DNA from: an uncultured Saprospiraceae bacterium
Lineage (GTDB): Bacteria > Bacteroidota > Bacteroidia > Chitinophagales > Saprospiraceae
Length of the DNA stretch: 64,000 bases
Reading direction: 5' to 3'
NCBI GenBank assembly: GCA_937951615.1
Contig: CALFBH010000014.1
Span: 99,610-163,609, forward strand
Part shown: in pieces, positions 1-64,000 of the stretch
How the letters are laid out: every line of letters begins with the position of its first letter
How positions within the stretch are numbered: the stretch's first letter is position 1
Translations under genes and position numbers: made by a program
The notes under the pieces: model-generated
Databases searched by the model: none
The model's input: only the letters and a program-made list of their open reading frames with translations
What the model was told of the DNA's origin: nothing

Positions 1-1
1 A

Positions 2-679
2 GATATTGATGACAAGCCTTTTCTAAGGCTTTCGCCACACGGACAACTCAAAAAACATCATCGTTTCCAGCATCTTTATGCACCTTTTCTGTATTGTCTG
101 GCGACAATCAGTTGGATTCTGATGAAGGATTTCCGGCAAATGGCATTGTACCATAAAGAAGGATTGACCGAAAAATGTGGTTTCCAACCTGTGCCAGTAA
201 CGATTATTCTGATTGGAACCAAAGTGCTTTACCTGATGTATATGATTGCCCTGCCTTTATTATTGGGCGTCTCTTTATGGGTAGTTCTATTGGGTTTTGT
301 CATCATGCACATGGTTGCCGGACTGGTAATTACAACTATTTTCCAACTGGCACACGTCGTAGAAGGTCCTGAACATTTTACACCGGAAGCCAGTGGGACA
401 ATGGAAAATGCCTGGGCAATTCACCAACTCAAAACAACAGCCAATTTTGCTAAAAATAACCGATTGATTACCTGGTTTGTCGGTGGACTAAATTTTCAGA
501 TAGAACATCATTTATTTCCGCATATTTGCCATGTTCATTATAAAAAGATTTCTGAAATTGTGAAAAAAACGGCAGAAGAGTGTAATCTGAGTTACTTTGA
601 ATATCCAACGTTTACGAAAGCTGTTGCTTCGCATTTGAGGGTTTTGAAAATGCTAGGCAATGCGCCGCAGGCGGCGTAA
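2..679 (+). CDS. Fatty acid desaturase, C-terminal part (partial at window edge)
   Basis: The reading frame is open from the first bases of the window, so this is the 3' end of a longer gene; the first ATG inside it (position 122) is probably internal. The visible part carries hydrophobic membrane segments (about 210-330) and the third histidine box QIEHHLFPHI (around 500-530), typical of membrane di-iron front-end (delta-5/delta-6, linoleoyl-CoA type) desaturases. Such enzymes insert a double bond into an acyl chain bound to lipid or CoA. The first two histidine boxes must lie upstream of the window. The stop (TAA 677-679) follows a GC-rich stretch encoding PQAA, after which repeat DNA starts at once. 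Family assignment is firm; regiospecificity cannot be read from this fragment. Confidence 0.9.
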   Translation, partial: DIDDKPFLRLSPHGQLKKHHRFQHLYAPFLYCLATISWILMKDFRQMALYHKEGLTEKCGFQPVPVTIILIGTKVLYLMYMIALPLLLGVSLWVVLLGFVIMHMVAGLVITTIFQLAHVVEGPEHFTPEASGTMENAWAIHQLKTTANFAKNNRLITWFVGGLNFQIEHHLFPHICHVHYKKISEIVKKTAEECNLSYFEYPTFTKAVASHLRVLKMLGNAPQAA

Positions 680-680
680 T

Positions 681-1006
681 TGTCCATTGTCCATAGTCCA
701 TTGTCCATAGTCCATAGTCGATGGTCGATGGTTGTTTAAAAAGTACAATAAGTGTATTAGTAATGGTCAAAAAATTAATTCACCTGAAATGAGGAACTTA
801 TTTTTTGACCATTAAGTGCTTGGACTCAACTAAACGCCACTTTCAATTTACATAATTGGCTTATTGTCAATACTTTTTTGAATTTTAATTTGACGTTTGG
901 ATTTGTATTTCCACTTACTTAGACTCTTTTGTGCATTTTGCGAAGCAAAATGAATCTCACTTGTTATATTTTCTATCGACTATGGACTATCGACCATCGA
1001 CCACAA
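681..1006. repeat. Intergenic repeat island with inverted TCCATAGTCGATGG arms
   Basis: This 400-base gap between two plus-strand genes holds no gene. Its left edge (681-735) is built from repeated TCCATAGTC / GATGGTCGATGG units. Its right edge (972-1006) holds the same units in inverted orientation. Between them lies a 105-bp sequence (813-917) that recurs inverted at 61741-61845. The same arm units flank 6406-6544 upstream of the peroxidase gene. The organisation suggests a small non-autonomous palindromic element; no coding capacity is seen. Confidence 0.6.
813..917 (+). repeat. 105-bp dispersed repeat, copy 1
   Basis: Starts TAAGTGCTTGGACTCAAC and ends TTTGTATTTCCACTTA. The reverse complement of 61741-61845 matches over the same 105-bp length with roughly 90 percent identity by eye. 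A shorter piece of the same repeat (TTTGAATTTGAATTTGACG, then TTTGGATTTG) is found at about 2755-2787, and another at about 1036-1060 just before the next gene. Non-coding; function unknown. Confidence 0.75.
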
Positions 1007-1080
1007 CAATTTGTTGTCCCGATGGTTGTCGGGATGAATTTGGCGTTTGAATTTGTATTTATAAGAGAGAAACCAAAACC

Positions 1081-2193
1081 ATGATTACTGTAAAACCAGT
1101 TGAAACCAGTAGAGAGAAAAAACAGTTTATTAAATTTCCTTGGACAATCTATAAAGACGATCAAATATGGGTGCCGCCTTTATTGATGGATATTAAAGAA
1201 AAACTCTCGCCAAAGTTTTCTTTTTTTGAATTTGGTACCATGCAGATGTATCTGGCTTATCGCAATGGAGAGATAGTCGGACGGATTGCTGCCATTCAAA
1301 ACGATTTATACAATAAAGAACACGAAGACAAAACTGGTTTTTTTGGTTTTTTTGAATGTATCAATGACCAAGAAGTTGCCAATGCGCTACTAGACACGGC
1401 AAAAGCCTGGTTGCAGGAACGCGGACGCGACATCATGCACGGACCAGCTAGTCCGTCGAGTAACCACGACTACGGATTGCTGGTCGATGGATTTGATACC
1501 TCGCCCAAACTGGGCATGGTGCATAATCCAACCTATTATCAGCCTTTACTGGAAAATTACGGCTTCAAAAAATCTATGGGCTTATTTGCCTATAAAATTG
1601 ATGCACAGCGCGTGATGGAAGATCCGAAAATGGTACGCGGGAATAAAATTGTAAGAGAGCGGACGGGCGTAAAAATTCGCTCCATCAATATGAAAGACCT
1701 TAAAAACGAAATTAAGCTGCTGCGAAAAATATATAATGAAGCCTGGGAAAAGAATTATGGCTTTGTGCCAATGACGGACAAAGAGATAGACGAATACGCA
1801 GCAGGTTTCAAACAAATTGCAGAACCTTCCCTCATCTTCTTTGCTGAAATAGATGGCGAAACGGTGGGCACAGCAGTTTCTTTACTGGATTATAATTATA
1901 TCTTCAAACAAATGAACGGACGCCTATTGCCGTTTAATTTTATAAAAATGTTTACCCAAAAGAAACACATCACCTGGGCAAGAGTCATGCTGCTGGGTAT
2001 TTTGCCAAAATATCGCGGTAAGGGTTTAGATGCAGTGTTGTATTATGAAACCGTAAAAGCCGCACAAACGCTAGGCGTAGAGTATGGAGAAGCTAGTTGG
2101 ATACTAGAAGATAATGACATGATGCGCCGTGGTATGGAATTGATTAAGGGCGAAATTTACAAGACCTATAATGTGTACGAAGTAGGAATTTAA
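1081..2193 (+). CDS. GNAT-fold N-acetyltransferase-like protein (YghO-like)
   Basis: A soluble protein of 370 residues with no signal peptide or membrane segment. The N-terminal part (about 1-90) has WVPPLLMDIKEKL and YLAYRNGEIVGRIAA, and residues 230-360 hold EIDGETVGTAVSLLDYNY and LLGILPKYRGKGLDAVLYYE. The last resembles the acetyl-CoA binding segment (R-x-x-G-x-G/A) of GNAT enzymes, here RGKGLD. The length and double-lobed layout match the long GNAT-like proteins of the E. coli YghO type that are common in Bacteroidota. Substrate unknown. The gene stands alone behind repeat DNA, and ATG 1081 is preceded by an A-rich leader without a Shine-Dalgarno sequence. Confidence 0.65.
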   Translation: MITVKPVETSREKKQFIKFPWTIYKDDQIWVPPLLMDIKEKLSPKFSFFEFGTMQMYLAYRNGEIVGRIAAIQNDLYNKEHEDKTGFFGFFECINDQEVANALLDTAKAWLQERGRDIMHGPASPSSNHDYGLLVDGFDTSPKLGMVHNPTYYQPLLENYGFKKSMGLFAYKIDAQRVMEDPKMVRGNKIVRERTGVKIRSINMKDLKNEIKLLRKIYNEAWEKNYGFVPMTDKEIDEYAAGFKQIAEPSLIFFAEIDGETVGTAVSLLDYNYIFKQMNGRLLPFNFIKMFTQKKHITWARVMLLGILPKYRGKGLDAVLYYETVKAAQTLGVEYGEASWILEDNDMMRRGMELIKGEIYKTYNVYEVGI

Positions 2194-2239
2194 AAGTATC
2201 TCAGGCTTTCAGCCTGATGTACTTTGGAATTTTCTTTTT

Positions 2240-2398
2240 CAGCTTCTCCGTCGTTGGTTGTACGACAACTGGGTTCAGAACAATGGTTTTTTTGACTATT
2301 ACCTTTCGCCAGATTTTAATCTGGATGGTGATATAAATGGGCAAGACAAAGCCCTATGGTTTATTAATAATGGTATTTCTTCGCGAGTACCGAAATGA
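2240..2398 (+). pseudogene. Orphan 3' end of a secreted-protein gene (Ca-binding, dockerin-like tail)
   Basis: One frame, open across the fragment and ending in TGA at 2396-2398, encodes about 50 residues that include DFNLDGDINGQDKALWFINN and end in ISSRVPK. This closely matches the C-terminus of the intact protein at 53474-55600 (DFNLDGDVSGGDKEVW, ending SSIVPK). DxNxDGD is a calcium-loop (EF-hand/dockerin-like) motif. No start codon or signal peptide precedes it, and repeat DNA abuts it on both sides, so it is the remnant of a deleted gene rather than a functional small protein. Confidence 0.7.
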
Positions 2399-2514
2399 TA
2401 AAGTATCTCAGCCTTCCAGCCTGACTAGGCTGAAAAAATGATTGGGTTAAGTAATTGGGTTGATTAAGTTAATTGAGTCCAACTAATTCACGTAGCAGGA
2501 CAAACACGACGTTT

Positions 2515-2645
2515 GCCTCACCCCAGCCCTCTCCATCCTTCGGCGGAGAGGGAGCAAAAGATAACAGAAGTCCAGGTTGTCGGCGAAGCTAGACAGCCGC
2601 AGGCGAAGTCCCTCTCCACCGAAGGATGAAGAGGCTAGGTGAGGC
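2515..2645. repeat. Inverted repeat with ~37-bp arms (GCCTCACC...GGTGAGGC)
   Basis: The arms at 2515-2552 and 2609-2645 are complementary with few mismatches; each contains CCTTCGG beside GAGAGGG, and they are separated by about 56 bp. The type (CCCTCTCC with GGAGAGGG) recalls the purine/pyrimidine palindromes found inside the subtilase gene (10518-10613) and the GT-C-like gene (38821-38910). Non-coding here. Confidence 0.65.
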
Positions 2646-2788
2646 ACCAGGCAGGCAAGCACTAAATTCCAAATTCCAAAGCAAACCAGTCAGGCTGAAA
2701 GCCTGAAGTACTTTGGAATTTGGAATTTTTTTGTTCCTTTACTATTAATGATTTTTTGAATTTGAATTTGACGTTTGGATTTGAATTT

Positions 2789-5700
2789 TTATTCAATCCC
2801 CCCACAATCCTCAATATCTGCTGAGAAATCAGCATTGGGTTCTACTGAAAAACCGGGATTGAGAATAATGACTTCTCCAGCTTGAAACTGCACATCACCA
2901 CCTGTAGGAACTGTACCGTCTGAAGTGACAGATATGCCAGCCTGACAAGCATCATTGGCGATGCTACCTGTTGGGGCAACAAAATCAGGGCATGAGCTGG
3001 CGCAAATCATATTGCCATTATTGTCGTAAATTGGTTCCTGTCCATTAATTTGTACCGTAAGACTTTCCGTAAGTCCACCGGCATCTGTGACGGTGACGGA
3101 ATAAGTTCCCGATGGCAGATTTTCAACTGTCGCTGTATTGGCACCTGTACTCCACATATAGGCATAATAAGGTGCGCTTCCGCCATAAGCCTGCACAGAA
3201 GCTTTGCCCAGCATATTACATTGCTCGTGCATAACGGATGCTGTGATAACCAGATTGTTGCTTGCCGGTCCGAAGCCAATATAATTGTCATAAAAAGTCA
3301 TGTCGGCTATGCCATCTAAGTCGCCATTGATCACAATTTTATTTCCTTTATTAATGTTGAAATTGAAACTTTCCCCTGTAGGTGCATTGTCTGTGGCAAT
3401 CGTAATTGTGGCAACTGCACCATCACATAGTACGTCCACTCCGTCAGTACGGGTAAGTGCGAGTGCCAGTCGATTTTGATCGGCATTATATAAATCAAAT
3501 ACCTCGTTAGGAACTAATGAAGACCCCGTTACATCCACGCTTACGGTACTAATAGGTATATCACTGAAATCAATGGTGCAAGCAAGACCATGTGCCATGA
3601 CTGCTGCGCCGTCGAAATCGGTTACATGAAGCGCGTAGCGTATATTTCCACTAGCTGGTGGCAGAGGTTCCAGAAAATAGTTCAGGGTATTTGGAATGAA
3701 AGAAGCCAGAGTAGGAGCACCTGTCGTCTGCCCAAAATTCAAATCAACGACCTGTAAATCTGCTCCATCAACAACACCGTTTCCATCTGCATCCTGGTGT
3801 TTATTATTGATCATATTTGCATCAAACTGCCAGTTTTGGGCAGGCTGCGCTATCCAGTTTGTTGTTGCATTTGGGCGTGCTGGACCAGTTTGGAGAAATC
3901 CAATACCCCAGAATAGCGGATCATCTTCATCTACATCACCGTCATTATCCATGTCGCCGGGCCATACATCAGCACCACTGCCAGTAGTGTTGCCGCAGTT
4001 AACTGAGCCACTACAGAAACTTTCCCAGGAAATATCAAAATTATTATCATCACTGATATTAGCATTGGTGTTGCTAACAGGATTCAGGCGTGTACAAAAT
4101 GCCGCTAATGTAGGATCATAACAGCCACTTAGGTTATTATTGCTGACATATAAAAAAGCAAGACTACTCATATTGGCTAATATAGGCGGAATCTCTCCGG
4201 TCAGAAGATTATTTTCCAAATGTAAAAAGGTCAGAATAGACAAATTTGCCAGCGTTACTGGAATATTTCCATCCAGCAGATTATTACGAAGATCCAGAAA
4301 ACCCAATGTAGATAAATTGCCAATAGAAGGCGGAATATTTCCATCTATTACATTATAACTCAAATTCAAATAGGTCAGCGATTGCAAATCGCCAATTTCT
4401 ACAGGAAACCAGCCTATCAAATTATTATTCGATAAATTTAGTGTCTTTACACAACCATTTCCATTCAGCGTCACGCCATACCAGGTCGTCATTGGCTGGT
4501 CAAGATCCCAGGAGTTTGTCCAGCTTGCGCCATTGGTGGCATCATATAAAGCAACAAGGCTGAGCGAGTCGTTTAGCCGACAGCAATTGCCCGCCACCAC
4601 ATCACATTCTGCATTAAAAACATTATCCTGAAGCGTCAGAATATTTGTATTACGTTTGATAACATCTGACAACAGTGTATTTTCTATAGTAGAAATATCA
4701 TTGACCAATGCAGGGTCATTTAAATAATAATAATAATCGCCATCACGCAGCCTGCCAAACTGCTCTGCGAGCATAGCAGTAAGTGTCGCACCGAGTTGTG
4801 AGCCGGGCAACTTGTCTTCCGATAAAAAACCAACCCAGGCGTCGATGTCATTGATGTCAGGATATAAAGCATTCAATTGATTTTGCAAAAGCGGATCACT
4901 GGTAATATCTGCCATATTAGTTGCCAGACTTCCTGTAAAATGATTGCGATAAGCATTATAGTCTGCCAGCCCATGGTCGCGTCCGCGCTGTATATTCAAA
5001 GCCGCCAAATCCAGCCCTGGACCCGGCCCGCCTGCAAACAAAAATGTTCTCAACTCTTCCACCAGATTGGCATCAATTTCTTCCTGAAACTGAGCAGCCA
5101 GCCCATTCAAAATAGGATCAATATCATTCATAGCGATAATGCCAGGATTGAAAAAAGCCTGTATTAAGGAGACTTTTCCCTGCCCTACCGGATTATTATC
5201 ATCATCCAATAATAATAATTCATTGGTCACCATCGTATGCCCTAGTCGATAAGCAGCCGTAGAAAAACCATTGATAATGTCTGGCTGAATCGAATTATTA
5301 TAGCCATTATAAGTATTTAAATTAACACCCAAAGTAGGCAGGAATTCATTATAAGTAATGCGCTGGAGTAGGGCAATGACTCGCTTTCTTGCCATTTTAT
5401 AAATCGTCTCATCATCCCAAATCGGGTTAAGATTGCTGTTGTTCAGAATAATCTCATCACAGATACGATTATGCTCTCTGACGAATAAAGTATGCAAAGC
5501 AGTCAGACTTGATTGTTCATTTGCCCTGATGTCTCCGGCTACAAAATAGCGGTCGACCAGTCCGGCAGTAGCCATGGCTGGTGCGTTGGGATCTGTGGGG
5601 CTTCCCGGCTCGCCATCTATCGTATTATAAGGTAGGAAATTTCCAGCAGAGGTGCGCATTTTGCCTTCTGTGCCTTGTCTTAGCCAGGTGGCTCTGATGG

Positions 5701-6367
5701 TTTCCGAGCCATAAACCTGCGAGCCATCTATCCATGCTGTGACGATGTTTTCCTGTGCGCGAGGCGTCGTGACACCTGTACCTGGAAATACCTCCGAGCG
5801 ATGAAAAGTAATCGGTACAGTTATCAAATCACCCGGTTCACCAGTTGGGAAAATCGTTGCAGTCTCCGTCTCGGCTTCAGGCGAAATACCAATGTCGTGA
5901 TCCAGAAACTGCCCCCAGCTAAAGACAAAAGAACTCAAAGTCGTAGAAGGAAAGACGGTGCTATCCTGTTGGAAAATAAGGTTACTAATACTTCTCGGAT
6001 TGGGACGATTTAGACCGCCAATGCTGTTCAAAGGGTCATTTGTACCATAGGCTGAAGGCAATTCGCGGAATAATGGAATATGGGCAGCGCCCCATTCAGC
6101 AGTATTGATGTTGTTGCATTGCCCGTCTATGTTGCGATAGACGACCTGCGTACCACAGGTTTGTACAGACTGGCTTTTTGGTATATTGTTTTCCAGTGCA
6201 TCGGCACTTGCTACTCCACTCATGAAGTATTGAACTGCTTTTGCTTGTTGCTCGGTTACAGGACTGGTGGTGTTGTTTTTTTGAGCCTGAAGAAATCCAT
6301 TTGGGATAAAAAGTAATAGGACCAAAAAGGCGGTCAGTGGGTTTTTAAAATGCTTATACGTCTTCAT
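2789..6367 (-). CDS. Secreted animal-type haem peroxidase with LRR, Ca-binding and SprB-like domains
   Basis: 1192 residues. A signal peptide (about 1-28, ending LQAQ) is followed by an animal haem peroxidase domain (about 75-600). WGQFLDHDIG supplies Gln153, Asp156 and distal His157. GDIRANEQ supplies Arg281 and Glu284. YRLGHTMV supplies proximal His377, and NIQRGRDHG is conserved. These equal the myeloperoxidase haem-ester and catalytic residues, so the domain should bind haem covalently and oxidise halide or phenolic substrates outside the cell. Then come about five plant-type LRRs (NLSNNNLIG, GNIPPSIGNL), a calcium-loop segment (DMDNDGDVDEDD ... DADGNGVVDGADLQ), an SprB-like repeat (about 1050-1110) and the C-terminal module seen in the neighbouring exported proteins (VQFQAGEVIILNPGF...FSADIEDC). 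Same strand as the subtilase gene upstream, but 570 bp apart with its own promoter-like site. Confidence 0.9.
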   Translation of the reverse strand: MKTYKHFKNPLTAFLVLLLFIPNGFLQAQKNNTTSPVTEQQAKAVQYFMSGVASADALENNIPKSQSVQTCGTQVVYRNIDGQCNNINTAEWGAAHIPLFRELPSAYGTNDPLNSIGGLNRPNPRSISNLIFQQDSTVFPSTTLSSFVFSWGQFLDHDIGISPEAETETATIFPTGEPGDLITVPITFHRSEVFPGTGVTTPRAQENIVTAWIDGSQVYGSETIRATWLRQGTEGKMRTSAGNFLPYNTIDGEPGSPTDPNAPAMATAGLVDRYFVAGDIRANEQSSLTALHTLFVREHNRICDEIILNNSNLNPIWDDETIYKMARKRVIALLQRITYNEFLPTLGVNLNTYNGYNNSIQPDIINGFSTAAYRLGHTMVTNELLLLDDDNNPVGQGKVSLIQAFFNPGIIAMNDIDPILNGLAAQFQEEIDANLVEELRTFLFAGGPGPGLDLAALNIQRGRDHGLADYNAYRNHFTGSLATNMADITSDPLLQNQLNALYPDINDIDAWVGFLSEDKLPGSQLGATLTAMLAEQFGRLRDGDYYYYLNDPALVNDISTIENTLLSDVIKRNTNILTLQDNVFNAECDVVAGNCCRLNDSLSLVALYDATNGASWTNSWDLDQPMTTWYGVTLNGNGCVKTLNLSNNNLIGWFPVEIGDLQSLTYLNLSYNVIDGNIPPSIGNLSTLGFLDLRNNLLDGNIPVTLANLSILTFLHLENNLLTGEIPPILANMSSLAFLYVSNNNLSGCYDPTLAAFCTRLNPVSNTNANISDDNNFDISWESFCSGSVNCGNTTGSGADVWPGDMDNDGDVDEDDPLFWGIGFLQTGPARPNATTNWIAQPAQNWQFDANMINNKHQDADGNGVVDGADLQVVDLNFGQTTGAPTLASFIPNTLNYFLEPLPPASGNIRYALHVTDFDGAAVMAHGLACTIDFSDIPISTVSVDVTGSSLVPNEVFDLYNADQNRLALALTRTDGVDVLCDGAVATITIATDNAPTGESFNFNINKGNKIVINGDLDGIADMTFYDNYIGFGPASNNLVITASVMHEQCNMLGKASVQAYGGSAPYYAYMWSTGANTATVENLPSGTYSVTVTDAGGLTESLTVQINGQEPIYDNNGNMICASSCPDFVAPTGSIANDACQAGISVTSDGTVPTGGDVQFQAGEVIILNPGFSVEPNADFSADIEDCGGIE

Positions 6368-6580
6368 GTTTTTGATTTTAATGGTTAATAATATGTAGCA
6401 ATTTAGGTCGATGGTCGATAGTCCATAGTCGATGGCTGTTTTTAAGTATTCCAGCCGTTTTAGTCTTTTTTTTGCTTTGTAAAATGCGTGTAAAACGTGT
6501 AATACGAGAATCTAGCTATGGACTATCGACTGCCAACTATCGACTTAAATGTTTACATTTAATGTTGTATTTGTCTGTTG
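6368..6580. repeat. Peroxidase leader region with inverted TCCATAGTC units
   Basis: Between the peroxidase start and its likely promoter lie 213 bp containing GGTCGATGGTCGATAGTCC at 6406-6424 and inverted units at 6516-6544 (CTATGGACTATCGAC). These are the units that bound the repeat island at 681-1006. No gene is seen. If transcribed as a leader the arms could pair over about 80 bases. Confidence 0.45.
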
Positions 6581-6588
6581 CAAATGTA
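6581..6588 (-). promoter_or_regulatory. Candidate -7 element TACATTTG for the peroxidase gene
   Basis: The plus strand reads CAAATGTA, i.e. TACATTTG on the minus strand, matching the Bacteroidota TAnnTTTG consensus. It would give a leader of about 210 bases. No clear -33 TTTG was found at the usual distance, so this is tentative. Confidence 0.35.
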
Positions 6589-6814
6589 TGGCTGTTTTTC
6601 AGCCTTTGAAACCACTAAAATCTGCTTTGAATAAGGGCTTTGAAATATTGAATGGTTTATAATTATTTGAAAATGAGTGATTTACTTTTAGTAAAATAGA
6701 ACTAAAAGATAAAGTTTGTATTAATCCATGCCTAATCAAAGCGAAGCTGATTTGTGCATTCATGGCAAAAAGTGGTTCGAGAGGACTTAAAAGTGGTGGG
6801 ATGACGTATTAAAA

Positions 6815-6845
6815 GAAGCATCTCCACACAAGGTGAAGATGCTTC
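6815..6845 (-). terminator. Hairpin terminator behind the subtilase gene
   Basis: GAAGCATCT...AGATGCTTC forms a stem of about 12 bp with a small internal mismatch. On the minus strand it is followed by TTTTAATA. It lies 94 bp past the subtilase stop, just beyond a palindromic repeat, and fits a rho-independent terminator for that gene. Confidence 0.55.
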
Positions 6846-6882
6846 GGTCGTCAACTTATTATATAAGTCATTAAGTCTTAAT

Positions 6883-6947
6883 CGTACCGACGACTTTAGC
6901 CGTCCTAGGAAATGTTAGTCACTTGACGGCTAAAGTCGTCAGTACGG
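6883..6947. repeat. Palindromic repeat overlapping the end of the subtilase gene
   Basis: CGTACCGACGACTTTAGCCG (6883-6902) is repeated inverted as GACGGCTAAAGTCGTCAGTA (6924-6943) and on to 6947. The core ACGGCTAAAGTCGT recurs at 11110-11127. The final codons and stop (TGA, 6939-6941) of the subtilase lie inside the right arm, so the repeat supplies the gene's end. Confidence 0.7.
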
Positions 6948-9900
6948 GCAATTTTCAATCTCCCCTGAAAAATCAGTACCAGGCGGCACTTCAAAACCCG
7001 GTCGCAGAATAATCGTTTCACCAGCTTTGAATTCCACCGCACCATCGACTGTTCCATCTGAATTGACGGCTGTACCTGCTTTGTATGTGCCTGCACCGAC
7101 TGTGCCACTTGGCGTGAGCAGGGTAGGGCAGGGGCTATTGATACAATCTGGAAAAATACCGAACTCATCGGGTATAGAGATATATTCTCCCTGTACTTCT
7201 ACGGATAATACTTTAGTGGAATCATCTAAGCCAGTGACGGTGACTGCATAAATATTGGGCGTAAGATTGCTGAGGCTACTGCTGGTCGCGCCCGTATTCC
7301 AGCGATAGCTATATGGTGGTTCTCCGCCTTCCACGCTTAGGGAAATAGAGCCGGGCATGGTGCATTGCTCGTGAATAACGGAAGCACTGACGACTAAACT
7401 ATTATTTGAAAGACCGGCAGGATCATAAGGGTAAAAACTCATTCCGGCTATTGTTGCCATATCGCCATTGGCTTGTATGACCGTACCGTTTTCGATGTCC
7501 ATTTTCAGGGAATCGCCTGTTGGGATGTCGCGTGTGACGACTATGAAATTGGCTACTGGACCGATTAAGAATGGATTATCTCCATCGGTGCGGGTAAGGG
7601 CAAGGTGGAGGCGATTATTTATAGTATCCATGACCTGAAGACTGTGGCTTGGCAGCAGAGAAGAACTATCCAGTCTCAGCTCTACACTGTCTATGGGAAT
7701 ATCTCCGAAATCTATATTTATTGCCAGACCATGTGCTGCGATGGAATCTCCATTGGTATCGGTGACGTACAAGTCATAGCTTGGATCACCTGCCACAAGC
7801 TCTGCTTCTTCCAGTCGATAGACCATAGAACTGGCAATATAGACCGACTGTGTGTAGGCGTGTATGTTTCCAAAATTATCATCCAATACTTGTAAGTCTG
7901 CACCATTTACGATGCCATCGCCATTGCCGTCTTGGTGTTTGCCATTGATGCCTTCTACTGCTGTTAACCATTCGGGAGCTTGTTGTCCTTCCCATATTGT
8001 TGTGGCATTGGGGCGTGCATCCCCTTCATTGCCGAAGGCTAAGCCCCAATATAGGGCATCTGTTTCGTTGGCGGTGCCGTCGTAGTTGTAGTCGCTAGGC
8101 CAGACTGGGGTACAAGTGCCTGCTCCGGTGTTGCAGAAGTCTTCCCAGGGGGCGTTGAAGTTGTTGCCATTGCTGATGTAGTAATTAGAATTAGATGCTA
8201 TCTGACTACAAAGACTTAGAAGGTTATTGTCATAACAGCCATTAAGGTTATTGTTAAATAATTGTAAATATAGCATATTACTTAAGTTCCCAATTTCCGG
8301 TGGAATACTGCCACTGAGTTGATAATTATTGTGTAAATATAGTATTCTGAGATTATTTAAATTTCCGAGTTCAGATGGAATGTTTCCACTAAGTGTGTTA
8401 CTGTATAGATGTAAGGTTGTCAAGTTATTTAGATCTCCTATTTGAGATGGAATGTTTCCGCTGAGTTGATTGAACGATAGGAATAGGACTTCCAGATTAT
8501 TTAAATTTCCGATTTCATTTGGAATATTTCCATTGAGTTGATTACTATTCAAATATAAATGTGTCAGGTTATTTAAATTTCCTATTTCAGGCGGAATACT
8601 CCCACTAAGTTGGTTGGTGTACAATCCCAGGGATATTAAGTCGTTTAAATTTCCGATTTCAATTGGGATATTTCCATTGAGTTGATTGGAGGGCAAATGC
8701 AAATGTGTCAGACACCCAGTTTGATTCAAAGTGACGCCGTACCAGGTATCTATTGGTTGATCTAAATCCCAAGTATTTGTCCATCCTGTACCATTAGTGG
8801 AATCATATAGATCTACGAGGGCGAGAGAGTCACTTTGGCGGCAGGAGATATATGGATTGCACGCTCCAACTCCGTTACTAATAAAATCTTGCCAGGAGGC
8901 ATCAAAGTTATTGCCGTCGCTTATGGTAGAGTTAGAGCCAGAAGCAAAGTTTAAATTTATATTATAGCAACCACTAAGTTGATTGTTAGATAAATTCAGA
9001 GATTCTAAATAATTTAAATTTCCGAGTTCGGGCGGAATACTGCCACTAAGTTGATTGTTAGATAAAGATAAAGATGCCAAATTGTTTAAGTTTCCGATTT
9101 CAGGAGGAATACTACCACTAAGTTGATTATATGCTAAAACTAAACCTGTCAGGTTATTTAAATTTCCGATTTCTGGTGGAATACTGCCGTTCAATCCACG
9201 ATTGAACAGAATTAATGAAGATACACACCCATTCCCGTCTAAAGTCACTCCACTCCACGTATTCATCGGTTGTGTCAAATCCCATACCGAAGTGCCAGAT
9301 CCATACCAACTATTCCCCCCGTCCGTAGCCTCATACAAAGCCACCAAAGCCAGCGAATCCCGTTCCCGACAAGAAAGAGAAACAGTATCCTCCTCAAAAT
9401 AAGTCAAAGCCCCATAAAGGTTCAGCCGCCCTTCACTCACACATTTTCCGCTTAAATCAGGCAGTACATCCACAGAACCTAACACAGCAGTTTTTATCTC
9501 CCCATAAGTCTTATCAGGATATTGCTCCCACAATAAAGCACAAGCACCCGTAACATGAGGCGTAGCCATAGAGGTTCCTGTATTATAGCGATAGTTGTTT
9601 TGTGGATAGGTACTTTTTATCCTTCTTCCAGGCGCAGCTATATCTACATTAGTTGCGCCATAGCTGGAGCCTCTAAGATTAGATTGTACCCAAAGTTGGT
9701 CATTGCGATTGGTTGCAGCTACGCTGATGATATTATCAAAATTGTAGGAAGATGGATAATTGGGATTAGTATCATTATTATTTCGGAAATTTCCGGCGGC
9801 GGCTACGAATAGATGTCCATTCACTTCTGCGCTATCTAAGGCTTCTATCATACGATTGGAATATTCCCCTTCGGCATAGCTGTTATTACTGATAGGCATG

Positions 9901-10997
9901 TCCATCATGACGGCATAATCCAATGCTTCTGCTATGACATCTATTGTGGTGGTTTGTTGTGCAAATACGCGTAAGGCGGCTATCTGTACATCCCAGGTTA
10001 CGCCTGCTACACCGATACCATTATTGCCTTCTGCTCCAATCGTACCGGCTACATGTGTACCATGTCCACTACTTGACGAACCGGGCAAATCAAAAGGATC
10101 ATTATCATTATTAATAAAATCCCAGCCGATGAAATCATTGAGATAACCATTGCCATCATTATCAATAGTGTCTATATCGCCTGGGTCGAATATCCAGACA
10201 CCGTTGATGTTCTGTTCGAGTACTTGTCCATCACCGTCGGCATCTTCGCCGAGATTCTGCCAGATATTGTTTATTAGGTCGGGGTGTTTCCAGTCTATGC
10301 CAGTATCAATTAGTCCGACTACTATGGAGGAGCTGCCTGTTGCGATGTCCCAGGCTTCTGGAGCGTCTATATCGGCATCAGGAGTTCCAGCGTTACCAGT
10401 GAGCAGGTCGGCTTGTCCAGTGTTGTGTAGGTTCCATTGGTGGGGGTACAGGGCGTCGTTTGGGGTGGTGTTAAGGGCTGTTTGTCCCCATGAAGGTGTT
10501 TCGCAAAGCGAAATACGTCCCCTCTTGAGAGGGGAATGTAGGGGTGTGTCTGCTGGAAAGTTGGGTGGCTTTGCATAGTCAACACACCCCTCTTTTCCCC
10601 TCTCAAGAGGGGATGTAATCTCTGGCGAGATTACCTTAGTGTGATGTGTTGGTTCTTCCAAACAATCCTCCATCGTCAAATAATAGTAGTAATTCGGCTC
10701 GATATACTCAATGTCGGGATGCTTGTGGTATTGGCTGATGATTTGTTGGATGTCTATTTCACCTTTGCTTTGGTCAATCTCCCAGACTTCGATATTGCTG
10801 TTGGGTTTGCTGCGGAGTAGACTGGCGTTCATTTGGTTTTTGAGGGCATTCTTTTGTGTTGTTGTTCTGTTGGTTTTCATTTTTACGAGGACTTGTCCGG
10901 GGGCGTATTTGGCTTGTTCGGTTTGTCCGTAGGTGGAAAGGCTGAATAAACAGCAGAGTGCTAGTGCAAGTGTTTTGAAATAAGTGGTCTGTTTCAT
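6939..10997 (-). CDS. Secreted subtilisin-like serine protease with LRR blocks and C-terminal surface modules
   Basis: 1352 residues. A signal peptide (1-24) is followed by a propeptide-like region (about 28-107, YAPGQVLVKMK ... DIEYIEPNYYY) and an S8 subtilase domain with Asp231 (GLIDTGID), His312 (GHGTHVAG) and Ser476 (GTSMATPHVTG). Two plant-type LRR blocks follow, each introduced by a cap segment (SLALVALYEATDGG, SLALVDLYDSTNGTGW). Then come a calcium-loop segment (DYNYDGTANETDALYW, DGNGDGIVNGADLQ), an SprB-like repeat and the shared C-terminal module (VEFKAGETIILRPGF...FSGEIENC). Residues about 129-170 between propeptide and catalytic domain are encoded by an inserted palindromic repeat. 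The gene is divergent from the family gene at 11252 with 254 bp between starts. Likely a cell-surface or secreted protease. Confidence 0.93.
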   Translation of the reverse strand: MKQTTYFKTLALALCCLFSLSTYGQTEQAKYAPGQVLVKMKTNRTTTQKNALKNQMNASLLRSKPNSNIEVWEIDQSKGEIDIQQIISQYHKHPDIEYIEPNYYYYLTMEDCLEEPTHHTKVISPEITSPLERGKEGCVDYAKPPNFPADTPLHSPLKRGRISLCETPSWGQTALNTTPNDALYPHQWNLHNTGQADLLTGNAGTPDADIDAPEAWDIATGSSSIVVGLIDTGIDWKHPDLINNIWQNLGEDADGDGQVLEQNINGVWIFDPGDIDTIDNDGNGYLNDFIGWDFINNDNDPFDLPGSSSSGHGTHVAGTIGAEGNNGIGVAGVTWDVQIAALRVFAQQTTTIDVIAEALDYAVMMDMPISNNSYAEGEYSNRMIEALDSAEVNGHLFVAAAGNFRNNNDTNPNYPSSYNFDNIISVAATNRNDQLWVQSNLRGSSYGATNVDIAAPGRRIKSTYPQNNYRYNTGTSMATPHVTGACALLWEQYPDKTYGEIKTAVLGSVDVLPDLSGKCVSEGRLNLYGALTYFEEDTVSLSCRERDSLALVALYEATDGGNSWYGSGTSVWDLTQPMNTWSGVTLDGNGCVSSLILFNRGLNGSIPPEIGNLNNLTGLVLAYNQLSGSIPPEIGNLNNLASLSLSNNQLSGSIPPELGNLNYLESLNLSNNQLSGCYNINLNFASGSNSTISDGNNFDASWQDFISNGVGACNPYISCRQSDSLALVDLYDSTNGTGWTNTWDLDQPIDTWYGVTLNQTGCLTHLHLPSNQLNGNIPIEIGNLNDLISLGLYTNQLSGSIPPEIGNLNNLTHLYLNSNQLNGNIPNEIGNLNNLEVLFLSFNQLSGNIPSQIGDLNNLTTLHLYSNTLSGNIPSELGNLNNLRILYLHNNYQLSGSIPPEIGNLSNMLYLQLFNNNLNGCYDNNLLSLCSQIASNSNYYISNGNNFNAPWEDFCNTGAGTCTPVWPSDYNYDGTANETDALYWGLAFGNEGDARPNATTIWEGQQAPEWLTAVEGINGKHQDGNGDGIVNGADLQVLDDNFGNIHAYTQSVYIASSMVYRLEEAELVAGDPSYDLYVTDTNGDSIAAHGLAINIDFGDIPIDSVELRLDSSSLLPSHSLQVMDTINNRLHLALTRTDGDNPFLIGPVANFIVVTRDIPTGDSLKMDIENGTVIQANGDMATIAGMSFYPYDPAGLSNNSLVVSASVIHEQCTMPGSISLSVEGGEPPYSYRWNTGATSSSLSNLTPNIYAVTVTGLDDSTKVLSVEVQGEYISIPDEFGIFPDCINSPCPTLLTPSGTVGAGTYKAGTAVNSDGTVDGAVEFKAGETIILRPGFEVPPGTDFSGEIENCPY
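10518..10613. repeat. Palindromic element inserted in frame in the subtilase gene
   Basis: Arms of 32 bp at 10518-10549 (TCCCCTCTTGAGAGGGGAA then GTAGGGGTGTGT) and 10582-10613 are almost perfectly complementary, separated by 32 bp. Smaller palindromes flank it (TTTCGCAAAGCGAAA at about 10499-10513, GTAATCTC...GAGATTAC after 10613). On the coding strand it reads through without a stop and encodes low-complexity residues such as SPLERGKEG and HSPLKRGRIS. Confidence 0.8.
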
Positions 10998-11027
10998 GGT
11001 TCTGTTTTTTTAATGACTTAATATATA

Positions 11028-11128
11028 CGGCGGGTTGAAACCCGCCGCTTTTGCGAATAATGACGTTTGTTTCGCAAAAGCGTAGGACTTCAGTCCTATG
11101 TATAAAAAACGACGGCTAAAGTCGTCGG
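11028..11128. repeat. Cluster of four GGyTnAArCC-type hairpins
   Basis: In the divergent region between subtilase and family gene A, four hairpins stand in a row: CGGCGGGTTGAAACCCGCCG (11028-11047), a 12-bp stem CGCTTTTGCGAA/TTCGCAAAAGCG (11046-11082), GTAGGACTTCAGTCCTATGT (11083-11102) and CGACGGCTAAAGTCGTCG (11110-11127). Stems differ but the centres keep the pattern GG-pyrimidine-T-n-A-A/C-purine-CC. The first two together equal the palindrome inserted in the coding sequence at 38009-38060. Confidence 0.7.
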
Positions 11129-11143
11129 TACTGTTGACTGGTA

Positions 11144-11151
11144 CAAAAGTA
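11144..11151 (-). promoter_or_regulatory. Candidate -7 element TACTTTTG for the subtilase gene
   Basis: CAAAAGTA on the plus strand is TACTTTTG on the minus strand, a TAnnTTTG match 147 bp before the subtilase start and directly outside the hairpin cluster, which would then be transcribed as leader. No -33 partner at standard spacing. Confidence 0.35.
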
Positions 11152-11251
11152 TGCTGCTTTTTTCATACATTTATATACAATATAGTGATTAAAATACGAG
11201 ATTATAAGTATCGTTTTTTTTGTAAATAATTGGTTATCAGTTTTGAATGAA

Positions 11252-12733
11252 ATGAAAAATAAAAAAAAGAAGCCTCGTCCGTTTTTGTTAATTGACTTGC
11301 TGAATACATTTTCGAAGCGGGAATTGTCTAATTTTTCTGATTTTGCGGGTTGTGCTTATTTCAATACGGATCGTTATGTAGCGGTATTGGCAAAAGTGCT
11401 GATCAAGGAGGTGATTCATAAAAAGGACTTTGATGATGTGGTACAGTGTGAAGTATATCAGGCGGTATTTCCTGAAAAAGCCGAGCCTGAAAAGGTGTTG
11501 AAAGCGCAAGAAAAAGCCTTATTGGTCACAAAGATGAATTTGCTGATGCGAGTGGCGGAAGATTTTTTATGCCATGAAGCCTTAAAGAAAAATGCAGCCT
11601 GCAAAACGGAGTTGTTGTATGGAGAAATCTTAGCGCGTAATCAGTTTCAGTTGTTTAAGCGGCAAGTGACTAAGGATGAAAAAACGCTTGCTGCCCAGCC
11701 GGCGAAGGGGGTGGAGGAATATGCGCATCAGTTTAGGATGGAGTTGGGGCGACTGAATTATTTGCATCGTCGGGGGCAGATTTTGAGGGAAGATAATTTG
11801 CCTGAATTAATTGAACAATTGGACATTTATTATTTGCTCAATAAATTGAACCTACATACGACCTGCCTTGCGTTAAGCCTTGTTGCAGCAAATAAAACCT
11901 ATGATTATACGCCAATGAAAGCGGTCGAGACTTTGATGGATTTGCCACAATATGCCAGCCATCCGCTTATTCGTCTGCATCGTATGGCTATTGTACTGAC
12001 GGAGACTAATGATGTAGATTCTTATCGTCAATTTTTGGACTTATTGGAAGAGTGTCGTGCTTTGGTTTCTAATGAGGATTTAAATAATTTTTATAAAGTT
12101 GCTGTGAATGTTTGTGGGGAAAAAATTATAGGAGGAGATGAGGCATTTTACCAACATGCCTTTGATCTGTATCGAATAATGGATAACAAAGATTTGCTCA
12201 AAGAAGGAAATTTTATGCCTGCGGCAAAACTTAAAAACATCATCACCTTGTGCTGCAAACTGAATGAATTTGATTGGGCAAAGGAAACCATAGAAAAGTA
12301 TCGTCCTGTATTGGAAAAAGACCATGCGGATAGTGTATATCATTTTAATATGGGCGCAGTAGCCTTTTATCAAAATGATTTTAAAACCGCCTTATCTCAT
12401 TTTATACGGGTAGAAAAAGTGAATACGGCTTATGACATCAACTGTCGCATTATGCTCCTGAAATCTCATTATGAATTGGACAAAGAATACGACGAGCGCA
12501 CTATGCGGACTTTCCTGATGGCAGAACGTTTTATCAAAAGCAATAAATCATTGGTTTTAAAAGACAAAAGGGCATACAGAAACTTTATCCGCCTGCTGGT
12601 AAATTTATATCGGGTGCGCCACCGCGCAAGCAGAGTCACCAAAGAACGACTGAAAGAGAAGCTGGATAAGTATGAATTTATTAGCGATAAGCGGTGGTTG
12701 TCAGATAAAATTGAAGAACTGAACTCCGATTAA
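11252..12733 (+). CDS. Divergent paralogous family protein A (helical, solenoid-like, unknown function)
   Basis: 493 residues from ATG 11252; an upstream TTG at 11243 would add three residues. Cytoplasmic: no signal peptide or membrane segment. It is almost wholly helical and rich in Leu, Lys and Glu. The N-terminus has LLNTFSKRELSNFSDFAG followed by YFNTDRYVAVLAKVLI; the middle has LDIYYLLNKLNL and LKNIITLCCKLNEFDWA; the C-terminus has RWLSDKIEEL. The same pattern (FSkxELxxF, yFNtd, LdifYLxkKLNL, FkNIvtxxlxLxxxdWa, C-terminal WLxxKxxxL) is present in the protein at 27827, and an outlying version in 21479 and 32342. The repeated paired helices in the second half resemble TPR-like solenoids. 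It is head-to-head with the subtilase gene. I do not recognise a named family. Confidence 0.85.
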   Translation: MKNKKKKPRPFLLIDLLNTFSKRELSNFSDFAGCAYFNTDRYVAVLAKVLIKEVIHKKDFDDVVQCEVYQAVFPEKAEPEKVLKAQEKALLVTKMNLLMRVAEDFLCHEALKKNAACKTELLYGEILARNQFQLFKRQVTKDEKTLAAQPAKGVEEYAHQFRMELGRLNYLHRRGQILREDNLPELIEQLDIYYLLNKLNLHTTCLALSLVAANKTYDYTPMKAVETLMDLPQYASHPLIRLHRMAIVLTETNDVDSYRQFLDLLEECRALVSNEDLNNFYKVAVNVCGEKIIGGDEAFYQHAFDLYRIMDNKDLLKEGNFMPAAKLKNIITLCCKLNEFDWAKETIEKYRPVLEKDHADSVYHFNMGAVAFYQNDFKTALSHFIRVEKVNTAYDINCRIMLLKSHYELDKEYDERTMRTFLMAERFIKSNKSLVLKDKRAYRNFIRLLVNLYRVRHRASRVTKERLKEKLDKYEFISDKRWLSDKIEELNSD

Positions 12734-12734
12734 A

Positions 12735-12765
12735 TTCCAAAGCAAATCAGGCTTCGAGCCTGACC
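12735..12765 (-). repeat. Inverted copy of the CAGGCT...AGCCTG hairpin repeat
   Basis: Directly behind the stop of family gene A stand ATTCCAAAGCAAATCAGGC and the rest of the hairpin, the reverse complement of the 31-bp repeat at 2201-2232 and 2690-2722. Possible transcription end structure, but without a U tract. Confidence 0.55.
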
Positions 12766-12852
12766 CATCTAAGAAGGAAAATTCAAACTCGAAAACCACA
12801 AGCGGGTGAGGCTTCCTTCAGAATCGAGGCGCGGGTAGGTAAAACTAAAAAA

Positions 12853-12885
12853 CCAAAAAACGCCACCCCTCACGGGATGGCGTTC
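12853..12885 (-). terminator. Rho-independent terminator of the giant PKD gene
   Basis: The hairpin AACGCCA..TGGCGTT (12859-12884) with inner CCC/GGG pairing is followed on the minus strand by TTTTTTGG. It lies 37 bp beyond the minus-strand stop at 12922. Confidence 0.75.
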
Positions 12886-12921
12886 ATATTAAACTAACCT
12901 TTTGAAAACACTTTGAGTAAA

Positions 12922-15900
12922 TTAATTTCCATCACCAATAACAGCACAATCTGAGTTGTCGCAAGTGCCATTGCCATTGGTGTCTTCCTGCTGGTCGCAG
13001 GCACCATTTTGGTTGATGTCCCAGCAAGGAAAAGCGTCGTTGCAATCTTCTATTTCAGCAGAGAAGTTTGTATTTCCACTTGTGCTGAAGCCATTATCTA
13101 AGAGGATAATCTCTCCTGCTTTGAAATTTACACCGCCTTCTTGACCGGTTTCTGATATGACATTACCACGCGCATTGACAGCTTCGGCAGCATGATAAAC
13201 GCCACTTGGAATAGCAACTGGTCCAATCACAATAACTGGTGGACATTCGACATCCAGGATCGCTATTTTTCTACAGTATTCTTTCTGCCAGCAGACGACG
13301 CCAGTTAGTGGGTTTTCTTCTATAACAATCATGCAAACCCAGTAGATACCCGCATTGGCGTAAGTATGAGATACAGAAGCACTGCCTGTGGAGAAATCAT
13401 TTGGCGAACCATCGCCCCAATCCCAGGTGACTCTATGGCAATTGGTCAGTGCATTGGGTGTTGCATTGAGGGTCTTACCACTTAGTGTTGGCGTAAAGCC
13501 TACATCAACCTGATTGCAGAAAAGATCGTAATCTACACAACATTCTACTGGATCACATTGTACCTGAATCGTTGAGCAGTATTCTTTTTCCCAACAAGGG
13601 TTACCAGCCGCATCCAGTTCACGAACGATCATACAAACGGTATATGTACCTGGTCCCGGATAAGTATGTGTCGCACCAGCACTCGGACCTTGCAATGGGC
13701 CAGTGGAGGTTCCATCACCCCAAACCCAAGTGACCCAGTCGCAATCGTTCAGTGCAATAGGAGCTACTGTAATAGCGCAGTTATTCGGTGTACTGATGCC
13801 GAGTAGGAAACCTGCATCTACACGATCGCAGAAAGCTTGATAGCTTGAACAACAACCATCACATTGTACCTCAATAGTTGAACAGTATTCTTTTTCCCAA
13901 CAAACATTTCCATCCGCACCAATTTCCTGAACAATCATACAAACGGTATATACGCCAGGTGCAGCATAAGTGTGAGGAACACCAGTATTCCAACTTCCAG
14001 GAGAGGTTGTACCATCGCCCCAGCTCCAAGTTACTTGATCACACTCGTTTAAGCCATTCGGAGATACGCCGATACTACAGTTATTTGGGTTATTAAAACC
14101 AATAGTATAACCTGCATCCACACGATCACAGAATGCCTGATAATCTGTGCAACATGGCGGTGGAGGACATTCGACGACGACGTCTATACAATGTTCTTTT
14201 TCCCAGCAAACTGTACCGTCTGCACCAACTTCGCGGACAAGCATACATATCGTATAATTGCCTGGAGCGGCATAAGTATGGGTATTACTTGTGTTCCATG
14301 TTCCAGTTGATGAAGTACCATCTCCCCAATCCCAGGCAACTTGGTCGCATTGGCTGAGTGCACTTGGTGATACACCAACAGTACAATTGTTCGGATCATT
14401 GAAAGCTATGATAAAGCCTGTATCCACGCGGTCGCAGAATGCCTGATAGCTAGAACAACAACCATCACATATTACCTCAACTTCAATACAATGTTCTTTT
14501 TCCCAGCAAACTGTACCGTCTGCACCAACTTCCTGAACAATCATACAAACTGTATATACACCAGATGCTGCATAAGTATGTGTGTTGCTGGTGTTCCATG
14601 TTCCGCCCGAAGTTGAGCCATCTCCCCAGTTCCAGATGACGCGATCACATTGGTTTAGTCCAAGTGGAGATACGCCAATGGTACAGGTTGTCGGGTCATT
14701 GAAAGCTATTGCAAAACCTGTATCCACGCGATCGCAGAATGCTTGGTAATTAGAGCAACATCCCGTTGGATCACAATCTGCAATGACGTCATAACAGACC
14801 TCTTTGACCCAGCAAACTTCTCCTGCTGCATTTACTTCTTCTACAATCATACAAACGGTATAAGAACCAGAAGTGTAAACGTGAGAGGTCGAAGCACTCG
14901 TGCCGGGTAGTGGACCAGTTGTTGTTCCATCACCCCAATCCCAAGTCACTCTGTCGCAATCAGTCAGACTATTTATGCCGACATTCATCGTACAATTATT
15001 CGAGGCACTAGGAATGGAGAATAAGAAACCGGGATCTACACGATCACAGAAAGCCTGATAATCTGAACAACAGCCATCGCAGGTAATTGAGAACTGGTCG
15101 CAGAATTGTTTTTCCCAACATATATTGCCATCGGCATCCTGTTCATAAACCGTCATGCAAACCGCATATCCGCCAGAGCCAGAATAGACGTGTGTGAATG
15201 GGCCGCTTACCGCAGAAACAGGGCCAGTTGTCGTACCATCGCCCCAATCCCAAATCACATACTGACAGGAATCCAGTGCATTGGGTAGCACTCTTATCTC
15301 GCAGTCCGTAGGGTTCAGCGTGTAAGTGTATCCTGCATCTACTTGGTCGCAGAATTGGTCATAATCATCACAACAAGGATCACAGGTTGGTATAGGAATG
15401 GTGTCGCAAACCGTTGAGATACAGCAAGAATCCTGTTGGAATGGGAATGGTCCATGATGGAGGACGTAGCCTAATATCAAATCCGGATCGCTAATCGGGA
15501 AGGGTTCTACACAAGTCGTCACTGTTCTTGTCGAATTATACGGCAATGGACTTGCCGACCAGTCAAAGAAACCACCCGTTGGTGTCAAAGTAATACCGGA
15601 GGCTACTGGGTTTTTAACAGTAACCACTAGTGCCGTTGCTGCGGGGGATAGTGATGATTTATTGGTCACGTCAAAGGTGAGCAAATATTTATTGCTATCG
15701 CAAACCAGACTGATGTTTGAAGTAATCAGACAACAAGGCTCTAGGGTTACACAAACGGGGTCGGGCGAATGGCAGCAGAAGTCCTGTCCCCAAATTCCAT
15801 AGTTGAAACATATATTGCTTGGAGAGGTCACAGGAGAGGTGGAGTATATATACACACATATTGGACCTGATGTTCCCATTGGGGGAATGGAAACGGGTAA

Positions 15901-18900
15901 AATGATATTTGTGGTGTATGGACCGCCAGGATTGCTTCCGAATAAGTATCCCGATGCACCGGAGAGCATAATGTTAGTGGCTGCACTGGTCGGATGATTA
16001 TTTGTTACCGTAAAGGTCATTTTATAAACATCTTTCAGAGAATCACATTCAACATCAATTACCTCAATTTCTGCACAGGGCGGGTCAATATCTACAGGGA
16101 AGCAATCTGTAAGTAGGATGGTGTCACAAACTGCAATGGTGTCATTGCCAACCAACTCATACCAGGTAAATTCAATTTGCTGCGGATTGGCAGCAGTACT
16201 TACGGTATTTGCCAGGCAGAAATCTAGTAGATTTGGTGTGGCACCGAGTGGGAAACTGCCAGAGTTGTGACTGACCTCAATATTGGTAGAAGAGGGTATG
16301 CCATTCCAGCCAATACCTCCATTGATATTTACGGTATTAAATATCCAGCCGGGTGTCAGGATTTCTGCTTCTAAACCAATAATCGTATTTCCATAATTAT
16401 TAGCAATATCTATCTGATAACAACATTCTGTATTACTAATAGAATTAGGAACTAAATTAATTTCTAAATCATCACAAGTTGGAATATCATCTGGGCAATT
16501 ATAAAAATCAACGACATTGAAACTACCCGGTGATACTGTAATGGTTGTTTGTCCTGTAGAAGGTGTGCCAGGAAACCAGCCGCTTTGTGGCGTTTCTATG
16601 ATGGTATAAGTACCTGCTAGCACATTATTGAAAAATAGTTCTCCATTGAGATTAGTCGTGCCAGACTGCACCAGTCCACCAGCTGAATCGTAGAGGTCAA
16701 AGTCCCAGCCTGCGCCGACCTGGTCGCCCATACTCACTGTTCCGTCGCAGTCGTAATCCAGTATTTTTCTGACATTGACGGTGTTGTTTTCACAACAAAT
16801 GGTATCGTTGATGACCGTTTGCTGACCAGAAAAAGAAACAATGCTGCCGGAAATACTGAATCCTAATACAGTTGAATTGGTATTGGCAAGATTGGCCCGA
16901 AGGGCATAAGTACCAATGGGTAGCGTGGTGCTGTAATTCCAAATAGGTGTTGTTCCATTAGTGAAATTATAGGTGGGACTAGTGGTCAGTAAAGTAGAAT
17001 TTGAAATATCCCATAATTCTAAAAATACCTGATCGTCCCCTTCTACACCAAGGCTCATTCTGATACTGTCTTCATCGCACATACAGAAAGTACGTTCAAA
17101 AATATAAGGTAGATATTGCCCTGCTGAATTTTGCAGGTTATTACAGCCAAAGTTAGTATCACAACTGCCATCTACTGGAGCAAGTGTGCCTACACCTGTT
17201 TGGTTTGCCCAAATATTGCCACCCAGATTATCATGACTCATGACAAAAGCACTGCCGTTTATTGTGCCGATAAGTGGATTGGTGCAAGGCTCAATAGGTG
17301 GGTTGTTGATAAGTCGCCAAAATGGATCTACGCTTCCAACGGTACAAGGCAATTGTGTGCCACTGGCATCTACACCTGTACTGACATTCAGGCTTGCAAA
17401 GGCGTCGCATACCGAACTACAACCGCTTGGCGGTACATCCAAGTCGCAATCTTCCTGTAGTGCGTCTACTTCTGTTGTTTCAAAAATATTCCAAACATCA
17501 GGCATTTCTTCAGGTTGGATGGTTTCGAGCGTATATTGTGGCTGTGTGTAGCCGTCTAGTACGACCACCTGAATTGGGGCACAGCAATCACAATTGCTCA
17601 ATACGCCAAGTGGATCAGTGCGGACAGCAAACTGGTTATAATAAGTTTCATTCAGTCCATCTCCATCTGCATCCAGATGGTCCCAAATACTACCCGTCAT
17701 AAAATAACCGCCAGAAGCGACAGGCTCCACACGACGTCCTTCAGATCCTTCGTAATCGGGATCCGTGTATGTGTTGATCCAATTGACTGCGCCATTGTCT
17801 TGTACCGACAATAAAAAGGCTTCGCCTTCATCTGCGCCGAAAATAACTGCCTGGGGTACATCATGCTTTCCAGTCAGGATATAGCTGTTTTCTTCCGTTA
17901 CCGAAATGTGCCTTGCCCATTCATTATCACTATCCTGCACATCGTAAAACAGTAATGAACTTAATGCACCCACAGGTACGCCAGGAGAGTTTTGTAAATT
18001 GGCAATGCTGATTTTAAGAATAAAAATCTCAGTGCTGTTCAGTGCGACCGGACCTGAACCTAATCTATTGGCTCCACCTGCTATGAGTACATTGCCTGCA
18101 TAATCTGTTGTAATAGAATATCCAACTTCAGAAGTATTTGGATTATTATCCAAATCGTATAAAATAGCACCTTGCGGTAAATAAGGCGAACCATCATTAG
18201 CATTGACCAATAAAAGCACAACTCGGGTGTCACTTCTACCTGTAATACCATAAACCGGACCGCCACTGCTTCCCTGAAGTCCAGGGATTTCTGTAACCGA
18301 CCAACCGACATCACTTCCAGTCACCATATATTCCATGACCCATTTATTAGGAAAGAAATTGGTACCAAGCCCGGCTGCATATAAGGTACTACCAAATTGT
18401 CCATTCTTTGTTCCGGCCGCTACAAAATGTCCCTGGCTATCCTGAATAACACAATTACCAATCTCTTCTCCTGTATTGGCTGGGTCAAATATTTGAGCGT
18501 AAGCGACAACACCTGTTTTATCAGTTGCTTTGATAAACATATTTCTATTGGGCGAATCACCAACTACCCCTGTATAAACATATCCTCCATTAGGCACATT
18601 CGCACTTGGAATCAGGATTTCATTCATCCATCTTGCACCTTCATTGGAGATGGCGCCGGCTGGTGCTGGTGCTTCACAAATCATAGAAGTAGTAAGGTTG
18701 CCTGCTGCGTTCAGTTTGTTTACAAAAACATCCTGTGCATTATAGCCATAAGATTCTCCAGCAATACAAAATTCATTGCCATTGCTGTCTTCAATTCCGC
18801 TGAATCCACGGTCGTCTCTATCTAGTGAAGGAGATGGATCGGGGGAGTCAATAATAACACTGAAAGTTTGTGTAGTGGGTTGTTTGACACAATCAGATTG

Positions 18901-19644
18901 TAGGCAGAAATTGTCAAAACCCATGTATCTTTTTTGTACACCAGTCGTTTTCAATTCACTATGCGTAATCATAATATGCGTAATTCCGGCTGCTGGAAAT
19001 CCTGCCATACCAGAATTAAAAGTAAGGGTTTGTGGTGCCCAGGTATTCGACCATGAGCCCGTTACCGGAATGACGCCTAACTCAACAGAATTAGCCGGTC
19101 CAAATAAATTCGAGTTGTCTGGATAATGACTTCCAGTAGGACTTGCGGGTAGGGGAGTGGACGGGTCATAATTGATACCATAAATACCAATTTCTACACC
19201 TGCGGTGTTGCCCGGTTGTAGATTAGCCACATCAAATCCAAAAGTATAAGAACCAGAACTGGATGCAATAGGTGTGAGAAGTTGATTGAACATGCCTTCC
19301 CGCCATGTAGCGGAAGTGAGTTCATCGGTATTGGAAATCCACATGCCACCGAAGTTGCCAGACAGCGGAGTTGGTGGGGTCATGCCTGGAGATGTACCTT
19401 CGCAGAACAAGTCGGCAAGACTGCCGGCCTGCCAGATTTCCGACCAACCGACTGCCAGATTGATGTCGTTGCTAGTCAGAACGGATGGATCATCTGTGAC
19501 GGTTTCAAAATTTCCATTGTCGAATTGATTGCCTGGACAAAAATCGGGATTTGGTGTGCCGCACCATTGTCCAAAACTACTGTTTGCCAGTAAAAATAAA
19601 CAGGAAAAAAGGCTGATTTTTAGTAAATTAAGTGTCATTTTCAT
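12922..19644 (-). CDS. Giant secreted Cys-rich PKD-repeat protein (2240 residues)
   Basis: A signal peptide (1-25, ending SFGQ) is followed by a jelly-roll-like domain (about 30-260, GNQFDNGNFE, YMGFDNFCLQ). Next come a long beta-propeller-like region (about 260-780), Cys-rich linkers, an SdrD B-like segment (VRKILDYDCDGTVSMGDQVG, about 960-1030) and more beta domains. Seven tandem PKD-type repeats of about 100 residues follow (CCxxYqaFCDrVDxGf ... WdWGDGT ... HtYaxxGxYtVCMiVxE ... CWeKEyC). Near the end is the module shared with neighbours (VNFKAGEIILLDNGF...FSAEIEDC), then a Ca-loop tail (CWDINQNGACDQQEDTNGNG). The role is presumably surface adhesion or matrix. Function is inferred only from domains. 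The conserved leader hairpin lies 80 bp upstream and a terminator follows. Confidence 0.9.
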   Translation of the reverse strand: MKMTLNLLKISLFSCLFLLANSSFGQWCGTPNPDFCPGNQFDNGNFETVTDDPSVLTSNDINLAVGWSEIWQAGSLADLFCEGTSPGMTPPTPLSGNFGGMWISNTDELTSATWREGMFNQLLTPIASSSGSYTFGFDVANLQPGNTAGVEIGIYGINYDPSTPLPASPTGSHYPDNSNLFGPANSVELGVIPVTGSWSNTWAPQTLTFNSGMAGFPAAGITHIMITHSELKTTGVQKRYMGFDNFCLQSDCVKQPTTQTFSVIIDSPDPSPSLDRDDRGFSGIEDSNGNEFCIAGESYGYNAQDVFVNKLNAAGNLTTSMICEAPAPAGAISNEGARWMNEILIPSANVPNGGYVYTGVVGDSPNRNMFIKATDKTGVVAYAQIFDPANTGEEIGNCVIQDSQGHFVAAGTKNGQFGSTLYAAGLGTNFFPNKWVMEYMVTGSDVGWSVTEIPGLQGSSGGPVYGITGRSDTRVVLLLVNANDGSPYLPQGAILYDLDNNPNTSEVGYSITTDYAGNVLIAGGANRLGSGPVALNSTEIFILKISIANLQNSPGVPVGALSSLLFYDVQDSDNEWARHISVTEENSYILTGKHDVPQAVIFGADEGEAFLLSVQDNGAVNWINTYTDPDYEGSEGRRVEPVASGGYFMTGSIWDHLDADGDGLNETYYNQFAVRTDPLGVLSNCDCCAPIQVVVLDGYTQPQYTLETIQPEEMPDVWNIFETTEVDALQEDCDLDVPPSGCSSVCDAFASLNVSTGVDASGTQLPCTVGSVDPFWRLINNPPIEPCTNPLIGTINGSAFVMSHDNLGGNIWANQTGVGTLAPVDGSCDTNFGCNNLQNSAGQYLPYIFERTFCMCDEDSIRMSLGVEGDDQVFLELWDISNSTLLTTSPTYNFTNGTTPIWNYSTTLPIGTYALRANLANTNSTVLGFSISGSIVSFSGQQTVINDTICCENNTVNVRKILDYDCDGTVSMGDQVGAGWDFDLYDSAGGLVQSGTTNLNGELFFNNVLAGTYTIIETPQSGWFPGTPSTGQTTITVSPGSFNVVDFYNCPDDIPTCDDLEINLVPNSISNTECCYQIDIANNYGNTIIGLEAEILTPGWIFNTVNINGGIGWNGIPSSTNIEVSHNSGSFPLGATPNLLDFCLANTVSTAANPQQIEFTWYELVGNDTIAVCDTILLTDCFPVDIDPPCAEIEVIDVECDSLKDVYKMTFTVTNNHPTSAATNIMLSGASGYLFGSNPGGPYTTNIILPVSIPPMGTSGPICVYIYSTSPVTSPSNICFNYGIWGQDFCCHSPDPVCVTLEPCCLITSNISLVCDSNKYLLTFDVTNKSSLSPAATALVVTVKNPVASGITLTPTGGFFDWSASPLPYNSTRTVTTCVEPFPISDPDLILGYVLHHGPFPFQQDSCCISTVCDTIPIPTCDPCCDDYDQFCDQVDAGYTYTLNPTDCEIRVLPNALDSCQYVIWDWGDGTTTGPVSAVSGPFTHVYSGSGGYAVCMTVYEQDADGNICWEKQFCDQFSITCDGCCSDYQAFCDRVDPGFLFSIPSASNNCTMNVGINSLTDCDRVTWDWGDGTTTGPLPGTSASTSHVYTSGSYTVCMIVEEVNAAGEVCWVKEVCYDVIADCDPTGCCSNYQAFCDRVDTGFAIAFNDPTTCTIGVSPLGLNQCDRVIWNWGDGSTSGGTWNTSNTHTYAASGVYTVCMIVQEVGADGTVCWEKEHCIEVEVICDGCCSSYQAFCDRVDTGFIIAFNDPNNCTVGVSPSALSQCDQVAWDWGDGTSSTGTWNTSNTHTYAAPGNYTICMLVREVGADGTVCWEKEHCIDVVVECPPPPCCTDYQAFCDRVDAGYTIGFNNPNNCSIGVSPNGLNECDQVTWSWGDGTTSPGSWNTGVPHTYAAPGVYTVCMIVQEIGADGNVCWEKEYCSTIEVQCDGCCSSYQAFCDRVDAGFLLGISTPNNCAITVAPIALNDCDWVTWVWGDGTSTGPLQGPSAGATHTYPGPGTYTVCMIVRELDAAGNPCWEKEYCSTIQVQCDPVECCVDYDLFCNQVDVGFTPTLSGKTLNATPNALTNCHRVTWDWGDGSPNDFSTGSASVSHTYANAGIYWVCMIVIEENPLTGVVCWQKEYCRKIAILDVECPPVIVIGPVAIPSGVYHAAEAVNARGNVISETGQEGGVNFKAGEIILLDNGFSTSGNTNFSAEIEDCNDAFPCWDINQNGACDQQEDTNGNGTCDNSDCAVIGDGN
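13240..15376 (-). repeat. Seven tandem PKD-type coding repeats (~300 bp each)
   Basis: Each unit encodes a CC pair, FCDRVD or a variant, WDWGDG, an HTY/HVY strand, VCMIV and CWEKE with fixed cysteines. By eye the central units (third to fifth, in the order of translation) are the most alike, with near-identical WNTSNTHTYAA and GADGTVCWEKEHC segments, suggesting recent internal duplication. Confidence 0.85.
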
Positions 19645-19723
19645 ATCTCAAAGTGTTTTGATAAAAAAGAAAACAGTTTCGGTGTTTTACAGGAGTATGT
19701 TGATTATATTCTAACTCAGCTCA

Positions 19724-19762
19724 GGATATAATTAGCCCATATAGTCCTTTTCAGACTATGCC
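19724..19762 (-). promoter_or_regulatory. Conserved leader hairpin L1, upstream of the giant PKD gene
   Basis: In minus-strand sense it begins GGCATAGTCTGAAAAGGACT and continues ATATGGGCT. The local stem ATAGTC/GACTAT with an A-rich loop and the following ATGGGCT match L2 (24458) and L3 (26300). The outer stem seen in L2 and L3 is degenerate here. It sits 80 bp before the start codon. Confidence 0.6.
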
Positions 19763-19804
19763 AAATTGTGTTATAAATAGTGGATTAAATTATTGTTTAT
19801 TCAA

Positions 19805-21142
19805 TTACAGTCCATTGGGGCAATCTAAGTCGTCACAAAGCCCGTCGCCGTTCAGATCTTCTGAGCTTTCGCATTGTCCATTTTCATTAAAATCCCAACA
19901 TTCAATGCCGCAGCCCTGAATGCCCGCAGCAAAATTGGCTTGTTGGGCTACTCTAAATCCTGCATCTAAAATAATGATTTCTCCTGCTTTGAAAACGACA
20001 TTATTGCCGGGCGGGATAAAACCATCTGAAAAAATTATTTGCCCTGCCTGATAAGTATTGCTTTGAATAGCCGTTGGTCCAATTTCCAAATCTGGCGGAC
20101 AGAACTCGTTTACTTCTACCACGATAGTTCCTACATCACAAGAACCTGAAGTCAGACAAATCTGATAATCATAAACAAATTGACCAGCAACCGGAGAAGT
20201 AAAGCACCAGAATCCAGTACCCGTCGGGTAAAATTGAGGGGGCATACTGTTTGGGTCAGTGAGCAACTCAAAAGAAGATAGGGCAATTTGTGGCAACTGA
20301 TTTTGACATTCCAGCCCTTCCGGGCAAAAAGCTTCAAAAGATTGGGAAACCACATCATTGAGCGTGGGGTCGAAATATATGGTATCGTTTATTGTAGTAA
20401 CATGCTGGTCGAGCACAGGACTTACATTACAATTTTCGACCAGTAAATAAGCTGTTTGTTCATCACAAATCGTGATGTCTCTCATACCGTCATTGATTGA
20501 ATAGAACACTTCATAAGTGACACTATCGACACCCGTAAATCCAGGGTCGGGGAAGTATATAAGGTCACCAGTTGCCTGATCAACATCTATTGTTCCGTTT
20601 GAAGCTTGTTCTGTGATATCGGAAATTGAGAGTTGCCCGATAGAAAAAGTTGGGAAATCCACCATTAAGTTCTCCTGGTCATTTTCCAACACATCTAAAA
20701 ATAAAGGCTGACCATTAGCCGGAAGGCAACAGAACTTATCCGGCGGTGTTTCGCAGACAAACTCAAGGTGTATCATATAGGTGACGGTATCGCAAACGAC
20801 AACGCCATTATTATCATCACAACATTCAAGTACTGTAAAACTATCTTCAGGGAAACAGGTGGAGTTCGGTTCGTAGAAAAAGATACTATCAATATTATTG
20901 TCGGGCGTTAAAAAACCTGAGATTGTCAATGTACCAAAAAGTGGTTCTTGTAAAATAGTATAACTGCACGCGCTTGTACTTGCCGACCGATTTACTTCCG
21001 TGTCCGTAGGTGCAGTAAATCCGCCGCCGCCGCTACCAGGACAAGCCGGGAAAATAACGTCGTCACACCTGAGTGACTGTCCTGTCAAAGAGAGCTGCAT
21101 CATTAGTGCAAACAATAGCGTTGTACAAATAATTTTATTCAT
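19805..21142 (-). CDS. Secreted all-beta protein with shared C-terminal module and Ca-loop tail
   Basis: 445 residues. A signal peptide (1-21) is followed by two or three Ig/cadherin-like beta domains rich in Cys (DSFTVLECCDD, DKFCCLPANGQPLFLDVLEND, FTGVDSVTYEVFYS, ITICDEQTAYLLVENC). The 'LDVLENDQ' and 'FTGVDSVTYEV' phrases resemble tandem Ig-like (cadherin-like/BIg) repeats. Residues about 360-415 form the module shared with neighbours (VVFKAGEIIILDAGF...FAAGIQGC), and the tail CWDFNENGQCESSEDLNGDG resembles that of the giant protein. It is paralogous over its N-terminal half to the protein at 29653. Head-to-head with family gene B. Function unknown, probably a surface protein. Confidence 0.85.
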   Translation of the reverse strand: MNKIICTTLLFALMMQLSLTGQSLRCDDVIFPACPGSGGGGFTAPTDTEVNRSASTSACSYTILQEPLFGTLTISGFLTPDNNIDSIFFYEPNSTCFPEDSFTVLECCDDNNGVVVCDTVTYMIHLEFVCETPPDKFCCLPANGQPLFLDVLENDQENLMVDFPTFSIGQLSISDITEQASNGTIDVDQATGDLIYFPDPGFTGVDSVTYEVFYSINDGMRDITICDEQTAYLLVENCNVSPVLDQHVTTINDTIYFDPTLNDVVSQSFEAFCPEGLECQNQLPQIALSSFELLTDPNSMPPQFYPTGTGFWCFTSPVAGQFVYDYQICLTSGSCDVGTIVVEVNEFCPPDLEIGPTAIQSNTYQAGQIIFSDGFIPPGNNVVFKAGEIIILDAGFRVAQQANFAAGIQGCGIECWDFNENGQCESSEDLNGDGLCDDLDCPNGL

Positions 21143-21180
21143 ATCTCTTAATAATGATTGCGAATTGAGATAAAAGCGCA

Positions 21181-21339
21181 GGATGTTCTACCTAATGGTA
21201 GTAAACATCCCACGTTCGTAAAAGAAGTACTCGTTAATAGGGAAGAGCCTCTTTCTGAAATGCTCTTTTTGTAGAGAAAGATGTGTTCTGTTGATGGAGA
21301 ACAAATGCTTCGGTGATCTTGTACTTCTTTTATACGAAC
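21181..21339 (-). promoter_or_regulatory. Structured leader of the 19805-21142 gene
   Basis: Two structures lie in this divergent gap. A 12-bp hairpin GGATGTT.CTACC/GGTAG.AACATCC lies at 21181-21210. Long inverted arms GTTCGTAAAAGAAGTAC (21214-21230) and GTACTTCTTTTATACGAAC (21321-21339) are 90 bp apart. Inside them CTTTCT...AGAAAG (21251-21280) encloses a short CTC/GAG stem with a five-A loop (minus sense), like the loops of L1-L3. Could be RNA leader structure or a DNA operator. Confidence 0.5.
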
Positions 21340-21365
21340 AATCAAGTTTAAAACTTAATGTGTTA

Positions 21366-21373
21366 CAAATGTA
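21366..21373 (-). promoter_or_regulatory. Candidate -7 element TACATTTG for the 19805-21142 gene
   Basis: CAAATGTA on the plus strand, a TAnnTTTG match 224 bp before the start and just outside the structured leader. No -33 partner at the usual spacing. Confidence 0.35.
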
Positions 21374-21478
21374 GTGGGTTTAGCTATATAAAACTGATAT
21401 TGCAGTGACTTTTAATGTACTATTTTAGAATTTGAAATTTTATAAAAAAATGTGTAATTTTATGACTTATAATTTTTT

Positions 21479-23008
21479 ATGAAAAAAATAATAGAAAAAA
21501 AAACGTCAAATTCACTTTTCATTCTATTGGATTCGATAGATGAAAATGAGTTTTATCGCTTGAAAAGATATATTTATGCTGATTTTTTCAATACGAATCA
21601 GCGACTTCGAGAGATATTCGGTGCTATCTGGGCAGCAAAAACCGGAAATATCAGTTATCAGGATATGGATATAAAGGCTTTGTATCAGGCAGTTTGTCCA
21701 AATCGTAGCCTAAGAATGATGAATAATGATTATTCTGATTTATTGAAGCTGGTACACCGCTTTATTGCACAAGAGGAATATCAAAATGACGGGCTGGCAG
21801 AAACCCGCTACCTGCTTAAAGGTTTGGAAAACCGGAAAGTTTTTAAAAAATTTAAACGGCTCATCAATCGTGAGTCGAAGGGTTATGAGCATGGAGATGT
21901 AAAACGTACAGAGTATCAGGAAATATATCTACAGGATTTGTTGATTGCCGAGCAAAAGTATAAACACTATAACATCCACGAAAATCGCAAGGCTTCTACC
22001 AATCGGATGTTGCAGGAGTTTGTGGATAGCATAGATCGTTTTCACGCACTTATAAAAATAAGATTTCTGGGCGTGATGAAACGAAGGAATATATTGCTTG
22101 GGCATCAGTTTAAATACAGAAGCATAACGGCCGTGAAAGAGATTGTAAAAGATATGTCGCCAGATAGTTTTCCACTGTTGTCGATATATTATAATATGTA
22201 TTTACTTTGGGAAAAAGAGTCACTTGAACAGTTTGACATCTGTGAAGGCATTTTGTCTAAGCATAAAGAACGTTTTTCTCTGTACGAGCAGAAACAGCTT
22301 TTCCAGATTTTGATCAATTATTGCCGCTTCAATGTATTGGGCGAGCAGCCTCGCTTGTGGAAAAGTCGCCAACTGGTTCTGTATCGGGCATTTTTTGAAC
22401 GCGGATTTTGTTACACCGGTAAGTCACAGCGCAAAAAACAAATCTCGCTGCATCACTATAAAAACTATATGCAATTGCTCATTGAACTGAACGAATTTGA
22501 GCAGTTTGAAAACCTGCAAAAACAATACGCGCCACAGGTGTTTTTCAAAAATGCGGAGCAACAAGGCTTTGTAGAACAGTATAATACGACGGCACTTTAT
22601 TTTGCTCGGTATTTATTTTATACCAAAGAAAAACGGGTCATCGGACAGGAATTTGCCTATGAAAATGCCTTGAAATATATTCAGAATATGGAAAGCCAAC
22701 TTGCCACAGGAAAGCAGGAATATCCTGACCTATTTTACAAAATTTTGTACGAAGTTTTATTATTGAAAATCTATTTTGCCCAGCCCAAAGGCTTTTCTAC
22801 GCATCGAAATGCTTTTTATAAATACGTGAGCAATCAAACCCGAATCAGCCCAGTTTATCGACAGGCTTATCTGAATTTTGCCACCGCTATTTTGAAATTA
22901 TATCGCTCGAAACATCAAGGAGTCGTTTATGTGAAAGGGGAGATTGATGGGCTGAAAATTATTGAACGGGAATGGCTGGTGAATTGGGTGATTGAGTTGA
23001 TTGAGTAA
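21479..23008 (+). CDS. Divergent paralogous family protein B (unknown function)
   Basis: 509 residues, soluble, basic and helical. The N-terminus has LDSIDENEFYRLKRYIYADF followed by FNTNQRLREIFGAIW; the middle has RFIAQEEYQNDG, YLLKGLENRK and EYQEIYLQDLLIAEQKY; later come QISLHHYKNYMQLLIELNEF, TTALYFARYLFYTKEKR and the C-terminal KIIEREWL. It is clearly paralogous to the protein at 32342 (long identical stretches, e.g. RFSLYEQKQLFQILIN) and more distantly to A and C, with which it shares the FN-motif near residue 40 and a C-terminal WL motif. It lies head-to-head with the secreted gene at 19805. No catalytic motif or DNA-binding helix-turn-helix was recognised. Confidence 0.85.
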   Translation: MKKIIEKKTSNSLFILLDSIDENEFYRLKRYIYADFFNTNQRLREIFGAIWAAKTGNISYQDMDIKALYQAVCPNRSLRMMNNDYSDLLKLVHRFIAQEEYQNDGLAETRYLLKGLENRKVFKKFKRLINRESKGYEHGDVKRTEYQEIYLQDLLIAEQKYKHYNIHENRKASTNRMLQEFVDSIDRFHALIKIRFLGVMKRRNILLGHQFKYRSITAVKEIVKDMSPDSFPLLSIYYNMYLLWEKESLEQFDICEGILSKHKERFSLYEQKQLFQILINYCRFNVLGEQPRLWKSRQLVLYRAFFERGFCYTGKSQRKKQISLHHYKNYMQLLIELNEFEQFENLQKQYAPQVFFKNAEQQGFVEQYNTTALYFARYLFYTKEKRVIGQEFAYENALKYIQNMESQLATGKQEYPDLFYKILYEVLLLKIYFAQPKGFSTHRNAFYKYVSNQTRISPVYRQAYLNFATAILKLYRSKHQGVVYVKGEIDGLKIIEREWLVNWVIELIE

Positions 23009-23097
23009 TTGGGTTAATTGAGTTGCGGGTTGAAACTTACTCAATTAACTCAATACACCTAATTACTCAATCACTTCGTTATTCGATTCAAATAATA

Positions 23098-23126
23098 AAA
23101 ACGCCAACCCTTGCGGGCTGGCGTGT
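23098..23126 (-). terminator. Rho-independent terminator of the S74-chaperone gene
   Basis: ACGCCAaCCC..GGGcTGGCGT (23101-23124) is followed on the minus strand by TTTTATTATT. It lies 46 bp beyond the stop of the minus-strand gene ending at 23172. Confidence 0.75.
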
Positions 23127-23171
23127 AGCGTTATAAACAACGCATTTTTTGGGGCATACAACGATTCTTCT

Positions 23172-24395
23172 TTACTTCGTTAAAATCATCTTTTTGGTGT
23201 TCAATATCTGCCCATCAACAATCAGGCTGTAAAAATATGTGCCTGCATTCAGTTCCTGTGCTTTGATGATGACTTCACCATTTGTTGCCTTATCTAATTG
23301 TATTGTTTTCAGCAATTTACCATTGATGCCCGTGATTTGCATGGATGCGTTTTGGGCCTTGCTGGATAAGGTGTATTTGATGCGAGTCGTTTCGCTAAAA
23401 GGGTTGGGTTGATTTTGAAATAACTCGCCTTGCGTACCAAATTCTATTGTCTGAGATGCCGAAGATAAATTCAGTGCATTTTGAACTAAGGTTTTCAGTT
23501 CACTCACTTCTGTTTTTAAGTCCTGAATGGCTGCCTCTTTTTCTTCCAGTTGAACCTGCTGCTCTTTGATGGCATTAATGAGCATGTATTTGATAGAACT
23601 TTCCTGAATATTCAGGTAGGTTTCGGCTGATTTTTCAATGCTTGTTTTTACTTCTACTTCTTGTCCGTCTTCAATGACTTCTATTTCAGTTTCTTCGTAC
23701 TTAAATTCGCCGACTAATTCAGGTGCGACTTTACGCAAATCCTGAGCATAGATACCGACATGTGTTTCCTCTGACTCTGTACCGGCTTTGCCGTTATACT
23801 TATAGTAAATTGGAGACAATGCCAGCACTTCGTCTAAACCATAGTTGAAGTCTTTGGCATCTTTCTTCAATCGCTTGTCGCTGGTGTTGCATAATGTGCC
23901 ATTATAGGCAATTCCGCCATTGACATCAAGTAAGGAACCACAGGCACCCGGTGAGGTAGTGCCGATACCTACTTTACCATCAGCTTTTACGACCATTCTA
24001 TTGGCAGCACTTGTTCGGATGTGAACGTCTGCCGCTTCAGAAGCCTGAATCAGAAATGGATTTGTACCTCTGTGAAACATAATACTGCTACCCGCACCGG
24101 TGTACCCAAATCTAAATCCATATAAAGGATAAGCCGTGGAGCCGATACAGTCAATAGCAGCAATACCGGAAGCCGTTCTGCCGGAACCGATGCGGACATA
24201 AGCTGCCGTAGCACCAGCATCCTGACCTACATTGAGGAAGTTTCCTCTTACGACGGCATTGCCATCAACGTCTAATTTTTGAGTAGGTGCGTTGGTTCCG
24301 ATGCCTGTGTGTCCGCTGGGCGCAGTAACGTAAATCTGTGCGAATAAAAACATTGGAGCAAAGCTCAACAATGCTACGTAAATTAATTTTTTCAT
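23172..24395 (-). CDS. Secreted tail-spike-like protein with S74 chaperone domain and T9SS type A sorting domain
   Basis: 407 residues. The signal peptide (1-19, MFLFAQ) is followed by HTGIGTNAPTQKLDVDGNA and VGIGTTSPG repeats typical of surface or tail-fibre-like beta proteins. A peptidase S74/intramolecular chaperone domain (about 175-300) has SDKRLKKDAKDFNYGLDEVL and HVGIYAQDLRKVAPELV, in which the Ser-Asp and Lys of the self-cleaving family are visible (SDKRLK). A coiled coil (about 265-315, EQQVQLEEKEAAIQDLKTE) precedes a type A T9SS sorting domain (about 328-407: NQPNPFSETTRIKYTL ... GTYFYSLIVDG). It should be exported to the cell surface by T9SS and probably trimerises. This is the clearest T9SS cargo in the window. 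Confidence 0.9.
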   Translation of the reverse strand: MKKLIYVALLSFAPMFLFAQIYVTAPSGHTGIGTNAPTQKLDVDGNAVVRGNFLNVGQDAGATAAYVRIGSGRTASGIAAIDCIGSTAYPLYGFRFGYTGAGSSIMFHRGTNPFLIQASEAADVHIRTSAANRMVVKADGKVGIGTTSPGACGSLLDVNGGIAYNGTLCNTSDKRLKKDAKDFNYGLDEVLALSPIYYKYNGKAGTESEETHVGIYAQDLRKVAPELVGEFKYEETEIEVIEDGQEVEVKTSIEKSAETYLNIQESSIKYMLINAIKEQQVQLEEKEAAIQDLKTEVSELKTLVQNALNLSSASQTIEFGTQGELFQNQPNPFSETTRIKYTLSSKAQNASMQITGINGKLLKTIQLDKATNGEVIIKAQELNAGTYFYSLIVDGQILNTKKMILTK

Positions 24396-24457
24396 GATAT
24401 TAATTTTTAATTGTTAAAAATAATTTGATTTATCTTATTAGTTATCAGTTTGGTTAT

Positions 24458-24512
24458 GGGCATAGCCAGCCCATATAGTCTTTTTATAAACTATGCCGAG
24501 GTTCGAAAATAT
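24458..24512 (-). promoter_or_regulatory. Conserved leader hairpin L2, upstream of the S74-chaperone gene
   Basis: Minus-strand sense: GGCATAGTT...GGCTATGCC encloses TATAAAAAGACTATATGGGCT. Seven Watson-Crick pairs plus two G-U pairs replace the nine Watson-Crick pairs of L3, which keeps pairing in minus-strand RNA but not in plus-strand RNA. Similarity to L3 extends through GAGGTT.GAAAATATGA. It lies 63 bp before the start codon. Confidence 0.65.
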
Positions 24513-24610
24513 GAACAAAGGATAGCGAAGTCACGCAGGACTTCAGTCTTCAGGTAAAATACGGTGTAGAATACACCTCACAGGCTTCGATTTTCTATAC
24601 CAATCATGCA

Positions 24611-26158
24611 CTAATCACATACTTCAATATCTCCAAGATCTTCAACAGTACCACCGCCTATATATACAGGTGTTGGCAGACTTTCAATATCTGTCATTCT
24701 ATCATACGCTATAAGCATAGCTGGCTCGCTTAAAAAACAGGACATTAGTACTTGAGAAAAAGTACCATCTGCATTGACATTGAGCGGACTGGTGCGATCT
24801 TCATCAAACTTAAAATATACATATCCATCATTGACAGGATCACCATCACAATTTACTAACCTGCCAGAAACTTTTGTGGTCAAATAGGATGGAATAGTAA
24901 AAGTGATGTTGGTGTTTTCAGTGAAAGGACCGACTGTTGTGCCAATATAGACATCACAGGCACACGCTGCTTTAAATAGGAATGTTATGGGTTCATCTTT
25001 TGGAATTGCGCCACTCGCTTTTCCATTAGAATTCGTATGAAAATATTTAGTATTATAGCCATCACAGCAACTCACCTGACCATAAATACCCTCCATTGGC
25101 TCCCCGTCACTATTTACCACTGTGATATACACACGAACTTTACATGATCCTGCTGAAAGATCGAAATTGTAGTGAGAAAAATGTGTTACTACGGCAATAT
25201 AGCTATTACCTTGTCTTACAGCTATTCCGTCTATTATCCATATATTTTGTTCATGATCGAAATTCCAGAGAGGAATAGTGTCAGGTGCTACATCTATGAT
25301 ACTGGCACTAATAGGAACAGTAAGCGTTGCTGTGGCTCCATCAGCGAGGTCAAGGTGGTCTCCATTATCTGCGATTAGTTCAACAACTATCACTCCCGCA
25401 GTAAGTAACAGCACTTCTGCACCGGTCTCATCTATACCCTCAAGCTCTCCGGGCGCAAGTAGAGGGAAATCACCGGAATCAGGGTTTAACCATTTTGCAA
25501 CAACGTTTATATTTCCGGTGTAGAGAGAGCCATCCTCTGTTTGAGCACTGTTAGGTGGTAAAGATACCGTTGCTCCATCGTTTAGAGTAATGGTTCCTCC
25601 CGTATTGGCGGGAACTGAGCCGATAGGCGTTGATGATATCAGCCAGATTTCTACATATCCCATACCACCCTCACCTACATGGAAGTAGGTTTTTGAACCT
25701 GATATATAGCCATCTTTCTTTGCCGTAATAAATATTTTTGTACTGTCTTGTACCGGGTCTGTAATCCAGAAGTATCCATTTTTATCGGTAAGATAACTAT
25801 AAGGTTGATCGGCAATGCAAATGTTGACATCAGGGATTCCTACACCGGACTCGTCCGCTATACGTCCCGAAATGGGAGCTGAAGCATAAGGATTCTGACC
25901 TGGACATTGCTCAATTTTTGCACAAAACGCTGTATTTGTTCCAGAGGAAAAATCAGAATCAAGTTTAATGCGAATACCTGCTTTGTAAATGACAGTACTG
26001 TTATCTGGTAATTCGGCTGAAGAAATGATAGCGTTTACTGCGGTAACTGTATCGTTCCCATTAGATATGTCTAAAACCAGATCAGAAGGGCAAATCTGTG
26101 TGTAAGCTCTTGCACACATCAGTAGTGTGCATAGCATGAGGTAAATAATCTTTTTCAT
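24611..26158 (-). CDS. Secreted protein with N-terminal shared module and carboxypeptidase-regulatory-like domains
   Basis: 515 residues from ATG 26158, chosen because MKKIIYLMLCTLLMCARAYT is a signal peptide; a longer frame up to 26275 would bury it. Residues about 30-85 carry the module that sits C-terminally in the neighbours (STVIYKAGIRIKLDSDF...FCAKIEQC). A carboxypeptidase regulatory-like (CarbopepD_reg) beta domain follows (GRIADESGVGIPDVNI ... YSYLTDKNGYFWI). Then come a domain with PANTGGTITLNDGATVSLPP and a second carboxypeptidase-like Ig domain (GRLVNCDGDPVNDGYVYFKF). No T9SS domain is visible at the C-terminus. Function unknown; such proteins are usually surface-exposed. The L3 hairpin lies upstream. 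Confidence 0.8.
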   Translation of the reverse strand: MKKIIYLMLCTLLMCARAYTQICPSDLVLDISNGNDTVTAVNAIISSAELPDNSTVIYKAGIRIKLDSDFSSGTNTAFCAKIEQCPGQNPYASAPISGRIADESGVGIPDVNICIADQPYSYLTDKNGYFWITDPVQDSTKIFITAKKDGYISGSKTYFHVGEGGMGYVEIWLISSTPIGSVPANTGGTITLNDGATVSLPPNSAQTEDGSLYTGNINVVAKWLNPDSGDFPLLAPGELEGIDETGAEVLLLTAGVIVVELIADNGDHLDLADGATATLTVPISASIIDVAPDTIPLWNFDHEQNIWIIDGIAVRQGNSYIAVVTHFSHYNFDLSAGSCKVRVYITVVNSDGEPMEGIYGQVSCCDGYNTKYFHTNSNGKASGAIPKDEPITFLFKAACACDVYIGTTVGPFTENTNITFTIPSYLTTKVSGRLVNCDGDPVNDGYVYFKFDEDRTSPLNVNADGTFSQVLMSCFLSEPAMLIAYDRMTDIESLPTPVYIGGGTVEDLGDIEVCD

Positions 26159-26657
26159 TTTAACATGATTTAAAATAGTGAATAAATAAATTTTCAAAAA
26201 AGGCATAGCAGTACCATTTAGCCTTTTGAACTGCTTCATTTGAGGGGGATTTATTGGTTTAAATAAATACTTCACAATGCTTGTTTTTAGTTCGAGACAG
26301 GCATAGTCAGCCCATATAGTCTTTTTACAGACTATGCCGAGGTTGAGAAATATGAGTTGAAAATGGGGTGAAGCGATTATTTCTTTCTGGGGTGCGGGGT
26401 TATGGATTGGCTAAATTACTTCGTCATTCGACATTCATCCGTTCGTTATTCAAAACAACCCACTTTAATCTTTTTTAGTTAAAAAATAAATTTTAAGTAC
26501 TGCCTACTCTATACACTTTTCGGCTTCCGTATTGTTGTAATTAGCTTCGAAGCTGTCATCTAAATGACACTACAAAGATGTAGGCATTTCACATATCAAC
26601 AAATTACCGTTTGGAGGCAAAATCCAAAAAAATCTGTACCTGTGTTGATACAAAGAA
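26159..26657. other. Gap upstream of 24611-26158: hairpin L3 and dispersed repeat, no gene
   Basis: Apart from L3 (26300-26355) the stretch holds one copy of the dispersed motif ACTTCGTCATTCGAC...GTTCGTTATTC (about 26408-26450), which also occurs near 23075, 29555, 34710 and 52180. No gene or clear promoter was seen. Confidence 0.5.
26300..26355 (-). promoter_or_regulatory. Conserved leader hairpin L3, upstream of 24611-26158
   Basis: Minus-strand sense: a perfect 9-bp outer stem GGCATAGTC/GACTATGCC encloses TGTAAAAAGACTATATGGGCT. The inner ATAGTC/GACTAT stem uses the same 5' arm, so the two hairpins are mutually exclusive, as in switching leaders. It lies 142 bp before the start codon. Confidence 0.65.
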
Positions 26658-26690
26658 AAAGCCCGTCCATTTTCATGAACAGGCTTTAAA
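26651..26690 (-). terminator. Rho-independent terminator of the FN3-like lipoprotein gene
   Basis: AAAGCCcGTcCAT...ATGaACaGGCTTT (26658-26687) with minus-strand TTTTTCTTTG downstream, 22 bp beyond the stop of the gene ending at 26713. Confidence 0.7.
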
Positions 26691-26712
26691 AAAATTTATG
26701 ATGGCTACAGGG

Positions 26713-27693
26713 CTAACAAGGATTGTCGGATATGAATACAGACTTGTCTTTAGTATTCAGGCACTCGACAAACTCCTCTGCTCCACAGGAATTTTCTAGA
26801 CAATCACCACAAAAGTCTATTATTGTATAATAGTACCATTTTTCACGATTGAACTCAATGAAATCACCGCAAATTACTCCTGATTCGCCGAATTTTATAT
26901 AACAATTAGTACTGCATAGGGAATTAAAATCAGGTCCTCCTTGTGGCGGCCAATACACAACCGCTACTGCTGCAGCACCACCTCTATATGTAAAAGTATC
27001 CACAATCTCGTCAGATTCGGTACCACTTGTACAAATAGTTTGTACTGTCGCTTCTACCACATCATCAACCTCTAATAAGACCGGTGATGTAAAGTTTGCG
27101 CTAGGGTTTTGCAGGTTTTGCACGAATTGCGTGTCTACTGCGCCTCCATTTATGTATAGTATAAACTCGTATCCCAGTACATTTATGGCAGGAGGCGTCC
27201 ATTCATAGGTAAGTGATGTAAAATTCACCGTGCTAATATCAGTAAGTCCCAATTCTGTAGGTGCCGGACATGCTGCCACAAAACTATCTGTAATCGGTTC
27301 TGATTCAGTATTATCTATACAAATAGTTTTTACTTCTGCTGTTACCGTACTGCCATCCTGTATAAGTGGACTCATTTCAACGTTTACTACAGGATTTACC
27401 GTGAATTGCGTGTCTACCGTGACTCCATTTATGTATAGTATAAACTGGTATCCCTCTGCTATGATAGAAGGCATCCATCCATAGGTGAGCGTCGCAGATG
27501 AGACTTCAATAAAACTAGTATTATTAAAGGTGTCAAGTTCCAATTCTGTACCAATATCAGTAAGTCCCAATTCTGTAGGTGCCAGACAATTGTCTGGTTC
27601 TTCATCATCGCAGCCAGCAAAAAAGATGGTGCTACAGATGACAACTAGCATTATCATGTGTATAATTGAGAATAATGTTCTGTTTTTTTTCAT
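26713..27693 (-). CDS. Lipoprotein with two tandem FN3-like domains
   Basis: 326 residues. The N-terminus carries a lipoprotein signal (IFFAGC, lipidated Cys about residue 28) followed by an acidic DDEEPDNC stretch. Two similar beta domains follow (about 37-140 and 143-245), each starting APTELGLTDI and containing TYGW/TYEW, GYxFILYINGxxVDTQF and TICxxxTES, which resemble fibronectin type III repeats and duplicated within the gene. The last 80 residues are Cys-rich. It is head-to-head with family gene C (133 bp between starts). Probably anchored in the outer or inner membrane; function unknown. Confidence 0.85.
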   Translation of the reverse strand: MKKNRTLFSIIHMIMLVVICSTIFFAGCDDEEPDNCLAPTELGLTDIGTELELDTFNNTSFIEVSSATLTYGWMPSIIAEGYQFILYINGVTVDTQFTVNPVVNVEMSPLIQDGSTVTAEVKTICIDNTESEPITDSFVAACPAPTELGLTDISTVNFTSLTYEWTPPAINVLGYEFILYINGGAVDTQFVQNLQNPSANFTSPVLLEVDDVVEATVQTICTSGTESDEIVDTFTYRGGAAAVAVVYWPPQGGPDFNSLCSTNCYIKFGESGVICGDFIEFNREKWYYYTIIDFCGDCLENSCGAEEFVECLNTKDKSVFISDNPC

Positions 27694-27752
27694 AACTTTA
27701 ATGTTTTGAATTTGTTAGTTAATTTAATGTATAGCAGTTCTCGTTAATTCAA

Positions 27753-27760
27753 CAAAGTTA
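27753..27760 (-). promoter_or_regulatory. Candidate -7 element TAACTTTG for the FN3-like lipoprotein gene
   Basis: CAAAGTTA on the plus strand is a TAnnTTTG match 60 bp before the start. No -33 partner at the usual spacing. Confidence 0.35.
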
Positions 27761-27826
27761 TTATTTAAGATAGAGATATGTAATTACCTTTTTAGGCTAA
27801 AATCCAAAAAACCAAAAACGGACGAA

Positions 27827-29254
27827 TTGAAAGACTCAAAACTCATTAATGTTATTCAGCATTTTTCTAAGCCGGAATTAAAAAGGCTTAGAAATTTTGT
27901 ACACTCGCCTTATTTCAATACAGATAAAAAAGTACGGTTGCTCTTTGATTTTATTTACCAATATGCTCCTGATTTTAACCATGAAAAATTTATAGCTCAA
28001 TATGCAGCCCTTTTTGTAACTCCAAATGAAAAATATGAGGAAGCAACTTTAATAAAGTTACAGTCGCGCCTTTTTAAAGTGATAGAATTGTTCATCCATT
28101 ACGATATCGAAATGCAGCATCTGCCGGGTATAGAATTATCACTTATGCGGTTTTACAACCGAAAAAACCTAACTACTCCATTTAAAAATGCCCATAAAAA
28201 AGTTCAAAAAAAACAGGATGAGCAATTACACCGAAATGGAGACTATTACCATAATCAATTTACCATAGAGCAAGAGTATGATTCATTTCTGACAGTTAAA
28301 GTTGAAAATAGCACCGGAAAAATGAATCATCAGCGGGCTATGGAGAAGCTGGATATATTTTATCTGGCGAAAAAGCTGAATCTGCTCTGTCAAATGCATA
28401 ATCGCCAAATACTTGTTAATGTAAATTATGATATGACATTAATGGACGAAATATTAAGTCTTTTGTCAAATAGTGATTATACCCAAATTCCTGTTATTGC
28501 CTTGTGGCATCAAGCCTTACTACTCTTGCTAAATCCCGGAGATTCAACTTATTTTTATGGTTTAAAAAAACTGCTTTTAGAACATAGAAACCGACTATAT
28601 AAGTTTGAACAAAGAATGTTATACACCTATTTGGAAAATACCTCTAAACAGATTTTTGAAGACAGCCATCAATATCATCAGGAGTTATTTAAATTGTATG
28701 ATACTCAGTTAAAAAATGAATTATTATATATGGAAGGCTTTCTATTGCCAGCTATTTTTAAAAATATTGTTACCGTAGCACTTAATCTTAATCATTTGGA
28801 CTGGACAGCAAATTTTCTGCATAAGAATCAACATAAAATTATACCAGAGTACGAAGACAGCGAAGATGTATATACATATTGCCTCGCAGGGCTGTACTTC
28901 GAGCAAAAAAAATTTGACGAGGTATTAGACTTGCTCAACCAGGTCGTTTTTAATGATATTTATACAAAAATGGATATTCGCAGAATGTACATGAAAGTGT
29001 ATTACGAAAAAACTATCAATAGCCCGTTTGAAGATATGGTGAACAGCTTCCGAAAGTTTCTCAACAAAAATCAGGACAGCATTCCTCCCGCTTACATACA
29101 GGAAAATCGTGATTTTGTCAATATCATCAACAAAATCTACAACACCCTCAAAAAAGACCAGCAAAAATTAGACGCCATCGAACAGCAAATTAGCGAAATC
29201 CAAACATTGCCCGAAAGAGCCTGGCTCCTGGAAAAATTAAACGCTTTGAGGTAA
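27827..29254 (+). CDS. Divergent paralogous family protein C (unknown function)
   Basis: 475 residues starting at TTG 27827; no in-frame ATG precedes the conserved N-terminal motif, so a TTG start, or an even earlier non-ATG start, is needed. The N-terminus has INVIQHFSKPELKRLRNFV then SPYFNTDKKVRLLFDFIY; further on come QSRLFKVIELFIHYDI, KLDIFYLAKKLNLL, FKNIVTVALNLNHLDWTAN and YTYCLAGLYFEQKKFDEVLD; the end is ERAWLLEKLNAL. The layout and motifs are those of protein A. Helical and soluble, with TPR-like helix pairs in the second half. Head-to-head with the FN3-like lipoprotein. Its stop codon lies inside the first codons of a fragment of another family member. Confidence 0.83.
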   Translation: MKDSKLINVIQHFSKPELKRLRNFVHSPYFNTDKKVRLLFDFIYQYAPDFNHEKFIAQYAALFVTPNEKYEEATLIKLQSRLFKVIELFIHYDIEMQHLPGIELSLMRFYNRKNLTTPFKNAHKKVQKKQDEQLHRNGDYYHNQFTIEQEYDSFLTVKVENSTGKMNHQRAMEKLDIFYLAKKLNLLCQMHNRQILVNVNYDMTLMDEILSLLSNSDYTQIPVIALWHQALLLLLNPGDSTYFYGLKKLLLEHRNRLYKFEQRMLYTYLENTSKQIFEDSHQYHQELFKLYDTQLKNELLYMEGFLLPAIFKNIVTVALNLNHLDWTANFLHKNQHKIIPEYEDSEDVYTYCLAGLYFEQKKFDEVLDLLNQVVFNDIYTKMDIRRMYMKVYYEKTINSPFEDMVNSFRKFLNKNQDSIPPAYIQENRDFVNIINKIYNTLKKDQQKLDAIEQQISEIQTLPERAWLLEKLNALR

Positions 29255-29517
29255 TATACGAGGTATTATTATTGAAAATTTATTTTGAAGCGACCATAGG
29301 TTTTAAAAGGCGAAGAAGAGCTTTTCATAAATACGTCAATAACCAGACAAGAACCAGTCCCGTCTATCGGCAGGCTTATCTGAATTTTGCTACCGCTATT
29401 TTGAAATTATATCGTTCAAAACATCAGGGTGTGGCTTATGTAAAGGGCGATATTGATGGGCTGAAAATCATTGAACGGGAATGGCTGCTGGCGCAGGTGG
29501 GGGAGTTGAGTGATTGA
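29251..29517 (+). pseudogene. 3' fragment of a family B-type gene
   Basis: From 29251 the plus strand encodes VIYEVLLLKIYFEATIGF, continuing through SPVYRQAYLNFATAILKLYR to KIIEREWLLAQVGELSD. This matches the last ~88 residues of protein B (22745-23008) at about 80 percent identity; the final 12 codons are instead nearly identical to the end of gene D. The homology begins exactly where gene C ends. No start codon of its own fits the family. Read as the remnant of a B-like gene whose 5' part was replaced by gene C. Confidence 0.85.
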
Positions 29518-29589
29518 GTTGCGGGTTGATGGGTTGCGAGTTGTGGGGTATCAAATTACTTCGTCATTTGATATTCTGCGGTTCGATAT

Positions 29590-29622
29590 TCGAAAAAATG
29601 CCGCCTCTTGCGAGGCGACACC
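29590..29622 (-). terminator. Rho-independent terminator of the 29653-31509 gene
   Basis: GCCTCttgcGAGGC (29603-29615) is flanked on the minus strand by a downstream GGCATTTTTTCG. It lies 30 bp past the stop. Confidence 0.7.
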
Positions 29623-29652
29623 GATTTCAAGCAATCTACCATTATCGTATGC

Positions 29653-31509
29653 TTACATACACATTCCTGCTCCGCTACTACAAAAACTTTCCCAGTCAGC
29701 ATCAAAACTATTGCCATTACTAATGGATGAATTGGTATTTGATGCAGGGTTCAGTTGGCTGCAAAGTGTTAATAGACTAGCATTATAACAAGCACTTAAT
29801 TGATTATTATACAATCGTAGATATTCGAGATCAGCCAGATTGGCCAAGGCGGCAGGAATAGTACCGTTGAGTTGATTATCATATAATAATAGATTGATCA
29901 GCTTGCTCAAATTACCTAACTGAACAGGAATATTACCTGTTAGCTGATTATTGCTCAGGCGCATATATCGAAGTTCTGCCAGATTGCCCAAGGCCGCAGG
30001 AATATTTCCCGTGAGTTGATTGTCATTAAGTGCCATGACGCGGAGTAGCGGCAATGCGCCCAATTCTAGCGGAATACTGTCTTGCAATTGATTATTGTTC
30101 AGGTATAAAAACTGAAGTTGTGTCAGATTGCCTAATTCTGGCGGGATAGTACCGTCCAGATTATTATAGGACAAATCCAATTGACTTATGCAGTCATTCT
30201 CATTCAAAGTTACACCATACCAAGTGTCTATTGGCGTCGCTAAGTCCCAGGTATTATTCCAGTCCAATCCATTTGTTGAAAAATAGAGTGCTTCCAGCGC
30301 AGCGCGGTCAGTTATTGTACAATCACAGTCTTCTATATTGGCGGAGAAGTCGATACCGGATTGGAATCCACTATCTAGGAAAATTTGTGTGCCAGCTTTG
30401 AAATCGACTGGTACGTCATCTATTATTCCGGCTGAAAGAATCAGGAAATCTGCAAAATATGTTCCGCTGCTGATACTGCCAGAAATGTTTAAATTGGAAT
30501 CACAGGTTTCGGCTACATGTATGATGATACTATCCGTATTGCAAATACTGTCGGTGGTACATATTTCATAATTATAGGAAAAGTCTCCTCCATTTGTGGA
30601 AGCAAAGCACCAGATTTCTCCAAGCGGGCCATTAATGATTTCAATATCTCCCGTATCCTGCAAGACGAGTGAAGAGGCATTGAGCTGTGGAAGTGGATTC
30701 TGACAGTCCAGCGAATCGGGATACAAAAGACTCAGCGTTGGCATGATAAGATCATTGTCAAGTGGGTTGAAGTATATCGTATCTCCTGCAAGAAGGCTAA
30801 ATTCATCTGGACTGGTATCGAGACAATCTTCTATCAGAAAATAAGCCGTCTGTTCATCACAAATCGTGATGGTGTCGTTCATTGGGCTGATGAGTTCATA
30901 AAAAACATCATAACTCAAGCTATCTATTCCCATAAAACCCGGCTGTCCTAGCGTATATTCTATGCTGAAAGACTGTATAATACTTGCACTACCAAATAGG
31001 GGCGGGGAGGTGATATTTTGTATTTCAAGACTTTGCAGCGTATGGTTCGGATAGTTTTGCAGAATGAAATCCTGGTCGTTTGACAGCACATTCCATATCA
31101 TCGGATTTTGATTATTGGGTACACAGCAGAACAGGTCGGACGGGGTTTCACAGTCTGTAGAGATGTGCACAATATATTCAATCGTATCGCAAACAGGACC
31201 CGTAATCAGGATACAACATTCGATAACCGTAAATGTATCTTCTGTTGCGCAGGTCGTATTGGTATCGTATTGATAGAGGTCATCCACATTGCCGTCTAGT
31301 CCAACGCAACTTACTGTCCCATAAGCAGGCTGTTGTAGAATCTGGTCGCAATAACAATCAACTTGACTGCTTTTCTCTGTTGGTTTCCAAAGACTAATTG
31401 ATTCTTGGTCGGGACATAAGGGATAGATGAGGTCTCGGCAGCGGGTTTCGCCAGCAAAGGCTGTTTTGGTAATTAGCAAAATGGTAATGGTTAAGATTGT
31501 TTTGTTCAT
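29653..31509 (-). CDS. Secreted all-beta plus LRR protein, probably C-terminally truncated
   Basis: 618 residues from ATG 31509 (MNKTILTITILLITKTAFAG, signal peptide); an upstream frame would start inside a hairpin. The N-terminal ~340 residues parallel the protein at 19805 (DTFTVIECC, DLFCCVPNNQ, FMGIDSLSYDVFYE, ITICDEQTAYFLIEDC). The shared module comes next (VDFKAGTQIFLDSGF...FSANIEDC), then an LRR cap (ALEALYFSTNGLDWNNTWDL) and about six plant-type LRRs (GTIPPELGNLTQLQFLYLNN). It ends abruptly at SFCSSGAGMCM, the point where the peroxidase and subtilase continue into Ca-loop and SprB-like domains. It follows the small gene 31605-32141 on the same strand, 95 bp apart. Likely a surface protein. 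Confidence 0.85.
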   Translation of the reverse strand: MNKTILTITILLITKTAFAGETRCRDLIYPLCPDQESISLWKPTEKSSQVDCYCDQILQQPAYGTVSCVGLDGNVDDLYQYDTNTTCATEDTFTVIECCILITGPVCDTIEYIVHISTDCETPSDLFCCVPNNQNPMIWNVLSNDQDFILQNYPNHTLQSLEIQNITSPPLFGSASIIQSFSIEYTLGQPGFMGIDSLSYDVFYELISPMNDTITICDEQTAYFLIEDCLDTSPDEFSLLAGDTIYFNPLDNDLIMPTLSLLYPDSLDCQNPLPQLNASSLVLQDTGDIEIINGPLGEIWCFASTNGGDFSYNYEICTTDSICNTDSIIIHVAETCDSNLNISGSISSGTYFADFLILSAGIIDDVPVDFKAGTQIFLDSGFQSGIDFSANIEDCDCTITDRAALEALYFSTNGLDWNNTWDLATPIDTWYGVTLNENDCISQLDLSYNNLDGTIPPELGNLTQLQFLYLNNNQLQDSIPLELGALPLLRVMALNDNQLTGNIPAALGNLAELRYMRLSNNQLTGNIPVQLGNLSKLINLLLYDNQLNGTIPAALANLADLEYLRLYNNQLSACYNASLLTLCSQLNPASNTNSSISNGNSFDADWESFCSSGAGMCM

Positions 31510-31537
31510 TTTGGTCAATTCAATGGTTTGGAAATGG

Positions 31538-31587
31538 CAACTACCTGGAATGGTCACCTAAATATCAGGCTTTTTTCCAGATAGTTG
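31538..31587 (-). promoter_or_regulatory. Leader hairpin before the 29653-31509 gene
   Basis: Minus-strand sense: CAACTATCTGG and CCAGGTAGTTG pair over 11 bp with one U-G pair (50 bases overall). Inside, TCTGG can instead pair with CCTGA across AAAAAAG. This is the same two-competing-stems layout as L2 and L3 with unrelated sequence, 29 bp before the start codon. Confidence 0.55.
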
Positions 31588-31604
31588 TTGCGATGATTTT
31601 TTGT

Positions 31605-32141
31605 TTATTTACAGTTTTCACCTATACATATACAGTTCATTTTTTTCTCACAAGTACCCGTGTCTGCACAATGATAATCTTGGTAATCGACTCCAGTTTC
31701 AGGTATGTCCCAGCCTAATCCCTCGTAGATAAGTTCCATTGCCAAATCGAATTCTTTCTTTGAAAGATTATCCTTTAGCATACCATATTTAAAAGTAATT
31801 AATCCCTTATCTCCGAATCTCATAGCCTGAACAAATTGGAACCGGACGACACCTTTCATTCTTTTTGATAAGAATTGATTTTTTTCGATGTATCTTCTCA
31901 TGTCTTGTTTACTTCTCACAATATTTATATTCTTATTGTGAAAAAGCTGCTGATATTCCTGATAAGAAGTCGCAATTTGATAAGGTTCGCTAATTGGGTT
32001 CACACCCGGCTGCGATATCCCAGGTTGAGAAATGCCCGGATTAAATGGAGTAATATCCTGTGCGGATAAAGGATTCATGAGCATGATACTAAGTGCTGTT
32101 AGCAGACTTAAATAAATCAGCTTTACTTGTAATGTCTTCAT
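31605..32141 (-). CDS. Small secreted protein of unknown function
   Basis: 178 residues with a signal peptide (about 1-27, MNPLSAQ). A Pro/Gly-rich segment (PGISQPGISQPGVNPIS) is followed by a helical central region (SYQEYQQLFHNKNINIVRSK, KKEFDLAMELIYEGLGWDI) and a Cys-rich tail (CADTGTCEKKMNCICIGENC). Not recognised. It is the first gene of a probable minus-strand pair with 29653-31509 and is head-to-head with family gene D (200 bp between starts). Confidence 0.8.
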   Translation of the reverse strand: MKTLQVKLIYLSLLTALSIMLMNPLSAQDITPFNPGISQPGISQPGVNPISEPYQIATSYQEYQQLFHNKNINIVRSKQDMRRYIEKNQFLSKRMKGVVRFQFVQAMRFGDKGLITFKYGMLKDNLSKKEFDLAMELIYEGLGWDIPETGVDYQDYHCADTGTCEKKMNCICIGENCK

Positions 32142-32213
32142 TTTAAATTGTTTTAAAAGTTGTTTAAAAATTTAAGATTAAAATTTACTTGTCGTTTAAT
32201 CTTTTTGACAATA

Positions 32214-32221
32214 CAAAAGTA
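32214..32221 (-). promoter_or_regulatory. Candidate -7 element TACTTTTG for the 31605-32141 gene
   Basis: CAAAAGTA on the plus strand, 73 bp before the start. The leader it would produce contains TTGTC..GACAA and AAGATTAAA..TTTAATCTT arms that overlap, again around an AAAAAGA loop. Confidence 0.35.
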
Positions 32222-32272
32222 CTGGCATTATTCAAGTGAAACATATATTACGACAACTACTCACTTGTTGAG

Positions 32273-32303
32273 TTGTAAGTTAAAGTATTATTTTTTATAT
32301 TTG
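32273..32303 (+). promoter_or_regulatory. Candidate promoter of family gene D (TTG-N20-TATATTTG)
   Basis: TTG at 32273-32275 and TATATTTG at 32296-32303 match the Bacteroidota -33/-7 pattern with 20-bp spacing, 38 bp before ATG 32342. It lies 50-80 bp from the opposing minus-strand element, so the two promoters of the pair are back to back. Confidence 0.5.
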
Positions 32304-32341
32304 TATAATTTTTAAAAGCAGGAATTTAGAAGTTAATTAAA

Positions 32342-33886
32342 ATGATAAAAAAGAATAATTATCGCTTGTTCTCATTTTTAGATGCTGTAGAAGAGGACGA
32401 ATTATACCGTTTGAAACGCTATATTCACGCTGATTTTTTTAATAAAAATGAACGATTCAGACAGTTGTTTGATGCGATATGGGAAGCAAAAACTGGCAAG
32501 ACCAGCTTTCAGGAAATCGACCCTGTAATATTGCATCAGGAGGTTTTTTCCAAAAAGGAAGCATCGGCAATAAGCGATGATTATTCTGGGATTCTAAAAT
32601 TAGTTCGCCGATTTATTGCGCAGGAAGAATACGAAAATGATAAGCAGGCACAAAAGCGTTATCTGCTTCGCGGACTAGAAAGTAGAAAAGCGCATCATAA
32701 GTTTAAATTACTGGTCAATAGGGAAGCAAAAAATTACGAAAATGGTGGTTCGCCAAATCGTAATGAATATCAGGAAAACTATTTTCACGACTTATTGGTT
32801 GCCGAGCAAAAATATAATTATTTCAATATCCATGAAAACAGAAGACCTGCCAACAGCCATTTGCTTCAGGAATTTATTGATACGCTTGATCGTTTTCATG
32901 CACTGACCAAAATCATTTATCTTGGTGTGATGAAACGCAGGTCAAAGGTCACAGGCGACCAGTTTCGATATGGAAATATTATTGGTGTCAATAAAGTCGT
33001 CGAAAATACGCCGCTTGCCAGTTTTCCCTTATTACATATCCATCATCACATCAACAAATTATGGGAAAACGAGTCACTCGAACAGTTTGACATCTGCAAA
33101 AATATGCTGCTCAAATATGGACAGCGATTTTCATTATACGAACAAAAACAACTGTTCCAAATACTCATTAATTTTTGCCGACTCAAGGTCAATGAGCAGC
33201 AGCCTCGCATGTGGAATTTACGGCAGTTGGATTTGTACCACGAGTTTTTTGCAAGAGCATTTTGTTATACTGGAAAGCAGCAGCGTAAGAAACAGATTTC
33301 TCTGCATCACTTCAAAAACTATATGCAGTTGCTCATAGAATTAGAGCTTTTTGACCAATTTGAGGCTTTGCAAAAGCAATACGCGGCACAGGTTTATTTT
33401 AAAAACCAGGCGCGAAAACGCTTTGTTCATCAATATAATACCACGGCGCTATATTTTTCCCAGTATTTATATTATACCAAAAATAAACGGACCATCGGAC
33501 AGGAGTTTGCCTACAGTACAGCCTTAGAATTGATTCAAAGTATGGAGCAGGAGTTGATCATTGGCAAGCAGGATTATCCCGATGTATTTTACAGAATACT
33601 CTATGAAGTACTCCGACTGAAAATTTATTATACGTCGATTAAAGAATTTCCCAAACAAAGAAGTGCTTTTTACAAATACGTCAATAGTCAAAAACAAATC
33701 AGCCCTTTTTTTCTTGAGCCTTATCTCAATTTTGCCAAAGTAACGCTTCGCTTATATCAGTTCAGAAAAACACCAAAAGGTGATGCTGAAAACCTGCAAA
33801 GATTAAAAAATAAACTTGCCAGCATGAAAATTATTGAACGAGAATGGCTGCTGGCGCAGGTGGGGGAGTTGCGGGGGGAAGTTTAA
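32342..33886 (+). CDS. Divergent paralogous family protein D (unknown function)
   Basis: 514 residues, the closest relative of protein B: both have LYRLKRYI(H/Y)ADFFN, RFIAQEEY, ESLEQFDIC, RFSLYEQKQLFQILIN, CYTGK.QRKKQISLHH and KIIEREWL. It is slightly longer near the C-terminus (RKTPKGDAENLQRLKNKL), and the end EREWLLAQVGEL equals that of the fragment at 29251-29517. Soluble, helical, basic, without signal peptide. Head-to-head with the small secreted gene 31605, behind which lies the B-partner paralogue 29653. A TTG-N20-TATATTTG promoter is readable upstream. Function unknown. Confidence 0.85.
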   Translation: MIKKNNYRLFSFLDAVEEDELYRLKRYIHADFFNKNERFRQLFDAIWEAKTGKTSFQEIDPVILHQEVFSKKEASAISDDYSGILKLVRRFIAQEEYENDKQAQKRYLLRGLESRKAHHKFKLLVNREAKNYENGGSPNRNEYQENYFHDLLVAEQKYNYFNIHENRRPANSHLLQEFIDTLDRFHALTKIIYLGVMKRRSKVTGDQFRYGNIIGVNKVVENTPLASFPLLHIHHHINKLWENESLEQFDICKNMLLKYGQRFSLYEQKQLFQILINFCRLKVNEQQPRMWNLRQLDLYHEFFARAFCYTGKQQRKKQISLHHFKNYMQLLIELELFDQFEALQKQYAAQVYFKNQARKRFVHQYNTTALYFSQYLYYTKNKRTIGQEFAYSTALELIQSMEQELIIGKQDYPDVFYRILYEVLRLKIYYTSIKEFPKQRSAFYKYVNSQKQISPFFLEPYLNFAKVTLRLYQFRKTPKGDAENLQRLKNKLASMKIIEREWLLAQVGELRGEV

Positions 33887-34010
33887 GTTTAAGAATAAGT
33901 TTAAGTTTAAAACAAAACCAATCGTCAGTGTTGTCCTCGGCTCCGCTCGGACAACTACTTGTATAGAGCGGAGTCTAAACCAAGGGCTTGTATTGAAAGG
34001 AGATACAAGT

Positions 34011-34673
34011 TCAAAAAAGTATTTCTACACTTTTTTCAGGCTTATTAAATTGACTTTCAGTAAGTCCATAAAATGCCAATAACTTATCAAAATCACCATA
34101 AGCTTCATTTGGGTCGTCCTTGTATGCCTTGCCAGAATTTCTATGTGTATAATAAGAATACCATAATAATTTTCCACTTGGAGAATATGCTCCACAAAAT
34201 TCAGATTGAGAGGAAATTACTCCCACACCAGACACTTTATAAAACCAGTCTTTTTTACCTTTGATGACTGACAATTCGTAAATTTTATTCTCTTGAATAC
34301 GAATATTCTCATTTGATTGAGTCTTAACGTTATTAAACTTTACAGGATATTTAATCTTATTTATAACTTCGTTTTTATGTGAAAATATCATTTCTTGAGT
34401 CAATACATTAGTCTCAAACAGAAAATCTTGGTGCTCTATCTTATCTTTTGCATCTTGGTTTTTAATTTTCAGACTATAGTCATTCATTTCAATTATATCC
34501 GTTTGTGTTAGCCCGTTATTTGAGAATTCTTTTTGGTCTAACTTCGGCTCATTTAATTGTATCGTTTGACTTTCTTCTGTTTTTGATATTTTGTTCTCCT
34601 TTTCTATCTTTACTGCCTCATTCGTACAGCTAAATAAACAAATCACAAGCAGCACTATTTGTAAAAACTTCAT
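34011..34673 (-). CDS. Small lipoprotein of unknown function
   Basis: 220 residues. The N-terminus MKFLQIVLLVICLFSCTNEA is a lipoprotein signal with lipidated Cys at about 16. A Lys/Glu-rich linker is followed by a beta-rich region (KIKYPVKFNNVKT, FYKVSGVGVISSQSEFCGAY) and a C-terminal helical part (DDPNEAYGDFDKLLAFYGL). Codon use is more AT-rich than in the flanking enzymes. No family recognised and no operon partner: the gene is minus strand between family gene D (convergent) and the O-antigen ligase-like gene. Confidence 0.75.
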   Translation of the reverse strand: MKFLQIVLLVICLFSCTNEAVKIEKENKISKTEESQTIQLNEPKLDQKEFSNNGLTQTDIIEMNDYSLKIKNQDAKDKIEHQDFLFETNVLTQEMIFSHKNEVINKIKYPVKFNNVKTQSNENIRIQENKIYELSVIKGKKDWFYKVSGVGVISSQSEFCGAYSPSGKLLWYSYYTHRNSGKAYKDDPNEAYGDFDKLLAFYGLTESQFNKPEKSVEILF

Positions 34674-34720
34674 GTTGTATTTTTAATTCTGGACTATGAG
34701 TATTTTGTCCACTTCGATAT

Positions 34721-35983
34721 TCAATATTCGGCTGTTCGATATTCAACAATATTCATCCCCTCCTTTCCATCCACAGCATTCAAAATAACCAATAAAAACA
34801 CCAGATAAAAAGCAGTGCCGACTGCACCTTCCAATGTCGGCTCCACCATAAAGGACATGAAAACCATCACATAAAAAGCGAGCAACAAACCATTTTTATA
34901 ATGTCCCCGATACCAAAGCGGAAAGAAAAAAGCAAACATAAAAGCCTGCAAACCCCAGATACCCGTCGCGACATAAAAAAGTAAAAACTGATTATGCGGT
35001 AACTTTGGTTTTACTTCTGGGTAATATTTGTTATAACATTCGCCCATTTTATCCTTGATATCTCCCATGCCTACGCCTATGATGACGTTATTTTGTCCAG
35101 CAGTTTTAAAAGCAATATGATAAGAAGCCAGTCGCTGCGTGTCGGAATATTCGCCCACATTGTCTTTGATGAAAAATTCAATAAAATTATGCTTAGTTAG
35201 GTGAACTTGTGTATGGAAACTTTTGGAAAACTGATAAGCCAGCAAAGGCAAAGAAACAATAAAGACAAGCATCAGTAAGCCCACTTTATATCGCCTCGTC
35301 AGCAAAATATATCGCGCAATCAACACAACAACTGCCATATACAAAGCTAGCAATCCACTACGCACCGACAGGACATGCAAAAACAATAATAAAAAAATGG
35401 AACAGCTCAGTAGCAGGTACTTTTCAAAAGGATATTTTATATAAAACTTGCGTTTAAATAAATACAAACCAGCCAGCACTGCCAGCGCGACCAGCAAACT
35501 GAATCGAATATGGTCAATCGGTGTAGGCACGGAACCGCTTTTACCAATTTGATCCATATACATGCCCCAGTACACAAAAATATCAACGATGACAAAGAGC
35601 GAGGATAAGGTCATCAAAATCACAAGCGTATAAAGTAGGCTATGATATTGCTTACGCGAAAAAGGAGGAATACCCGCAAAGGCAAGTGGTAAGAGTAAGA
35701 AGGGGAGTTTGATACGCAGTCGATCCAGTAAGTAAGCAGTGTTTTCAGAATACAAACCACTCAGCAGTACAATAAAAAAGATGAGGGTCAGGGCTACATG
35801 CGCTTTATTGTCCCAAAAACGTCGAAACACATCCCCAATATCCGGTCGCACCAAACCAATGACCGCCAAAGCCACCATACTGACCGTCATCATAAACTTA
35901 GATAAGATGATGGACAATATCAGCACCACACAGGCAATAAAAGCCAGGTTTTGGCGCGTAAAAGATGGAGGAAAGCCAGACAT
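34721..35983 (-). CDS. O-antigen ligase-like polytopic membrane protein (WaaL/RfaL type)
   Basis: 420 residues from ATG 35983. A longer frame to 36091 begins inside a GAGAAGCGAGAGGCGAGA repeat and encodes repeat-like residues, so it was rejected. About ten to twelve membrane segments surround a large periplasmic loop (about 255-350) with SDTQRLASYHIAFKTAGQNN and PHNQFLLFYVATGIWG. The H-N motif and the RSGLLALYMAVVV helix are typical of the Wzy_C/O-antigen ligase superfamily, which joins or polymerises undecaprenyl-linked glycans at the periplasmic face. Ligase versus polymerase cannot be told apart by eye. The C-terminal residues NIVEYRTAEY are encoded by a dispersed ATATTCGA repeat. Confidence 0.75.
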   Translation of the reverse strand: MSGFPPSFTRQNLAFIACVVLILSIILSKFMMTVSMVALAVIGLVRPDIGDVFRRFWDNKAHVALTLIFFIVLLSGLYSENTAYLLDRLRIKLPFLLLPLAFAGIPPFSRKQYHSLLYTLVILMTLSSLFVIVDIFVYWGMYMDQIGKSGSVPTPIDHIRFSLLVALAVLAGLYLFKRKFYIKYPFEKYLLLSCSIFLLLFLHVLSVRSGLLALYMAVVVLIARYILLTRRYKVGLLMLVFIVSLPLLAYQFSKSFHTQVHLTKHNFIEFFIKDNVGEYSDTQRLASYHIAFKTAGQNNVIIGVGMGDIKDKMGECYNKYYPEVKPKLPHNQFLLFYVATGIWGLQAFMFAFFFPLWYRGHYKNGLLLAFYVMVFMSFMVEPTLEGAVGTAFYLVFLLVILNAVDGKEGMNIVEYRTAEY

Positions 35984-36018
35984 CTTGCAAATTTGGTGGA
36001 AATGTGGGAGAAAACCTA

Positions 36019-36071
36019 ATAGTTGAGAAGCGAGAGGCGAGACCATTGCATTGCGAGAAGCGAGATTTATG
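36019..36071. repeat. GAAGCGAGAGGCGAGA repeat copy
   Basis: GAGAAGCGAGAGGCGAGACC and a shorter tandem copy lie between the ligase and hydrolase genes. Related copies are at 42049-42080 (inverted) and 57987-58062. Confidence 0.55.
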
Positions 36072-36170
36072 ATACTTTGTAAAGCTATCATTTGAAGGGC
36101 TATTCAAGATAGCGACGACCTAATTTGGTAGCCAATGGTTTCAACCATGGGCGAGATTACAAAAAAATCG

Positions 36171-36178
36171 TAAATTTG
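36171..36178 (+). promoter_or_regulatory. -7 element TAAATTTG of the alpha/beta hydrolase gene
   Basis: TAAATTTG matches TAnnTTTG and ends 12 bp before ATG 36191, implying a very short leader. It decides against the upstream in-frame ATG at 36125, which would lie before the promoter. Confidence 0.5.
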
Positions 36179-36190
36179 AAGAAAAGAGCC

Positions 36191-37102
36191 ATGCGCAGCA
36201 CCACACTACAAGAATGGAAAACCACTGGAGACTACATCAAAGTCGGGCCATGTAAACATCAAGTATTTGTCAAGCAAATCGGCAAGGCAGATGCTGCACC
36301 TGAGCAAACCTTATTATTATTACACGGCTTTCCGGAATCTTCCTTTTCCTTTCATGCAGTCGTCAATGGACTGGCAAAACGCTTTGAGCGAATCCTGCTT
36401 TTTGATATGATTGGTTATGGCTGGAGCGATAAGCCGACTGATAATTATTCCTATTCTTTGTTGGAACAAGCAGATATTGCCTTACAGGTCTGGCAGCATT
36501 TTGGTGTGAAGGGCGGGCATCTACTGGCGCATGACGTGGGCGATAGTGTGGCAACAGAATTGCTGGCAAGACAAGTCAATGATCTATTGCCAGGTTGGTT
36601 TGATGCAGGTTTTCAGACCCTTACTTTTACCAATGGCGGCATGGTCTTGGATTTAGCAGAGTTGAGAATTATTCAGAAAATTTTATTGTCCCGATATGGA
36701 CATTGGCTTCGACATTTTGCACTAAAGTCCATTTTCAAACATCAAGTGAAAAGTGCGCATGGCAATGATAAATTATCAGAAGCAGCCATTGAGTCCCTTT
36801 GGGCAGGCAATCAACTCCAAGACGGACATCGTAAAAACCACCTGACCATCAAATACCTAAACGACCGCAAGCAATTTGAAAAAACACGCTGGCTACCTGC
36901 ACTGAGTCAAGTCAAAATTCCCATTCATCTCTGCTGGGGCAATGCCGACGCTGTAGCAAAAATAGAAATGGCACATTACCTCAAAAAGCATATCTGCCCT
37001 CAAGCACAACTAACCGTCATGGAAGGCGTAGGACATTTCTGTCAGCTAGGCAGCCCAAATATTTGGACAAGATCAGTAAACCAGTTTTATGACAAGCTGT
37101 GA
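36191..37102 (+). CDS. Alpha/beta hydrolase of the epoxide hydrolase/haloalkane dehalogenase class
   Basis: 303 residues from ATG 36191. LLLLHGFPESSFSF holds the oxyanion HG motif. LLAHDVGDSVATELL carries a nucleophile-elbow Asp (Asp115) as in epoxide hydrolases and haloalkane dehalogenases rather than Ser. WGNADAVAKIEMA and GVGHFCQLGSP give the acid and His of the triad. The mostly helical middle (about 140-225) is the cap domain. Soluble, no signal peptide. It would hydrolyse a C-X or epoxide substrate through a covalent aspartyl ester; substrate unknown. Monocistronic between repeat-rich gaps. Confidence 0.8.
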   Translation: MRSTTLQEWKTTGDYIKVGPCKHQVFVKQIGKADAAPEQTLLLLHGFPESSFSFHAVVNGLAKRFERILLFDMIGYGWSDKPTDNYSYSLLEQADIALQVWQHFGVKGGHLLAHDVGDSVATELLARQVNDLLPGWFDAGFQTLTFTNGGMVLDLAELRIIQKILLSRYGHWLRHFALKSIFKHQVKSAHGNDKLSEAAIESLWAGNQLQDGHRKNHLTIKYLNDRKQFEKTRWLPALSQVKIPIHLCWGNADAVAKIEMAHYLKKHICPQAQLTVMEGVGHFCQLGSPNIWTRSVNQFYDKL

Positions 37103-37416
37103 TTTAACTATTCCACAAAGCCACAAAAACCCCCCTTTGCGCAAGCCCTTAGTGGTTCGTCAAGTTAATATTATTGGGTGATTAGGATGGTTTCATTGTT
37201 GAAATTGCTTCATTGCTATTGTTTTTTGCTGCGCAAAAAATCACGATAACAATTTAACAATCATAGCAATAGAACAATTTGCACCAAAACCTGACTCAAA
37301 AGATATAAAATTTATTTTACCCGACATTATTAACAGGAAGAACTATTTAGACATTTAGTGGTTAAAAAAACACCCCGATGCGCAACCCAATATGCTCTAA
37401 TTACTACTCCATTTCT
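37103..37416. repeat. Intergenic gap with an imperfect inverted repeat
   Basis: Arms AAATTGCTTCATTGCTAT (37202-37219) and ATAGCAATAGAACAATTT (37263-37280) match at 16 of 18 positions when inverted. Between them GATTTTTTGCGC/GCAGCAAAAAAC-like sequence (37220-37241) forms a further hairpin. No gene is seen in this 314-bp stretch. Confidence 0.55.
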
Positions 37417-37424
37417 TACCTTTG
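37417..37424 (+). promoter_or_regulatory. -7 element TACCTTTG of the GT-C-like gene
   Basis: TACCTTTG lies 7 bp before ATG 37432, so the transcript would be nearly leaderless. It argues for ATG 37432 over the upstream in-frame ATG 37378. No clear -33 TTTG. Confidence 0.4.
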
Positions 37425-37431
37425 CGATTCC

Positions 37432-40044
37432 ATGAATTTCCTTAGACGCCATGCACCCGTTATTATTTTGCAGCTATGCACCTATGGCATACTGTTTATC
37501 GCATTGGGCGGCTTTATCTTTGAAGCCAACAGCCGACTATTTAACCCAGGTGGAGATGGCATCAAAAATTACTTCACCTTTGCGTATCAACTCAAACACG
37601 GCAAAGGCTGGTGGTTCGATGGGATGACTTATCCCTATGGCGAGCATCTTTTATTTACAGACAGTTTTGCGGCTTATGCCTGGCTGCTGAATTTTATCGA
37701 CGATCATCTCGTTACTCTGCATCCCTATTCCGTTGGAATAATCAATCTCACCGTCTTACTGACTTTTGGTTTGTGTTCCTGGTTTTTGTATAAAATATTG
37801 CGCTACTATGGTTTGGCAAACTGGTACGCTGTGCCAGCCGCTTTATGCATTTGTTTCTTATCGCCACAAGTCATCCGACTCGAATTTCATTATAGCCTGG
37901 CTTTCGCGTTTTATGTGCCGATGCTGTGGTATTTTATACTAAAAATACTGAAAAAAACAGAGCAACCAACAAAGAAGAGCCTTCCTTTTAATGGGGGAAA
38001 AGATAAAACCTTGCTTCGCAAAAGCGGTGGGTTTAAACCCACCGCTTTTGCGAAGCAAGGCAGAAGTCGTTTTTTTTCATCAAGTCTGTTTTGGACATTA
38101 ATCATCATCATCGCCATCTGTTTTTTCGGCTTGATTCATCCCTATTATCTGCCGCTGGGTAGCTTTTTTGTTTTGGCTTTCGCCACAATTTATACCCTGC
38201 AAAATATTCGTCGTTTAGGGGCTTATGCCCGACCATTGTTGTTTTTGTTTGTAGCCGCTTTGTTGCCCATTGTTCTATTGGGCATCTTTACCGCCGTGAC
38301 TGATCCAGTGGCCGATCGGCACATCGCGCCTTATGGACTGTGGGTGTATGTCAGTAAATTTGAAGCTATATTTTTCTCCAATATCAAGCCTGTCCGCACT
38401 TGGTGGGATTTTGCCAAACTGCCCAGCACAGATATGGAGGGTGTGTCTTATGTGGGGTTCTGGGGTTTATTGATTTTGATCTTGACAGGCTTTCGCCTAA
38501 TATGGAGACTGTGGAAAAAGCGATTCAACAAAGCCTTGCACCTCACCGCCGATCCTACACTGAACAGCTTCCTCTGGGCGTCCGTTTTATTGTTGATCTT
38601 ATCCTTTGCGCTGCCTTTCCTCTGGTTTGGTTTCTTACTCGATTGGGTGCCTAAATTGCGACAATTTCGTTCGCTTGGTCGCTTTGCCTGGGCTTTTTAT
38701 TATGTGTATTCCGTTTACATGGCCTATTATTTTTATTTGATGATCAAATGGCTATTTCAAAAAGCAAATAGAAAAGGTGTGGCTAGTAAATTGCATAATA
38801 ACCAGTCAGAAGTTCAGCAATTCCCCCTCCAGAAGGGGACAAAAGAACGACAATATCCCCCTTTGGAGGCAAGCATTGAGCGTAGTCGAAATGGGGCGCA
38901 GGGGGAGGACAAGCGTGCAGGTCGAACAATATTCAAAAAAGTAGGAATAGCACTGGCAATATTGGTCTTAGGATTTTGGGGCTTTGAAGCAGGTATAAAT
39001 ATCCATACCACAGCACAGACGATGTACAAACACAAAAACGAAAATTATGTGTTTAAAGACAATAACGATTACGGAAAGTATATGAAAGAAGCTGGATATA
39101 AGTCGGATGATTTTCAAGCAATTCTACCGCTGCCTTATTTTAATAATGGTTCTGAAAAATGGTATATCTACCGCGATGGACGGGCGGCTGCGCAGGCTTA
39201 CAAATGCGCATTCGAAACTGGGCTGCCCATATCCGCTTTACATTCTCCACGGACGTCCATTTCACAGGCAGCTAAAATGGCGCAATTACTCAGCAGCGAT
39301 TTGATAGAAAAAAAGATACTGCCTGATCTGACTGAGCAGCCGTTTCTTTTATTGGTGTATAATCATGGCAACTTAAAACCCGACGAACAGCAATTGGTCA
39401 AAAAAGCAAAACAGATTTATAAAAATAAAGAAATTAGCCTCTACGAATTGCCGCTGACAGCTTTTGAAACCCGTTTTGAAAGCATAAGAAATACATTTCA
39501 AACTAAAAAAGACAGTCTGGTAAAAGGCGATAATTTCCTAAGCACATCTGAGCCAAAAGTAGTTATACTAAACACTTTTGACGAGCAACCCAGCGACCTG
39601 ACATTTGCCGGAACAGGCGCGGCAAATAGTGGCGACAGCCCGAAACTAACTTTGTATGATGGCGTACTGCCCAATGTGGGACAACAAGTCTGGATGGAAG
39701 CAACGGTCTGGCTGGCAGGAGATGATTATCGGGCAGGTTTCCCCAAATTTTTTCATTATCAATACAATGATAAAGGAGAACAGGTCGGCTTGAATGTGGT
39801 CAATTCAAAACACGATACCGAAATTTATAATGAAGGAGAATGGGTATTGGCAAGAATTATTTTCAAGTATAAAAATGCAGGCAATCGTGTCCATATTTAT
39901 CTGGAATCTGAAGACCAGAAGACGCTTGGCATTATTGCAGATGAATTTCTACTCCGCCCGGCAGATACAGACGTTTTTTACAGTGAAAATGAAGCGGAAT
40001 TTTTGTATAATAGCTATAAAATTCCTAAACAGGAACAGCATTAG
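37432..40044 (+). CDS. Large GT-C-like polytopic membrane protein with C-terminal extracytoplasmic domain
   Basis: 870 residues from ATG 37432. A first membrane helix (about 8-35) is followed by a periplasmic loop with NPGGDGIKNYFTFAYQLKHG and TYPYGEHLLFTDSF. The early acidic GGDG motif and the loop resemble GT-C glycosyltransferases. Roughly ten membrane helices extend to about residue 520, then a soluble domain (about 540-870) of mixed alpha/beta and jelly-roll character. It probably uses a polyprenyl-linked sugar, but no specific family is recognised. Two stretches (about residues 185-212 and 463-495) are encoded by palindromic repeats inserted in frame in cytoplasmic loops. The last 20 bp overlap the convergent Crp/Fnr gene. 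Confidence 0.7.
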   Translation: MNFLRRHAPVIILQLCTYGILFIALGGFIFEANSRLFNPGGDGIKNYFTFAYQLKHGKGWWFDGMTYPYGEHLLFTDSFAAYAWLLNFIDDHLVTLHPYSVGIINLTVLLTFGLCSWFLYKILRYYGLANWYAVPAALCICFLSPQVIRLEFHYSLAFAFYVPMLWYFILKILKKTEQPTKKSLPFNGGKDKTLLRKSGGFKPTAFAKQGRSRFFSSSLFWTLIIIIAICFFGLIHPYYLPLGSFFVLAFATIYTLQNIRRLGAYARPLLFLFVAALLPIVLLGIFTAVTDPVADRHIAPYGLWVYVSKFEAIFFSNIKPVRTWWDFAKLPSTDMEGVSYVGFWGLLILILTGFRLIWRLWKKRFNKALHLTADPTLNSFLWASVLLLILSFALPFLWFGFLLDWVPKLRQFRSLGRFAWAFYYVYSVYMAYYFYLMIKWLFQKANRKGVASKLHNNQSEVQQFPLQKGTKERQYPPLEASIERSRNGAQGEDKRAGRTIFKKVGIALAILVLGFWGFEAGINIHTTAQTMYKHKNENYVFKDNNDYGKYMKEAGYKSDDFQAILPLPYFNNGSEKWYIYRDGRAAAQAYKCAFETGLPISALHSPRTSISQAAKMAQLLSSDLIEKKILPDLTEQPFLLLVYNHGNLKPDEQQLVKKAKQIYKNKEISLYELPLTAFETRFESIRNTFQTKKDSLVKGDNFLSTSEPKVVILNTFDEQPSDLTFAGTGAANSGDSPKLTLYDGVLPNVGQQVWMEATVWLAGDDYRAGFPKFFHYQYNDKGEQVGLNVVNSKHDTEIYNEGEWVLARIIFKYKNAGNRVHIYLESEDQKTLGIIADEFLLRPADTDVFYSENEAEFLYNSYKIPKQEQH
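38009..38060. repeat. Perfect 52-bp palindrome inside the GT-C-like coding sequence
   Basis: Each 26-base half begins CCTTGCTTCGCAAAAGCGG and is the exact reverse complement of the other, with centre GGGTTTAAACCC. It has the GGyTnAArCC core and GCTTCGCAAAAGC arms of the intergenic cluster at 11028-11082. It is translated in frame (RKSGGFKPTAFAKQG) in a loop between membrane helices. Confidence 0.9.
38821..38910. repeat. Second repeat insertion inside the GT-C-like gene
   Basis: CCCCCTCCAGAAGGGG and CCCCCTTTGGAGG followed by GGGGCGCAGGGGGAGG, with AGCATTGAGCGTAGTCGAAA between. These are common intergenic repeat words. They encode a polar, low-complexity loop (QKGTKERQYPPLEASIERSR) between a membrane helix and the next one. 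Confidence 0.6.
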
Positions 40045-40717
40045 CTTTAAGCGTATCCATATCCCGAATCAAGAGCCGTCTGCGATTGAACGTAATAATA
40101 TCCTGATTCCGCAATTCATTCAATACAGTCGTGACGGTTTGTCGGGAAGTAGCCGTTAGGTTGGCAATTTCCTGATGGGTGTAAAACTTACGAACGACCG
40201 TTTCATAACCAACCCGTTGTCCATTCTCTGTAGCAAGGTCACAAAGAAATTCAACAATACGGGTTCTTGAATCTTTGAAGACCATAGATTCCAGTCTACG
40301 TTCCATTTTCATCAGGCGCGAACCAATCAGGTTCATCATATACATACTCAATTGCGAGCGGTTGCGCATCAGTCCCTGCATTTCTTCTACGGTAATAATG
40401 CAGGCTTCTGTCTTTTCTTGTGCGATGGCAAAATCTCTGCGCTGCGTCTCTCCAATCAATCCTAGTTCGCCAAAAACCTGTCCTTTAGTGAGAATGGCTT
40501 TTGTGATTTCTTTCCCTTCGTCCGAGTAGGAGCCGACTTTGATACTTCCTTCGGTTATAAAATAAATTTTGTCAGCATTTTCGTCCGGCAGATAAATGTA
40601 TTCTCCTTTCTTAAAAACTTTATGGACTAAATTATTACGCGAGTGGGCTTGCTTGTTTGGACAAAAAATGCCAACAACATCTATATTATCCATGAACCAA
40701 ATGGGCTTCTCATTCAT
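40025..40717 (-). CDS. Crp/Fnr family transcription regulator
   Basis: 230 residues. An N-terminal cyclic-nucleotide-binding-type beta barrel (about 20-135) has GEYIYLPDENADKIYFI, GSIKVGSYSDEGKEI and GQVFGELGLIGETQRRDFA. The dimer helix (about 125-150) is followed by a winged helix-turn-helix (about 165-220, FYTHQEIANLTATSRQTVTT). The phosphate-cassette consensus GELALL...R(S/T)A is altered to GELGLIGETQRRDFA, so cAMP binding is not assured. No Fnr-type Cys cluster is evident at the N-terminus. It overlaps the convergent GT-C-like gene by 20 bp. Targets unknown. Confidence 0.9.
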   Translation of the reverse strand: MNEKPIWFMDNIDVVGIFCPNKQAHSRNNLVHKVFKKGEYIYLPDENADKIYFITEGSIKVGSYSDEGKEITKAILTKGQVFGELGLIGETQRRDFAIAQEKTEACIITVEEMQGLMRNRSQLSMYMMNLIGSRLMKMERRLESMVFKDSRTRIVEFLCDLATENGQRVGYETVVRKFYTHQEIANLTATSRQTVTTVLNELRNQDIITFNRRRLLIRDMDTLKANAVPV

Positions 40718-40820
40718 CTGAGTTAAATTTTAAGTTAGTAGCTCTGGTTATATAATCGAAAATTTGCCTGCTTATCGTATTCGTCTCTGTAAAAATACAG
40801 TTTTTTGTCCATTTCACGAC

Positions 40821-41930
40821 TTAAATACGGGTCATTAGGTCGTCATATTGATGGATGGATTGACTCCAATCGTAATTTTTAACATATTTTCTATAAATAA
40901 AGACACGGTTTTCATCAAAATTCCGAATCCATAAGTCAAGTTTTTTGATAAACTCAACATTGTTTTTGTAAAAATGTTGAGTATGGTGTTTTGTAGGAAT
41001 GTGTTCGGGGTAAGCTAAACGTCTGGGAAGCAAGGGGAAAGCATTGCAATAAATAGCTTCAACAATACTGCCGCCAAAGAAATCCTGATGACTGGTGACG
41101 GGTAAAATATCTGCCTGCCAGAGGAGGTGGGCATAAGTTTCAAAATCTGGCGCATAGCCAAAATGAATGATGTGAGACTTTAGTTTTTTTTGAGCTTCCG
41201 CAAAAATAGGGGGATGTTTTGCATAATTTTCGCCTAATACAATCAACTTGAAGGACAATTCACGTTCAGAGAGAACATACAAAGCCTCGAAAAACTCCTT
41301 TGGATTTTTATCGTATTCCCAACGATGATTCCACAAAATGACAGGTTCAGAATGTGTTTTTTCAACTTTGTATTGATCGAGTCGAGATAAATCCATGCCT
41401 AAATGTAAAACCTCACTTTTCTGTTTGATCTTGTCTATGCTATCCAGCCCTTTCTGGTCGGGATAGATTTTTAAAAAAGCAGGCAAAGCCTCCAAAAAGG
41501 AATTTTGATGGTAAGCAGAATTAAAAAGTACTTTATCGGCTGCCAATGCACTGACATAATTGATAAAGGCATAATGGAAGTTCTGATTTAACTTCACGCC
41601 CGCATCTGTTGGCGACCAGGGATAAGTCAATTGGTTTTCATGAAAATAGATAGCCGTAGGAATATGGGCGGACTTGTGTCGAGTCAAAGCCAAAAAAGTC
41701 GTCAAATCCAACATAGAAGTCGCCAGAATAAGATCCGTTTTCTGGTCTAGTTCATTAAACTGTTTTGCCAGCGCAACTGCCCCGCCATGCATCCGCCATT
41801 TCCAGTACTTGCCTGGTAAAGAAAGTATCTGCACCCGATGACGACTATGATGCGCATAACCTTCTGCCCAAGCTTTATGACTGCCTGTGAAAAAAGGCTC
41901 TAATAAGACGATGTTAAGCGAATGATTCAT
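40821..41930 (-). CDS. GT4-type glycosyltransferase with DUF3524, tRNA-queuosine mannosyltransferase-like
   Basis: 369 residues from ATG 41930; a second ATG 12 bases upstream is possible. The N-terminus NIVLLEPFFTGSHKAWAEGY, then LPGKYWKWRMHGGAVALA, DLILATSMLDLTTFLAL and YFHENQLTYPWSP form the DUF3524 signature. The C-terminal half is GT-B (ILWNHRWEYDKNP, DILPVTSHQDFFGGSIVEA). Human GTDC1 (QTMAN), which mannosylates queuosine at tRNA-Asp position 34, has the same DUF3524 domain; the bacterial function is inferred. queE lies 10 kb away in the same window. Monocistronic. No signal peptide; cytoplasmic. Confidence 0.8.
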   Translation of the reverse strand: MNHSLNIVLLEPFFTGSHKAWAEGYAHHSRHRVQILSLPGKYWKWRMHGGAVALAKQFNELDQKTDLILATSMLDLTTFLALTRHKSAHIPTAIYFHENQLTYPWSPTDAGVKLNQNFHYAFINYVSALAADKVLFNSAYHQNSFLEALPAFLKIYPDQKGLDSIDKIKQKSEVLHLGMDLSRLDQYKVEKTHSEPVILWNHRWEYDKNPKEFFEALYVLSERELSFKLIVLGENYAKHPPIFAEAQKKLKSHIIHFGYAPDFETYAHLLWQADILPVTSHQDFFGGSIVEAIYCNAFPLLPRRLAYPEHIPTKHHTQHFYKNNVEFIKKLDLWIRNFDENRVFIYRKYVKNYDWSQSIHQYDDLMTRI

Positions 41931-42048
41931 AACAATGACCAAGATGCGAAAATATGCTAAACTTTAAAATGTTTTAAGGGAATAAGTGGACTTTGGACGA
42001 AAAGAAGCAGGAAGCAAGATTGTATAGTTTTGATTATGAAGTGTTTAG

Positions 42049-42080
42049 CGTCTCGCTTCCCGCCTCTCGCTTCTCGCATC
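42049..42080. repeat. TCTCGCTTCCCGCCTCTCGC repeat copy
   Basis: Inverted copy of the GCGAGAGGCGAGA repeat seen at 36019 and 57987, upstream of the permease gene. A frame beginning at 42030 runs through it and would add repeat-like residues, so a later start was chosen. Confidence 0.55.
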
Positions 42081-42140
42081 CAAAGTCTACTAAGAAAAAA
42101 TAGGCTACTAATTTTTTTTGCTGTATTTTTAGCCGTTTCA

Positions 42141-43364
42141 ATGATGTCTAAACAATCAGAAAATATAAGTTCGCCGGGCAAAAAAGCCTTGCAACGTTTG
42201 TTTAAAAACAAGCCTGCTATCTTTGGGATGGTATTGATTGCTATTGCAGTGCTGATTGCCATTTTGGGTTATGCCATCACGCCCGACTCTACGCCCAATG
42301 CCAATGATCAGGTGAATGAAATCAACCTGAAACCACCGGGTTTTCAGGTGCAAATGTTGAAAGTACGTAAGAATAGAGCGTTGGAAAAAAAAGGCTTCTT
42401 CGCCAAAATGATGTCGGGCGCAGACAATCCATATCGACTGATTCCGATTAATAATTATAACATAAAAAAGGACTCCGTTTATGTAGAAGTGTATGCAGGC
42501 GAGGAGCTTGCTGGCAAAGCTGCGCAATATAGCCTCGCTGATGTGGTGCATCCACTTTCGGTTACCCAGCAGTCAGTTATTTCAGATGCTAGGCAGACAA
42601 CTTTTTACGGACTGGATGAAACAGAGCAAGTAGTGACAACAAGCGAACTAGCGCAGCAAGTAGAGCAAAAACATATTTATACCCGAACCTATCATTTTGG
42701 AACAGATGGGCTAGGACGTTGCCTATTAAGTCGACTGTTGATTGGGATTCGAGTGTCTTTGGCGGTAGGTTTACTGGCGGTCTTGATTTCGCTGACCATT
42801 GGAATTACGATGGGCGCGATTGCTGGATATTTTGGAGGCAGAGTAGATGATTTTATTATGCTCATCATCAATACCATGTGGTCTATTCCAACTTTATTGC
42901 TGGTCTTTGCGTTGGTATTGGCACTAGGGCGTGGTTTCTGGCAGATATTTGTAGCGATAGGTTTGACGATGTGGGTGGATGTTGCGCGGATTGTACGCGG
43001 GCAGGTGATGTCGCTCAGGAAAGTGCAGTTTGTAGAAGCTGCGGATAGCCTCGGCTTTGGACATCGGCGTATCATTGCAAGACATATTTTACCTAATATT
43101 CTTGGTCCTGTGATGGTCGTTGCTGCTGCCAATTTTGCCATAGCAATTTTGATTGAAGCAGGACTGAGTTATCTGGGTTTTGGCATGCAGCCACCCATGC
43201 CTTCTTGGGGAACAATGTTGTCAGAAAATTATAGTTTTTTATTAAAAAGTGATAATCCATTTCCTGCCATTGTTCCTGGTATTGCCATTATGCTCATGGT
43301 CTTAGCTTTTAATCTGGTGGGCAATGGTTTTCGAGATGCTTTGGATGTCAAGACAAGATTATAA
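42141..43364 (+). CDS. ABC transporter permease, DppC/OppC type, orphan
   Basis: 407 residues from ATG 42141 (a second ATG follows directly). The N-terminal helix (about 25-48, FGMVLIAIAVLIAILGYAI) is followed by an unusually long extracytoplasmic segment of about 130 residues, then HFGTDGLGRCLLSRLLIG and the BPD_transp_1 domain with five helices. The EAA loop EAADSLGFGHRRIIARHILP contacts an ATPase. The C-terminal GLSYLGFGMQPPMPSWGTML is typical of peptide/nickel DppC permeases. No DppB, ATPase or binding protein gene lies nearby, so partners must be encoded elsewhere. Confidence 0.88.
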   Translation: MMSKQSENISSPGKKALQRLFKNKPAIFGMVLIAIAVLIAILGYAITPDSTPNANDQVNEINLKPPGFQVQMLKVRKNRALEKKGFFAKMMSGADNPYRLIPINNYNIKKDSVYVEVYAGEELAGKAAQYSLADVVHPLSVTQQSVISDARQTTFYGLDETEQVVTTSELAQQVEQKHIYTRTYHFGTDGLGRCLLSRLLIGIRVSLAVGLLAVLISLTIGITMGAIAGYFGGRVDDFIMLIINTMWSIPTLLLVFALVLALGRGFWQIFVAIGLTMWVDVARIVRGQVMSLRKVQFVEAADSLGFGHRRIIARHILPNILGPVMVVAAANFAIAILIEAGLSYLGFGMQPPMPSWGTMLSENYSFLLKSDNPFPAIVPGIAIMLMVLAFNLVGNGFRDALDVKTRL

Positions 43365-43413
43365 AAAGCAAACTTAGCGTCTTCGCGCCTTTGCGAGATT
43401 AAATTTAAAAATT

Positions 43414-43806
43414 ATGAAAAATATAATTATTAAAGACGAATCAGCGACTGGAAAAATTCTCAACGAGATTATGATTGCTGTAGAAAATGAATTGACAACG
43501 GTCAAAGAAATCATAGAAGCCCGTGTATTTGCTGAAGTAGAAGCCTACAACAAAAAACTACCCGAATACTTCAACGGGCTGGTACAACCCACCAATGCAG
43601 AACGTACCTTAAATGGTTTCAAACTCAATAATCGAAGAGCAATAGATGGAGAAAAGCAAACTTACATTGCACTAGACGCCTTTGTGAAAAACGGCTACTT
43701 TGTCTTAGTAGATAATGTACAGGTAGAAACCCTCGAACAGGAAATTTTGGTCGGCGACGATACTTCCGTCAGTTTTGTCCAATTGACGCCGCTTGTGGGA
43801 GGCTAG
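43414..43806 (+). CDS. Small cytoplasmic protein of unknown function
   Basis: 130 residues, no signal peptide. A helical first third (KILNEIMIAVENELTTVKEI) is followed by LVQPTNAERTLNGFKLNNRR and a beta-rich half (YFVLVDNVQVETLEQEILVG, SVSFVQLTPLVGG). Not recognised. It is preceded by the repeat word CTTAGCGTCTTCGCGCCTTT and is convergent with the SecB-like gene, with a perfect 32-bp palindrome between the two stops. No evidence ties it to the neighbouring defence-like operon. Confidence 0.7.
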   Translation: MKNIIIKDESATGKILNEIMIAVENELTTVKEIIEARVFAEVEAYNKKLPEYFNGLVQPTNAERTLNGFKLNNRRAIDGEKQTYIALDAFVKNGYFVLVDNVQVETLEQEILVGDDTSVSFVQLTPLVGG

Positions 43807-43825
43807 TGTTAATTGGTTATTGTTA

Positions 43826-43857
43826 TTGTAAAGACAATTCATGAATTGTCTTTACAA
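43826..43857. repeat. Perfect 32-bp palindrome with ATTCATGAAT core
   Basis: TTGTAAAGACAATTCA and its exact reverse complement TGAATTGTCTTTACAA meet here, between two convergent genes. A related palindrome with the same core stands at 63957-63986. There is no T tract on either side, so a terminator role is possible only in a factor-assisted form. Confidence 0.85.
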
Positions 43858-43875
43858 CAATAAAAATAACATCCG

Positions 43876-44322
43876 TTACACATCCATCAATTCCTCCAAT
43901 GGAACAACGGGCAGAATATGCTCTGATAAAATCGTCCCGGCTACTTTGACCGCCCACATTCCACGCAGGGTAGCGTAAGAAGTATTAATCAATACAAACA
44001 TCAAATCCGGCTCAAGTTCTACTTCATCTGTAGTGGTTTTGACATATTTCGCTAAGTCCTCCACATGATAAGTGAACTCTACTTTGATGCTACCTTCTAC
44101 TTCTACAGCTTCTTCCGCTTCATTCAAGGCACTGACCTCTAAGTTCATCGCAATATACATCAGTTCATCATCTGGATTGGAATAGGTGTCGCAGCGATAA
44201 TTTTGAGCAAAACTATCTATCATATCTTCCACTTCATCTGCATCTGGCGTGCATTTTAATGCAAAGGATTTTAGCTCAATGTCTATCAATTCTACGGCTT
44301 CTTCTATGTGCTTGTCTGGCAT
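43876..44322 (-). CDS. SecB-like chaperone-fold protein, third gene of the AAA/TOPRIM operon
   Basis: 148 residues, acidic and soluble. The N-terminal half has MYIAMNLEVSALNEAEEAVE and GSIKVEFTYHVEDLAKYV, which suggest antiparallel strands. The C-terminal third, LINTSYATLRGMWAVKVAGT followed by LPVVPLEELM, matches the SecB-fold ending (a Y..(T/S)RG... helix, then LP.(L/I).P...L). SecB-like proteins guide export, and in some loci act as chaperones for toxin-antitoxin pairs. It starts 6 bp after the TOPRIM gene stop, so it is translated as part of the operon. The SecB assignment is by motif only and moderately sure; the alternative is an unrelated small acidic protein. Confidence 0.55.
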   Translation of the reverse strand: MPDKHIEEAVELIDIELKSFALKCTPDADEVEDMIDSFAQNYRCDTYSNPDDELMYIAMNLEVSALNEAEEAVEVEGSIKVEFTYHVEDLAKYVKTTTDEVELEPDLMFVLINTSYATLRGMWAVKVAGTILSEHILPVVPLEELMDV

Positions 44323-44328
44323 GTTTTA

Positions 44329-45270
44329 TTATTTTAGAACTAGTTCAAAAAGTTGATAAGGCGGGTTGTTTTGGCTTTCCCAGCTTTTCAAATCTTTATA
44401 TAAAATGGTTTGTTGGAAATCTTCAAATCTGTAGGCAATTCGAAGATTAGTTTCTATCTCATCTCTTGACACGCTCTTATTGCCAATCGCATTTTCGAGC
44501 GCGAGACTGAGTATGTTGATTAAATGGTGTCCGTTACAAAATTCCAGTAAGTCATATTCCTGAGCAATTAACTCGTCTAATGCTTCTCTTAACTCTGGTT
44601 TGTCTCTGAACAAGTTGTGTCTGACTGAAAAACCTTCTACTGTACTAATTAGATCATCAATACTTACTGACAGATCTTTGCTGTTTATAAATCTGCTATA
44701 ATCAAGGTATTTGTAACTTCCTTTTTTCTTTATAAATTTCTTGAATTCCAAACTCAAATGTTCTCGTTCATTCAATAAAATCAAACAAGAAAGCGGCTGA
44801 CAGCTTTGCAGCAAATGGTCTTTAATAGAATATCCACTCTTTTTTTCATAAGCAGCCAGTTTGGATAAACCACTATTTTTCGGTGCAGATGTATCAGCGT
44901 ATTCATTAATGAGACTTTCCCATGCAGGCGAGGCAATCATCATCATTTCTGCATCGTGATGGTCGGTCATAAATAGGTTGTCAATTTCTGGAATTTCATT
45001 TTCAATACGCCTGAAATCGGCATCAATAATGCAGATGACACCCTTGATACTGTGTTGATTGACTTGTTTTATGGCAGGAATGGCTTTTGACCAGCCATTG
45101 GCATGGAAAAATATACAGCAATCTTTCTGGAACATATTGCCGAATAAATTTTCATCTGTTTTTGCTTCTACGATGATGCCTATGTGTTGTTTTTTTCTGT
45201 GTTTGACGTCCCACATTTTGATTTCACCGAAAACAAAAGCACTGTCTATTTCATTTCTCATATCGCTCAC
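44329..45270 (-). CDS. DUF4435 TOPRIM-like nuclease, AriB-like defence effector candidate
   Basis: 313 residues using GTG 45270, which overlaps the upstream stop as GTGA; an ATG nine bases later is the alternative. The TOPRIM acidic residues are visible: Glu35 (GIIVEAKTDENLF) and Asp83/Asp85 (ICIIDADFRRIE), followed by MTDHHDAEMMMI as in DUF4435 proteins. In the known PARIS phage-defence system, DUF4435 protein AriB is a nuclease that the ATPase AriA holds in check; the partner gene here fits AriA. Likely role: an effector that cleaves RNA or DNA upon trigger sensing. Identity with characterised PARIS is inferred, not tested. Confidence 0.75.
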   Translation of the reverse strand: MSDMRNEIDSAFVFGEIKMWDVKHRKKQHIGIIVEAKTDENLFGNMFQKDCCIFFHANGWSKAIPAIKQVNQHSIKGVICIIDADFRRIENEIPEIDNLFMTDHHDAEMMMIASPAWESLINEYADTSAPKNSGLSKLAAYEKKSGYSIKDHLLQSCQPLSCLILLNEREHLSLEFKKFIKKKGSYKYLDYSRFINSKDLSVSIDDLISTVEGFSVRHNLFRDKPELREALDELIAQEYDLLEFCNGHHLINILSLALENAIGNKSVSRDEIETNLRIAYRFEDFQQTILYKDLKSWESQNNPPYQLFELVLK

Positions 45271-46607
45271 TGCTCAACTAATTCTTTACCAGTTAATGCT
45301 ACTGTCATACTCCAATTACCATTAACAATAGAAGGAGAATGAGTAGCCAATACTATATCAAAATTTCTCAACTTGATAATATCCTGCATGTCTTGTAAAA
45401 ATTCTTTCTGCCAAGCAATATGTAGGGAGATTTCGGGTTCGTCTATCATGATTAGGGCATTTTCAGGGATTAGAAATAACAACTCGTACATTAAAATTAA
45501 TTCATGTTGCTCGCCAGAGGATAGTTTATCTAATGTAAGTTCCTGCCCATTTTCATTTATAAATGTAAATCCTTTTTCTCGTGATATAGATATTTTTTTA
45601 TAAGAAAGACGTCTTTCATTGAGTATTTCTGTGAATAATTTAAGTTTAGTATAAAAGTCATCAAAAATTTTTAATTTAGATTTTATATCCTGAACATTTA
45701 CTGAAATAACCGCTTTTGAAATATCGTCCATTTCTTTATCAAGCACGAAGTCGTCATTTGATTGGCCGTTTAATAAACCAACACTTTTCAGTTCTGCCCT
45801 ACGTTCATTTACAATTTCAGCTTCTTTCACTAATTCATCATAGGTATAATCCGTTTTCACCTGATTGTCTAACAATCTTTTACCTAATGAAGATTCTAAT
45901 TTTTCAGACAACTTTATATAATCTTTATATTTCTGTTCAATTAGAAAAGAGATTAGATTTGAATAATAAATTACAGCTTCTCCCCATATACCTTTATTTA
46001 AATGGTAAGATTTAGAATTGTGAGGGTGATTAATAACCCTGTAATCAGCGGCTGTCAATAATCTTTGCGTACCAACAAATTTAATTTTTACACCATTTAA
46101 TAAATTTTCTAAATCATCGGGAAACCAAATCTCAGCAGGGGCAAGTATATACGGATGTGATTTAACAAAATCATCAAACTTGTAAGCATGATTTACCTCC
46201 TCATCAAGAATATAGCCATCTGGGTGCAATGTATATTCAGGATAATTCTTAACGACATAATCAGTAATATCCTTTCGAGATGCACTAATAGATGTTTCTG
46301 ATAACGGATTAAACCGTCCTACGTTACCATCTTGACTTTGGTATACAAATTTTATTTTTTCATTTTCTTTTATTAACTCTAAATAACAGTCCTGATTAAA
46401 AGAGATTTTTAATGCCGAAAAAGGTAAGGTAAATAAATATGTGTATTTCTGATTAAACAGAGCATCCACAATCCGAAACAACATCGTCTTCCCAATACCA
46501 TTCTCCCCATACACAATTGTGATATGCTCTTTCTGATTGAGTGGAATCGTATGGTCAAACATCCCAAAAAGCCCTTCTACCTTGATTTCCTGTATTCTGT
46601 ATTCCAT
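45267..46607 (-). CDS. AAA/ABC-type ATPase, AriA-like (PARIS-like operon)
   Basis: 446 residues from ATG 46607; a TTG three codons upstream is possible. Walker A is GENGIGKT (about 34-41). An ABC-like signature LSSGEQHE (about 362-369) and Walker B ALIMIDEPEISLH (about 384-396) are followed by the H-loop LATHSPSIV. The coiled middle (about 220-330) matches SMC/OLD-like AAA ATPases (AAA_15/AAA_21) used in defence systems. It is the first gene of a three-gene minus-strand operon with 4-bp overlap to the DUF4435 gene. Probable sensor and scaffold that releases the nuclease. The hinge sequence is unlike a plain transporter ATPase. Confidence 0.8.
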   Translation of the reverse strand: MEYRIQEIKVEGLFGMFDHTIPLNQKEHITIVYGENGIGKTMLFRIVDALFNQKYTYLFTLPFSALKISFNQDCYLELIKENEKIKFVYQSQDGNVGRFNPLSETSISASRKDITDYVVKNYPEYTLHPDGYILDEEVNHAYKFDDFVKSHPYILAPAEIWFPDDLENLLNGVKIKFVGTQRLLTAADYRVINHPHNSKSYHLNKGIWGEAVIYYSNLISFLIEQKYKDYIKLSEKLESSLGKRLLDNQVKTDYTYDELVKEAEIVNERRAELKSVGLLNGQSNDDFVLDKEMDDISKAVISVNVQDIKSKLKIFDDFYTKLKLFTEILNERRLSYKKISISREKGFTFINENGQELTLDKLSSGEQHELILMYELLFLIPENALIMIDEPEISLHIAWQKEFLQDMQDIIKLRNFDIVLATHSPSIVNGNWSMTVALTGKELVEQ

Positions 46608-46688
46608 ATTTATCAATGTATTGAACTATAAAATTAGATAAAAGAAAGGAGAAAGTCCAATAAGCAAAAAAACTAAGGCAGTTTAAAA

Positions 46689-46722
46689 CAAAAAAAGCCG
46701 AAGTCCTTACGGAACTCCGGCC
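46689..46722 (-). terminator. Rho-independent terminator of the aceB-aceA operon
   Basis: GCCGgAGTTCC..GGACTTCGGC (minus sense, 46697-46721) followed by TTTTTTTG. It lies 58 bp past the aceA stop. Confidence 0.8.
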
Positions 46723-46779
46723 ATTTCTCCATAGCATATATGGATGAGAAAGAATTTAAAATTGTGTTTTAATTTAGTG

Positions 46780-48360
46780 TTAAGCTTCCACTAATTCAAA
46801 TTGCTTACTCGTATTTTTAGCACCTCCTGCTTTTAATGCCTTATCACCAGCAAAGAAAGTTTTATGACTATCTCCTAAATCAGATCCTGACATTCTTTGG
46901 TGTTTCACGCAAGATACTCCTTTACGGATTTCCTGGCGTTGTACGCCCAATACATAAGCCAACATGCCTTCATCACCGAAGTAACCTTCTACCAAATTAT
47001 TCATCTGTAATGCAGTCGTGTGGTAGGTAGGTAAGGTGATCAAGTGGTGGAATATACCCGCTAGTTTTGCGCCCTCTTTTTGGAAATTTAAAATCATTTT
47101 ATCCGCTAGAGCTGATAATGGAGAGTCATCATATTTTGCACTCATCAAAGCATCTCTGTCATACTCAGATACATCTTTTCCAGCTTCTATTAGCGCATCA
47201 TAAGCTTGTTGGCGGAAGTTCAAGGTCCAGTTAAAAGACGGAGAGTTATTATACACCAATTTGGCATTAGGAATGACTGCTCTCACCCGGTTGACCATCT
47301 GTGCAATTTGTCTTATGTCTGGAGTTGGCGTCTCGATCCAAAGCAAATCCGCACAATTTTGTAAACTCGTGATACAATCCAATACTACACGATCGATGTT
47401 TGTATCATCTTTGAATTTGTACAATCCATTTGGCAAACGAACAGGACGCACCAATCTTCCATCTCTTTTTATAAGAACATCATTATCATCTGCGTCCGCG
47501 ATTGAAATTTCTTCTGCCTCTACAAAATCTAAGTATTGAGAAGCTAAATCTCCTTTTACTTTAGAAACTGGAAGTTTTTGTGTCAGACCAGCACCTTCGG
47601 AATCTGTACGAGCTACAATTACGCCATCATCTATTCCTAATTCTAAAAAGGCACAACGCACAGCGTTCAATTTTGCAATAAAATCTTCATGCGGTACAGT
47701 TACTTTACCATCTTGGTGTCCACACTGTTTAGCATCCGAAACCTGGTTTTCGATTTGGATGGCACAAGCACCGGCCTCAATCATTTTTTTAGCTAAAAGG
47801 TAGGTAGCTTCCTCATTACCAAATCCTGCATCAATATCTGCAATAATTGGCACTACGTGTGTTTCGAAGTTATCTATCTCTGCCTGAACATCTTCACCAG
47901 TTTCCAATCTGCGGAACAAGTCATTCAATTCAATAGCATCCGCCTGACGAAGGAAAGTATAAATTTCTTCTATCAATTTTGGCACGGCTGTTTTTTCGTG
48001 CATCGACTGGTCAGGTAATGGACCAAATTCGGAGCGCAGCGCAGCGACCATCCATCCTGAAAGATAGATATATCGCTTATTAGTCGTGCCGTGATGTTTT
48101 TTCACCGCAATCATTTTTTGTTGAGCAACGAATCCGTGCCAACAGCCTAATGATTGTGTATATTTTGCAGGATCTGCATCGTACTCCGCCATATCTTTAC
48201 GCATAATAGCAGCGTTGTATTTAGCAATGTCTAATCCCGTTTTAAAACGATTTTGTACAATCATTCGAGCAGTATTTTCAGCACTAATCGCATTCCATTT
48301 GCTACCGAATTTTCCTTTTAGAGTACGAACTTTTTCAATTGCAGAACTATAAGTCATCAT
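46780..48360 (-). CDS. aceA: Isocitrate lyase (long form)
   Basis: 526 residues from ATG 48360 (MMTYSSAIEKVRTLKGKFGS); a longer frame upstream lacks family similarity. Catalytic motif KQCGHQDGKV with Cys213 stands in place of the KKCGH of the short enzymes, as in the ~530-residue class. Other active-site segments are SLGCWHGFVAQQ, VPIIADIDAGFGN, VIVARTDSEGAG and VYNNSPSFNW. It cleaves isocitrate to succinate and glyoxylate in the cytoplasm, the first step of the glyoxylate shunt. Second gene of an operon, 107 bp behind aceB. The pair lets the cell grow on acetate or fatty acids. Confidence 0.95.
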   Translation of the reverse strand: MMTYSSAIEKVRTLKGKFGSKWNAISAENTARMIVQNRFKTGLDIAKYNAAIMRKDMAEYDADPAKYTQSLGCWHGFVAQQKMIAVKKHHGTTNKRYIYLSGWMVAALRSEFGPLPDQSMHEKTAVPKLIEEIYTFLRQADAIELNDLFRRLETGEDVQAEIDNFETHVVPIIADIDAGFGNEEATYLLAKKMIEAGACAIQIENQVSDAKQCGHQDGKVTVPHEDFIAKLNAVRCAFLELGIDDGVIVARTDSEGAGLTQKLPVSKVKGDLASQYLDFVEAEEISIADADDNDVLIKRDGRLVRPVRLPNGLYKFKDDTNIDRVVLDCITSLQNCADLLWIETPTPDIRQIAQMVNRVRAVIPNAKLVYNNSPSFNWTLNFRQQAYDALIEAGKDVSEYDRDALMSAKYDDSPLSALADKMILNFQKEGAKLAGIFHHLITLPTYHTTALQMNNLVEGYFGDEGMLAYVLGVQRQEIRKGVSCVKHQRMSGSDLGDSHKTFFAGDKALKAGGAKNTSKQFELVEA

Positions 48361-48467
48361 AAATATTTTTATTTTATAATTTATTTTAAAATATTTTAAT
48401 GATGATTGAATGAAAAAACTATTAAAACATTCATTCATCCTATCATCCTATCATTCATTCATTGTTT

Positions 48468-50087
48468 CTATAAATAATCATAAGCCCCAAGCGTCAAAAA
48501 CTCAGGAAACTCATCCGCTTTAATCAATTTTTCAAAAATATCAACAGCTTCTTCAAAACGTCCATTCGCATAATTGCCTTCACCTACATAAGCTTTTATT
48601 TTTTCCAGTTCTTCCGGTAAAAGTCCATCAAACAAATCCAGCGTTACTGTTCTCCCATCATCCATCTTGGCTTTATTTCGTATCCATTGCCAGAGTTGAG
48701 CACGAGAAATTTCAGCCGTAGCAGCATCCTCCATTTTATGATAAATCGCGGCTGCACCAACACCCCTCAGCCAACTCTCGATATACAAAATGCCGACATT
48801 GATATTCTCCCGCACACCAGCCTCCGTAATATCACCCTGCGGCACAGCTAGCAAATCGGCTGCCATGACTTTGACATCGGCTCGCTTATTGGCGATACTA
48901 TTCGCTTCGGGCATGTAATCATTGAAGGTATCCATCGCTATCTTAACCAGCCCAGGATGAGCTACCCAGGTGCCATCATGTCCATTTTCAGCTTCCCGTT
49001 TTTTATCTACACCCACTTTTTCAAAAGCAAGTCGATTGGCTTCATCATCATTTTTTACAGGGATTTGTGCAGCCATGCCGCCCATAGCGTGAATGCCTCT
49101 ACGGTGGCAGGTTTGAATGACCAATTGAGAATAAGACTTCATGCAATGAACGCCCATTCCGACGAGTGCGCGATCAGGCATCAGAAAATCAGGATTTTTG
49201 CTGAATTTTTTAATCATCGAAAAGATATAATCCCAGCGACCGCAGTTGAGTCCCGCAGAGTGATTTCTGAGTTCCCAAAGGATTTCATGCATTTCAAAAG
49301 AGGCTGTAATAGTTTCTAGCAAAACAGTTGCCCGAATTGTTCCTTGCGGTACTCCCAACTCATTTTGTGCAAACACAAATACATCATTCCACAGCCTTGC
49401 TTCGAGATGAGATTCCAGTTTTGCCAGATAAAAATAAGTGCCACTACCTTGTCGCAGCCGTGTTTTTACATTATGAAAAAAGTACAAACCAAAATCAAAT
49501 AAACTGCCGCTAACTGGTTCGCCATCTACAGTCATTCCTTTTTCTGTCAGATGCCAGCCACGAGGGCGCACCATCAGTGTCGCTACATCTTTATTGAGTT
49601 GGTAAATTTTATTTTTTGTAGGATGCGCAAAAGAAATTGTACCCAGATTAGCGTCTCGTAAATTAATTTGTCCTTCTACATTATTTGCCCAGGTGGGGGA
49701 GTTGGAATCTTCAAGATCTGCCATAAAAACCTTTGCACCAGAGTTGAGTGCATTGATAATCATTTTTCTATCAACAGGTCCTGTAATCTCTACCCGACGA
49801 TCTTGCAGGTCAGCAGGAATAGCAGCTACTGTCCAGTCGTCTTTGCGGATATTAGCCGTTTCCGGCAAAAAATCGGGCAGCATACCTTTATCAAATTCAG
49901 CCTGACGTATTTTCCGGTCAATCAATAGCTTTTTTCTGGGTTTATCAAACTTCCGATGCAGATCAGCAATAAATGTTAATGCAGCTTTACTGAGTATTTC
50001 AGCATATTCAGGCTTGAAACGACCTTCGATGTTTACTGCCTTTGGTAAAGTATAAGTAGCTGTTTCTATTGTGTTTGTGTCTTCCAT
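48468..50087 (-). CDS. aceB: Malate synthase A
   Basis: 539 residues, full length. The signature RNHSAGLNCGRWDYIF is present, with catalytic ATVLLETITASFEMHEIL and the C-terminal DGRTVTLDLFDGLLPEELE. It condenses glyoxylate with acetyl-CoA to malate. First gene of the aceB-aceA operon. Its promoter is unusually legible: TTTG-N20-TAGATTTG on the minus strand, framed by two identical 18-bp operator-like sequences. Start ATG 50087 (MEDTNTIETATYTLPKAVNI). Cytoplasmic. Confidence 0.96.
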   Translation of the reverse strand: MEDTNTIETATYTLPKAVNIEGRFKPEYAEILSKAALTFIADLHRKFDKPRKKLLIDRKIRQAEFDKGMLPDFLPETANIRKDDWTVAAIPADLQDRRVEITGPVDRKMIINALNSGAKVFMADLEDSNSPTWANNVEGQINLRDANLGTISFAHPTKNKIYQLNKDVATLMVRPRGWHLTEKGMTVDGEPVSGSLFDFGLYFFHNVKTRLRQGSGTYFYLAKLESHLEARLWNDVFVFAQNELGVPQGTIRATVLLETITASFEMHEILWELRNHSAGLNCGRWDYIFSMIKKFSKNPDFLMPDRALVGMGVHCMKSYSQLVIQTCHRRGIHAMGGMAAQIPVKNDDEANRLAFEKVGVDKKREAENGHDGTWVAHPGLVKIAMDTFNDYMPEANSIANKRADVKVMAADLLAVPQGDITEAGVRENINVGILYIESWLRGVGAAAIYHKMEDAATAEISRAQLWQWIRNKAKMDDGRTVTLDLFDGLLPEELEKIKAYVGEGNYANGRFEEAVDIFEKLIKADEFPEFLTLGAYDYL

Positions 50088-50117
50088 ATCAATTGTTTCA
50101 GCATGTTAAAAAATATA

Positions 50118-50135
50118 TTTAGCGAAAATTCGCAA
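50118..50135 (-). promoter_or_regulatory. Operator copy 1 of aceBA (TTTAGCGAAAATTCGCAA)
   Basis: Imperfect palindrome GCGAA-AA-TTCGC within an 18-bp sequence repeated exactly at 50162-50179. It lies just downstream of the predicted transcription start (about 50143), a repressor position. Confidence 0.65.
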
Positions 50136-50148
50136 TAATTTTCTAACG

Positions 50149-50180
50149 CAAATCTATATATTTTAGCGAAAATTCGCAAA
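50149..50180 (-). promoter_or_regulatory. aceB promoter (TTTG-N20-TAGATTTG)
   Basis: On the minus strand TTTG (50180-50177), 20 bp, then TAGATTTG (50156-50149) match both halves of the Bacteroidota housekeeping consensus. The -7 box sits between the two operators, and operator copy 2 covers the spacer and part of the -33 box. Confidence 0.75.
50162..50179 (-). promoter_or_regulatory. Operator copy 2 of aceBA
   Basis: Exact 18-bp copy of operator 1, 44 bp away (about four helical turns), overlapping the promoter spacer. A half-site-like AACGCAAA lies between. The motif recalls sites of RamB/ScfR-type XRE regulators of short-chain fatty acid metabolism; the regulator gene is not in the window. 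Confidence 0.65.
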
Positions 50181-50387
50181 TAATGTTTCAAAAAAAATGG
50201 AAAATATTTTTTTAAACTAAAAAAACTCAATTTGATGTGTCAATTTCAGTGCCTGTAGAACTCCTTGGTAGTTAAAGCAGCGAGTAGTTATTTCGTACAC
50301 ATTCCTAAGCTACTCATCTTTATCTATTGCACCATTTTGGGTAGCCTGTTTTTTTCTTGTTCCCTTATTCCTTATTTTGCAGACGCA

Positions 50388-51458
50388 ATGAAAAAAATAG
50401 ACAAACGCTACATCTGGATTGGCTTGGGCGTACTGACTTTATTGATGCGCTGGCTGCTTGGTTTTATGCCCACTTTCGTGGAAAATGTGTATTCAAGAGG
50501 GCTGTACACAGGCGTCCGCTGGCTATTTGATTATACGGTGACGCGATTGCCTTTCCCACTGTTTTATGTACTGGCATTCATCTTGTTGGTATGGATGGTT
50601 TGGGCAATTATAAAGGTCATTAAGCGAAAGCGAAGCTGGAAAAAAAGACTGGGAAATGGTTTATTGTCTATAGGAGCATTTGCAGGTGGAGCCGTGTTTT
50701 TGTTTATGTGGTTATGGGGTTTCAATTATGCGCGTGTGCCACTGGAAAGCCAGCTCAATTTCCAACCTGAACCGCTTTCGTATGAAGAAGTTGAGGCAGC
50801 ATTTATAAAAAATACAGCACTACTGGATTCGCTCCGTCAAAACATTCCAAATACAGATACCAATGCGCTATCCGCAGCTTATCTTCCTGATAAGTTGGAA
50901 CATAAAATGAGAGATTTGCTGGTCGAGGTTTTGGAAGAACTGGACTATACTGCACCAGGTCGAGTACGCGGACGACTGATTTATCCGAAAGGTATAATGA
51001 GACGAACGGGTTCATCGGGCATCTATATTCCATTTATTGGCGAAGGCAATATTGACGGAAGTCTGCACCATCTTTCTATGCCGTTCACCATTGCACATGA
51101 GATGGCACACGGCTACGGGCATGGCGATGAAGGCACTTGCAATTTCCTGGCTTATCTGGCTTGCCAACGTTCTACTGATCCATATATTCGGTATGCTGGG
51201 CAATATTCGTATTGGCGGTATTTGCGTTCAGCTTTGCGCGGATTGGACTATGAGGCTTATCAGGCATTGGAGACTGAATTTCCTGTTGGTATTCACAATG
51301 ATTTGGAATCTTTGAAAAAAAGCTGGGCAGAATATCAGACTTGGTTTCCCGATTTTCACGACTGGTTATATGATGGTTATCTGAAATCGCAGGGGGTGTC
51401 AGAAGGGCTGCAAAGTTATAGTCGGGTGGTGATGATGGTGGAAGCTTGGGAGGAGTAA
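50388..51458 (+). CDS. DUF3810 membrane protein with zinc-metallopeptidase-like motif
   Basis: 356 residues from ATG 50388 (MKKIDKRYIWIGLGVL). A TTG-started longer frame was rejected because it runs through intergenic sequence. Three membrane helices (about 8-25, 55-75, 95-115) are followed by a soluble domain with FTIAHEMAHGYGHGDEGTCN; HEMAH is HExxH, with a downstream Glu as in gluzincin-like enzymes. The family is common in Bacteroidota and uncharacterised. Catalytic activity is inferred from HExxH alone. Divergent from aceB, 300 bp between starts. Confidence 0.85.
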   Translation: MKKIDKRYIWIGLGVLTLLMRWLLGFMPTFVENVYSRGLYTGVRWLFDYTVTRLPFPLFYVLAFILLVWMVWAIIKVIKRKRSWKKRLGNGLLSIGAFAGGAVFLFMWLWGFNYARVPLESQLNFQPEPLSYEEVEAAFIKNTALLDSLRQNIPNTDTNALSAAYLPDKLEHKMRDLLVEVLEELDYTAPGRVRGRLIYPKGIMRRTGSSGIYIPFIGEGNIDGSLHHLSMPFTIAHEMAHGYGHGDEGTCNFLAYLACQRSTDPYIRYAGQYSYWRYLRSALRGLDYEAYQALETEFPVGIHNDLESLKKSWAEYQTWFPDFHDWLYDGYLKSQGVSEGLQSYSRVVMMVEAWEE

Positions 51459-51461
51459 TTA

Positions 51462-51536
51462 CGAATTACGAATCATTTAATTACGAATCGCTCATCATAT
51501 ACATTCGTAATTCGTAATTAATCAATTCGTAATTAA
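51462..51536. repeat. Inverted ATTACGAATTACGAAT repeat between convergent genes
   Basis: AATTACGAATTACGAATC with its inverted ATTCGTAATTCGTAATTA copy and a further ATTCGTAATTA fill the gap between the DUF3810 gene and queE. AT-rich and palindromic; could form a transcription-end structure for both. Confidence 0.6.
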
Positions 51537-51538
51537 CC

Positions 51539-52147
51539 TCAGGGGATGTCCATATACTTATGCGTTTGCAAAGAAATACGCCACTGCGGATTGGACTTTA
51601 CATACTCGACCATAAGCGGTAGCATTTCTTTTTCTTTGTCCCATTCGGGCTGCAATAAAAGCACACAATCCTTTCTCACCATTTGAGCATATTGCTCTGC
51701 CCATTTGAGGTCATGTTTATTAAAAACAATCACTTTCAATTCGTCTGCCTGCTTTGGAAATTCAGCAACAGGCTCTTTGAATTTCTTTGGCGAAAAGCAA
51801 ATCCAATCCCATTTTCCCGTAAGGGGATAAGCACCTGAAGTTTCCAGATTTAATATAAAACCTGCTTTATGCAATTCTTCACAAAGATAAGTCAGGTCAT
51901 ACATCAAAGGCTCTCCACCGGTGATGACAGCAAGTCGAGCAGGAGATTTTTTTGCTTCCGCAACAATGTCGCTGACCAGTGTAGGCGGATGTTTTGCAGC
52001 ATCCCAGGATTCTTTGACATCACACCACACACAACCCACATCGCAGCCGCCCAGCCGGATAAATACCGCTGCTTTTCCCTGATGCAATCCTTCTCCCTGT
52101 ATGGTGTAGAATTGCTCCATGAGCGGGAGTGATGTGATTGCCGGCAT
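51539..52147 (-). CDS. queE: 7-carboxy-7-deazaguanine synthase (radical SAM)
   Basis: 202 residues from ATG 52147 (MPAITSLPLMEQFYTIQGEG). A longer frame to 52222 is encoded by the dispersed ATATTCGA repeat ([11 protein letters not shown]) and overlaps aroC, so it was rejected. Radical SAM cysteines Cys35, Cys39 and Cys42 lie in GGCDVGCVWCD. The glycine-rich TGGEPL and CFSPKKFKEP are typical of QueE. The enzyme rearranges 6-carboxytetrahydropterin to CDG in the pathway to preQ0/queuosine. Directly downstream of aroC on the same strand (40 bp). Confidence 0.93.
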   Translation of the reverse strand: MPAITSLPLMEQFYTIQGEGLHQGKAAVFIRLGGCDVGCVWCDVKESWDAAKHPPTLVSDIVAEAKKSPARLAVITGGEPLMYDLTYLCEELHKAGFILNLETSGAYPLTGKWDWICFSPKKFKEPVAEFPKQADELKVIVFNKHDLKWAEQYAQMVRKDCVLLLQPEWDKEKEMLPLMVEYVKSNPQWRISLQTHKYMDIP

Positions 52148-52187
52148 ATTTTTAGTTAAACTATTCTTCAACTTCGTCATTCGTAAT

Positions 52188-53291
52188 TCAGTGTTCGATA
52201 TTCGATATTCTCGATCCTTCAATCGCCTTTTGCCTTAATAAATGATCCGCCAAAACCAAAGCTGCCATCGCTTCCACAATAGGCACGGCGCGTGGCACTA
52301 CGCAGGGGTCATGCCTGCCTTTTCCCGTGACTTCAACGCTTTCGCCAGCTTCATTAATCGAACGCTGTGACTGGACAATAGTTGCGACAGGCTTGAACGC
52401 GACATTAAAATAAATATCCATGCCATTGGAAATGCCACCTTGCACACCGCCAGAATAATTGCTGGTCGTTTTGGTCTTTCCGCCTTCCTGTACAAACTCA
52501 TCATTATGTGCAGAACCCCGCATTTGTACACCAGCAAAACCAGATCCATATTCAAAACCTTTGCAGGCATTGATACTCAACATCGCTTTGCCGAGGTCAG
52601 CGTGTAGTTTGTCAAAAGCCGGTTCGCCTAAGCCAGCCGGACAGCCTTGTATCACAGCCGATACTAGGCCGCCAATCGTGTCGCCTGCTTTGCGAATGTC
52701 TTTGATATGGGCAATCATTTGAGCTGCCATATCATCATCAGGACAACGGATGGGCGTGTTTTCTATTTTGCTAAAATCGAGTTCGGAATATTTTTTATCC
52801 AACTTTAAACTGCCGACCTGACTTACATAAGCTGTGATGTGGATATTATGCTGTCGGAGCAATAATTTTGCAATTGCACCAGCCGCTACCCGCGCTGCTG
52901 TTTCACGGGCAGAAGAACGTCCGCCGCCTCGGTAGTCCCTGTGTCCGTACTTGGCAAAATAGGTGTAATCGGCATGAGAAGGACGAAACTTATCCTTGAT
53001 GTGAGAATAATCTTTCGAGCGGGCATCAGCATTGAAAATGACCATTGAAATAGGCGTTCCGGTTGTTTTGCCTTCAAATATGCCAGACAGAATTTCGGCT
53101 TTGTCAGCTTCTTTGCGTTGAGTCACAATCTTGGATTGTCCAGGACGCCGACGCGCCAACTCTTCTTGAATAAAATCTTCATCAACTTCGATGCCTGGCG
53201 GACAGCCGTCTATGATGACACCGAGTGCCTTGCCGTGTGATTCGCCAAAAGTGGTGATGTTGAATAGTTGTCCAAAAGAATTGCCTGGCAT
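52188..53291 (-). CDS. aroC: Chorismate synthase
   Basis: 367 residues from ATG 53291 ([20 protein letters not shown]); the upstream in-frame codons are repeat sequence. Family signatures [34 protein letters not shown] and [19 protein letters not shown] are complete. It converts 5-enolpyruvylshikimate 3-phosphate to chorismate using reduced FMN, the last shikimate step. The C-terminal residues SRISNIEH come from the ATATTCGA dispersed repeat rather than conserved sequence. Confidence 0.96.
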
Positions 53292-53356
53292 ATCTTGAGT
53301 AATTGAGTTGATTGTGTGTGAGTGTATTAAGTTGATGCACTCAATTTTGTTTTGCA

Positions 53357-53364
53357 CAAAAGTA
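53357..53364 (-). promoter_or_regulatory. Candidate -7 element TACTTTTG for aroC
   Basis: CAAAAGTA on the plus strand, 66 bp before ATG 53291 and just beyond the terminator of the upstream gene. No -33 partner at standard spacing. Confidence 0.4.
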
Positions 53365-53379
53365 AGTCATTTATAAACA

Positions 53380-53410
53380 ATAAAAAACCCGCAACAAATG
53401 TTGCGGGTTC
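53380..53410 (-). terminator. Rho-independent terminator of the 53474-55600 gene
   Basis: AACCCGCAACA..TGTTGCGGGTT (53386-53409), an 11-bp stem, is followed on the minus strand by TTTTTTATTG. It separates the upstream secreted-protein gene from aroC. Confidence 0.85.
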
Positions 53411-53473
53411 AGTAAGATTAAGTTTAAATATTATAAGTGTTGCCAGAGGTAACACCTCATTTTAAACTTAAAC

Positions 53474-55600
53474 TTACTTCGGTACAATCGAAGATACACC
53501 TTGATTACGCACCCAAACTTCTTTATCTCCTCCGCTCACATCGCCATCCAGATTGAAATCGGCATTAGAATAAATATAAAATTCGCCATTATCTGCCGAA
53601 TAAGGTGCTTTGTCACTGCCATTAATATCATAGCTTTGGACATCTGATAGCTGGTCGCCATCACCACCAAACATTCCCCATACGCCAGATTCTAACTGTC
53701 GTTGTCCGTAGCTGGTCGAATTTTTATAGGTATCGGTATTGCGAAAATCATAAGTCAATACGCCATTATTGACGGTGACTGGATTAGCAGACATAATGCC
53801 CATGTGGTTTCGGTGTTCTACTACAATATAAAAAGCACCTGTTGTTTGTTCGGACAGCCGGAAAGGCTCGACCTGCATCATCATGCCATTTGACCGTAAT
53901 AAAACAGCACTTTGGGCTACCGTGGAATTGGCTTGTGGACTAGTACGAAGAGAAACCAGTAACCAATCGACAATATCAGTTGGATAATTTCCATTGGCAT
54001 AATAGAGTCCCTCTGAGCCATTATGATTCCAGGGAGCAGGATCGTAAGGTTGTCCTGCTGGCGTGTTGACTTGTCCGGGCAAAACATATTGCTCGGTGTT
54101 CATGGCAGTGTTCATGGAGTTGGTTTGTGGATTATAAGCGCCGTCTAACCAAACGCCGGCATTAAGCCGAAGCGGTTCATAGTATTCAATGATAAGTTCA
54201 GGAGCGGCATCACTACAGGAAGCTTCTGTAAAAGCTGACCGAATACCTGATCCTTCTATAAAAAGAGCAATTGAATTGAAGTTATTCCATTCTGACTGGC
54301 TGATGATTTCCTGGATAACAGGACTTAAATCTGGTGTTCTTTGGGCTCGTTTGGCTTGCCCAATGCTCCAGGATGCTGGAAGCCAGTTTACAACATGCTG
54401 TGTTTTTTGTCGGTTGGACATATTATGGGTAGCCGTTTGAAAAGCAGCCGCACTACCTGTAGCTTCTCCTGATACTGTAAGGTAAGCCGTACCACTTCCA
54501 GCCGAACTAGCTCTGAACTGAATATAAGCATTTGTGATTTTCGCGCCTTCTGGAATATTAATCTCATCAAAGCGCAGTCCGGTGAGTTGGTTATTGCCAA
54601 TGTTGATTGTATTGGAAGACGTGCTGACTTGTCCGCTGGAAGTTTCCTGAGCAGTATTATAATAAAGATTGGCTCTTGAGCGAGCAACCTTAGAATTTTG
54701 CGAACAGCCATTTGATCCATTTAAATACGGGCAAAGGTCGAGATAAGACAAAAAGCCGCCATCTGTAATGCCATTCCATTCTGCTTCATCTGTGATATAA
54801 ATTTCCCGATTGCCTGTAAAAGCAACAGATTCTCGTTGCAACTGTATGCCAAAATCAAGTGCAGTTACATTGCCATCAAAAAATACACCATCCGTAAAAT
54901 CACTAATGATCCACATTCTGGTTTCGCCAATCAAAACCAATAGTTCTCCATCAGGACTTAGCGCAGCTGCGCCTGCAAGATATTGTGAAGAGCCAAACTG
55001 TATAGAGGTAATGTATTCCGCTGTATATTGTGAGGCGGAAGGTGTAGCAGGCACACGATATAATAAAGCCTGCCCAGGCATTTTGGTTACAATGTAAAGG
55101 TAATTATCATGGTAAAATAAACCTTCCGCATTATCTACACCGCTACCTGCCGGAAAACGGAAACTAATGATTTCAGCAGAGACAAAAGCGTCACAATGAT
55201 AGTCAGGATTGCCTATTTTATAAATAGATAAATCGTCATAAGCCTGACTTGGTGAGTAGGAGGCATTTTTATCACCAATGTCAGCAAGGTACAAATTGCC
55301 ATCTTCGTCACTAGTCATGTCTTCCCAGTCATAATTATATCCATTTAATAGCTGGACAGTTCTATACACATTTCCGCTGGTGTCGGAAGCATGAATTTTC
55401 GCGCCATTGGTGCCATCATTAAGCGTCCAGAAACCAGCTCTTCCATTGGCGACAATCCCGGAAGTCTCTCGCATTACGGTGGATAATTCGCATACCTGAT
55501 AAGGGTTTACAGTAGTGGCAAAAAGTTGATGGGGAAGGGTAATAGCAGTTAGGCACAGGCATAGAATGACCAGCCTGGTTTTTAGTTGTAGGTACAGCAT
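53474..55600 (-). CDS. Secreted beta-propeller protein with DNRLRE-like domain and Ca-loop C-terminus
   Basis: 708 residues. A signal peptide (about 1-29, HQLFAT) is followed by a six-bladed-propeller-like region (about 35-290, DWEDMTSDEDGNLYLADIGD, VAFTGNREIYITDEAEW). A jelly-roll of DNRLRE/CBM-like type (about 310-475: RFDEINIPEGAKITNAYIQF, IALFIEG, PELIIEY) comes next. The C-terminal part has LRLNAGVWLDGAYNPQTNSM and the tail DFNLDGDVSGGDKEVWVRNQ ending SSIVPK. The last 40 residues match the orphan remnant at 2240-2398, so they are a reused module, perhaps a sorting or anchoring signal. No typical T9SS type A domain. Monocistronic with a strong terminator. Confidence 0.85.
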   Translation of the reverse strand: MLYLQLKTRLVILCLCLTAITLPHQLFATTVNPYQVCELSTVMRETSGIVANGRAGFWTLNDGTNGAKIHASDTSGNVYRTVQLLNGYNYDWEDMTSDEDGNLYLADIGDKNASYSPSQAYDDLSIYKIGNPDYHCDAFVSAEIISFRFPAGSGVDNAEGLFYHDNYLYIVTKMPGQALLYRVPATPSASQYTAEYITSIQFGSSQYLAGAAALSPDGELLVLIGETRMWIISDFTDGVFFDGNVTALDFGIQLQRESVAFTGNREIYITDEAEWNGITDGGFLSYLDLCPYLNGSNGCSQNSKVARSRANLYYNTAQETSSGQVSTSSNTINIGNNQLTGLRFDEINIPEGAKITNAYIQFRASSAGSGTAYLTVSGEATGSAAAFQTATHNMSNRQKTQHVVNWLPASWSIGQAKRAQRTPDLSPVIQEIISQSEWNNFNSIALFIEGSGIRSAFTEASCSDAAPELIIEYYEPLRLNAGVWLDGAYNPQTNSMNTAMNTEQYVLPGQVNTPAGQPYDPAPWNHNGSEGLYYANGNYPTDIVDWLLVSLRTSPQANSTVAQSAVLLRSNGMMMQVEPFRLSEQTTGAFYIVVEHRNHMGIMSANPVTVNNGVLTYDFRNTDTYKNSTSYGQRQLESGVWGMFGGDGDQLSDVQSYDINGSDKAPYSADNGEFYIYSNADFNLDGDVSGGDKEVWVRNQGVSSIVPK

Positions 55601-55964
55601 TTTAGATTAGGTTTAAAGATTATTGTAATACTTCTCTTGTTTTTGGGGAGAAAGTTGATTTTAGTCTATCGTGTGGCACAGGGAGAGTGACGATACTTAG
55701 AACAAATTCCCAACGTGCTCTTATTGTTTCGTCTTTGCAAATGTAGTATTATTGTATTAATCAAAAAACAATTTCTTATATAATTTATAATTAAAAAATG
55801 ATTTTAACAGTTGGGTGGTTTATGTAATTTTGTTAATGGTCATTTAGAGCGTTTAGTATATGTAGAAAAAACGTCCAACAATATCGAGTAGCTGATGTTG
55901 TGTATCTAACATGCTCTGAAATCAGCTAAAACTTTTGTAATTTCGATTTTTATAATGGAAAAAT
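55601..55964. other. Divergent control region between 53474-55600 and the M1 peptidase gene
   Basis: 364 bp without a gene. TATCGT...ACGATA arms lie at about 55667-55696. An ACTTTCTC/GAGAAGT stem with an A-rich loop (minus sense) lies at about 55629-55656, reminiscent of the leaders in the island. A TAnnTTTG match for the minus strand is listed separately. Nothing else was recognised. Confidence 0.4.
55738..55745 (-). promoter_or_regulatory. Candidate -7 element TACATTTG for the 53474-55600 gene
   Basis: CAAATGTA on the plus strand, 138 bp before the start. CAAA at 55762-55765 (16 bp) or CAA at 55769 (23 bp) could be the -33 box at the edge of the accepted spacing. Confidence 0.4.
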
Positions 55965-57971
55965 ATGAAACATACACTCATTAGCACGCTTGCTTTTTTA
56001 TACGGAATACTAGTATTTGCCCAAACACCAGCCTGGGAAACGAATCTCAGTCCGCGTATTGCCAATTATGATATATCGGTGAAACTGGACACGGCAAAAA
56101 AGACGCTAACTTGTAAAGAACGCCTCAACTGGCGCAATGACTCACCCGATTTTATCACAGAATTGCAATTTCATTTATATTTAAATGCATTTAAAAACAC
56201 CAATTCTACCTTCCTGCGCAGCGGAGCAAGGTTTGGGCGTTTGCCTGATGATGAAATGGGCTGGGGATGGGTTGATATTGTAAAAATAATAGACGAGAAG
56301 GGAAATGATTTGACTGACAGGATTGAATTTATCCATCCTGACGACGATAACGAAGACGACCAGACGGTGGTCAGGGTTGCACTCAAAGAACCGATTAAGC
56401 CAGGCGCGTCTGCTAATTTTGATATTGATTTTGTGTCCAAATTGCCGCGCATTATTGCGAGAACAGGCTTTGCAGGCGACCACTACTATTTCGTAGTACA
56501 ATGGTTTCCAAAGATTGGCGTCTACGAAGAAGCTGGTGAACGTTATTCTGTAGATGAAGGAAAATGGAACTGCCATCAGTTTCATTCCAATACTGAATTT
56601 TATGCTGATTTTGGCGTGTATAATGTGGATCTGACCGTGCCGAAAGGTTTTGTGGTGGGGGCATCGGGGGTTTTACAAAATGAAAAAGACAATGAAGATG
56701 GCACTAAAACAGTCAGCTACAGAGCGGAGGATGTTATAGATTTTGCCTGGACAGCCAATCCTGATTTCAAAGTCATCGAAGACAAATGGAACCAGGTAGA
56801 CATCAAGTTGATGATAGAAGCCGAACACGAGCATAATGCGGATAAATACATCAGCTCCCTGAAAAATTCCATGGAATATCTGGCAAAGCATGTTGGTGAT
56901 TATCCATATAGCACCCTAACGATGATCGCTCCGCCGATTTATGGTATTGGTTCGAGTGGCATGGAGTATCCGACGCTCATTACCACAGTGCCGGGTTTTA
57001 CCATTCATGAAGGTATTCGGCAAATTGAAACAGTCACAGTACACGAGTTTGTTCACCAGTATTTCATGCAGATGGTGGCTTCCAATGAGCAGGAAGAAGC
57101 CTGGCTCGACGAAGGCTTCACGACTTATTTTGAAAACCGTATCATGGATCATTATTACGGCGAAAAAACTTCTACGACTGATGTAGGCGGCTATCATACA
57201 GGCGACAAAGAGGACTCACGCCTTCGTTATACAGGCATGAAAAATCCGCGTATTGCGCCTTGTGCCACACCTGGTTGGGAATTCAAATTTGGCGGCTATG
57301 GAGACATTGCTTATGGCAAAACGGGTGCCTGGCTGGAAATGTTGGCACGAATGGTTGGCACGACGACGATGGACAATATTATGAAAACCTATTTTGAACG
57401 CTGGAAATTCCGACATCCCTGTGGTACGGATTTTATTGATGTAGTGAATGAGGTCGTGGCTAAAGAACACGGCGATAAATTCGGCGATGATATGAACTGG
57501 TTTTTCGATCAGGTCTTGTACGGTACGCAGGTCTGCGATTACAAACTGGCTTCTATCAGCAATCGAACACAAAAAGAACCAGTAGGTGTTTTTGATAAAG
57601 ATGGCGATAAAGAATGGGCAGAAGAAGTTGATCAGGCATCCGAAGAAGAAGATAAAATTTACGAATCTCGGGTCACCATCCAACGCCTCGGCGATATGAC
57701 GATGCCACAGGAAATTTTAGTCAAGTTCGATAATGGAGAAGAAGTCCGCGAGTTTTGGAATGGCAGGTCGCGCAATTATGAACTGCGCTACGAGCGTCCC
57801 GAAAAAATCGTTTGGGCACACATTGATCCCGAACAGAAAATTTACATGGACATCAATTTTAATAATAACAGCATTACGAGAGAACCAGACAAAGCGCCCA
57901 TTCACAAATGGGCATCAAAAGTTTTGTTTTGGGTGCAGAATGTGTTGCAGTCTATGTTTTTCTTTTTTTAA
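55965..57971 (+). CDS. M1-family zinc metallopeptidase, exported
   Basis: 668 residues. The signal peptide (1-20, ILVFAQ) is followed by an aminopeptidase-N-like beta domain (about 25-290: YDISVKLDTAKKTLTCKERL, LQFHLYLNAFKN). The gluzincin core has HEFVH (His360, Glu361, His364) and the third ligand Glu383 in DEGF. GIGSSGMEYPTLI corresponds to the GAMEN-like exopeptidase loop, here GSSGMEYP, so classical aminopeptidase specificity is uncertain. A hydrophobic C-terminus (WASKVLFWVQNVLQSMFFFF) may anchor it. Likely digests peptides in the periplasm or at the surface. The next gene (58076) is on the same strand behind a repeat. Confidence 0.92.
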   Translation: MKHTLISTLAFLYGILVFAQTPAWETNLSPRIANYDISVKLDTAKKTLTCKERLNWRNDSPDFITELQFHLYLNAFKNTNSTFLRSGARFGRLPDDEMGWGWVDIVKIIDEKGNDLTDRIEFIHPDDDNEDDQTVVRVALKEPIKPGASANFDIDFVSKLPRIIARTGFAGDHYYFVVQWFPKIGVYEEAGERYSVDEGKWNCHQFHSNTEFYADFGVYNVDLTVPKGFVVGASGVLQNEKDNEDGTKTVSYRAEDVIDFAWTANPDFKVIEDKWNQVDIKLMIEAEHEHNADKYISSLKNSMEYLAKHVGDYPYSTLTMIAPPIYGIGSSGMEYPTLITTVPGFTIHEGIRQIETVTVHEFVHQYFMQMVASNEQEEAWLDEGFTTYFENRIMDHYYGEKTSTTDVGGYHTGDKEDSRLRYTGMKNPRIAPCATPGWEFKFGGYGDIAYGKTGAWLEMLARMVGTTTMDNIMKTYFERWKFRHPCGTDFIDVVNEVVAKEHGDKFGDDMNWFFDQVLYGTQVCDYKLASISNRTQKEPVGVFDKDGDKEWAEEVDQASEEEDKIYESRVTIQRLGDMTMPQEILVKFDNGEEVREFWNGRSRNYELRYERPEKIVWAHIDPEQKIYMDINFNNNSITREPDKAPIHKWASKVLFWVQNVLQSMFFFF

Positions 57972-57986
57972 ACGGCTTTGCCGTAA

Positions 57987-58062
57987 GAAGCGAGAGGCGA
58001 GAAGCGAGAAGCGAGAGAAAAAGTCCCGCTTCCCGCAGCGTAGCGGTCTCCCTTCCCGCTTC
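57987..58062. repeat. GAAGCGAGAGGCGAGA repeat with inverted arm
   Basis: Tandem GAAGCGAGAGGCGAGAAGCG units face TCCCGCTTCCCGCAGCG and CTTCCCGCTTCC. Same family as 36019-36071 and 42049-42080. It separates the M1 peptidase gene from the next gene. Confidence 0.6.
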
Positions 58063-58075
58063 CAAAAAATAAATA

Positions 58076-59140
58076 ATGAATCCAATAAGTATATTTTTCA
58101 AAGGCATCTGGGATACTTTCCGCCTGTTCAGAATGTGGCTGATGTTGTTTTTGCTGATTTTTGTGCTGGCGGCAACCGTGGCGATACCTTTTGCGAATGT
58201 GATGCAACAAACCATCGGCAATTCGCTGGAACTGAATAAGCTGTTGCCAGAATACGATCATACGGTCTGGTCAGATTTTACCAATGTATCGGGAGGTGAA
58301 GTGTATAGCATATTTGGGCAAAATTTGTGGATGGCGCCTTTGTTTTTGCTGCTGTATATTTTTCTAAGTGGCGGTATGGTGAAGTCTTTCGATGCCATAC
58401 CAGAATCTTTTAGTTTTCAACGATTTTGGAGTGCGAGTACCTATTATTTCTGGCGATTTTTCCGCTTGTTTGCCTGGTTGCTGTTGTTTCAGGGGGTATT
58501 GGCGGCGGTGATTTATGGCGGAGCTTATTGGGCTACATTAGATTTTGATTTGTCGAACCTGAGAGATGAAACGATTCTCTTTAATGCGGCTAAAATTGCC
58601 ATTCCTGTACACTTATTCCTCGCAACGATTATTGCTATGATTGGCGATTATACCAAAGTGCGGATGGTGAAAAATGACACCTATTTTGTACTGCGCGAAT
58701 TTTTGAGAAGCACTGGGATGTGTTTCCGTTATTTCTTCCGCACTTATTTTGTGTATTTGCTGGACATTGCTTTGTTGGTCGGTCTATACTTCTTGTATCT
58801 TTTCCTTGCGGAAAATATCGGCATGGCCAGCACAATGGCAATTCTGACCATGATCGGGATTCAGACGCTGACCATGTTTTTCCGATTGGGCACACGCCTG
58901 TTCGCGCTCGGCAGTGCCAATGCCATGTACGATAAAGTAGCACAGGCATCTCTGCCTGTAAGCGAAGAAGAACAGGCATCCCTCCCTGTAAGCGAAGAAA
59001 TTGTTGAGACAACTTCGATTGCATCCGAACCCGAACCAGAACCCGAAGAAGAAGATTTCGACGAAGAAGATCAGGACTTTAACGAACGGGAGCATATTAC
59101 GGACTGGTCGCCTTATTCGAGGGATGGGGAGAAGTTGTAG
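58076..59140 (+). CDS. Polytopic membrane protein of unknown function with acidic tail
   Basis: 354 residues. About six membrane helices (about 18-42, 88-110, 125-150, 175-195, 220-250, 255-285) are followed by a cytoplasmic tail (about 290-354) that is strongly acidic (EPEPEPEEEDFDEEDQDFNE). Before the acidic stretch an 11-residue block is duplicated (QASLPVSEEEQ and QASLPVSEEIV). Its DNA, CAGGCATCTCTGCCTG, is itself palindromic like the intergenic hairpins. No family recognised; the general shape resembles integral membrane proteins of the DUF4013/YciC kind, but I cannot confirm it. Confidence 0.75.
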   Translation: MNPISIFFKGIWDTFRLFRMWLMLFLLIFVLAATVAIPFANVMQQTIGNSLELNKLLPEYDHTVWSDFTNVSGGEVYSIFGQNLWMAPLFLLLYIFLSGGMVKSFDAIPESFSFQRFWSASTYYFWRFFRLFAWLLLFQGVLAAVIYGGAYWATLDFDLSNLRDETILFNAAKIAIPVHLFLATIIAMIGDYTKVRMVKNDTYFVLREFLRSTGMCFRYFFRTYFVYLLDIALLVGLYFLYLFLAENIGMASTMAILTMIGIQTLTMFFRLGTRLFALGSANAMYDKVAQASLPVSEEEQASLPVSEEIVETTSIASEPEPEPEEEDFDEEDQDFNEREHITDWSPYSRDGEKL

Positions 59141-59178
59141 AAATAAATTATCATTTTATTGTTATTTAAATCAGCACA

Positions 59179-60471
59179 ATGACAGCAGTAGCCGGAGTAT
59201 TAAATAAACAAGCAGTTGCCATAGCAGCCGATAGTGCAGTAACTATTGGTAGTTCAAATAACCGCAAAATATTCAACAAAGCAAACAAAGTATTTGCTCT
59301 ATCTAAGCAACATCCAGTTGGGATAATGATTTATAATTCCGCTTCCTTCATGGGAACTCCCTGGGAAACGATAATAAAAATTTATCGCAAAAAACTTGGA
59401 GACGAATCTTTCCCAACCATAAAAAAATATCAGGAAGACTTCATAGAGTTTCTTCGGTCAAAGGAATTTTATACTAATGCTGACACGCAAATTAATAGGT
59501 TACAAGACTTTGCATTGTATATTATTGACTTTGCAATTGATGAAGTTATAGTAAACAATAGGCTTTTAGTTGAGTCCATGTCATCGGCAGATAAAGCAGT
59601 TTTCATAAAGCTGTTCGAGAAAAGAATCGATGCATACATTGAACTTTGGAGTAGAAGTACTGAATACTGTCCCGAATTTATGGATTATACTTTTGAAGTG
59701 TTTCAGAGGTATTCTACTTCAGTTTTTGATAAAATTCTCGAATCTCGCTTTCTCAATAATGAGCTTGAAGTATCAAATGAGCTATTGGTGAAGATTGAAA
59801 AAATCGTTTATATAATATTGAGAGCTAAGGAAACCTCGTATCATTATACAGGATTGATTTTTACTGGTTTTGGCGAGGATGAAATATATCCACAACTAAT
59901 CCCAATAAACATATCGATGGTAGTGGATAATAGGTTACGATATTATATTGACGAAGATCAAAATACATCTATTTCAAATAATAATCCAAGTGGGATTTGT
60001 CGATTTGCTCAAACGGATGTAATAGATACAATATTAACAGGGATAGATCCTTCTTTAGATAATATTTACCTGAAAAATTTTGATAAAATATTAACGGATT
60101 ATAATAAAGCAATATTGGGAGTTATAGGCGATACAAATCCATTACTGTCAGAGCAGATAAAGAATGTTGATAATCAAATAATTATAGGAGAATTGGATAA
60201 ATTAAATAACGAAATAAGGAAGGAACATTATGTTATTCCGCTACACAATGCTGTAATCAGTTTGGCAAAAGAAGATCTAGCTGAAATGGCTGAAAGCCTA
60301 ATATATTTGACTTACTTAAAAAGAAGAATTACCTTTGCAGAAGAGAGTGTTGGAGGCCCTGTTGATGTAGCGATTATTTCAAAGGGAGATGGATTTATAT
60401 GGATTAAACGAAAACATTATTTTAACCCAAAATTAAACCATCATTTTTTCGATAACTATTTCAAACAATAA
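59179..60471 (+). CDS. Proteasome-like Ntn-hydrolase domain protein
   Basis: 430 residues. The start MTAVAGVLNKQAVAIAADSA looks like a proteasome beta subunit after removal of Met1: Thr at position 1, Asp at position 17 (AADS), and Lys at 33 or 36 in KIFNKANKVFAL, followed by GIMIYNSASFMGTPWE where proteasomes have the G-x-x-A-D segment. These are the catalytic Thr1, Asp17 and Lys33 of the Ntn-hydrolase family. The rest (about 90-430) is helical then beta (PVDVAIISKGDGFIWIKRKH) and not recognised. A 70-residue gene begins 4 bp after its stop. Probably a peptidase or amidase activated by Met removal; substrate unknown. Base composition is more AT-rich than its neighbours. Confidence 0.65.
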   Translation: MTAVAGVLNKQAVAIAADSAVTIGSSNNRKIFNKANKVFALSKQHPVGIMIYNSASFMGTPWETIIKIYRKKLGDESFPTIKKYQEDFIEFLRSKEFYTNADTQINRLQDFALYIIDFAIDEVIVNNRLLVESMSSADKAVFIKLFEKRIDAYIELWSRSTEYCPEFMDYTFEVFQRYSTSVFDKILESRFLNNELEVSNELLVKIEKIVYIILRAKETSYHYTGLIFTGFGEDEIYPQLIPINISMVVDNRLRYYIDEDQNTSISNNNPSGICRFAQTDVIDTILTGIDPSLDNIYLKNFDKILTDYNKAILGVIGDTNPLLSEQIKNVDNQIIIGELDKLNNEIRKEHYVIPLHNAVISLAKEDLAEMAESLIYLTYLKRRITFAEESVGGPVDVAIISKGDGFIWIKRKHYFNPKLNHHFFDNYFKQ

Positions 60472-60475
60472 CAAC

Positions 60476-60688
60476 ATGAATACTTTATCATTTAACACTG
60501 GTTTTACAAAAAAAAAATCTACTGACATTGAAGATGTACTCTCTAAGTTTAAACAAAATAAAGAAAAAAAATTAACCATTAAAGAAGGGATGTCTGCTGA
60601 AGAAATTTCCGAAATTGTTTCTAAAAGGGTAATTAAGATTATTGAAGAACAATTTAAACTGACAAAAGAACAGTTTGAAGAGGAATAG
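60476..60688 (+). CDS. Small charged partner protein of the Ntn-hydrolase-like gene
   Basis: 70 residues, very rich in Lys and Glu, mostly helical (IEDVLSKFKQNKEKKLTIKE, EEISEIVSKRVIKIIEEQFK), with a Ser/Thr-rich N-terminus (NTLSFNTGFTKKKS). The start is 4 bp behind the stop of the 59179 gene, so the two are surely cotranscribed. Not recognised. Possible regulator, substrate or tag for the hydrolase (speculation). Confidence 0.65.
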   Translation: MNTLSFNTGFTKKKSTDIEDVLSKFKQNKEKKLTIKEGMSAEEISEIVSKRVIKIIEEQFKLTKEQFEEE

Positions 60689-60750
60689 CAATATTTACCT
60701 TTAATCTCTGTTACAAAAAAGTACTTATTCAGGGATAAAATGGTTGTCAG

Positions 60751-61728
60751 ATGCCAAACATAAAAACCTCCACCTATCGCGCCCCATTCCTCTACCGCCA
60801 CCACCATATTGGCACCATCATGCCCAACCTACTCCGAAAAGTAGAAGGCATAACTTACCAGCGAAAAAGAATCGAAACACCCGATGAAGACTTTCTTGAT
60901 CTGGACTTTTCTCGTGTGGGCAGCAAGACCATTTTGCTACTCATGCACGGACTAGAAGGCAGTTCCGACCGACAATACGCCAAAGGTATGATAAAGGCAG
61001 CCAACAAAGCCGACTGGGATGGTGTGGTGCTGAATATGCGTGGTTGCAGTGGCGAAGCCAATCGACTCTACAGTTCTTATCACAGTGGCAAAACGGATGA
61101 TTTGGACTTAGTCGTGCAGCATTTGATACAAGTCGAAGAATACACGGATATTCTGATTTTTGGCGTCAGTCTCGGCGGGAATATTACTTTGAAATATGTA
61201 GGCGAGCAAGGCGAAAATATACCAAAAGAAGTGCGGGCGGCTGCGGCTTTATCCGTTCCTTGCCATTTGCAGACCTCCGCTGTTCAACTTCAAAAACCCA
61301 TCAATCAAGTCCTCTATGTCCGTCGGTTTATAAAGTCTTTGGTGCCGAAAGGCATTGAAAAAGTCAAAAGATTCGCCAGGACAGAGATTAGTATTGAAGC
61401 GATGCAAAATGCCCGTAATTTTTATGACATCGACAATCTTTATACTGCCCCTGCACATGGTTTCAAAGACGCAGAAGATTATTGGGAACAATGTCATTCC
61501 CGACAATTTCTGTCCGGCATTCGCATTCCGACCTTGCTCATCAATGCCCAAAATGATCCTTTTCTTTCGCCTGAATGTTATCCTTACGAAGAAGCTGAAA
61601 ACAATCCGTATTTTTATTTTGAAGCCCCAAAATATGGCGGTCATGTCGGCTTTAGTACCAACTGGCGTATGACAGGCGAGTTTTGGCAGGAGACGCGGGT
61701 AGTGGAATTTTTTAATCGTGTGAAATAG
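60751..61728 (+). CDS. Alpha/beta hydrolase, YheT family
   Basis: 325 residues. N-terminal YRAPFLYRHHHIGTIMPNLL is the typical YheT entry. LLLMHGLEGSSDRQYAKGM holds the oxyanion loop, VVLNMRGCSGEANRLYSSYH is conserved, and GVSLGGN contains nucleophile Ser140. NAQNDPFLSPECYP and YGGHVGFSTNWRM contribute the acid and His. Members hydrolyse small esters; the E. coli homologue YheT is uncharacterised. Soluble. 62 bp behind the small gene 60476 but with an unremarkable spacer, so joint transcription is possible. Confidence 0.9.
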   Translation: MPNIKTSTYRAPFLYRHHHIGTIMPNLLRKVEGITYQRKRIETPDEDFLDLDFSRVGSKTILLLMHGLEGSSDRQYAKGMIKAANKADWDGVVLNMRGCSGEANRLYSSYHSGKTDDLDLVVQHLIQVEEYTDILIFGVSLGGNITLKYVGEQGENIPKEVRAAAALSVPCHLQTSAVQLQKPINQVLYVRRFIKSLVPKGIEKVKRFARTEISIEAMQNARNFYDIDNLYTAPAHGFKDAEDYWEQCHSRQFLSGIRIPTLLINAQNDPFLSPECYPYEEAENNPYFYFEAPKYGGHVGFSTNWRMTGEFWQETRVVEFFNRVK

Positions 61729-61740
61729 GTTGATTCTCGA

Positions 61741-61845
61741 TAAGTGGAAATACAAATCCAAACGTCAAATTCAAATTCAAAAAACTATTGACAATAGGTC
61801 AATTAGTCAAATTGAAAGTGGTGTTTAGTTGAGTCCAGGCACTTA
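61741..61845 (-). repeat. 105-bp dispersed repeat, copy 2 (inverted)
   Basis: Reverse complement of the repeat at 813-917, about 90 percent identical by eye. It is followed by degenerate GTCGACGGTTGATGG units (about 61861-61875) like those flanking copy 1. It lies just behind the YheT-type gene. Confidence 0.75.
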
Positions 61846-61963
61846 GCTATCGTGGAACAGTCGACGGTTGATGGCTGTATTTTTAGCTTTAAAGTTATCC
61901 TATTTTTCATTTTGCATTGCAATTTCACAAAAAAGCTGTAATTTCATACAAATTCATCCATTC

Positions 61964-63838
61964 ATGCGAAGCTATTTTATTTGTATAACATGTTGTCTGT
62001 CTTTTGCAGGTCTGAAAGCAGAGGCTCCACTGAGGGATTCCTTGGCGAATGCCCTGAATATAGAAGCCAATAATGCAGTACAATCTGGTGAAAGCAAGGC
62101 GGCTTTGAAATATTATAATACCGCTTTACAGGCTTTAATTCCAGGTTTTGTAGATACGATGGTGTTAAATAATCCAGATTGGAAACTGCTGGAAAATTCG
62201 CATAATCAATCGGATATCTTAGCTTTACTCGAAGGAAAAGCAACAGTTTCAGTTACTTTTTTTGCCAAATATGGAGATGCAGAAGGACTCAGAAAAGCCT
62301 ATGAAACATTTGAGCTAACGGATCAATTGATGGCTCGTGTCAAAATGAATAATGAAGAGCCGCTTGCGCGAGAACGCATAGTGAGGATTTATGAAAAAGC
62401 CATTGAAACCGCATCCACTATTTTTGATAAAACAAAAAATGACCGGCATCTCGAACAGGCTTTCCAATGGGCAGAGCGTTGCAAGACACTTTTACTGACC
62501 GACCTGCATCGAAGTTTTCAAATGACAGACTTGCAGGCGATACCAGATAGTTTGCTGGCTTATGGAAAAGCCTTGCGACATCGACTGGCTGATTTGGAAA
62601 AAACAATCAGTCGCACTATTCAACCCATCTTCAAGGATAGTTTGCAGACTTTACAATCGGAATACGAAACCTTCAAAAAACAACTCAAAAAAGATTTCCC
62701 AAAACATTTTGGAATCAAATATGACCACGAAGTCATCAGTCTTGGACAACTACAAGGCAAAGTCTTAAAAGACGATATGTTCCTGTTGGAGTATTTTGTT
62801 ACTGGAGAAACTATTTTCCTATTTGAAATAACAAAAGAGCATATCAGCCTGTCCAAAATTCCATTGGATTTTCCCTTGGAGAAATGGGTGGATGAAATGT
62901 TGAAAGCCAGCAGCACACCCGATAGCCAAGCTGAAGAGTATGCAGAAGTGGCTTTGAAATTATTCAGTTATCTACGCCCAATTCCAAAACAGGGAAATTG
63001 TATTATTGTACCAGACGGCGTTTTACACCAATTGCCTTTTGAACTCCTGCTGACGGAAGAATCTGAGGCACTTGATTTCAAAAATTTGCCCTATTTGATT
63101 CGCAAGACAAATATCAGTTATGCCTATTCTGCAACGGATTTAGTCAGACGCTATAAAGGACTCCCCATCAATATCGGCAAACAATTTCTCGGAATTAGTA
63201 ATAATGACCCCGATAATAAAAATGAAGTCCTTCAGATTAAGCGGAAATTCGAAGGAGAAACCGTTTTTGACGTGCCTGCTATGGACGTAGATTTTAGAGA
63301 AAAAGCCTCTGAATTTGACCTAATCCACCTAGCCGTTCAAGCCGACGAAAACGGCATCAAGCTGGACGAAGACTATGTAAGTCTGAGCAAATTATTCAGA
63401 CAAAAAATGGATGCTTCCATGGTCGTTCTCAATTCTTATGAGGGAGCAGTCACGGAAATGGAGCAGGCACTAAGTCAGGAAAGTGAAAGCGTCATCCTAG
63501 CCCGTTGGGATACCGAAAATGCTGCTTCGGCTGATATAATGAAACGTTTTTACACAAATCTCGGCGATAAAATACCCAAAAACGAAGCCTTACGACAAGC
63601 AAAATTAGATTACCTTGCGGAAAATTATGTCAATGGAAAAATGGCACATCCATATTACTGGGCAGCCTGGTCTGCTTTTGGTAATACGCTGCCACTGGAA
63701 ATTCAAATACTAATAGAAGACTTTATCTGGTTAGCTATTGCACTCATCATCCTTTTGCTGGTTATCGCCTATTTCCTACGTCGAAATTCACCTGATATTC
63801 CAGTTGGCACGATAACTAATTTTCCAGCAAGAGGATAA
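61964..63838 (+). CDS. Membrane-anchored CHAT-domain protein with degenerate catalytic residues
   Basis: 624 residues from ATG 61964 (MRSYFICITCCLSFAGLKAE, signal peptide); the longer upstream frame lacks a signal. A helical TPR-like region (about 20-270: GESKAALKYYNTALQALIPG, AFQWAERCKTLLLTDLHRSF) is followed by a CHAT domain (about 270-585: LEYFVTGETIFLFEI, CIIVPDGVLHQLPFELLLTE, YWAAWSAFGN) and a C-terminal membrane helix (about 593-613). In active CHAT proteases the His motif is H-x-A-x-H-G and the Cys motif S-A-C-E-T. Here they read HLAVQA (His455, Gln459) and NSYEG (Tyr492 at the Cys place). So it is probably a catalytically dead receptor or scaffold with the fold outside the cytoplasm. 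Confidence 0.8.
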   Translation: MRSYFICITCCLSFAGLKAEAPLRDSLANALNIEANNAVQSGESKAALKYYNTALQALIPGFVDTMVLNNPDWKLLENSHNQSDILALLEGKATVSVTFFAKYGDAEGLRKAYETFELTDQLMARVKMNNEEPLARERIVRIYEKAIETASTIFDKTKNDRHLEQAFQWAERCKTLLLTDLHRSFQMTDLQAIPDSLLAYGKALRHRLADLEKTISRTIQPIFKDSLQTLQSEYETFKKQLKKDFPKHFGIKYDHEVISLGQLQGKVLKDDMFLLEYFVTGETIFLFEITKEHISLSKIPLDFPLEKWVDEMLKASSTPDSQAEEYAEVALKLFSYLRPIPKQGNCIIVPDGVLHQLPFELLLTEESEALDFKNLPYLIRKTNISYAYSATDLVRRYKGLPINIGKQFLGISNNDPDNKNEVLQIKRKFEGETVFDVPAMDVDFREKASEFDLIHLAVQADENGIKLDEDYVSLSKLFRQKMDASMVVLNSYEGAVTEMEQALSQESESVILARWDTENAASADIMKRFYTNLGDKIPKNEALRQAKLDYLAENYVNGKMAHPYYWAAWSAFGNTLPLEIQILIEDFIWLAIALIILLLVIAYFLRRNSPDIPVGTITNFPARG

Positions 63839-63896
63839 AATTTTTAAATTTTTAAAGTAGAAAAAAACAAATTCCAAAAAAGAAAAAATTGTGTTG

Positions 63897-63945
63897 ATGT
63901 GAGAAATGTGTTAATGTGTTGTGGTGTTAATGTGTTGATGTAATT
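63897..63945. repeat. Short GTGTTAATGTGTTGATGT direct repeats
   Basis: Imperfect repetition of GTGTTAATGTGTTG words behind the CHAT gene; low complexity, no gene. Confidence 0.5.
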
Positions 63946-63956
63946 TGTTTTGCGAA

Positions 63957-63986
63957 TGTAGCGATAATTCATGAATTATCGCTACA
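63957..63986. repeat. Perfect 30-bp palindrome with ATTCATGAAT core
   Basis: TGTAGCGATAATTCA meets its exact reverse complement. The core equals that of 43826-43857, while the arms differ. Outer GTTTTGCG/CGCAAAAC extend the pairing with mismatches. Confidence 0.8.
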
Positions 63987-64000
63987 TCCGCAAAACAAAC

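Follow-up and report, generated by a model that had tools for sequence, protein, structure and literature searches.

The window, that is, the whole stretch of 64,000 nucleotides analysed here, is part of contig C14 of a genome of 6.96 Mb and holds an island of four plus-strand genes, A (11252..12733; 493 aa), B (21479..23008; 509 aa), C (27827..29254; 475 aa, with a TTG start) and D (32342..33886; 514 aa), each of which starts back to back with a gene on the minus strand whose product is predicted to be exported. The partner of A (6939..10997) is a predicted secreted protein with subtilase, leucine-rich repeats, an SprB repeat and GCX_COOH, and it encloses a dockerin-like domain (7830..8105, minus strand). 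The partner of B (19805..21142) is predicted to be secreted and carries Big_9 and GCX_COOH, that of C (26713..27693) is a predicted lipoprotein, and that of D (31605..32141), 178 aa long, is predicted to be secreted; the latter two showed no known domain, and all three are without the dockerin-like domain. The start-to-start gaps are 254, 336, 133 and 200 bp for A to D. A palindrome-like candidate operator (11229..11241, no strand assigned; 10.9 bits) precedes the start of A by 23 bp.

A preliminary description of this DNA had reported the four genes as paralogues of common architecture, with an N-terminal FN motif near residue 40, a helical solenoid-like body and a C-terminal WL motif, each divergent from a gene with a signal peptide. 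The coordinates, motifs and divergent starts proved correct, with gaps of 133-336 bp, and signal peptides were predicted on all four facing proteins under a crude purpose-made rule. The four are distant paralogues, the other members being 20-24% identical to A in a full-length alignment, and W482 and L483 never vary across 29 paralogues of the own genome, at least 90% of which also have N38. The statement that the island has no other plus-strand gene stood in so far as the other ORFs of at least 100 aa lie inside large minus-strand genes or inside D; it missed what remains of another family copy, about 88 residues of its C-terminal end (29248..29511, plus strand). This remnant directly adjoins C, is 30% identical to the end of C and has the end of B as its nearest relative by eye, a sign of recombination in the island. 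Elsewhere in the window, the minus-strand gene one behind the partner of A (2789-6367) encodes an animal-type haem peroxidase, predicted to be secreted, that has leucine-rich repeats and a dockerin-like domain of its own (3695-3967), and two adjoining minus-strand genes (44329-46616) resemble an ATPase pair, one of which begins with an ATP-loop motif that we take to be Walker A.

The island observation is thus confirmed, and the family is larger than first reported. The own genome holds 35 matches, including the remnant and a broken copy on contig C79, and 39 of the 40 genomes searched as relatives (own included) carry between 1 and 40 matches each. In a sample of 296 Bacteroidota genomes, the family was found in only 12 at E 1e-10, namely the own genome, five of the same taxonomic family and six distant ones, and it was absent from ten listed genomes of another taxonomic family (f17) in the same order. 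The distant genome G309 has 51 matches, so that copy number ranges overall from 1 to 51. For A to D, there is no Pfam match above cut-off and none in NCBIfam or PADLOC, in keeping with the earlier remark that no known domain could be recognised, and nothing on the family was found in the titles and abstract openings of the literature searched, mostly non-subscription papers. The family is previously without a name, and none of these three databases describes it.

The head-to-head arrangement recurs in nearly all of these genes. Genes were called by a purpose-made script on 28 own-genome stretches and 79 stretches from 24 other genomes, the latter covering part of the listed family matches (none from G002, G003 or G004), and the other genes of the same stretches served as controls. 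From 122 members, four were dropped as start-incomplete or short, leaving 118, and five without an upstream gene on the contig, leaving 113. The upstream gene is divergent in 101 of these 113 members (29/32 in the own genome, 72/81 in other genomes) against 180 of 524 control genes (Fisher p 2e-28), and it is both divergent and predicted to carry a signal peptide in 90/113 against 79/524 (p 2e-40), both p values being inflated by the relatedness of the members. Thinning for kinship leaves divergence at 53/59 at 45% identity and 21/25 at 35%. The median gap is 263 bp. A signal peptide was predicted in 90 of the 101 divergent partners by a crude rule that also passes 345 of 738 non-family genes; this is a second version of the rule, adopted after the first had missed clear cases and applied alike to family and controls. 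The pairing is kept in few-copy genomes too, and the preference for divergent secreted neighbours holds in related genomes as well as in distant members of the phylum; moreover, the family proteins match no housekeeping family, the loss of that preference and such a match being the two outcomes that the preliminary description had named as speaking against its proposal. Five outlying members (L052, L053, L054, L055 and L056) have a small predicted secreted protein (108-130 aa) encoded convergently right behind them, and in four of the five the upstream gap is 0.8-1.6 kb.

Many of the facing proteins look like type IX cargo. The facing protein is secreted and about 740-960 aa long in 8 of 19 stretches around members of mostly few-copy genomes, and a type IX sorting domain was matched in all nine hand-picked partners, again mostly from few-copy stretches, one of them just below the Pfam cut-off. 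Of 71 partners from related genomes, the 55 not truncated at the edge of a stretch or contig were scanned, and 36 of them carry a type IX tail. The control set, 45 of 47 listed secreted genes after two had been set aside as partners themselves, includes some membrane proteins and shows the tail in 11 (p 4e-5). In the own genome, 28 of the 29 partners were scanned, leaving aside one at 1259 bp, and the tail was seen in only four. Here the 28 carry GCX_COOH (10), leucine-rich repeats (11), SprB repeats (10), subtilase (7) and a thermolysin-type domain (5). GCX_COOH (NF045639), which is C-terminal in the own-genome partners where positions were shown, could be a further kind of sorting tail. The 28 also include at least two proteins that do not belong to the surface, an aldehyde dehydrogenase and a Cas6-type protein, encoded 798 and 942 bp away.

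Alignments of otherwise unlike partners revealed a common block of about 88 residues, the dockerin-like domain, with two visible calcium-loop motifs. Pfam Dockerin_1 matches 55 of 66 copies at E 0.01 or better, and one weak Cohesin match (E 0.0051) was seen among nine hand-picked partners scanned. Of the 101 divergent partners, 60 carry the domain, as against nine of the 637 remaining non-family genes in those stretches, and seven of these nine, judged by position, are the next gene after a partner or after a dubious ORF counted as one; in the window it is confined to the partner of A and the gene behind it. Of 20 matches in the whole own genome, 15 fall in divergent partners, two in the gene behind a partner and three elsewhere, with no family gene in the flanks fetched around those three. 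Among the 40 genomes searched as relatives, 35 have the domain; G021 has neither family nor domain, G010, G026, G028 and G036 have the family but no domain match, and G031 combines two domains with a family match that is weak. A single family match and a single domain match occur together in ten genomes, and in nine of them (G008, G011, G014, G016, G017, G029, G039, G103 and G201) the two lie in neighbouring genes, the sole family match of the tenth, G023, being a fragment on a different contig. Further, family and domain distances correlate over 60 pairs (Mantel r 0.59, none of 500 permutations reaching it; r 0.40 and 0.41 in two subsets, 0/500 each), a correlation that would also be expected from duplication of the pair as a unit.

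These observations bear on the main rival to the local regulation of the facing gene that we favour below. A family protein could act as an escort in the cytosol, keeping its facing cargo fit for export before the inner membrane, perhaps by way of the dockerin-like domain. The concentration of that domain in facing genes, its adjacency to the family in nine of the ten single-match genomes and the correlated distances all agree with an escort, as does the fact that solenoids, the fold predicted for A, often bind proteins. However, an escort does not need divergent geometry, which 101 of 113 members nevertheless have, 41 of the 101 partners do without the domain, including three of the four in the window, and the distance correlation is ambiguous as noted. 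The escort thus accounts better than local regulation for the shared domain and worse for the geometry, and we consider it rather doubtful.

The distant genomes separate the pairing from the domain, which was met only in genomes of the own order: at E 1e-4 it was found in none of G309, G144, G140, G132, G281 and G218, and the pairing is kept there, which also counts against an escort. In G309, where 30 of the 51 family matches fall within the stretches fetched, the upstream gene is divergent in 25 of 30 members against 12 of 85 controls; in the other five it is divergent in 5/5, and 17 of 20 facing genes of distant genomes (hand-picked large ones) have a type IX tail. What remains constant is therefore that a family gene diverges from a gene for a predicted secreted protein. 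Six G309 loci (L208, L209, L211, L216, L218 and L219) have small genes of 67-110 aa between the member and the secreted gene, and two such genes at L216 (3174-3383 and 8307-8510) are alike by eye. It could also be argued that the two genes merely duplicate as a unit and that their association is inherited with no functional dependence. The spread of copy number from 1 to 51, the remnant in the window and broken copy on C79, and the Mantel correlation would all follow from such passive pairing; yet pairs are kept in few-copy genomes, divergence survives thinning to 35% identity, and in G309 the pairing is kept with different partner proteins, all of which makes this explanation quite unlikely.

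The family proteins themselves lack signal peptides. The fold predicted for A is a helical solenoid, and its body appears closest to Rap/NprR regulators, Rap structures heading the VIA-align list obtained with the predicted model, whereas for the N-terminal domain no convincing structural relative and no HTH match were found; nor did Pfam and NCBIfam show a recognisable DNA-binding domain in A to D. Rap proteins act on response regulators, and a family protein could likewise work not on DNA but by binding such a regulator, or some other signalling protein of the cytosol, and thereby set the surface protein. A response-regulator gene, recognised by its N-terminal signature, does lie near the pair in 7 of 19 listed few-copy loci (L089, L090, L228, L229, L230, L231 and L241, most with a kinase-like gene beside it). 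Over all loci, however, the count is only 7 of 145, so the association is not general, and those few loci may merely share gene order; such signalling appears highly unlikely.

A hint of control comes from the DNA between the genes. Among the short words enriched in 88 intergenic regions are pieces of the palindrome TTGATWATCAA, along with others resembling the Bacteroidota -7 box. The palindrome is a feature of one clade, which has 47 members, A among them. A matrix trained on 34 leaders from other genomes scores at least 8 bits in 7 of 13 own-genome clade leaders, against 11 of 220 non-coding controls and 3 of 64 AT-matched controls, with 0.3 expected from shuffles. Within the 300 bp upstream of clade genes, 18 of the 25 matches reaching 9 bits fall 20-51 bp upstream of the start, and there is no enrichment at the partner's start (3/39). 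Of 106 exact sites (YTGATNATCAR) in the own genome, three lie 19-31 bp before family genes. The same pattern read backwards has four sites and is a poor control because it holds rare words. Since the carriers are paralogues, shared descent may play a part.

Overall, we tentatively favour, at close to even chances, the view that each family member is a dedicated local regulator of the exported-protein gene that it faces. Three features point this way, namely a geometry that persists with changing partners, a palindrome that would suit autoregulation and an apparently Rap/NprR-like body; the step from a member's control of itself to control of its neighbour is one that we infer. The family protein would stay in the cytosol, where its N-terminal part could touch the intergenic DNA or the transcription machinery; it would repress its own gene through the palindrome and set the expression of the facing gene according to whatever its solenoid binds. 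A cell in which such head-to-head pairs had been duplicated whole would then have many separately controlled surface proteins. The preliminary description, which had proposed that these proteins control or help export or assembly of their neighbours, is partly supported: control fits the head-to-head geometry and the own-leader palindrome of one clade, and help in export or assembly agrees with the way in which a particular secreted domain goes together with the family.

An unlikely combination is that, as a dedicated partner in the cytosol, the solenoid binds the unexported dockerin-like domain of its own facing type IX cargo and that a novel N-terminal domain feeds export status to the shared promoter region, which would explain both the shared domain and the divergent geometry. 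Dozens of surface proteins would then each be controlled by their own secretion. Local regulation, if true, would give each of many large surface proteins in these bacteria a private controller, and an unnamed protein family of up to about 50 copies per genome a role; the one-to-one pairs of few-copy genomes make that role directly testable. The titles and abstract openings seen in the literature yielded no per-cargo controller of type IX secretion, and in passages of one review (PMC10202324) no gene-specific regulator of cargo is named and the words chaperone, divergent and dockerin are absent.

It is instructive to set these pairs beside known systems. The partners are like type IX cargo with a type A sorting domain in related (36/55) and distant (17/20) genomes and differ in the own genome, where 4 of 28 have that tail and 10 of 28 GCX_COOH. 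Their shared domain resembles Dockerin type I (PF00404) in that 55 of 66 copies match, but it has a longer inter-loop stretch, an invariant R and conserved W residues, and in these loci it mostly sits beside the helical-solenoid family. The RRNPP regulators of Bacillota (Rap, NprR and relatives) usually neighbour a short pheromone gene; the present family, searched for and found in Bacteroidota, has no sequence match to them, no HTH match in its N-terminal domain and, among ORFs of at least 60 aa, a predicted secreted and often large protein as its usual neighbour. Finally, LysR-type and like one-component regulators are divergently transcribed, and although none of their domains was found in A to D, a family gene, like theirs, starts back to back with a single neighbour some hundreds of bases away and, in one clade, has a palindrome in its own leader. 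Of their divergence from a target, it is the geometry alone that is seen here, in 101 of 113 members, with the neighbour as the putative target.
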